27,142 nt of DNA from the NCBI GenBank assembly GCA_031257695.1, contig JAIROB010000105.1, positions 1 to 27,142 on the forward strand, given 5' to 3'. Below, piece after piece: positions 1 through 27,142 of this stretch. How positions within the stretch are numbered: the stretch's first letter is position 1; each line of letters opens with the position of its first letter. The position numbers and the translations under genes were made by a program. Origin of the DNA: Treponema sp. Its GTDB lineage: Bacteria > Spirochaetota > Spirochaetia > Treponematales > Breznakiellaceae. The notes under the pieces were generated by a model. It was not told where the DNA came from. It did not search any database and saw nothing but the letters and a program-made list of their open reading frames with translations.

Positions 1-332
1 GCGGGAACAGGCTTGTTGATGTAGGGCCCGTTCCAGGAAAGCAGGGTGGAATCCTGTTTTTCCCAGAGCGCGTCGAGCCCCTCCAGATCCGAAGGGTAGC
101 GGCCGCAGTCAAAGAAGTATGCGTCCATGCCAAGGACAAAGGTTTCTATCTGGCTGCGGGCGGCGACCGCCTTAGCCTTGTCCAGATACTTGATTGCGGT
201 AAATCCCACGGAAGAGGTCAGCACCAGGATGATGCTGATCACGATCAGGGTTTCGATAAAAGTCCACCCTCCCTCGCGTTCCGGGGGGCGGCGTTTTTCA
301 TTCCCCTCCAGGGGGGTGTTTTTTTTGTTCAT
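1..332 (-). CDS. gspG: Type II secretion major pseudopilin GspG, partial (C-terminus off the left edge)
   Basis: The first 110 residues of a pseudopilin are visible. After a charged 22-residue leader comes a prepilin peptidase site: Gly21-Gly22 followed by Trp23, with the conserved Glu27 at mature position +5. A hydrophobic helix (TFIETLIVISIILVL) and the GspG-type region with DAYFFDCGRYPSDLEGLDAL follow, the part of the family that ends in the DxxxYP...GL pattern. GspG is the major subunit of the periplasmic pseudopilus that pushes substrates through the secretin. Trp at mature +1 is unusual, since Phe or Met is typical. The start is an ATG at 332 preceded by GGAGG at proper spacing. It lies 11 bases after the gspF stop, so it belongs to the same operon. 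The gene is cut by the window edge, so its length and C-terminal calcium site cannot be checked. Confidence 0.93.
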   Translation of the reverse strand, partial: MNKKNTPLEGNEKRRPPEREGGWTFIETLIVISIILVLTSSVGFTAIKYLDKAKAVAARSQIETFVLGMDAYFFDCGRYPSDLEGLDALWEKQDSTLLSWNGPYINKPVP

Positions 333-343
333 CTTTCCTCCTC

Positions 344-1381
344 TTATAAAATAGTTCCGTAAACCGAAAACAGGGGGAGCAGTATTCCTGCCACCAGGGC
401 AAGGATCACCATGCCGATCACGGCGATCAGCGCCGGTTCTATGAGCAGGATAAATTGAGAGATCCTCCGTTCAAGCTCGCCTTGAAAGTAGGACCGCAGT
501 TGGGCAAATACCCTCTCTGTTTTTCCCGAACCCTCTCCTATGGCCGCCCACTGTCCCATGCAGGGTGGGCAAAAGGGATTTTCAAAAAAAGCGCGGGCAA
601 GGCTCGCCCCGTTCAGCAGATCCTCCCGCGCCTGCAGCAGGGACCGGCGGTAGGCGCCGTTGGAAACCAGCGCCGCCGCTTCCAGTATGGCGTCTTCCAC
701 GGGGATGCCGCCCCCGGTTAATACCTCCATGGCAAAGACGAAGTTGAAGCTCTCCCAGGACAGGATAAATTCTCCTGCCAGGGGAGCGGTGAGCGCCAGG
801 CGGTCAATAACGCTGTTGTTCCGCAGAACCCCCGCGGAGCAGGCAAGCAGCGCCCCAAGGATAGCGGGGATGCCAAGGGCCAGTTCCAGGGAGCGCACAT
901 TCCTTCGTATGTTGTCTCCGGCGTCCGCGCCGAAACCGGCAAAGATAAGCTCCATCCTGGGCATTACAAAAAACATGAGCCCCGCCGTTCCCAGAAAAGC
1001 GACAGCAAGCACCAGCGCTGGATAGACCAGGGCGCCGGAAATTTTATCCCGTAGTTTTTTTCTATCCCTGAGGTAGGCCCCAAGCCTGGGAAATATTTTT
1101 TCCACCGACCCAACGGAATTTCCCACCCTGACCATCTCCCGGTACATGGGAGGGAATTCCTCCATCATGTCCATCCCCTGGGCAAAGGTGGCGCCCCTGT
1201 GGATATGCCCCAGGAGCGTTTTTCCCAGGGAAATTTTCCCCCTCGACGCGGCGGAAGAATCCCTGTCCATGAGGGCGAGGGCTTCCAGGGCGTCCCTGAT
1301 GGACAGGCCGGATTCGAGGAGCAGCTCCATCATTTCGGTAAATTCCAAAACCTCCTTTTCATAATTTTTTTTCATGGGCAT
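344..1381 (-). CDS. gspF: Type II secretion inner-membrane platform protein GspF
   Basis: This 345-residue protein has the duplicated GspF/PilC fold. Two cytoplasmic helical domains (about residues 11-110 and 212-305) each precede membrane segments, with hydrophobic stretches near 117-140, 166-186 and 310-335. Family-typical pieces are visible: YPALVLAVA in the first half, GGGIPVEDA near 223, GEGSGKTE near 283 and ILLIEPALIAVIGMVILAL in the last helix. GspF sits in the inner membrane and couples the GspE ATPase to pseudopilus assembly. It is somewhat shorter than the usual 400 residues, with a short N-terminal extension. The ATG at 1381 has a GGAGG five bases upstream. The gene overlaps the end of gspE by 23 bases, which suggests translational coupling. 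A second ATG two codons later is less well spaced. Confidence 0.95.
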   Translation of the reverse strand: MPMKKNYEKEVLEFTEMMELLLESGLSIRDALEALALMDRDSSAASRGKISLGKTLLGHIHRGATFAQGMDMMEEFPPMYREMVRVGNSVGSVEKIFPRLGAYLRDRKKLRDKISGALVYPALVLAVAFLGTAGLMFFVMPRMELIFAGFGADAGDNIRRNVRSLELALGIPAILGALLACSAGVLRNNSVIDRLALTAPLAGEFILSWESFNFVFAMEVLTGGGIPVEDAILEAAALVSNGAYRRSLLQAREDLLNGASLARAFFENPFCPPCMGQWAAIGEGSGKTERVFAQLRSYFQGELERRISQFILLIEPALIAVIGMVILALVAGILLPLFSVYGTIL

Positions 1382-2885
1382 TGCCGCCTCCTTCGGCGGA
1401 GAGTATAATCTCCCGTTCCACCTCAGCCACCGTGGTTATCCCCAGGGCGGCTTTTTCCAGCCCGTCTTCTAACAGGGTCCTCATGCCCCGGCTTTTTAAC
1501 CCTTCCTGCAGGGCGGCAATGTTTGCCTTGCCCAGGATCAGATCCTCCACCGCGGGATCCGCGGTGAACAGTTCCGCCGCCACGGTCCTTCCTGAAAAGC
1601 CCGTGTGGGCGCAGGCCGCGCAGCCCCGTCCCTGGCGGAGGGTCAGCGCAGGGATCCCCGCTGCTTCCAGGAGCCGCCTTTCTTCCGGCAGCGGGTCGCG
1701 ATCTTCGGCGCATTGGGGACAGATCCTGCGGACCAGCCGCTGCGCCGCGGCCCCCCGCAGCGCCGACGCGATAAGGTAGGGTTCAACCCCCATGTTGATC
1801 AGCCGGGGTATAACGGAAGCAGCGTCGTTAGTATGGAGGGTGGATAACACCAGATGACCCGTCAGCGCCGCCCGGAGCGCTATTTCCGCGGTGGCGGAGT
1901 CCCGAATCTCCCCAATCATAATAATATTGGGGTCCTGCCGCAGGACCCGCCGAAGCAGCGTGTCGAAGCCAAGGCCTATCTGTTCGTTGATCTGTATCTG
2001 GTTTACCCCCTCCACAAGAAATTCCACCGGGTCCTCAATGGTTATGATCTTTATGGATTCCGAAACCAGTTCCCGCAGCATCGCGTTCAGGGTGGTGGTC
2101 TTGCCGCTTCCCGTGGGGCCCGTTAAGAGGATCAGGCCGTAGGGCATTCTGAGCAGGCGCCGCAGGGTCCCGAGCTGCGCCTGGTTGAACCCCAATTCAT
2201 CCAGGGAGCCCGCGGCTTTTCTCCCCAGGATGCGGAGAACAATGGATTCTCCCCCGGCGACGGGCACAATGGACACCCGAAAGTCCACCTGATCATTTCC
2301 AAGCCTTACGGTGATCCGCCCGTCCTGGGGCTGCCGCCGCTCAAGGATATTCAGGTTGGCCATAATTTTTATCCGGGAGGAAATTGCCGGGAAGCGGCCT
2401 GCCTCTATTTTTTTTACGGTCCGCAATATCCCGTCAATCCTGTAGCGCACCCGCAGTTCTTCTGCGGATTCCAGATGGATGTCCGAGGCGCCGCAGCGTA
2501 TCCCGTCGATGCAAATGGAATTAACCAGGTTGATAACCGGAGCGTCGTTGGCAAGTTTGTCCAGGAGGACCGCCCGATCCGGCCGGTCCGCTCCCCGTCT
2601 CAAGGCGCCGGCCTGTCCCGGCGCTTCCTGCTTTTCATCCCCCATTTTATTTCCCAGAAACGCGGAGAGTTCCGCCGGATCCAGGGGCACAAAAACCACG
2701 GGCTTTTTATGATAGTTTCTCAGGATGTTCTTGTCCGCTTCCTCCGCTTTTTCGGTAAACCCTATTTCTACGACGCTTTCGTGTTCCCGGAGCTTAATGA
2801 GCCCCCGCTCTTCGATGAATTCTATGGGGTACTGGGAGGAGCCTTCGGGGATCGGGTCAAAATCTTCCATGCTCATCAGTTTCAT
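1359..2885 (-). CDS. gspE: Type II secretion ATPase GspE
   Basis: This is a 508-residue GspE/PilB-family hexameric ATPase that powers pseudopilus growth from the cytoplasmic face. An N-terminal T2SSE_N-like region occupies about residues 1-80. The N2 domain contains ASDIHLES (133-140). Walker A GPTGSGKTT is at 256-264, the Asp box IEDPVE at 283-288, Walker B (RQDPNIIMIGEIRD) around 316-329 and the His box GHLVLSTLHTNDA at 343-355. The C-terminal tetracysteine zinc module is complete (C389, C392, C422, C425). All catalytic elements are present, so it should be active. The start ATG overlaps the gspD stop (ATGA) and has GAGGGG upstream, inside gspD. Length is normal for the family. The zinc module favours GspE or PilB over PilT-type retraction ATPases, and the gsp neighbours decide the call. 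Confidence 0.96.
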   Translation of the reverse strand: MKLMSMEDFDPIPEGSSQYPIEFIEERGLIKLREHESVVEIGFTEKAEEADKNILRNYHKKPVVFVPLDPAELSAFLGNKMGDEKQEAPGQAGALRRGADRPDRAVLLDKLANDAPVINLVNSICIDGIRCGASDIHLESAEELRVRYRIDGILRTVKKIEAGRFPAISSRIKIMANLNILERRQPQDGRITVRLGNDQVDFRVSIVPVAGGESIVLRILGRKAAGSLDELGFNQAQLGTLRRLLRMPYGLILLTGPTGSGKTTTLNAMLRELVSESIKIITIEDPVEFLVEGVNQIQINEQIGLGFDTLLRRVLRQDPNIIMIGEIRDSATAEIALRAALTGHLVLSTLHTNDAASVIPRLINMGVEPYLIASALRGAAAQRLVRRICPQCAEDRDPLPEERRLLEAAGIPALTLRQGRGCAACAHTGFSGRTVAAELFTADPAVEDLILGKANIAALQEGLKSRGMRTLLEDGLEKAALGITTVAEVEREIILSAEGGGNAHEKKL

Positions 2886-4861
2886 AGAGAGCGCCCCTCA
2901 ATTAAATTGTGGTAGTACCGTTCAAATTTGAGGGATGCGTCCTGATCTTCGGCTTCGCTGTCCATGGAAAGGTAGGGGACGATGTAGATGACAATTTCTG
3001 TTTTTTCCCTGATGTCGGTCTGATCCCGAAAAAGCCTTCCCAAAAGGGGTATGTCGCCCAACAGGGGAATCTTCCTGACAATCTTATTAACGTCGTCCTT
3101 CACCAGGCCGCTGAGTACCACCGGTTTTCCCGAGGGGGTACGCACCTGGGTATGCACGACCCGTTCAGAGGTAGTGGGCAGGGCGGTGGAGTCGCTTGCA
3201 GAATTGTTATTCTGTTTCGACACCGTGGCGTTTACGGAAATGGTGATCATGTCGTCGCCGGAAACCCAGCCGTTCAGGGTGACAATGAGCCCCGAAGTTA
3301 TTTCCCTGGTCACCCCGGTGCGGGAAATATTTCCCGTGTCCGCGTCCACCTCAAATTCCTGGTAACGGTAGGTGTCGGTGTTTTGAAATTTTATCTCCTG
3401 CCCCGAAAGACCGTTCAGGGAGGTGTTCGCGTACACCTCCGCGGTGTTGTCCCCAAGCTGGACGCTCAGATTTGCGGCAAACTGGTAGCCGAACTGGGCT
3501 ACCACGTCAAAGCTCAGGTTCATCACATTGGAAAGGTTTCCCAGAAAGGACATATCCCCGGCTTTCGCCCCCTCTTCGGCGCCGTCGATTTGAAGCCCCC
3601 TGTTCACCCTGGCCTCTTTGTTCTTCATATATTCGATGACCAGAAGCTCGTAGCGGAGCTGCGGTTTGGGCCGGTCAATAATCGAGAGATCCTTGAGCAA
3701 AAGCTCCCGCTTGTCCTTCGGGCCGGTGTAAAAAATAAGATTGGGAAACCCCGAATCGACAATTTCTTCCTTCGTTATCCCCGGCGGCAGGGTTTTGAGC
3801 AGCTCCTCTGTTTTCAGGTATTTCAGGGGGATGGGCCAGTTCTCCCCGGGCCGGTCGATCTGTTCAATAAAGGAGATAACCGGGTTTATTTCTTCCGCGG
3901 TCCCCGTAACAATGGCGGCGTTGGTTTTTTTATCGACCCTCAGGCTGTTCCCCGCGGCCAGATCCTGGGGCAGCAGGGCCGTCAGATCCTGCGCTGGAAA
4001 ATAGCGCAGGGGAACAATCCTGGTTTCCCTGAATTTTTTGATAATATCCTTGCGCTGCAATTCTACAATATAGTAGATATTGTTTTGGACGGCATAATCG
4101 GCGTTTCCCTGTTCAAGGATGATCCGCAACAGGGAATCAAAATCTTTGTCCTGATAATAAAGATTTTCCAGCACGGCGTCCGTTTTGGCGAGAATGGAGT
4201 ATTCCCGCCCCGCAATTTTAAAGAGCGCCGGGAGCAGTTCAAGGAACCTGGCGCTTTTCAGGGCTATGGCATAGGCGTCCCCTTCCCGGCTAATCCCCTC
4301 CGCGGGGGCTTCCCTTTGCCGGGACGCGCCGGCTTGGCGTATGTAGTAGTAGGAATCGTTTTTTTCAAGGCTGAACTCCTGGAGCCGCTGCATAAAAATC
4401 TCCAGAACCTTTTCCGGGGTCAGGGCGTTTATGTCCACCGACAGGCTTATCCGGGGCAGGGGATCGTAGAGGATCGTGGTGTTCCACATTTTTGCCAGGG
4501 TCCCTATCAGGTTTTCAATGTCCACATCCTTTGCCCGCAGGCTTACCAGGCCGCTTTCGCCGTCCATGGCCCCCTGGATGCGGGAAACCCGGATGGTATT
4601 TCCCTCCCTGGCGTAGAAAAGATCGTAGGACGCAAGAAAAGCCTTAAGGGAATCTTCAAATTCAGAATCGGAAAAGTGAAAGGTTGCCGTGCCCTCCACG
4701 GTTTCATCCGCGATGATGGATGTTCCGGAAATTTCCGCCAGCGCCATAAGAATGTCCCGTATGTGCTGATTCCGAAAATCCATGCTTTTCATCCGCTGGG
4801 CGGGCAAGCCCTGGTTCAGCAGCAACCCTAAGAGAATGAAAAAACAATACCTTCGCTTCAT
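2882..4861 (-). CDS. gspD: Type II secretion outer-membrane secretin GspD
   Basis: This 659-residue secretin forms the outer-membrane channel of the system. A signal peptide (about residues 1-21, ending LPA) leads into an N0/STN-like domain (DFRNQHIRDILMALAEISGT, about 27-95). Further N-domain repeats follow, one of which has VPLRYFPAQDLTALLPQDL and the NAAIVTGTAEEI motif. The secretin core ends with a good secretin signature: PVVLSGLVKDD, then KIPLLGDIPLLGRLF and the final TEIVIYIVPYL strands. There is no lipobox, so it is probably not itself a lipoprotein. I chose the ATG at 4861 rather than one 12 codons upstream, because GGAGG precedes it and the signal peptide begins there. It overlaps gspE by four bases. 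No GspS-like pilotin gene is visible nearby. Confidence 0.95.
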   Translation of the reverse strand: MKRRYCFFILLGLLLNQGLPAQRMKSMDFRNQHIRDILMALAEISGTSIIADETVEGTATFHFSDSEFEDSLKAFLASYDLFYAREGNTIRVSRIQGAMDGESGLVSLRAKDVDIENLIGTLAKMWNTTILYDPLPRISLSVDINALTPEKVLEIFMQRLQEFSLEKNDSYYYIRQAGASRQREAPAEGISREGDAYAIALKSARFLELLPALFKIAGREYSILAKTDAVLENLYYQDKDFDSLLRIILEQGNADYAVQNNIYYIVELQRKDIIKKFRETRIVPLRYFPAQDLTALLPQDLAAGNSLRVDKKTNAAIVTGTAEEINPVISFIEQIDRPGENWPIPLKYLKTEELLKTLPPGITKEEIVDSGFPNLIFYTGPKDKRELLLKDLSIIDRPKPQLRYELLVIEYMKNKEARVNRGLQIDGAEEGAKAGDMSFLGNLSNVMNLSFDVVAQFGYQFAANLSVQLGDNTAEVYANTSLNGLSGQEIKFQNTDTYRYQEFEVDADTGNISRTGVTREITSGLIVTLNGWVSGDDMITISVNATVSKQNNNSASDSTALPTTSERVVHTQVRTPSGKPVVLSGLVKDDVNKIVRKIPLLGDIPLLGRLFRDQTDIREKTEIVIYIVPYLSMDSEAEDQDASLKFERYYHNLIEGRSL

Positions 4862-4933
4862 GGTCTTCCTCCTGTTTTGGTTTATATCCGGATTCATTTT
4901 CCGCCGGATACTGGTAATAAGGGGAGAAACCTG

Positions 4934-4948
4934 AATTTTGCTTTAGTC
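4934..4948. repeat. Inverted-repeat copy 1 flanking the prepilin peptidase gene
   Basis: TTTGCTTTAGTC (4937-4948) is the exact reverse complement of GACTAAAGCAAA at 5479-5490. This copy lies in the 101-base gap between the peptidase gene and gspD. Both copies are followed on the gene-facing side by long A/T homopolymer runs. It could be an operator half, or the edge of a cassette carrying the peptidase gene; neither is shown. Confidence 0.5.
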
Positions 4949-4962
4949 TCGGTGAAAAAAAA

Positions 4963-5400
4963 TTAAAAAAAACGCAAAAATCGGGAAAAAACGAAGGCGG
5001 CAATGACCCCGGCGGTCAGAAAGGGAGCAAAAGGGAGGGGGATCCTCTCCTGTTTGCCCCGGCGGAGGATAAGGATGAAGCCTATTCCCATGAGGGACGC
5101 GGCAAGGAACGCGACGCATACCCAGGGAAGGCCGCAGCACAGCCCTATGAGCATGGCGAATTTGACATCCCCCAGGCCGAGGGCTCCTGTAAAGCGGCGT
5201 ATAATGAAGAAAAATAAACCGCTCAGCAAAGATGCGGCTACTCTGTCGGGTAGAACGCCGGCGCGCGAACTCAACAGAAATATAAAAACCGCGGCAAACC
5301 CGGGAAAGACGAGCAGATCCGGAATACGGTAGCTCCGTATATCTATCGCCGAAGCGGGCAGAGCGAATACAAGAAAAATCAGCAGCGCCGGGGCGCTCAT
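4963..5400 (-). CDS. Short type IV prepilin peptidase (A24), methyltransferase domain absent
   Basis: This is a 145-residue integral membrane aspartic peptidase of family A24, expected to cleave the leader of GspG and other pseudopilins. Both catalytic aspartates are visible: Asp20 in AIDIRSYRIPD and Asp78 in the GxGD motif GLGDVK (75-80). Five or six hydrophobic segments cover nearly the whole chain. Classical PilD/GspO is about 250-290 residues with an N-terminal cysteine-rich N-methyltransferase domain. That part is missing here, as in archaeal-type and TadV/CpaA-like enzymes. The ATG at 5400 has GGAGG six bases upstream. It is the first gene of the leftward T2SS operon, 101 bases before gspD. 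Its job as the T2SS peptidase follows from context; another pilus system elsewhere could share it. Confidence 0.9.
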   Translation of the reverse strand: MSAPALLIFLVFALPASAIDIRSYRIPDLLVFPGFAAVFIFLLSSRAGVLPDRVAASLLSGLFFFIIRRFTGALGLGDVKFAMLIGLCCGLPWVCVAFLAASLMGIGFILILRRGKQERIPLPFAPFLTAGVIAAFVFSRFLRFF

Positions 5401-5571
5401 GGGAATCCTCCAGCTTTATATGGTACCGCTTTTTTGCGGAAAAGGAAAACGAAAAAAAATAATTTTTTTTTTCGTTTTGACTAAAGCAAATTTCACGGCG
5501 GCGCAATAGAGGGGGTATAAGGGGGAAATTTCAGTTCCCCGAAAGATCCTATGTTATAAGGGGAGGTTTGT
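5401..5571. promoter_or_regulatory. Divergent control region between the T2SS operon and the giant-protein operon
   Basis: This 171-base spacer must carry promoters for both operons. It contains a perfect 14-base A/T palindrome (5446-5459 pairing with 5465-5478, loop of five), a small CCGC/GCGG hairpin (5426-5439), the second inverted-repeat copy (5479-5490) and a GGGGAA/TTCCCC hairpin (5522-5540). A weak plus-strand sigma70 candidate is TTCACG (5492-5497), an 18-base spacer and TATAAG (5516-5521). The minus-strand promoter is unclear; a TATAAA lies close to the peptidase ribosome site. The GGGGAGG before the ATG at 5572 is a strong ribosome site. Shared control of secretion apparatus and cargo is inference from the layout. 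Confidence 0.5.
5446..5478. repeat. Perfect 14-bp A/T-rich palindrome
   Basis: AAAACG followed by eight A's (5446-5459) pairs exactly with eight T's followed by CGTTTT (5465-5478) across a TAATT loop. It sits 46-78 bases upstream of the prepilin peptidase start, in the divergent promoter region. It lacks the GC stem of an intrinsic terminator. It could be a bent or cruciform-prone regulatory site, or a weak bidirectional terminator. Confidence 0.6.
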
Positions 5572-7047
5572 ATGAAAAACTGTATCGCCGGTCTTGTTAT
5601 TTTTATTGCCGGTATGGGATTAGGCGCCCAGGAGACTCCAATCGCTCTGTTGGAAGACTCCTGGATGGAGCCGGGCCGGGTGACGGAAATGCTGGCGCTC
5701 CACGATCTGCAGGGGGGCGTCTATATCCCCTCTATTGCGGGGAACGCGTTCCGGGTCCTCCGGGCCGGCGCCGGAGAAAGGCTGGGTCCCTATGCGCCGG
5801 AGGGCTTTGACGGCGTATCCCCTGCCGCCAGGAATCTCAAGGCGATTAGCGACGGGTCCGAAAGGTACCTTGCGTTTATTGGCCGCCGGGACGGCGTCGA
5901 ATCGGTGTGCCTCTTTGGTTTTGGATTCTGGGACGCATTGTCCTACTATCCCCTGGCGGAAACAGAGGCCGAGGCCATAAGGGACTATGACCTGGTTCCT
6001 ACCAAAGGCGGCGGCCTCACGGTCTACACCCTTGCCGGGGGCCGCCTGCGAAGTTTTTCCACGATAAAACGCGGCGATACCCTGTGGCAGGAACGGGAAA
6101 TCTCCCGGCCCGGCGAACAAGCCGAAGCCTTTGGGGTCCTTAGGGAACGCAATCAGGAAATAAGCTACGGCTGGTACCGTATCGCCCGGAAAGATTATTG
6201 GGAGATAAACCTCTTTTCCGTGAACGGCGCGGGGAATCTTGTTGTGGAGCAAACCGGGTCCTGGTCTCATGCGCCCCGGCTTGAATACGGCGTTTCCCCG
6301 GAGGGAAAAGCGGTTTTTACCATCACTGCGGGCAGCGCGGTTTCGGTGTTCCACGCCGAAGGCCCGCGCTTTGTGCGGGATTTGATTTTTAACGCCCCCT
6401 TCGCGGCAAAGCGGTACAGCCCCGCGCTGCTTAGGGGAGGATCTCCGGGCCTGCTGATCGGTGAAGCGGAGGGGACGGATGTCCTCTACGGGGTAAGCCA
6501 CGAACGGTCCGGCGCGCCGGCGCTCAGGGAATTGTTCGCCCGGCCTTCGGCGGAGATTCTGGAGCTGTTCTTGACGGGGAATAACCGTATTTCCCTTATT
6601 TACCGCGTCGATCAAATCCTGGGCGCAGCCCTGCTGCATACCGACGGCGGCATTATTGCCGACAGGCCCCTGCCCGTATCCTCCGGGGGAGCGGCGCTGT
6701 TCCGGCAACCCCCGGAGGAAAACCGTGTCTACGCCCTTTCCAGGGCATCCCCGGCGGAATCCTTCCTCCTGTCCATGTTCGAGTTTGAAGGCGAAACCTG
6801 GCGTCCGGCGGGGGAGACTCGGGTTTCCCGGTTTTTTCCGGAGAAAGCCCATTCCCCCCTGGGCATTCGGGATGAGGAGCTGCTCCTTATGAGTTCCCCG
6901 GAGGCGCTGATGCTGTATGAAACGGAAACTTCCAAAAGCCAAATCCTGGAAATGGAAAATTACGCTCTGAGCAACGCGCTTAACGGCGTTGTATATCTGG
7001 CGGTCAGCTCCGAAAAGGGAATTTCCCTGTACCGGATCGGGGAGTAG
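5572..7047 (+). CDS. Secreted protein with beta-propeller-like character, function unknown
   Basis: This 491-residue protein has a clear signal peptide (about residues 1-19, hydrophobic core ending GMGLGA before QE). I do not recognise the family. The mature part is rich in short beta-strand blocks, each about 40-50 residues, with aromatic, Gly and Asp turns (for example DGVESVCLFGFGFWD, GGLTVYTLAGGRLRSF, KGISLYRIGE at the end). This is what a multi-blade propeller looks like. No catalytic motif is apparent and there is no lipobox or C-terminal membrane anchor. Its ATG has GGGGAGG upstream. It ends three bases before the giant gene, so the two are almost surely co-transcribed and perhaps coupled. 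A role as a partner, chaperone or co-exported factor of the giant protein is inference from that coupling. A propeller also occurs near the giant protein's C-terminus. Confidence 0.85.
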   Translation: MKNCIAGLVIFIAGMGLGAQETPIALLEDSWMEPGRVTEMLALHDLQGGVYIPSIAGNAFRVLRAGAGERLGPYAPEGFDGVSPAARNLKAISDGSERYLAFIGRRDGVESVCLFGFGFWDALSYYPLAETEAEAIRDYDLVPTKGGGLTVYTLAGGRLRSFSTIKRGDTLWQEREISRPGEQAEAFGVLRERNQEISYGWYRIARKDYWEINLFSVNGAGNLVVEQTGSWSHAPRLEYGVSPEGKAVFTITAGSAVSVFHAEGPRFVRDLIFNAPFAAKRYSPALLRGGSPGLLIGEAEGTDVLYGVSHERSGAPALRELFARPSAEILELFLTGNNRISLIYRVDQILGAALLHTDGGIIADRPLPVSSGGAALFRQPPEENRVYALSRASPAESFLLSMFEFEGETWRPAGETRVSRFFPEKAHSPLGIRDEELLLMSSPEALMLYETETSKSQILEMENYALSNALNGVVYLAVSSEKGISLYRIGE

Positions 7048-7050
7048 GCC

Positions 7051-10000
7051 ATGAGGGACAATTTTAAACTTATTGTATTGGCGGGCATCTTTCTTTGCAT
7101 GGCTCCGCTTATGGCGAAGGCTCTTGATTATTCAAATACCTACAAGATCAACAACGATTATGAAATTACCATTACTTTGAAAAACGCTGACAAAATTGCC
7201 ACAAACAACGGCATTAGATATTATCGCGGCGGAAGACCGTCCTTGGATATAGACGTAACTTATAACTTTGTATTTATCGGCTCAGCGTATAAGCCTTACT
7301 ACAAGACAATCGTAGACGTGTTTGATAAAAACAAGAACAAAATTAAATCTTCAGAAGGAATAGATACGTTTTCGCTGAGTAATTTCGCTAATTTGTCGGG
7401 AGATATTAGTCTTACTATCTTAGTCGAATGCTGGTACCAAAGCGCAAATGAAGCGTTGAGAGACGTCTTTAAGACCTATCTTTCCTCTTCAACCCAGTTC
7501 ACCCTGCGCTTCAGCGAAGATACCACAGTCCCGGTTGTTACGGTCAGCAACGGGGGAATACCCGTGCCCGACACGCTGTATGCCAGGTATCCCATAGAAC
7601 TGACGGGAAGCGCCGTGGATGAGGGCTCCGGCGTAAATGAAGGAGCCTGGACTTATAAATTGGGCTCCGAGAGCACAACCGCGGGCAACAGTGTCGCCGC
7701 ATCAAGCTTATATTTTGATCGATCCCTTACTTTTTATGCAAGGGACAGGCTGGAAAATATCGGCTACAAAACCATTAGGCTCATAGCGGACAAAACGCCC
7801 CCTGAGATAACTATCACGGCAAGCCCTTCAACAGAGTGGGCCGGCGGATCGGGAGCGACCATAACGGCATACGCAAGCGACGAGCAGTCGGGGGTTGACC
7901 CAAATACCTGGCAATATTCGACAAACGGCGGATCAACCTGGAGCGCGGAAGGAACAACCTCACAATTGACCATAAGCTCTAATGGCAAACACTATGTCCG
8001 CTTTTTGGTTAAAGACAATGCGGGCAATACAGGCGGTGGATCCATTACTTTCGGAGTTGACAGAACTCCGCCTGCGGTAAGCATCACTACAAGCCCTTCA
8101 AACGAATGGACCAGCGGGCCGCAAATGACCATAACGGCCTCCGCAAGCGACGCGCTCTCAGGGGTCAACAGAAAGACCTGGCAATATTCTACCAACGGCG
8201 GATCGACCTGGAGCGCGGAGGGAACAACCACACAATTGACCATAAGCGATGAGGGTCGGTACAATGTCTCCTTCGGGGTTAAGGACAATGCCGGCAACAC
8301 CGGCATTACAAGCATTACACGCGGAATTGATAGAATACCCCCCGCGCTGGAAGTAACGGGCGGCACGGGCGACGCATGGAGCGTCAATTCAACGGTTGTT
8401 CTGAATATTAGGGCGTCCGACGCCCTTTCCGGCCTGGCATTTCTGGAGTATTCCTACCAAAATAGTTCTTACTGGTCCAGCCTAAACCTCAACCAAACAA
8501 GCCTCACCATTAGCAGCGATGGACAAAAAAACTTTGTTTTCAGGGCAAGGGATGCCGCGGGCAATTCAAGCTCGGTCACAGCCACCGTTAATATTGACAC
8601 TACCCTGCCCTATTTCCTTGCATACCTCAACAACTGCGCGTACAGGGAAAGCAACGGCTGGGTAATTCCGCTTATTGTTTCGAGAGTCTCCGATACAGGA
8701 AGCGGGCTTGACTACGGCTCCTTCAAGTACGCCCTTGACGGGGGGGCATGGACAACTATTCCCGGTTCGTTTTCAGGGAGCGGCTTTAATCTTCCTGTCA
8801 GCATAGCTTCCCTTTCAGCGGGAAACCATACCATAAAACTGTCTGTGGCGGACAAGGCCGGAAACAGGGCGGAGCAGGTTTTTGATTTTATTGCCGACCA
8901 CACCCCCCCGGCCATAACCGGAGGATCCACCTTGGGGAGCACGGCGAACGGGGCGCCCTGGACCAACCAGGATCGTGTTGCCTGTGCCGTCACGGATGCG
9001 GAAACCGGGCTAAGCTCCTATAGCCGTGAGGTAAACACCGTGCTATCCAACGGTTATTTGTCTCCCTTTAGCGGATACAGCTACACAGGAAAGGAGTTTG
9101 TTTTTAACAGCGATGCCCCGGACGGAACCTACCGGATCTCGATTAAGGCAGCGGACAATGCGAATAATGCAAGCGAAAGGATCTTCTACTACAGGCTGGA
9201 CAGAACCCCGCCGGATATAAGCTCCACGCTGATCAAGTCCATATCGCCGTCGGTGACCATAGGCGGAACCGACGCGCTCTCGGGCCTGAATTCCGGCAAT
9301 TGCTGGACAACGGCGCTGGCGGGAGTTTCCGGGGCCGCAGGGTATACCGTCAATCTTCCCACCGGGATACATGAAACAGAATTTACCCTAAGGGATGTTG
9401 CGGGCAACAGCGTCACTAAAATGGTGAGCATCTATGTTGATCAGAACCCTCCCGGAGTCGCTATAACGGCGCCTGAATACGGGAGCGCCGAAGAGCTGTC
9501 TGTAAAAATAAGCATAAGCAGTTCCGTTATGGCGATTAACGATGTATGGTATATGCTTGACGGATTTAAAACGGTTCTGGGAAAAGCGAACTGGAATTCC
9601 CTGACCATTCCCCTTTCTTCCTATGCCGAAGGGATCCACACCATCAAAGCCGGCGCCCTGAATGAGGTTGGGCTTTCCGCCGAAAGCGCGTCCCATCAGT
9701 TCATCGTAGACAGAACAGCGCCGGAACTAAAGGGCTATGAACTGCGGAGCGCCGCAAATCCTGAGCGCGTCATTGCGGAGGGCGAATATATTCCCGGAGG
9801 CTCCGTTCAGGTAAATATTAGCGCAGAGGATCTGTACAACAACGGTTCACAGAAGAACCGGGGGATCATAAAATACTATTCATGGGCCATTACACGAAAA
9901 CTATCGGACACGCCGTTTTTTACCTCCGATAAACGGTCCGCGGCCAATGAGTTTACCGTTCAGGACTTCAGCGACGGCCTTAGTTATCTTTGCGTCCGCG

Positions 10001-13000
10001 CCGAGGACGGCGCGGGAAACCTGAGTCAGCCCCTTAGGATCCCCGTATTGCAGGACCAGAGCAGTCCAGGAGCTCCGGTGATAAAAAGCTCCACCCATGC
10101 GGAGGCCCTTCGGGCGGAACAGGCGGGTTTCCTTTCCCGCGGGGAATTCAGTTTTTCCCCGGCCTTCGGAATGAAATCAGGCGTAAAGGCTTATCAGTGG
10201 AAGGTAGAAAAACTGTATATCCTCAACAACATCGCGGGGAACGCCCTGTTAGTCAGGGAAGGGAATAGGGCTGAAATTGATCAGGAAGGAAGGAGCGGCC
10301 TGTCCATTGAGCTTGCGGATAATGACGAAAACGAATTCTATCAGCTATCAGCGCTCTGTGTGGGAGGAAACGGCAAGACCGGTCCCTGGGCTACTTACCG
10401 GTTCAGAATTGATTCGGAAGCGCCCAGGGGTTTGATCGTCCAGGCCGTTCCCCAGGTGGACAGCTCCTCCTGGTATAACCAGCGGGACGCCCTGATACGG
10501 TGGAATAAGCCGCAGGACATGACCGGCGTTGCCGAATACCGGCATATAGTCCTTGACGACGAGGAAACCCGCTCTTCCCCCCTGGAAGAGCGGGACACTT
10601 CGTCCTGGGGCAAAACCGAGGATACCCAGATCAAGGCGGATCTCAGGAATATTTTGGGCGCCAAAAAATCCGGCAAAGCGCACATCGGAATTAGCGCCGT
10701 TGATTACGCGGGAAATTCAAAACTTGGCCTATTTTCCTTCGGCTATGATTTTATTCCCCCGCAATTTAACCAAAGCGCCCTTCTCATCAGCGACGCCGAA
10801 AACGCCCTGGGAGCAGGGAAACTGGTGCGCTGGGGCGGAGTCCGGGACGAAGAATCCGGGCCGGATCGGATTGTCATACTTGTTTCAAGCGGAGACACGA
10901 CCAGCGCCTATACCGTCGAGCCGGAATTAACGGAATACATCGTTTCGCCTTTGGCGGAAGACAAGGCATACGCCGTGGTGGTCCGCGCTTACGACCGGGC
11001 GGGAAACCAGGCGGAGCTTTACGATGTGTGCGTCACCGGCAACACCGCCATGCCTTCGGCGTATTACATCCCCTATCTGGAAACGATCAAGGGCTATGAC
11101 ATTTCCGGGAAGAGACGCGTCGAGGGAGGGGAAATTTCCTTTGAGGACCTAAGCCTGGGCATTCCCGAGGCGCTTGAGCTTTCCGCCATTGTCAACAGTA
11201 ACGGCGCCGTAAGCAGAAACTCCCTTGGAGAAATTCCCCTGGGAGACATAAGCGTCAGGGACGGGGCGTTTCAAACAGGGAAGAGCCCCGGCGGGGCCTA
11301 TGAACTGCGCTCCGGCGGATTTACCCTGGAGGCGTCCGCCGTCGGCTTCAGCCGCGACGGAGGGCTGAGCCTGGAGGACGCGGCCTATGTCAGGCCCGTG
11401 ATCCTTTCCGGCGTAAAACAGGAAAGGAGGATCAGCCTGGGAGCGGTCAATGCGGGAGAGCCGCCGCTGATTCAGTTTAGCTCCGGCAGTTCCGCTATCG
11501 GCGCCGAGGCGCGCATCGAAAGCGTATATACGGAAAACAGCGGCGAAACCCAGAGCGGCTTCGACTTAACCGGGGTCGATTCACTTTTTCTATCCGGCGG
11601 CAGGGAATGGTTTGGAGGCGCGGGTATTTCCTTTGACCGAAAACCCCTGACCGGCATGGGGATACGCCTTGAGGACGCTCAGGGCAAGGCTCTTCTCGGA
11701 AACTGTTCCATGGAGGCGTTCAGCGGCAACCTTACCGCCCTGCTGGACATATCAGCGCAGAGACCCCTGAGCCTTGTCATGGGGGACGCTGCCTACAGGG
11801 TTATAAGCGCGGGGATCCGGGGAAACCTGCTGGACATTTACGAGGCGGTCCTTCCCCTGCCCGCAGGGTATGAGCCCCCTGAATTGACGGTGCGTAATAT
11901 TACTATTGACAGCCGGACAGGGACTGTCCGCGGGGGCCCGGATTTTTCCGCGGGAACTATCGCCATAACCGGACCCAACGGCATAGGTTTTGAAGGAACG
12001 ACGATCAGATTGGATTCCCGGGGAAATCTCCTTGTGACGGGCGATTTTTATTCGGAAGCCTACGGAATCTACAGGGCGGAGAACATCCTTCTTTCCGGCC
12101 AGGGCATAGACTGGGACCTGGGTGTGGAAATAAGGGACTTTTCCGGGGAGGTTCACGGCTTTTTGATCAACGCCCAAAAGGCGCGGGTAACCGCTTCGGG
12201 CATATTCATCGCCGAAGGGAACATCAGTGTCTGGGGCAATCAGCAGAGGGTCGCCGCCCTGGGTTTGCGGGGCGACAGAAAAGACGCGGTATGGCAGGAG
12301 GGGATCATATCGGGAACTTTTTACGGCGACCCCGGCTATGGCAGCCCGGTTCAGATGAGCGGCGGAAAGGTTGCCGATGAAGGAGTTTTTGCCGAGGCCG
12401 TGATTCCCCTTGGGGACAGCATTGTGGACACCACGGGAGCGAAGCAGTGGACCCTGCCGAAGGCGCGGCTGTATCCGAATTTTGCCATGACCGGCAGCTT
12501 CCCCGGGGAAAGAACGCTGATTGTGGGAAACACCCCTGTCAGGGCGGAAAATTGCTACTTCGACGAACAGGGCCTGCGAATTGGAAAAGCCCGGGTGGAG
12601 CATATCCCCAACCTAAGCCCAGAAACCCTTGTCTTTACCGGAATTGGCCTTAGGAGCCAGGGCCTATCCGTGGAGGGCGTGTCGGAAGGCAGTGTTCTGT
12701 TTTCCGCTTCCGGCTGGCGGATCGGCTATGCGTCCCTTGGCTTTGACGGGCAGGGCATAAAAGGCCGGGGTTCCCTGGAGCTTCCGGAAAAAATGGGCGG
12801 CCTCGCCCTGGTGTTCCCGGAAACCAGAATCACCGCGGAGGGTTTTTTTGCCAGCGGAAACCCGGACGAAACCCTGGAGATTCTTCGGTTTCACGGTCTT
12901 CCCGTTTTTGCCGACGGGGTTGAACTGAAGGTTCTTGAGGGCGCGTATGCCCTTGAACTTGCCTCTCCCCGGATTTCTTTAAAAGCCATAGGCGGGCCGG

Positions 13001-16000
13001 ACATTTTCTTCGGCAAAACCGTTTTTGACGCGGAAGGAAAGGTTCTCCGCGGGGACAGGGAAACGAGGAAAGTTAATTTTACCGCCCTCAACAGCTACCG
13101 GATAGGGGTGGAAAATTCCGGAATTGACGACCAGGGATTTTTCCTTTCGGGAAGCATTTCCCTGCAACTCTTCGGCAGGGATATTGTCATTGCCGGAGGA
13201 ACCTACAGGATACTTCCCGATTTGAGCGTCAGCGGAACAGGGCCGGACACAGGACTGACCTACAGCTTCGGCGACTGGTCCATAAGCGGAAAGGATATCG
13301 TCTTTGATCCTGACCGTATACGGATAGGCTCCAACAGGGTGTTGTTCCGGGAAGTGGAATTTGACATCGGGGAGATTCCCTTTAGTCTTGACGGCAGGCT
13401 CCTGCAGAAGGTGACTCGGAATCAGGAACTTAGGGTTTCTCTTTTTGGAACGGGGGCAAGGATCGCCGAAACGCGGTTTTCCGAGGGGGGCATTGAAGCC
13501 TCGGTGGTTATCACCCTTCCCTCGGTTCTGGGGGGCCAATCCTTCGCCTTTGACAAGGTAGGATTCAAGGCAAACGGAGATTTCTGGATTGAAAAAAAGG
13601 TGGATAAATTCAATTTTACCGCCCTTGGGTTTTCCTTTGCCATGGAAGAGCTCACCCTGGACAAACTTGGCCTTAGAGCGGCAAAAGCATCGATCACCCT
13701 GCCCTATTCCATGGAAGCCGTCAATTTTACCGTGCATGATGTGACGATAAGCGCCGCCGGAGAAGTCGGCATAGGAAGCGCCGCAATCACTCCCTTTACC
13801 CTCTGGAATATGCAGTTTAGCCTGAACAATTTTTCTATTGTCGATGGAGAGGCGGCGTTCCAGGGAAAAGTCACCCTCCCCTCAACCCTGCCGGAAAAAT
13901 TATCAGGCAGGGAAATACAGATCCGGGAGTTCACGGCAAGCCTTGAGGGCGGCATAAGGGCCATGGATATTTGCCTGGAGGGGGACTATACGGTTCCCCT
14001 TGGCGGCGTCTGGAATCTGCTATTCAGAAACGTCAGGATCAGCTATGCCGCGGGGCAGCCCTGGGTAAGCGCCGAACGGACAGAATTGCTGTTTCCTGAG
14101 GGATATGGGGCAAAGAGCGGCTATGTCGATCAGGCAAAAATTAATCCCCTGAACGGACAGTTTGTTTTTTCCGAAATTGCCTTTGCAGCGGATCTTCACA
14201 TGAATTTTTGGGGGGTGGATTTTACCCTGAATAAACTGAAAATCGATTCAAAATATTCCCTTGAATTCGGCGGGTCCGTTCGTTTCCCCGATTCGGATCT
14301 TCCCGCTTTTCTGGCGGGGAAAACCGCGGCCTTCAACCGCTTTGAAATAAAATCCGACGGAACCCTTGGGGCAATAGACATAAAGCTGGAGGGGCTTGAG
14401 GGCGGCATTATTCCGGGCCTGGAGGGCCTTGTGTTAAAGAAGGGCTCCGTCTCCCTCCTCAAGCAGGGCGACAAATCCCTGATCCTCGACATAGGGGGCA
14501 ACATTACCCTGGGATCCTCCATGCCCGCGGGTTTGGCCGGAGCCGCGTTAAAGATAGAAACCTTCACCTACGATACGGGGGCCAGGGCAATACAACGGCT
14601 GAAAGCTACGGCGGTTTTGCCCACCGCCAATTCCCTGGGAAACGCGTTTTCCAAACTTTCCATAGGCGTTGACTGGAACGAAGTTAAACAGACGGGGTAT
14701 CTCAACCTGGCGGGCAATTTAATCCTTCCAAGCAGCCTTCCTGCGTTTCTCGCCGGAAAGGAAGCGAAGATCAGCAATTTTAAAATCGGTTTTGACGGGG
14801 TCATCCAGTCCTTTACCGCGAAATTCGCCACGGAAAAAAACAAGGCCTACAATGCCCTTGGGTTCCTGCAATTATCCGATGTCGCCATTGAGGCGGCGCT
14901 GAAGTCCGGGGTGATGAAATTTGCCCTGGACGGGATAGCGATACTGCCGGAAACAAGGTTTCCCCAGGGCATAGGGGGGCTGCGTACCGCAATCGCCATG
15001 GAATTCGACACCGTGTCGGGCCTGAAGGCAGCCTCAGCCCAGGCGTCGCTGCCGAATGCGAATCTCTTCGGTTCCATGGAACTGCGGGGCGGGAAAATAG
15101 GAATTTCCAAACCCGAAGGAAAGGCTCTGGAAATTTCCGTGGGGGGCAACATTGCGCTGCCCCAGTCTTTTCCCGAGGGCCTGCGGGGGATCGTCGTGGG
15201 AATAAGAACTTTAACCATAAACACCTCCGGGGAAATCATGGATGTGGATATTGGAGCCTCCGGGATTGGAGCGAATATATTTGGGACGGCGGAACTGATC
15301 AACGGCAGCATCAATTTTAAAAAAGGCGCGGAGAGCGAATTTTTGGTAAATATCGGAGGCAGTATCCGCCTGAGCGGGGCGGGGCTGCCGGAGGGCTTGA
15401 GGAACTCGACGGTGGAAATCCGAACCCTGGAATTGTCCACCCGGAGCGGGCTGAGATCCTTTTCCGCGGGCCTCAAGGGGGAGCTTGGGTTTTCCATTCT
15501 TGGGGGGCTCAAGATCACTGTCTCTTCTATTGAGTGCAGCGAAACCGGCATAAGCATGAGCGCCTCAGCGAAGCTGCCCGCGAATTATCCCAATGGATTG
15601 GCCAACGCCCAGTTTGCCCTCAGCGCTTTAAAGCTGCAATGGAACGGCGCCCTGCTGGACATTAAAGGGGGCTTAAAAGCCTGGTCCATGACCCTTGCAG
15701 GATTTACCGCGACGATGGAGGAACTCTACTTTGACAAGGACGCAGCGGGGCAGTTTTCGGTTGCCCTGAAATCCTGCAAAGTACAACTCCCCCACAATTT
15801 CGGCAGCTTGGGTGGCCAGTATGTCGCCATAAAGAACGCGAAATTCAGCCCCCGGGACGGCAGCTTCCTGGGCGACATAGAGGTTTCTAAACTTGAAACG
15901 GAAATTGTAGGGTTTAAGCTGATACTGGAAAAGCCTTCCCTTTCAGTTTCTGAAGGCTTGGTCAATTTTTCTAAAGCGACCCTGAAGCTGCCCGATTTTT

Positions 16001-19000
16001 TGGGAAAAGCCGAGCTTGCCCTGAAGAAAGTTACCCTCTCCGCAAGCGCGGGAATGAAGGTTTCGGGGGGCGCGTTTAAATTGCCGAACTTCAATGTGGG
16101 GCTTTTTGTCTTCAATAATGTGATGGTTAATTTTTCCCTGTCCGGTTCACAGTATACTCTGGAAGGCGGCGGTTCCGTGACGATCCCCGGAGCGGGAAAC
16201 ATCAGCGCCACCCTTGGGTTCACCACAAAAAGCCCGACCTATCCCATCGGGCTCAAGCGGGCGGAATTTTCCTATACCCTCAGCGTTGGGGGAATTCCCC
16301 TGGGCGCCACCGGCCTGTTCATCAACGGCATTGCGGGGGGCCTTAGTTACGGCCCCCCCGACGAGGTTCCCGCTATAGCCAGGGGCCTGTTCAACGACAC
16401 CGGCCCCAGGATGAAAGTGGGATTGAGCGTGGGGGATTCCACAGGGGGGTCCATTCTCAGTATGAAACCTACCACCTGGGTGGACATATCCAACGGAACC
16501 TGGGCTTTTAAAGGCAGCGCCGCGGTATTGAAGGGCACCCTCAATTTTACTGCCGATGTGACCGCCGCGTTAGGCAGCAAGGGATTCGTTGGGAGCCTGG
16601 CTGTGGACATCAGATTTGCCAGGGGCGAAGTCACGGTCTATGTCTTTGACAAAGCCGGGAACGTTATTATGTCCGGCGAGGGGTATGTGCAATTCGGCAT
16701 CCCCCAAGGAATTATTCTCGATGTCTGGTTTATTGAGATTCCTTCCAGCGATGTCTGGCTTGCAAAGGTGAACGCCGCATTTGGGAAATTTACCAACGGA
16801 AGCACGGGGGTAAAGGGGACGGTGGATGCGCCGGTTTTGGGCACCGTGGGCGTTTTTGTGGGGACAAATGGAATCAAACTGGGCTCCCTGTCCAGTTACA
16901 CCATAGAAAAACCAAGCTGGAGCAAAAGCATCCGTTTTTTTGGCGACGACAACATTGATTCCTATGACAACAGAGACTCAAGCGGGAATGAGGATACGCT
17001 GTATCAGTTCTTTGTCCCCCCCAAGGGCGTGGACACAGCGGCGCCCCTCAGCCTGCTCCATGAAGCATATGCCGGGGACGAAACTATTCCCGGCAGCGGG
17101 CTTGACCGGCTTGTGGTCGTGCTTGAGTATCCCGACGGGGCGCCGGATCTTACGGTAATTTCTCCCCTGGGAATTGAATACAGCGAAGGCTGCGAAGGCT
17201 GTGAAACGATTGTTGAAGAAAACGGCATTATAATGATTGTCTTTTCGGAGGAGGCGGGGATCTGGCAAGTGCGGGTAAGGGGGCTTGAAGATGAAGCCTA
17301 CCGGCTGCACGCCCTGGGCAGCATGGCCATGCCGCTGCTTGAACTTGAGGAACCCGCGCTTTTGCCGGACTTTGCCGCGGCAAAGACCCGGGGCGAAGCG
17401 AGGGTACGGGGAAAAACCGAAAAGGGTTTGAACAGTATTCGTATTTTTGCCAGGGAATCCATGGAGCTTCCGGGATTTGATCTGGGAAGTTATGCCGTTG
17501 ATCCCGAGGGCCGATTCGACATGGTAGTTCCCCTGTGGGATCTCGGCGACGGCGAATACCTTATTTACGCGGAGCTTGAAGGGCCCGGCGCGGAATTGTT
17601 TCCCCCGGCCTACGCCCCGGGGAAGATCCTTCTGGACAGGAGCGATCTCCCCATGCTGGCGCCCCAGGCGCGGGTAGCGGAAACCGATTCGGGAATTCTG
17701 AGCCTTCGCTGGCACAATACCAATGCCGGACGCGCCGTAGGGTACAAAGTAAAAATTTTTGACCATGGCGAGGAAACGGAATCCATTGTGTATGCGGGCA
17801 ATATTACCGCCATGGATTTTCCGGGGTATGCCCCTGGACAGGAAGTGTCCTTCTCCGTCGCCGCCCTGGACAATACGGGCGGGATGGGGCCCTGGTCGGA
17901 GCCGGTTTCCATACAACCCGGTTATGAAAAGCCCCTGGTCAACCGGCCGGCGGCCCTGTTGGAGCGCATTGAGGCTAAGGGTCTTGCCGGCGGGTTTATT
18001 GAAGGCGTCATAAGAGCGGATATTGCAGACTTTGAGGATCGCGGCGATGCCGCGGGGTATGTGGGGGTCCGCTATGCAGGCCCTCCCCTGGAGCAGCCGC
18101 TTACCCTGCGCTTTGCCCCCCCCGCGCGGGTTTCGGAAAAAGGCGTGGAAATACCCTGGTTTATGGGCATTGGAGAATCCATGGCTCCGGGTCTCTACGA
18201 ATACCCTTTCGAGTTTTTTAACGAAGCCAATGGAGCGCTGAGGGATCCCTTCATCCTGGCGGTGGAGATAGACTGGCCTGAGCCGGAAATTTTCTGGATA
18301 GATCCGGATGAAATAAGCGGAATCCGCGAAACCACCCTAACTGTTCACGGCAGGGGTTTTGTTCCCGGAACCAGGGTTTTTTGGAGGGATACGGAACTGG
18401 TTATCCTTGAGGGCGACTCAGGAACGATGAAGGCGACTATGCCGCCCCGGTTCGGGGCCGCCGAGGCGCAGAGGGCCGACACGGAACAGGGGGAGCTTGT
18501 CGTCCAGGGTCCAGGGGGCGGCAGGGCCGTTTTCCCGGTGACAGTATTGCTGCCCGGCTATAGACTCAGCCTGTATACCCGGACAGCGGAAACCCGTCCC
18601 GGCGGAAGGGCGGACTATGCCCTGGCGGTGGAATCCCTGAACGGGTTTGGGGGAAACCTATCATTCAGGGTGGTTGAAAAACCGGAGGAACTGGAAATTT
18701 CCCTGCCTGAATTTGCCCTAAACCCGGGGGCGGACCCTGTGTCGGGAACCATAGCGATTCAGGCGGGGAAAAACGCCCTCCCCGGTTCGTATAGCGTTGT
18801 TATTGAAGGGGACGGGGGCAAGCTCCTTGAATTGGTTCTTGCGGTACGCTCCGCGCCGCCCCCGCCCGCTCTTTCCAGCGTGATTCCCCGGGCGGCCTAT
18901 GCCGGCGATACGGTTCATGTGTACGGAAATAACCTTGGGCGGGAAGGAAAACTGTTTCTCAACAACCGGGAAATGCCGGTTTCTTCCTGGTCCGAGGGAG

Positions 19001-22000
19001 AGATACTGTTTGTGATTCCCGAGGACGCCCTGAGCGGCGAGGTTTATGTTCTTTCGGAGGGGATACAGAGCAATACCCTGTCCTTTACGGTGAGGAACCG
19101 GGGCTTTGATCTGCGCCCCTCCGCAAATATCCTGGAACTCAACGCCGGGGAGGAGAAAACGATTCCCCTTGCCATAACGGGGCATGATGACACAGTTTCC
19201 CTGAGCCTTGCCTGCGATCCCGGCGCTCCCTTTACAGCCGCCCTGAGCAGAACCGCTGTGAAACCCAAAGAACCCCTGGAGCTGACCGTAAAAGCCGACG
19301 CCTTTGCGGGGACCGGAAGCTGGCTTGTGGTTGTTCGCGGCGAAAACCGGGGCTTTGAAGATTCCGCAGAAATACGGGTTGTCATCGGCAGTTCCCTTCG
19401 CATTGCCACCGAGAGCCTTCCGGACGCTCTGGTGGATGTCGGCTATTACGCCGAACTTGCCAGTCAAAACGCCAGGGGTTCCCTTACCTACCGGGTGGCG
19501 CGGGGCAGCTTCCCTCCGGGGCTTTCCATGACCCCCCTGGGCATTATAAGCGGACAGTCCGCGGAAAGAGGCCGGTACGAAATGGATATTGAAGCGCGGG
19601 ACAGCATGGGCTGGAAGGATAAACGCTCCTTTGCCATTACCGTGTGGGAAGAATACTGGGGGCAGGCCGGGAAAGACGGCGGGAACACCCGGTTCGTAAA
19701 AACGGATCTGGGCGCCAACGATGCTACCGCCTGGATCTACCAGGGAGAGGAGCCTGTTGTTCAGCTTCTTGGCGCGGAGGACAGGATCATCGCCCTGGGC
19801 GGCAAAAACCTGTTTGCCCTGGATGTGAGGGACGGCTCCCGGTCCTGGAGTGTGCCGGGAACCTATAAGACCATACTCTGCGCCGGGGCCAAACTCTACG
19901 CCCTGGCGGAAGGAGGGCGGCTTGATGTCAGGGACCCCCGGAACGGCGCCCTGTTGTGGACCCGGAATAATATAGAAGGGATCAGCTCCGACGGGGCCAC
20001 CGTGCTTGAGGAGACCGCCACCCGGCGCTTCTTTAGAAACGCCGAGCGGGGAACTTTGATTGAGGAGCAGCAAAGGGGCGAAGGCAGCGACGCTATTCTC
20101 TGGCATTACGGCTCGGCCTATGCGCTGCGGGACAGCGCCCTGGTTCCCCTGTACGGTCCCGGCGCAGCCTGGGATGCGGGGGAGAATATCCTTGCCGCGG
20201 CCGCGGATATCCGGGGAGGAGCGGCGCTCACCGAACAATCCCTCATCCTCTTTGACCGGAACATGGGGGAAACACAGCGGGTAGCCGCGGCTCATGGTCC
20301 GGGGGCGGCCTTGTCCCTGACCGACGGGGGCGTGTCGGTAATTGACGGAGGGTATCTGAGATCCTATGACCGGGAAGATCTGCGTTTCCAATGGGAGCGC
20401 AGGATAAACGGCCGCGCCATGCTTGGAAACGGCATTGAAAAAACGGTCGTTGCCGGCCCGGAGGGACTGACGGTTTTGAACCGCTACAACGGCAGCGTTA
20501 TATGGCAGGACGCAAAACCCTGCGCGGATTTTGCGCTCTACCACGGAAAAATATTTGCATCCCGGGGGGACGGTTCCATTGCGGCGTTTAACGGCGCCCC
20601 AAATGTCGCGGGCCCCGTAACGGAACTGCGGATCGATCCGCCGTCCCCCGGGGAATCGCTCTGGTATACCCGGCGGCCCAGGATCGAAATAAGCAGCGTC
20701 GACAGGGAAACCTACACCGCGCGGACCCTGATACGGGACAACGACGGCCCCTGGACCGACGCTCCCGCATCGTTTACGCCGGAGGACGGGGAACGCCTCA
20801 TTGCCGCTTACGGCGTGGACACCAGGGGGCTTGCGGGAGCGGAGGCCAGGCTGCAGTTCAGGGTTGACACCGGATTGCCCGATAGCGACATTGAACTATC
20901 CCCTGAAGAACCGGAGAGCGGCTGGCATAAGGAGCCCGTCACGATTGCCATAGAAGCCTGGGACGAGGTTTCGGGAATCGATTGGATTTGGACTTCTTCT
21001 TCGGCCTATGCCGGACCTGTGCTTCTTGCAGATCAGGGGATCCACCGCTTTTCCTGGCAGGCCCTGGATCGCGCGGGCAACCGGGAGCCGCTCCGGGAGG
21101 TGGAGATCAGAATCGATCTTGAGCCGCCCCAGGCGGAAGCCTCGGTGGAGCGCGGCTACGGCCTGGCGGAGCTTGCCCTTGCCGCCTTGGATTCGCTGTC
21201 GGGGGTGGCGTTTATCGAATACCGGATCGACGCCGGCGCGCCGCAGCGGTATGAGGAACCGGTCTTGTTTGCCGAGCCCGGAACCTACCGCATAGGCTAC
21301 CGGGCTTTTGACCGGGCGGGAAACGGCGGCGACTGGCAGAATTGCGATGTGTTCGTAGCGCCGGACAATACCGGCGCGGTCATTATCGACACGCCCCTCC
21401 TCAACGGCATGGCCCGCAAGGTGATGAGCCGCGCCCGAAACGGTATGCCCCTGGTTGGCAGGGAGGATCAGGAGTTCAGAGCCGGGGATCCCGGGGCAAT
21501 GACAAACCTCCCCTCATATACCCTGGGAGCGGAGTACATACGCTGGGATCCTGAGGACGCGGCGCTCGATGAAAACGCGGTCATTCGTTTCCGGGTAAAG
21601 CGGAACGCAGTGGTCTACCTGTTCCTGCCCCGCACTGTCCCGGCGCCCCGGGGCTGGAGTCTGGTGGAAGACAGGGCGGCGCTAAACCGCCTCTACTATC
21701 CCGGAGGAGCCGCGGTATATATGAGGCGTTACGGCGCCGGGGCCTTGGCGGAACTGCCGGGAACCCCCGCGGGCGCGGCGCTTCCCCTGATCATGGCGCA
21801 GGAAAGGGGCGAGCTGACCTCGGATATACTGATCCGCCGGGAAAAGGGCAAAGAAGGGTTCATCCTGGAAGCCCTGGTCCAGCCCCGGCTGCACAGCCGG
21901 CGGCTGCCCCTGCAAAGGCGCTGGTTCGCCAACGCCGGCGACGGCTGGGAGGCGCTGGAGGGGAACCGTTACGAAGGGGGCGCTCCGAAAGAAGCGTCCG

Positions 22001-22113
22001 TGGAAGAAGAGACCATTGCGGCGCCCCTGCGGTTCAGGCTGGAACTGTACACCCCGGACGGTGAAGTGGAGCGCCGGGTAGAAAAGGTGTGGGAAACGGA
22101 GGAGGAATTTTAA
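7051..22113 (+). CDS. Giant (5,020-residue) secreted multidomain Ig/beta-solenoid/TIG/PQQ-propeller protein
   Basis: A single uninterrupted 15-kb reading frame. Residues 1-24 are a signal peptide. Residues 25-155 form an N-terminal domain encoded by noticeably AT-richer DNA. About residues 160-1330 carry some eleven Ig-like modules, each ending in a D-x-TPP-type linker and often containing DxAGN. Residues 1334-3284 form a long beta-rich repetitive region. One section (about 2272-2881) has units of about 70 residues with a G-N-I-x-L-P...P-x-x-L-x-G pattern. About 3290-3420 may be a PPC-like domain with a CxxC (EGCEGCE). FN3-like sequence lies at 3531-3620, TIG/IPT at about 3747-3835 and 3937-4015, He_PIG-like sequence at 4117-4200 and a PQQ-type propeller at 4201-4520. 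Ig-like modules with DRAGN follow at 4521-4774, then a C-terminal domain to 5020. No LPxTG, autotransporter barrel or T9SS tail is seen. GGGGAG precedes the ATG. A surface fibre or adhesin secreted by the adjacent T2SS is a reasonable inference; substrate and partner are unknown. Confidence 0.93.
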   Translation: MRDNFKLIVLAGIFLCMAPLMAKALDYSNTYKINNDYEITITLKNADKIATNNGIRYYRGGRPSLDIDVTYNFVFIGSAYKPYYKTIVDVFDKNKNKIKSSEGIDTFSLSNFANLSGDISLTILVECWYQSANEALRDVFKTYLSSSTQFTLRFSEDTTVPVVTVSNGGIPVPDTLYARYPIELTGSAVDEGSGVNEGAWTYKLGSESTTAGNSVAASSLYFDRSLTFYARDRLENIGYKTIRLIADKTPPEITITASPSTEWAGGSGATITAYASDEQSGVDPNTWQYSTNGGSTWSAEGTTSQLTISSNGKHYVRFLVKDNAGNTGGGSITFGVDRTPPAVSITTSPSNEWTSGPQMTITASASDALSGVNRKTWQYSTNGGSTWSAEGTTTQLTISDEGRYNVSFGVKDNAGNTGITSITRGIDRIPPALEVTGGTGDAWSVNSTVVLNIRASDALSGLAFLEYSYQNSSYWSSLNLNQTSLTISSDGQKNFVFRARDAAGNSSSVTATVNIDTTLPYFLAYLNNCAYRESNGWVIPLIVSRVSDTGSGLDYGSFKYALDGGAWTTIPGSFSGSGFNLPVSIASLSAGNHTIKLSVADKAGNRAEQVFDFIADHTPPAITGGSTLGSTANGAPWTNQDRVACAVTDAETGLSSYSREVNTVLSNGYLSPFSGYSYTGKEFVFNSDAPDGTYRISIKAADNANNASERIFYYRLDRTPPDISSTLIKSISPSVTIGGTDALSGLNSGNCWTTALAGVSGAAGYTVNLPTGIHETEFTLRDVAGNSVTKMVSIYVDQNPPGVAITAPEYGSAEELSVKISISSSVMAINDVWYMLDGFKTVLGKANWNSLTIPLSSYAEGIHTIKAGALNEVGLSAESASHQFIVDRTAPELKGYELRSAANPERVIAEGEYIPGGSVQVNISAEDLYNNGSQKNRGIIKYYSWAITRKLSDTPFFTSDKRSAANEFTVQDFSDGLSYLCVRAEDGAGNLSQPLRIPVLQDQSSPGAPVIKSSTHAEALRAEQAGFLSRGEFSFSPAFGMKSGVKAYQWKVEKLYILNNIAGNALLVREGNRAEIDQEGRSGLSIELADNDENEFYQLSALCVGGNGKTGPWATYRFRIDSEAPRGLIVQAVPQVDSSSWYNQRDALIRWNKPQDMTGVAEYRHIVLDDEETRSSPLEERDTSSWGKTEDTQIKADLRNILGAKKSGKAHIGISAVDYAGNSKLGLFSFGYDFIPPQFNQSALLISDAENALGAGKLVRWGGVRDEESGPDRIVILVSSGDTTSAYTVEPELTEYIVSPLAEDKAYAVVVRAYDRAGNQAELYDVCVTGNTAMPSAYYIPYLETIKGYDISGKRRVEGGEISFEDLSLGIPEALELSAIVNSNGAVSRNSLGEIPLGDISVRDGAFQTGKSPGGAYELRSGGFTLEASAVGFSRDGGLSLEDAAYVRPVILSGVKQERRISLGAVNAGEPPLIQFSSGSSAIGAEARIESVYTENSGETQSGFDLTGVDSLFLSGGREWFGGAGISFDRKPLTGMGIRLEDAQGKALLGNCSMEAFSGNLTALLDISAQRPLSLVMGDAAYRVISAGIRGNLLDIYEAVLPLPAGYEPPELTVRNITIDSRTGTVRGGPDFSAGTIAITGPNGIGFEGTTIRLDSRGNLLVTGDFYSEAYGIYRAENILLSGQGIDWDLGVEIRDFSGEVHGFLINAQKARVTASGIFIAEGNISVWGNQQRVAALGLRGDRKDAVWQEGIISGTFYGDPGYGSPVQMSGGKVADEGVFAEAVIPLGDSIVDTTGAKQWTLPKARLYPNFAMTGSFPGERTLIVGNTPVRAENCYFDEQGLRIGKARVEHIPNLSPETLVFTGIGLRSQGLSVEGVSEGSVLFSASGWRIGYASLGFDGQGIKGRGSLELPEKMGGLALVFPETRITAEGFFASGNPDETLEILRFHGLPVFADGVELKVLEGAYALELASPRISLKAIGGPDIFFGKTVFDAEGKVLRGDRETRKVNFTALNSYRIGVENSGIDDQGFFLSGSISLQLFGRDIVIAGGTYRILPDLSVSGTGPDTGLTYSFGDWSISGKDIVFDPDRIRIGSNRVLFREVEFDIGEIPFSLDGRLLQKVTRNQELRVSLFGTGARIAETRFSEGGIEASVVITLPSVLGGQSFAFDKVGFKANGDFWIEKKVDKFNFTALGFSFAMEELTLDKLGLRAAKASITLPYSMEAVNFTVHDVTISAAGEVGIGSAAITPFTLWNMQFSLNNFSIVDGEAAFQGKVTLPSTLPEKLSGREIQIREFTASLEGGIRAMDICLEGDYTVPLGGVWNLLFRNVRISYAAGQPWVSAERTELLFPEGYGAKSGYVDQAKINPLNGQFVFSEIAFAADLHMNFWGVDFTLNKLKIDSKYSLEFGGSVRFPDSDLPAFLAGKTAAFNRFEIKSDGTLGAIDIKLEGLEGGIIPGLEGLVLKKGSVSLLKQGDKSLILDIGGNITLGSSMPAGLAGAALKIETFTYDTGARAIQRLKATAVLPTANSLGNAFSKLSIGVDWNEVKQTGYLNLAGNLILPSSLPAFLAGKEAKISNFKIGFDGVIQSFTAKFATEKNKAYNALGFLQLSDVAIEAALKSGVMKFALDGIAILPETRFPQGIGGLRTAIAMEFDTVSGLKAASAQASLPNANLFGSMELRGGKIGISKPEGKALEISVGGNIALPQSFPEGLRGIVVGIRTLTINTSGEIMDVDIGASGIGANIFGTAELINGSINFKKGAESEFLVNIGGSIRLSGAGLPEGLRNSTVEIRTLELSTRSGLRSFSAGLKGELGFSILGGLKITVSSIECSETGISMSASAKLPANYPNGLANAQFALSALKLQWNGALLDIKGGLKAWSMTLAGFTATMEELYFDKDAAGQFSVALKSCKVQLPHNFGSLGGQYVAIKNAKFSPRDGSFLGDIEVSKLETEIVGFKLILEKPSLSVSEGLVNFSKATLKLPDFLGKAELALKKVTLSASAGMKVSGGAFKLPNFNVGLFVFNNVMVNFSLSGSQYTLEGGGSVTIPGAGNISATLGFTTKSPTYPIGLKRAEFSYTLSVGGIPLGATGLFINGIAGGLSYGPPDEVPAIARGLFNDTGPRMKVGLSVGDSTGGSILSMKPTTWVDISNGTWAFKGSAAVLKGTLNFTADVTAALGSKGFVGSLAVDIRFARGEVTVYVFDKAGNVIMSGEGYVQFGIPQGIILDVWFIEIPSSDVWLAKVNAAFGKFTNGSTGVKGTVDAPVLGTVGVFVGTNGIKLGSLSSYTIEKPSWSKSIRFFGDDNIDSYDNRDSSGNEDTLYQFFVPPKGVDTAAPLSLLHEAYAGDETIPGSGLDRLVVVLEYPDGAPDLTVISPLGIEYSEGCEGCETIVEENGIIMIVFSEEAGIWQVRVRGLEDEAYRLHALGSMAMPLLELEEPALLPDFAAAKTRGEARVRGKTEKGLNSIRIFARESMELPGFDLGSYAVDPEGRFDMVVPLWDLGDGEYLIYAELEGPGAELFPPAYAPGKILLDRSDLPMLAPQARVAETDSGILSLRWHNTNAGRAVGYKVKIFDHGEETESIVYAGNITAMDFPGYAPGQEVSFSVAALDNTGGMGPWSEPVSIQPGYEKPLVNRPAALLERIEAKGLAGGFIEGVIRADIADFEDRGDAAGYVGVRYAGPPLEQPLTLRFAPPARVSEKGVEIPWFMGIGESMAPGLYEYPFEFFNEANGALRDPFILAVEIDWPEPEIFWIDPDEISGIRETTLTVHGRGFVPGTRVFWRDTELVILEGDSGTMKATMPPRFGAAEAQRADTEQGELVVQGPGGGRAVFPVTVLLPGYRLSLYTRTAETRPGGRADYALAVESLNGFGGNLSFRVVEKPEELEISLPEFALNPGADPVSGTIAIQAGKNALPGSYSVVIEGDGGKLLELVLAVRSAPPPPALSSVIPRAAYAGDTVHVYGNNLGREGKLFLNNREMPVSSWSEGEILFVIPEDALSGEVYVLSEGIQSNTLSFTVRNRGFDLRPSANILELNAGEEKTIPLAITGHDDTVSLSLACDPGAPFTAALSRTAVKPKEPLELTVKADAFAGTGSWLVVVRGENRGFEDSAEIRVVIGSSLRIATESLPDALVDVGYYAELASQNARGSLTYRVARGSFPPGLSMTPLGIISGQSAERGRYEMDIEARDSMGWKDKRSFAITVWEEYWGQAGKDGGNTRFVKTDLGANDATAWIYQGEEPVVQLLGAEDRIIALGGKNLFALDVRDGSRSWSVPGTYKTILCAGAKLYALAEGGRLDVRDPRNGALLWTRNNIEGISSDGATVLEETATRRFFRNAERGTLIEEQQRGEGSDAILWHYGSAYALRDSALVPLYGPGAAWDAGENILAAAADIRGGAALTEQSLILFDRNMGETQRVAAAHGPGAALSLTDGGVSVIDGGYLRSYDREDLRFQWERRINGRAMLGNGIEKTVVAGPEGLTVLNRYNGSVIWQDAKPCADFALYHGKIFASRGDGSIAAFNGAPNVAGPVTELRIDPPSPGESLWYTRRPRIEISSVDRETYTARTLIRDNDGPWTDAPASFTPEDGERLIAAYGVDTRGLAGAEARLQFRVDTGLPDSDIELSPEEPESGWHKEPVTIAIEAWDEVSGIDWIWTSSSAYAGPVLLADQGIHRFSWQALDRAGNREPLREVEIRIDLEPPQAEASVERGYGLAELALAALDSLSGVAFIEYRIDAGAPQRYEEPVLFAEPGTYRIGYRAFDRAGNGGDWQNCDVFVAPDNTGAVIIDTPLLNGMARKVMSRARNGMPLVGREDQEFRAGDPGAMTNLPSYTLGAEYIRWDPEDAALDENAVIRFRVKRNAVVYLFLPRTVPAPRGWSLVEDRAALNRLYYPGGAAVYMRRYGAGALAELPGTPAGAALPLIMAQERGELTSDILIRREKGKEGFILEALVQPRLHSRRLPLQRRWFANAGDGWEALEGNRYEGGAPKEASVEEETIAAPLRFRLELYTPDGEVERRVEKVWETEEEF
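7801..8340 (+). repeat. Two tandem near-identical Ig-module repeats (about 270 bp each)
   Basis: Two adjacent 90-residue modules inside the giant gene (7801-8070 and 8071-8340) are highly similar at the DNA level. They share the protein block TWQYSTNGGSTWSAEGTT, then QLTIS and VKDNAGNTG. Other Ig modules of the protein share only the framework (TPP linker, SG turn, AGN). This points to a recent tandem duplication and a place where module number could change by recombination. Confidence 0.85.
13864..15690 (+). repeat. About 70-residue solenoid repeats in the giant protein
   Basis: Units begin near 13864, 14272, 14500, 14713, 14935, 15145, 15360 and 15561, so most are spaced 67-76 codons apart, with the first spacing longer. 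Each starts with Gly-(Asn/Ser)-hydrophobic-x-Leu-Pro, continues with Pro-x-x-Leu-x-Gly (for example LPSSLPAFLAGKEAKI, LPQSFPEGLRG), then an alternating hydrophobic strand and G-x-hydrophobic. DNA identity is low, so this is an old protein repeat. I do not recognise a named family. Resemblance to AsmA/TamB-like or other beta-solenoid repeats is only in strand periodicity. Confidence 0.75.
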
Positions 22114-22880
22114 AGAACAAACTTTTTGATAGCCTGGCCGACGCCGCCTTTGCCGCAGTCGCCGGTGATCGCGCCGGCCAGCGCTTTTAGCTCATCCGAG
22201 GCATTGCCCATGGCGATGCCAAGACCTGCGGCGCAGATGATGTCTATGTCGTTTTTGCTGTCGCCGATGGCAATACTGTTTTCCCGGGGAATGTTCAGAG
22301 CCTCAAGGGCTATGGACATTCCCTTTGCTTTGCTTTCCCCCAGGAGTATTCCTTCAAAGTAATTTTCAAATATGTTAAGGTGAAAATAATCGCCGAGCAG
22401 TTTTTGTTCCGCATCGCTGGCGGGGCCGCCGATGGTCACCTTGGAAACGATTGCGCCGGAGTATTTCCTAAGGAAATCGTCCTCCCTGGTTATGGGCAGT
22501 ATCTCTCCGCCCCGGCCGTAACGCTCAGGAAGGTTGATCCCGTACACAGCCTCCACCCCTTCAAATACACAGAACTTATCCTGGGTAAAATAAAAGGCGC
22601 AGATTGACGGAAGTATCTCCCGGGGAACCCATTTGTGGTAGAGGGTTCTACCCCCCATAACAACCTGGGCGCCGGCGCCGGCGATAAGGCCGTCCAGCCA
22701 GGGCGCCTCCCGCAGCGTCCGGGGTATATGGCCCAGGGACCGGCCGGTGCTGAGAAAAATTTTATGGCCCCTGCGGTGCGCTTCTTCGATTGGCTCAAGG
22801 TCCTCCCGAAAGGGGCCCTGCAACCTGGTGATCAGGGTTTCGTCAATATCCAAAAAAATAGCCTTTTGTGCATTGTTCAT
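22110..22880 (-). CDS. Cof-type HAD phosphatase
   Basis: This 256-residue HAD-superfamily hydrolase is of the Cof (class IIB) type, cytoplasmic, and probably acts on sugar phosphates or similar small phosphoesters. All four motifs are visible: motif I DIDET (nucleophile Asp11, acid Asp13), motif II STGRS near 40, the motif III lysine in ESKAKGMSI, and motif IV GDSKNDIDI near 212 for magnesium. A C2-type cap lies between motifs II and III. The ATG at 22880 follows the preceding HAD gene by five bases, making it the last gene of the pyrE operon. GGGAG lies nine bases upstream. Its stop overlaps the stop of the giant gene on the other strand by three bases. The exact substrate cannot be read from sequence. 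Confidence 0.9.
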   Translation of the reverse strand: MNNAQKAIFLDIDETLITRLQGPFREDLEPIEEAHRRGHKIFLSTGRSLGHIPRTLREAPWLDGLIAGAGAQVVMGGRTLYHKWVPREILPSICAFYFTQDKFCVFEGVEAVYGINLPERYGRGGEILPITREDDFLRKYSGAIVSKVTIGGPASDAEQKLLGDYFHLNIFENYFEGILLGESKAKGMSIALEALNIPRENSIAIGDSKNDIDIICAAGLGIAMGNASDELKALAGAITGDCGKGGVGQAIKKFVL

Positions 22881-22885
22881 GCGCT

Positions 22886-23593
22886 TTAACTCCCGATTAT
22901 GGTTAAAATATCCTCAAGCCTGGCAACCTCATACTCCGCGTTTTTCCTGAGCTCGGGTATTTTTTCAGGCCAGATTTGGGCGATGTATTCGGTGGTGAGC
23001 ACCGTGGTCATTCCCGCTTCAGCGGCGCCCCGCAGCTCTTCGTGGCCCCCGTCTCCGGCGTAGAAACACTGCGCCGGCAGTTTAGCCCCGGGCGGCGCGG
23101 GCTGTATGCCGAGGCGTTCCAGGGCCAGGCGGTATATCCGGGGATCCGGTTTGAGGATCCCCGCTTCGCAGGAAAAGATGACATGATCAAAACAGGAGCT
23201 CAGGGGCGAGCTTTGCCAGTGGTGTATGTCCATGTCGTCGGCGTTGCTGACCAGACAGACCATGATGCCCAGCTCCCTGAGCTTTTTGAGGAGTTCCAGT
23301 TTTTGTTCCTCCACCCCGCGGAGGGCGCGGCCGATCCGTTCCAGCCGGGCGTCCGCGGCGCGCAGAAGCAGGGCCTCCTCTATGGCGCGGCCCCGGGTTA
23401 TGTGGCGGAACACGTTGTAGGGGCCCCGGATTTTTCCGCTTGCCCGCAGGTCGTAATCTATGTCGTTCCACCGCTCAAATTCGCTGCGCTCCATGTTCAG
23501 AACGGCGTATTCGCTTTCCCGAAAGTACTCGTCCTTCAAGGGATCTATCAGGGTAAAAAAAAGATCGAAGAGCGCTGCCCGTTTTTTTGCCAT
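22886..23593 (-). CDS. HAD-superfamily hydrolase (class I), atypical motif I
   Basis: This 235-residue HAD protein has a helical C1-type cap. Motif I reads FDLFFTL: the nucleophile Asp10 is present, but the usual second Asp (D-x-D) is Phe, as in some haloacid-dehalogenase-like and FDLFGTL-type members. Motif II is VCLVSNADD, the motif III lysine lies in GILKPDPRIY, and motif IV is AGDGGHEE. The missing general acid suggests weak or different phosphatase activity. The longer open frame upstream has no ribosome site; the ATG at 23593 has AGGAAAGGGA directly before it and begins MAKKRAALFD, as in homologous families. It starts eight bases after the pyrE stop and ends five bases before the Cof-type gene. 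A role in pyrimidine nucleotide housekeeping is possible from context only. Confidence 0.87.
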   Translation of the reverse strand: MAKKRAALFDLFFTLIDPLKDEYFRESEYAVLNMERSEFERWNDIDYDLRASGKIRGPYNVFRHITRGRAIEEALLLRAADARLERIGRALRGVEEQKLELLKKLRELGIMVCLVSNADDMDIHHWQSSPLSSCFDHVIFSCEAGILKPDPRIYRLALERLGIQPAPPGAKLPAQCFYAGDGGHEELRGAAEAGMTTVLTTEYIAQIWPEKIPELRKNAEYEVARLEDILTIIGS

Positions 23594-23601
23594 TCCCTTT
23601 C

Positions 23602-24189
23602 CTACTGTTTGCGCGAACCCGGTTTTACCGCGGGGATGCCCTGTTTGCAGAGCCCGCAGTCCTGCTGTTCCCAGTTTCCCGCCTCCGCCGCGCAGGCAGC
23701 GTAGAGGGGCCAAGGCAGGGGATGGCCCGGGGCCCTGCGGTCCACCACGCAGGCCAGGGCGCTGACGGTCGCCCCCAGCGCTTCCAGAACCGCGGCGCTT
23801 TCCCCGGAGGACTTTCCCGTGGTAACCACGTCTTCGGCGATGAGGATCTTCATGCCGCGGTCAACCTCAAAGCCCCGGCGCAATGTCATGGAGCCCCTGT
23901 CGTCCCGCTCGGTGAAGAAGCCCGGCAGGCCAAGTTGCCGGGCAAGCTCGTAGGCCACGACGATCCCCCCCATGGCGGGGCCCACCACCGCGTCTACAGC
24001 GAGGTTTCCCGCCGCAATGGCCGCCCTGAGCCGTTCCGCGACCCCCGAAAGGGCCTGCGCCGCCCGGTCGGGGTACTGCAGGAGCCGGGCGCACTGGAAA
24101 TACCGGTCCGAATGGCGGCCCGAGGAGAGGAGGAAATGCCCCTCCAGGAGGGCGCCGGACTCTTTGAGCAGGGCGATAACATCTTTCAT
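23602..24189 (-). CDS. pyrE: Orotate phosphoribosyltransferase
   Basis: This 195-residue enzyme transfers the phosphoribosyl group of PRPP to orotate, giving OMP in de novo pyrimidine synthesis. The PRPP-binding loop ILIAEDVVTTGKS is at 115-127. The N-terminal substrate motif HFLLSSGRHSDRY (18-30), VGPAMGGIVVAYELA (69-83), the flexible-loop region FFTERDD (91-97) and the C-terminal GIPAVKPGSRK (184-194) are all typical. The C-terminal CGLC pair (178-181), with C166, fits the clade that ends C-x-x-C...GIPxxKPGSR. I chose the ATG at 24189 over a frame extension of 16 codons because the protein then begins MKDVIALLKESGALLEG. No Shine-Dalgarno is visible, and a -10 box lies only six bases upstream, so the mRNA may be leaderless. 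First gene of a three-gene operon with two HAD hydrolases. Confidence 0.95.
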   Translation of the reverse strand: MKDVIALLKESGALLEGHFLLSSGRHSDRYFQCARLLQYPDRAAQALSGVAERLRAAIAAGNLAVDAVVGPAMGGIVVAYELARQLGLPGFFTERDDRGSMTLRRGFEVDRGMKILIAEDVVTTGKSSGESAAVLEALGATVSALACVVDRRAPGHPLPWPLYAACAAEAGNWEQQDCGLCKQGIPAVKPGSRKQ

Positions 24190-24195
24190 GGCTAG

Positions 24196-24225
24196 ACTAT
24201 ACCCGGGAACAGGGGCGGGCCGCAA
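24196..24225 (-). promoter_or_regulatory. pyrE promoter, predicted to give a leaderless mRNA
   Basis: On the minus strand TTGCGG (24225-24220), an 18-base spacer and TATAGT (24201-24196) form a sigma70-like promoter. Only CTAGCC separates the -10 box from the pyrE ATG at 24189, so the transcription start would fall at or next to the A of the ATG. No ribosome-binding site is present. Confidence 0.55.
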
Positions 24226-24244
24226 GGCAGGGAGCAATGAAGAG

Positions 24245-24271
24245 ACAACAAGGAACAGGTTCCCGTTGTTT
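24245..24271 (-). terminator. Imperfect hairpin between the protease gene and pyrE
   Basis: ACAAC-x-x-GGAA and TTCC-x-GTTGT (24245-24271) form an interrupted stem downstream of the minus-strand aspartic protease gene and upstream of the pyrE promoter. No convincing T run follows on the minus strand, so termination is only suggested by its position. Confidence 0.3.
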
Positions 24272-24301
24272 GCTCCTCCCTGTTGCCTGCCCGTTGAATT
24301 G

Positions 24302-24715
24302 TTACTTTACGGAATGAAGCGGTTGATCGCCGTGGGCGCCGACAACTTCCTCTTTGCGGGGATTAACAATCAAATCCATTGCTTCAAGCGGGATAGCGCC
24401 CAGCAGAATTTCATCGGCATGGGGCAGCACGAGGGCTTCGCAAATTGTGCCGCGGTCTTTCCAGAGAACTTCAAGCGGGCCCGCCATATTATAGCTCCCC
24501 CTTGTTCCGTCGGCGAGCGTTCCCGAATCGGTTCTCGTTATCCTGAGACCGAGTTTTTCGCGGGTAGCTTCATCAATGATCAGCGTCCAGGCGCCGGTAT
24601 CAACCAGGGCCCGAAGTGTGGTTTGACGGATTTCCTGTTCCTTGATGATTCCGGTTTCGGCATTTGCAGCGTCTATGGCATTTCTCAAGGTAATTTCAGC
24701 GTACACTGTGGACAT
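24302..24715 (-). CDS. Small clan AA (retropepsin-like) aspartic protease
   Basis: This 137-residue soluble protein has the single-domain retropepsin-like pattern. Hydrophobic-hydrophobic-Asp-Thr-Gly-Ala (ALVDTGAWTLIID, catalytic Asp39) follows an N-terminal strand STVYAEITLRNA. The second-half motif ILLGAIPLEAMDLIVNP (103-119) matches the family's conserved LLG...LE.....D strand region. Enzymes of this size act as homodimers, each subunit giving one aspartate. No signal peptide is seen, so it is probably cytoplasmic. Such small proteases are common in spirochetes and cyanobacteria, sometimes next to toxin-antitoxin genes; no partner gene is seen here. The ATG at 24715 has GGGGGG AAAGT before it. 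A TTG ten codons upstream is less likely. It is transcribed toward pyrE but separated from it by its own 112-base gap. Confidence 0.8.
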   Translation of the reverse strand: MSTVYAEITLRNAIDAANAETGIIKEQEIRQTTLRALVDTGAWTLIIDEATREKLGLRITRTDSGTLADGTRGSYNMAGPLEVLWKDRGTICEALVLPHADEILLGAIPLEAMDLIVNPRKEEVVGAHGDQPLHSVK

Positions 24716-24879
24716 ACTTTCCCCCCGGTCTGTGTATTCCGGCAAATCCCTTTCGGAATCCGCCCGGCAGTTTGTTGCGCTTCGCTCTTAACTAGCCTTC
24801 TCCAGTATCGCCGATAACCCGCCCCCGTTCAAGCCGGTCGCCCCGTGGATCCCTCAACCGCTCCATCTTTCAAGCTCAA

Positions 24880-24908
24880 TTGACGCGGGGAAGGGCTTTA
24901 GGTATGAT
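24880..24908 (+). promoter_or_regulatory. Symporter promoter, predicted to give a leaderless mRNA
   Basis: TTGACG (24880-24885), a 17-base spacer and TATGAT (24903-24908) make a near-consensus sigma70 promoter. TCGGCC then separates the -10 box from the ATG at 24915. Transcription would start at about the ATG, and no Shine-Dalgarno sequence is present. The geometry matches that upstream of pyrE. Confidence 0.7.
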
Positions 24909-24914
24909 TCGGCC

Positions 24915-26147
24915 ATGAAGGTTTGGTTTAAACTGCTGATCGGCGCGCTCCTGGGGATACTTTTGGGATACTTTATGCCCAATGACAATCCGCAATTGCT
25001 TTCAATTTTAAGCTGGCTCTGTCAAATAGCCGTCCGCATAGGCCGGTACGCGACGGTTCCCATCCTCATTTTTTCCCTTACCATCGCGATCTATGAACTC
25101 CGCCAGGACGGCCGGTTCTGGCCCCTGATCCTCCGTTCCATCCTGTTGCTCCTGGGAAGCGCGGTTTTTGTGATTGCCTCGGGCATCCTGGTTACCATGC
25201 TTTTTCCCCCGGACCGGATTCCCATTCAAATTGAAGAACAGGCGGAGGCTATAGCCCTGGATGTCTACCAGGGGGCGCTGGAGCTTTTCCCCTCCAATAT
25301 GTTTTCCGCGCTGTTTACCGACGGGATACAACTGCTGCCCCTCTGCGCGTTTGCCTTTTTTCTTGGCATGGGCCTCTCCTACGACCGGAATTACACCAAA
25401 CCGGTGATTTCCCTGATCGATTCCCTGTCCCGGATTTTCTACCATATAGCGTCCTTCTTTTCGGAGATCCTGGGGATCATCATCATCGTTCTTGCCGCGT
25501 ATTGGGCTGTCCGGTTCCGGGGGGCGCTGAGGGCTGATGTTTTTGGGAGCCTCATCCTGCTCCTTGGGGTTTTCAGCGTGGCGCTGAGTTTCGGGATTCT
25601 GCCCCTGTTCCTCTACTTTATACAACCAAAGGTTAATCCCTGGACGGCGCTGTACGGTTCCCTGGGCCCCGCGCTGGGGGCTTTTTTTTCCGGGGACATT
25701 AACTTTTCCATTCCGGTGATTTTCAGGCATATTAAGGAAAACCTCGGGGTCCGCCGCCGTTCCAATACGGTTACGGTAGCTCTTTTTGCCGCGTTTGGCC
25801 GGGCTGGAAGCGCCATGGTCGCCGCGGCTTCGTTTATCGTGATCATCAAATCCTATTCCAGCCTGGGGATTACCCTGGCGGATGTGGTGAGCATCGGGGC
25901 CCGGGCAACGCTCATCTCCTTTCTCCTGGCCCGCCACTCCGGCGACGCGGCCTATACCGCGCTGGCGGCGCTCTGCATGGACTACGGCCGGGGTTACGAA
26001 GCGGGATACCTTATCCTCAAGCCCCTGGCCTTTTACCTTATCGCCATTGGGACCTTCCTGGATGTGATGATCAACTGTTTTTCCGGCTTTGCCCTTGCCC
26101 GGCTCGGCGGTTTCCAGGAAGACCGGAAACCCCGCAACTTTATTTAG
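24915..26147 (+). CDS. DAACS-type dicarboxylate/amino acid:cation symporter
   Basis: This 410-residue inner-membrane protein has about eight transmembrane helices plus the two re-entrant hairpins typical of the DAACS (GltP/DctA) family. It starts with MKVWFKLLIGALLGILLGYF, a family-typical first helix. It has the GRYATVPILIFSL second-helix region (the xPLVFxSL block of the family) and a C-terminal LKPLAFYLIAIGTFLDVMIN helix like the family's GTxxDxxxT...N stretch. The first hairpin reads AFFSGDINFSIPV rather than the serine-rich SSSATLP of glutamate and dicarboxylate carriers, and the second has RHSGDAAYTAL. Substrate preference is therefore likely different from classical GltP. Cation coupling is inferred from family. 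It is a single-gene unit with a strong promoter and a leaderless-type start. No terminator was seen directly after it. Confidence 0.85.
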   Translation: MKVWFKLLIGALLGILLGYFMPNDNPQLLSILSWLCQIAVRIGRYATVPILIFSLTIAIYELRQDGRFWPLILRSILLLLGSAVFVIASGILVTMLFPPDRIPIQIEEQAEAIALDVYQGALELFPSNMFSALFTDGIQLLPLCAFAFFLGMGLSYDRNYTKPVISLIDSLSRIFYHIASFFSEILGIIIIVLAAYWAVRFRGALRADVFGSLILLLGVFSVALSFGILPLFLYFIQPKVNPWTALYGSLGPALGAFFSGDINFSIPVIFRHIKENLGVRRRSNTVTVALFAAFGRAGSAMVAAASFIVIIKSYSSLGITLADVVSIGARATLISFLLARHSGDAAYTALAALCMDYGRGYEAGYLILKPLAFYLIAIGTFLDVMINCFSGFALARLGGFQEDRKPRNFI

Positions 26148-26216
26148 GCCCTTCAATAGCCATCTGGTATTTGAACATTTTTGAATTCGGAATTACTGCA
26201 ATGGGGCGGCGGGGGA

Positions 26217-26245
26217 TTGACAAAAAACGTTGTTTTTCCTATTCT
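26217..26245 (+). promoter_or_regulatory. Sigma70-like promoter upstream of structured RNA and tRNA-Glu
   Basis: TTGACA (26217-26222), a 17-base spacer (26223-26239) and TATTCT (26240-26245) give a consensus -35 and a 4-of-6 -10 box. Transcription would start near 26252, running through the structured region 26305-26410 and into the tRNA at 26429. Confidence 0.6.
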
Positions 26246-26304
26246 TACGCTGGGGGAAATCTCCGGATTTTCTCAGACGTTTTTAGAAACTGTTATTCGC
26301 GCGG

Positions 26305-26410
26305 AGGGGCTTACTACCCCGCCTTTTGACGGTTGCGGTTAAAGGGTATTAAACCCCGAAGGTAGTATCTCGGGAGAAGAGTATGCCTCGCCCTGAAAGG
26401 CGGGGTATGC
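26305..26410 (+). ncRNA. Candidate structured RNA upstream of tRNA-Glu
   Basis: There is no open frame here, but dense pairing. TACTACC (26312-26318) pairs with GGTAGTA (26361-26367) and encloses small hairpins (CCGC/GCGG at 26319-26338, GGG/CCC at 26344-26356). A strong 12-bp hairpin with three G-U pairs and a CTGAAA loop follows (26381-26392 with 26399-26410). In competition, TACCCCGCCTTT (26315-26326) is perfectly complementary to 26396-26407. No T run follows the last hairpin, so it is not a plain terminator. It could be a leader or processing element of the tRNA transcript, a stand-alone small RNA, or the RNA scaffold at the end of a decayed IS200/IS605-type element; no transposase gene is left next to it. 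The family is not identified. Confidence 0.45.
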
Positions 26411-26428
26411 TGATTGTTGGAAGCGGGA

Positions 26429-26500
26429 GGCCCCTTCGTCTATCGGTTAGGACATGAGATTCTCAATCTTAAAAGAGGGGTTCAATTCCCCTAGGGGCTA
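26429..26500 (+). tRNA. tRNA-Glu (anticodon CUC)
   Basis: A complete 72-nt cloverleaf. The acceptor GGCCCCT pairs with AGGGGCT (one G-U), the D arm is GTCT/GGAC, and the anticodon stem TGAGA/TCTTA has loop TTCTCAA with anticodon CTC at 26462-26464. The variable loop is four bases and the T stem AGGGG/CCCCT has loop TTCAATT. The discriminator is A at 26500. CCA is not encoded, so it must be added enzymatically. It decodes GAG glutamate codons, which are frequent in this GC-rich window. Confidence 0.93.
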
Positions 26501-26514
26501 GAGGGCTTTATGCC

Positions 26515-26547
26515 GGCCTTTTGGTGTGGCAAGGCCTTATGTTTTTT
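26515..26547 (+). terminator. Intrinsic terminator after tRNA-Glu
   Basis: GGCCTT (26515-26520) pairs with AAGGCC (26531-26536) across a ten-base loop, followed by TTATGTTTTTT (26537-26547). It lies 15 bases after the tRNA and overlaps the stop codon of the VOC-family remnant on the opposite strand. Confidence 0.6.
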
Positions 26548-26692
26548 GGCAAATGTAGCTTTGTACAACACAAAATAAATTCCCATCAGGATATTCTAAG
26601 ACAATATAATCCGAATTTTTGGGATAACGCCACGAATATTTTCTGGCTCCTATTTCTAATAATCTCTCCACCTCATTCGTTTGATTGGGAGC
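26537..26692 (-). pseudogene. C-terminal remnant of a VOC/glyoxalase-family protein
   Basis: The minus strand from about 26689 down to the TAA at 26537 reads NEVERLLEIGARKYSWRYP and then DYIVLEYPDGNLFCVVQ. This matches the conserved end of VOC-superfamily proteins (glyoxalase/bleomycin-resistance fold), where Asp-Pro/Tyr-Asp-Gly-Asn-x-Phe-Cys-Val-Val closes the last beta-strand. About 50 residues remain. Upstream the frame stays open only through palindromic repeat sequence (to a stop at 26798-26800) with no VOC N-terminal half and no ribosome site. The gene therefore appears truncated, probably by insertion or recombination at the repeats. It lies tail-to-tail with the tRNA terminator. Confidence 0.7.
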
Positions 26693-26721
26693 CGGGGTCC
26701 ATACCCCGGAGCTTGCTCCGG
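26692..26721. repeat. Palindromic intergenic repeat, copy A (two overlapping hairpins)
   Basis: CCGGGG...CCCCGG (26692-26709) overlaps CCGGAGC-TT-GCTCCGG (26706-26721). The second shares the core GGAGCTTGCTCC with the longer palindrome at 26804-26841. The first resembles, in inverted orientation, the hairpin at about 26764-26781 (CGGGGTATGGCCCCGG). Together these look like a mobile or multiplied intergenic repeat family. Confidence 0.6.
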
Positions 26722-26803
26722 AAAATTTACCACCACCGAAAATGTTGTAAACCGCTTTTTGGATCGGGGTATGGCCCCGGCCAGTACAATAAATTTCCTA
26801 TCC

Positions 26804-26841
26804 AACGAAGAACCCAGGAGCTTGCTCCTGGGTTCTTCGTT
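26804..26841. repeat. Perfect 18-bp-arm palindrome (intergenic repeat, copy B)
   Basis: Positions 26804-26821 are the exact reverse complement of 26824-26841, with only TT between. The centre is CCAGGAGCTTGCTCCTGG. It has the core GGAGCTTGCTCC in common with the palindrome at 26706-26721. It could fold as a very stable hairpin in RNA and might act as a bidirectional terminator, although only short T stretches follow. Confidence 0.75.
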
Positions 26842-26902
26842 ATTTGTGTACAAATCAAGGTGTATCCTATTTCTTCTTTGTTTTTTTGTTTCTCTTTTTT
26901 GA

Positions 26903-27041
26903 ATAGACGGGGTTTATACAGTAAAGCAGGCGGCGAGGAAACTCGGCATGAGCGGCCCGGTGGGTAAAGCGCTTGAAAAAAGCGGCGCGGGAGCAGGGCG
27001 ATGGGGCACATCTTGGGGGACCGGTATTGGTCGGAGATTCT
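26903..27041 (+). pseudogene. Frameshifted helix-turn-helix remnant, probably of a transposase
   Basis: From 26912 one frame reads VYTVKQAARKLGMS, a good first half of a helix-turn-helix. At 26954 there is one extra G relative to a continuous frame. Reading on from 26955 gives ARWVKRLKKAAREQGDG. Joined, this matches the T-x-K-x-A-A-x-x-L-G-x-S...R-x-V-x-R-L-x-K...R-E-x-G-D start of ISNCY/IS481-like transposases. No start codon suits it (a TGA lies at 26900-26902, then ATA), and the second frame runs into a poly-G tract. It is most likely a decayed insertion-sequence fragment. A sequencing indel at 26954 is an alternative for the frameshift. Confidence 0.45.
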
Positions 27042-27062
27042 GGGGGGGGGGGGGGGGGGGGG
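27042..27062 (+). repeat. Homopolymeric run of 21 G
   Basis: Twenty-one consecutive G residues. A short frame starting at the ATG at 27001 (with GGGAG upstream) would pass through it as poly-glycine and stop about 42 codons later, so a length change would shift the frame. No recognisable gene follows. It could be a slippage-prone tract or an assembly artefact. Confidence 0.7.
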
Positions 27063-27142
27063 CGAGAGCCCCAGTCAAAAAAGTAAAAAAAAAGGGAAAC
27101 AGAAACTGCCCGGGTTACGCAGATTTTAACAAAATAAAATGG
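27063..27142. other. Right edge, no feature recognised
   Basis: The last 80 bases contain A-rich stretches and no supported gene. Together with 26842-26902 (T-rich, no gene seen), they complete the non-coding right end. Confidence 0.4.

Follow-up and report, generated by a model that had tools for sequence, protein, structure and literature searches.

Divergent transcription from a single spacer places genes of a type II secretion system (T2SS) beside an open frame of 5,020 codons in the window, the 27,142-nucleotide stretch of spirochaete DNA analysed here, and raises the question of whether this apparatus exports so large a protein. In the T2SS route, proteins exported by Sec fold in the periplasm, and GspE and the pseudopilus then power their passage through the secretin GspD. 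Besides cholera toxin, the remaining named cargos of this route are also far smaller than the product of the giant gene, which we call GIANT. Cholera toxin AB5, one of the folded T2SS cargos, has a mass of 88 kDa (PMC9251779). Exported proteins of giant size, as the putative cargo would be, include SprB (6,497 aa, T9SS; PMC9251779) and SiiE (595 kDa, T1SS; PMC6272769), although their export machines differ from the T2SS. A complete T2SS was not detected in Leptospira according to PMC4793230, and in PMC3482391 ‘T2SS’ denotes the Sec/general secretory pathway. Among the matches listed for the open PMC literature, we found no T2SS-linked giant in spirochaetes, and neither the GIANT family nor the cargo-position pattern reported below was described.

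The T2SS genes occupy the reverse strand. Reading away from the spacer, they are gspO (prepilin peptidase, Peptidase_A24; 4963..5400; PF01478, 9.1e-15), gspD (outer-membrane secretin; 2882..4897; Secretin, 1.2e-29, with Secretin_N and GspD N0), gspE (assembly ATPase; 1359..2885; PF00437, E 6e-122), gspF (inner-membrane platform protein; 344..1381; PF00482, E 2.9e-35) and a partial gspG (major pseudopilin; 3..332; PF08334, E 2.8e-12) that runs off the window end. On the forward strand, a 491-residue protein with a signal-peptide-like start, here PROP (5572..7047), has its stop codon 3 bases before GIANT (7051..22113; 5,020 aa, 538 kDa, pI 4.9), which also has a signal-peptide-like start. The frames, the strands and the 171-base spacer all agree with the first-pass annotation. 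The length of the spacer (5401..5571) assumes correct ATG starts, and its counterpart measures 98 in Treponema primitia (G226) and 122 in G431, as start-to-start differences. No sigma-70-type promoter consensus was found in 4900-7100, divergent junction included. Beyond GIANT, positions 22110-26500 carry two HAD-type hydrolases, an SDF-family symporter and tRNA-Glu, and the first HAD gene adjoins GIANT in T. primitia too.

The apparatus is of an already known kind, a T2SS. For gspD, gspE, gspF and gspG, T2SS models rank first in NCBIfam, with scores below the curated cut-offs: the window gspD reaches 135.6 bits against the TIGR02517 equivalog (cut-off 351.35), gspE reaches 507 bits against its best model, GspE (cut-off 630), and the cut copy of gspG reaches 49.9 bits against GspG (cut-off 88.85). 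Because these models lead yet score below their curated cut-offs, we regard the system as a divergent T2SS. The secretin has an N0 domain of the GspD type (Pfam) and its closest PDB sequences are T2SS GspD proteins, while the GspE ATPase, the GspF platform and the prepilin peptidase sit in one cluster (Pfam). In T. primitia, the gspG in the same place exceeds the NCBIfam cut-off of 88.85 at 119.8 bits, and the T2SS continues with a pilin-like gene, GspK-, L-, M- and C-like genes (assigned by eye and order) and a lipoprotein; the C-, K-, L- and M-like genes gave a single weak family match, T2SSM (E 0.0076). Most of the T2SS operons read end in a gene for a short lipoprotein, possibly a pilotin, that is CarboxypepD_reg-like in part and matches TPR weakly (L049:9025-9690 and homologues). 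The window thus shares the secretin with N0, GspE, GspF, GspG and the prepilin peptidase with the described gsp systems, and differs from them in the putative linked cargo of ~5,000 aa.

The first-pass annotation took the uninterrupted frame of GIANT to be under strong selection, and the frame is real rather than a chance ORF: in relatives, too, ~5,000 codons remain open, and indels are few and for the most part short. In addition to the window's own protein, searching with residues 1401-3700 recovered 25 others, which share 33-80% identity at 74-100% coverage; the named matches come from treponemes or other spirochaetes, and identity over whole alignments is 23-67%. Past residue 300, the T. 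primitia protein aligns with GIANT over 4,693 residues at 51.5% identity, its insertions totalling 75 residues and its gaps 27; the G003 protein aligns over 4,658 residues at 39.7% identity, with 226 residues inserted (106 at one site) and 62 missing. By eye and hydropathy, GIANT has a signal-peptide-like N-terminus; of the seven GIANT sequences tested, two (G390 and G250) fell short of the hydropathy limit. No further consistent membrane-like stretch was found by hydropathy beyond the N-terminus in these seven, two of which (G226 and G003) show one extra borderline stretch near residue 3,100. Towards the C-terminus (window 22000-22113), a stretch of the type ‘EYR-EK’ is, by eye, common to several relatives. 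In Brucepastera (G004) the GIANT frame is interrupted (L051:12188-20000 and L097:1-10556), and its first T2SS is flanked by genes of 2,739 aa and at least 3,357 aa; G246 has a second GIANT copy (L090) away from the T2SS, with its own follower of ~1,130 aa.

GIANT follows the T2SS, but the T2SS does not follow GIANT. Among 296 spirochaetes, we counted a genome as carrying this T2SS when gspD matched at E<=1e-50 (32 of 296; 136 at E<=1e-3), and searched for GIANT with residues 2001-3400, which gave nine matches at E<=1e-3, seven of them counted as strong. All seven strong GIANT genomes carry gspD at E<=1e-50 (hypergeometric 9e-8, kinship ignored), and the two weak ones (G077 and G229) also carry gspD. 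A further GIANT genome, G301, was missed here because its contig holds just the end of the gene. In the set of 195 family members, gspD occurs in 31 (30 at E<=1e-60, G377 being dropped) and GIANT in ten, of which eight have gspD (hypergeometric 5e-6, kinship ignored). All co-occurrence and linkage statistics ignore shared ancestry and use E-value and distance limits chosen after the data had been seen. GIANT without gspD is rare (2/10); in both genomes (G333 and G402) a gspE match is absent as well, and their GIANT contigs measure 6.7-15 kb. The reverse, which the first-pass annotation had named as a refutation of its reading, is common: 22 of the 30 family T2SS genomes lack a match to GIANT residues 2001-3400, so the T2SS is not exclusive to GIANT. 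One such genome is G002 (L002): its gspD shares 76% identity with that of the window, yet the 19.5 kb of its T2SS locus read gave no PROP, GIANT or gspO match.

Linkage beyond the window was read from relatives. With the window included, 18 genomes bear GIANT: the ten family members above, five more from the 296 spirochaetes (G004, G144, G246, G250 and G285), G301 and G012; contig ends leave six of these out of the count (G001, G390, G402, G333, G418 and G441). GIANT lies within about 6 kb of the T2SS in eight of the 12 judged loci and takes three arrangements there. PROP-GIANT diverges from gspO-gspD in the window, T. primitia and G431. In G246, G250, G301 and G012, GIANT precedes gspG and shares its strand, in the order GIANT-(~1,090)-(~400)-(~300)-gspG in G246 and the contig-cut G301, GIANT-(~1,090)-(~310)-gspG in G250, and directly before gspG with nothing between in G012. 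In G285, it lies 3.4 kb downstream of a gspO-D-E-F-G-...-lipoprotein operon, on the same strand. The remaining four loci are unlinked (G003; G004, >350 kb from both T2SS clusters; G144, 36 kb; G152). The comparison of gene neighbourhoods proposed by the first-pass annotation shows linkage in three arrangements, and none at the four unlinked loci.

If ordinary enzymes were the T2SS cargo, GIANT would be a mere neighbour exported by another route. The frequency of T2SS genomes that lack GIANT and the four of 12 judged loci that are unlinked fit this explanation, but it accounts poorly for three linked arrangements, including one on the same strand before gspG, and for a gene nearly confined to T2SS genomes, and we consider it unlikely.

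A search with PROP found 48 proteins, query included, and the T. primitia gene in the same place is 37% identical. Of its earlier description as a signal-peptide propeller, the signal-peptide-like start stands, and the propeller found no match in Pfam, NCBIfam or PDB sequences. As for PROP being the partner of GIANT, it directly precedes GIANT in closer relatives, but in distant relatives the gene in that place is weakly or not recognisable as PROP: the assignment is unsupported in G250, G144, G285 and G152 and weak in G246 (E 4e-4). Nor did PROP match the gene that precedes RHS in other loci. Equal contig sizes suggest that GIANT and PROP share a contig for 12 of the 26 GIANT matches, the window's own included. 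PROP at a contig edge adjoins gspO in G001, where a piece of GIANT is on a different contig from PROP-gspO, and in a second contig of G431, while in G390 its neighbour is not gspO. The interval between GIANT and gspG in G301 and G246 (L098:2-5375) codes for a ~1,090-aa protein, for one of the SH3_3 type and for one that matches TIR_2 weakly. By eye, the ~1,090-aa protein has NlpC/P60-like stretches; the G301 copy matched no Pfam family at E<=0.01, and of four more copies searched at E<=1, two gave no rows and two only sub-cut-off rows.

With approximate borders, GIANT begins with an array of Ig-like domains at residues ~165-1330 (7543..11040, forward strand), comprising Big_13, Big_3_3 and OmpL47-type domains. 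Within the first 2,500 residues scanned, the OmpL47-type domain NF047446 scores 127.1 bits (cut-off 40), whereas the Leptospira OmpL47 equivalog NF047441 fails (76.2 against 250 bits); GIANT thus has OmpL47-type domains in common with Leptospira OmpL47 but is far longer. Residues ~3939-4306 (18865..19968, forward strand) hold the best stretches of TIG, He_PIG and PQQ_2. The region in between, residues ~1380-3330 (11188..17040, forward strand, borders again approximate), has no Pfam family over cut-off. AlphaFold modelled residues 2251-3450 as almost all beta and predicted a repetitive beta structure for residues 2431-2960 (pLDDT 88.2, pTM 0.68). Profile autocorrelation of the central region places lags 71-72 and 139 among the top, every mean score being negative. 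A search for proteins 0.55-1.75 times the length of a 1,200-aa central slice found three, two of which (78% identical to the window) are probably pieces of giants.

This central region bears on a second alternative, in which GIANT would remain in the periplasm or outer membrane and serve the T2SS as a structural or lipid-handling partner, with a beta-groove formed by these ~2,000 residues like that of AsmA/TamB or of the T2SS accessory protein GspN. The repetitive beta prediction is consistent with it, as are the top Foldseek matches of the longer model, LptD and ApoB100, and a weak match to DUF945, which we take to be AsmA-like, in two of 16 relatives (best E 0.022). Foldseek and VIA searches with two AlphaFold models of the centre led to no confident family, and AsmA, TamB and VPS13 were absent among the matches listed. 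GspN, for its part, is predicted to form an AsmA-like beta-taco (PMC12802150); GIANT is likewise beta-rich, repetitive and found in a T2SS context, but is without a sequence family over cut-off or a confident fold match. We judge retention as such a partner to be rather improbable.

The gspD tree (63 rows) places every GIANT genome in a main branch of 46 rows, with the linked ones scattered there; the other branch (17 rows) is without GIANT genomes except for the second gspD of G152. Linked genomes do not form one clade, because the label ‘linked’ needs at least six changes on supported branches. That chance plus shared ancestry produced the linkage is very improbable: the relatives are not independent, and one of the arbitrary control windows, in G246, contained a frame of 3,506 aa, but gene orders differ between gspD sub-clades, and four of six long-contig genomes have GIANT within 6 kb (G226, G246, G250 and G012, as against G144 and G004), about 1e-7 if independent.

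GIANT is not the only giant at spirochaete T2SS loci. RHS occurs in four of nine GIANT genomes searched, partly at the T2SS locus in G246, G004 and G285 and not in G144; of the five RHS-free genomes (G226, G250, G431, G003 and G012), four have GIANT linked. In 14 more T2SS genomes, a set that includes two (G009 and G301) whose giants near the T2SS had been seen beforehand, RHS is present in 13, and in 12 it shares a contig with gspD at a distance of about 20 kb or less, the exceptions being G167, where it is on other contigs, and G063, which has none. With G009 left out, RHS near gspD in 11 of 13 compares with an ORF of at least 1,400 aa in two of 20 arbitrary 20-kb windows (Fisher 2.6e-5); taking 12/14 against a doubled control gives 3e-4. 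Six genomes (G214, G196, G211, G261, G301 and G246) share the order gspD-E-F-G-(~400)-(~200)-(440-700 aa)-RHS on one strand, with small extra frames in some, and their RHS proteins measure 1,946-2,093 aa (L154, L157, L158, L159, L163 and L167). The gene before RHS (L157:8982-10409, L158:9270-10586) looks like a lipoprotein gene, presumably with a clostripain-type start motif.

Other loci carry still longer genes. A same-strand gene of 3,246-3,415 aa lies downstream of the T2SS in G179, G302, G125, G283 and G187; that of G317 is longer. By family scan, those of G179 and G125 are SpvB/TcdB_midN/RHS proteins, i.e. TcB-like; relatives of the G179 gene occur in G482, G397 and G396, and in G457 a TcB-like gene occupies the opposite strand. 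The downstream genes of about 3,300 aa at T2SS loci, TcB-like or similar (L155:3897-13859, L160:2674-12921, L156, L162, L166, L189, L190 and L191) were assigned by family scan in two cases, by similarity in three and by size and position in the rest. In T2SS loci viewed over about 14-37 kb, a giant (GIANT, RHS or TcB-like) is present in 26 of 40 genomes, a set that is not random and leaves out genomes with shorter views. The 14 without an assigned giant are G400, G415, G451, G470, G480, G481, G053, G063, G144, G441, G002, G003, G013 and G007; a 1,501-aa frame without family assignment lies 12 kb off the T2SS in G063. The RHS and TcB giants at T2SS loci have, by eye, signal-peptide-like starts. 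They therefore resemble GIANT in neighbourhood, start and giant size, but homology is undetectable: with E values up to 0.5 allowed, Pfam finds no RHS in GIANT, and hhalign gave no support for a distant RHS/TcB protein, six segments of GIANT scoring E 0.048 or worse (1.7e-32 for spirochaete RHS against TcB as the positive control).

Because T2SS loci carry RHS, TcB-like proteins or GIANT, and RHS-free genomes have GIANT, we infer that the spirochaete T2SS forms a module whose giant-cargo position varies: RHS or TcB-like proteins (about 1,900-3,500 aa) occupy it in many lineages, GIANT does so in others, and in some no giant is recognised there. The window would then be the end of a T2SS operon of a Treponema primitia-like spirochaete together with the divergent gene of its linked giant cargo, which the T2SS probably moves. 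For the dedicated giant-protein secretion system envisaged by the first-pass annotation, co-occurrence, linkage and the signal-peptide-like start speak in favour and the lack of exclusivity speaks against, and the reading can be generalised in this way. More tentatively, and at somewhat less than even odds, the spirochaete T2SS may be a specialised giant exporter with an exchangeable cargo position, GIANT being secreted at >500 kDa to act at the surface, possibly through a continuous beta structure of ~2,000 residues of unsolved kind.

From linkage and domain content, a possible course can be proposed. GIANT would be made with a Sec-type signal peptide and would fold in the periplasm into an Ig-like chain, a repetitive beta region and a PQQ-type domain. 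The neighbouring T2SS would then move it across the outer membrane; we speculate that a long, thin beta protein might pass lengthwise. PROP may be a periplasmic or surface partner. GIANT would act at the surface or be released, as an adhesin or contact effector, a role to which only its domain types (Ig-like, TIG, PQQ) and the RHS/TcB proteins at the corresponding position point.

If this is correct, the T2SS would handle cargo several times larger than its classical folded substrates, and spirochaetes would have a way to deliver surface or effector proteins of giant size. The T2SS would also become a candidate exporter of RHS/TcB-type proteins in Spirochaetota, and cultured Treponema primitia would allow tests of how a 540-kDa protein passes a secretin.
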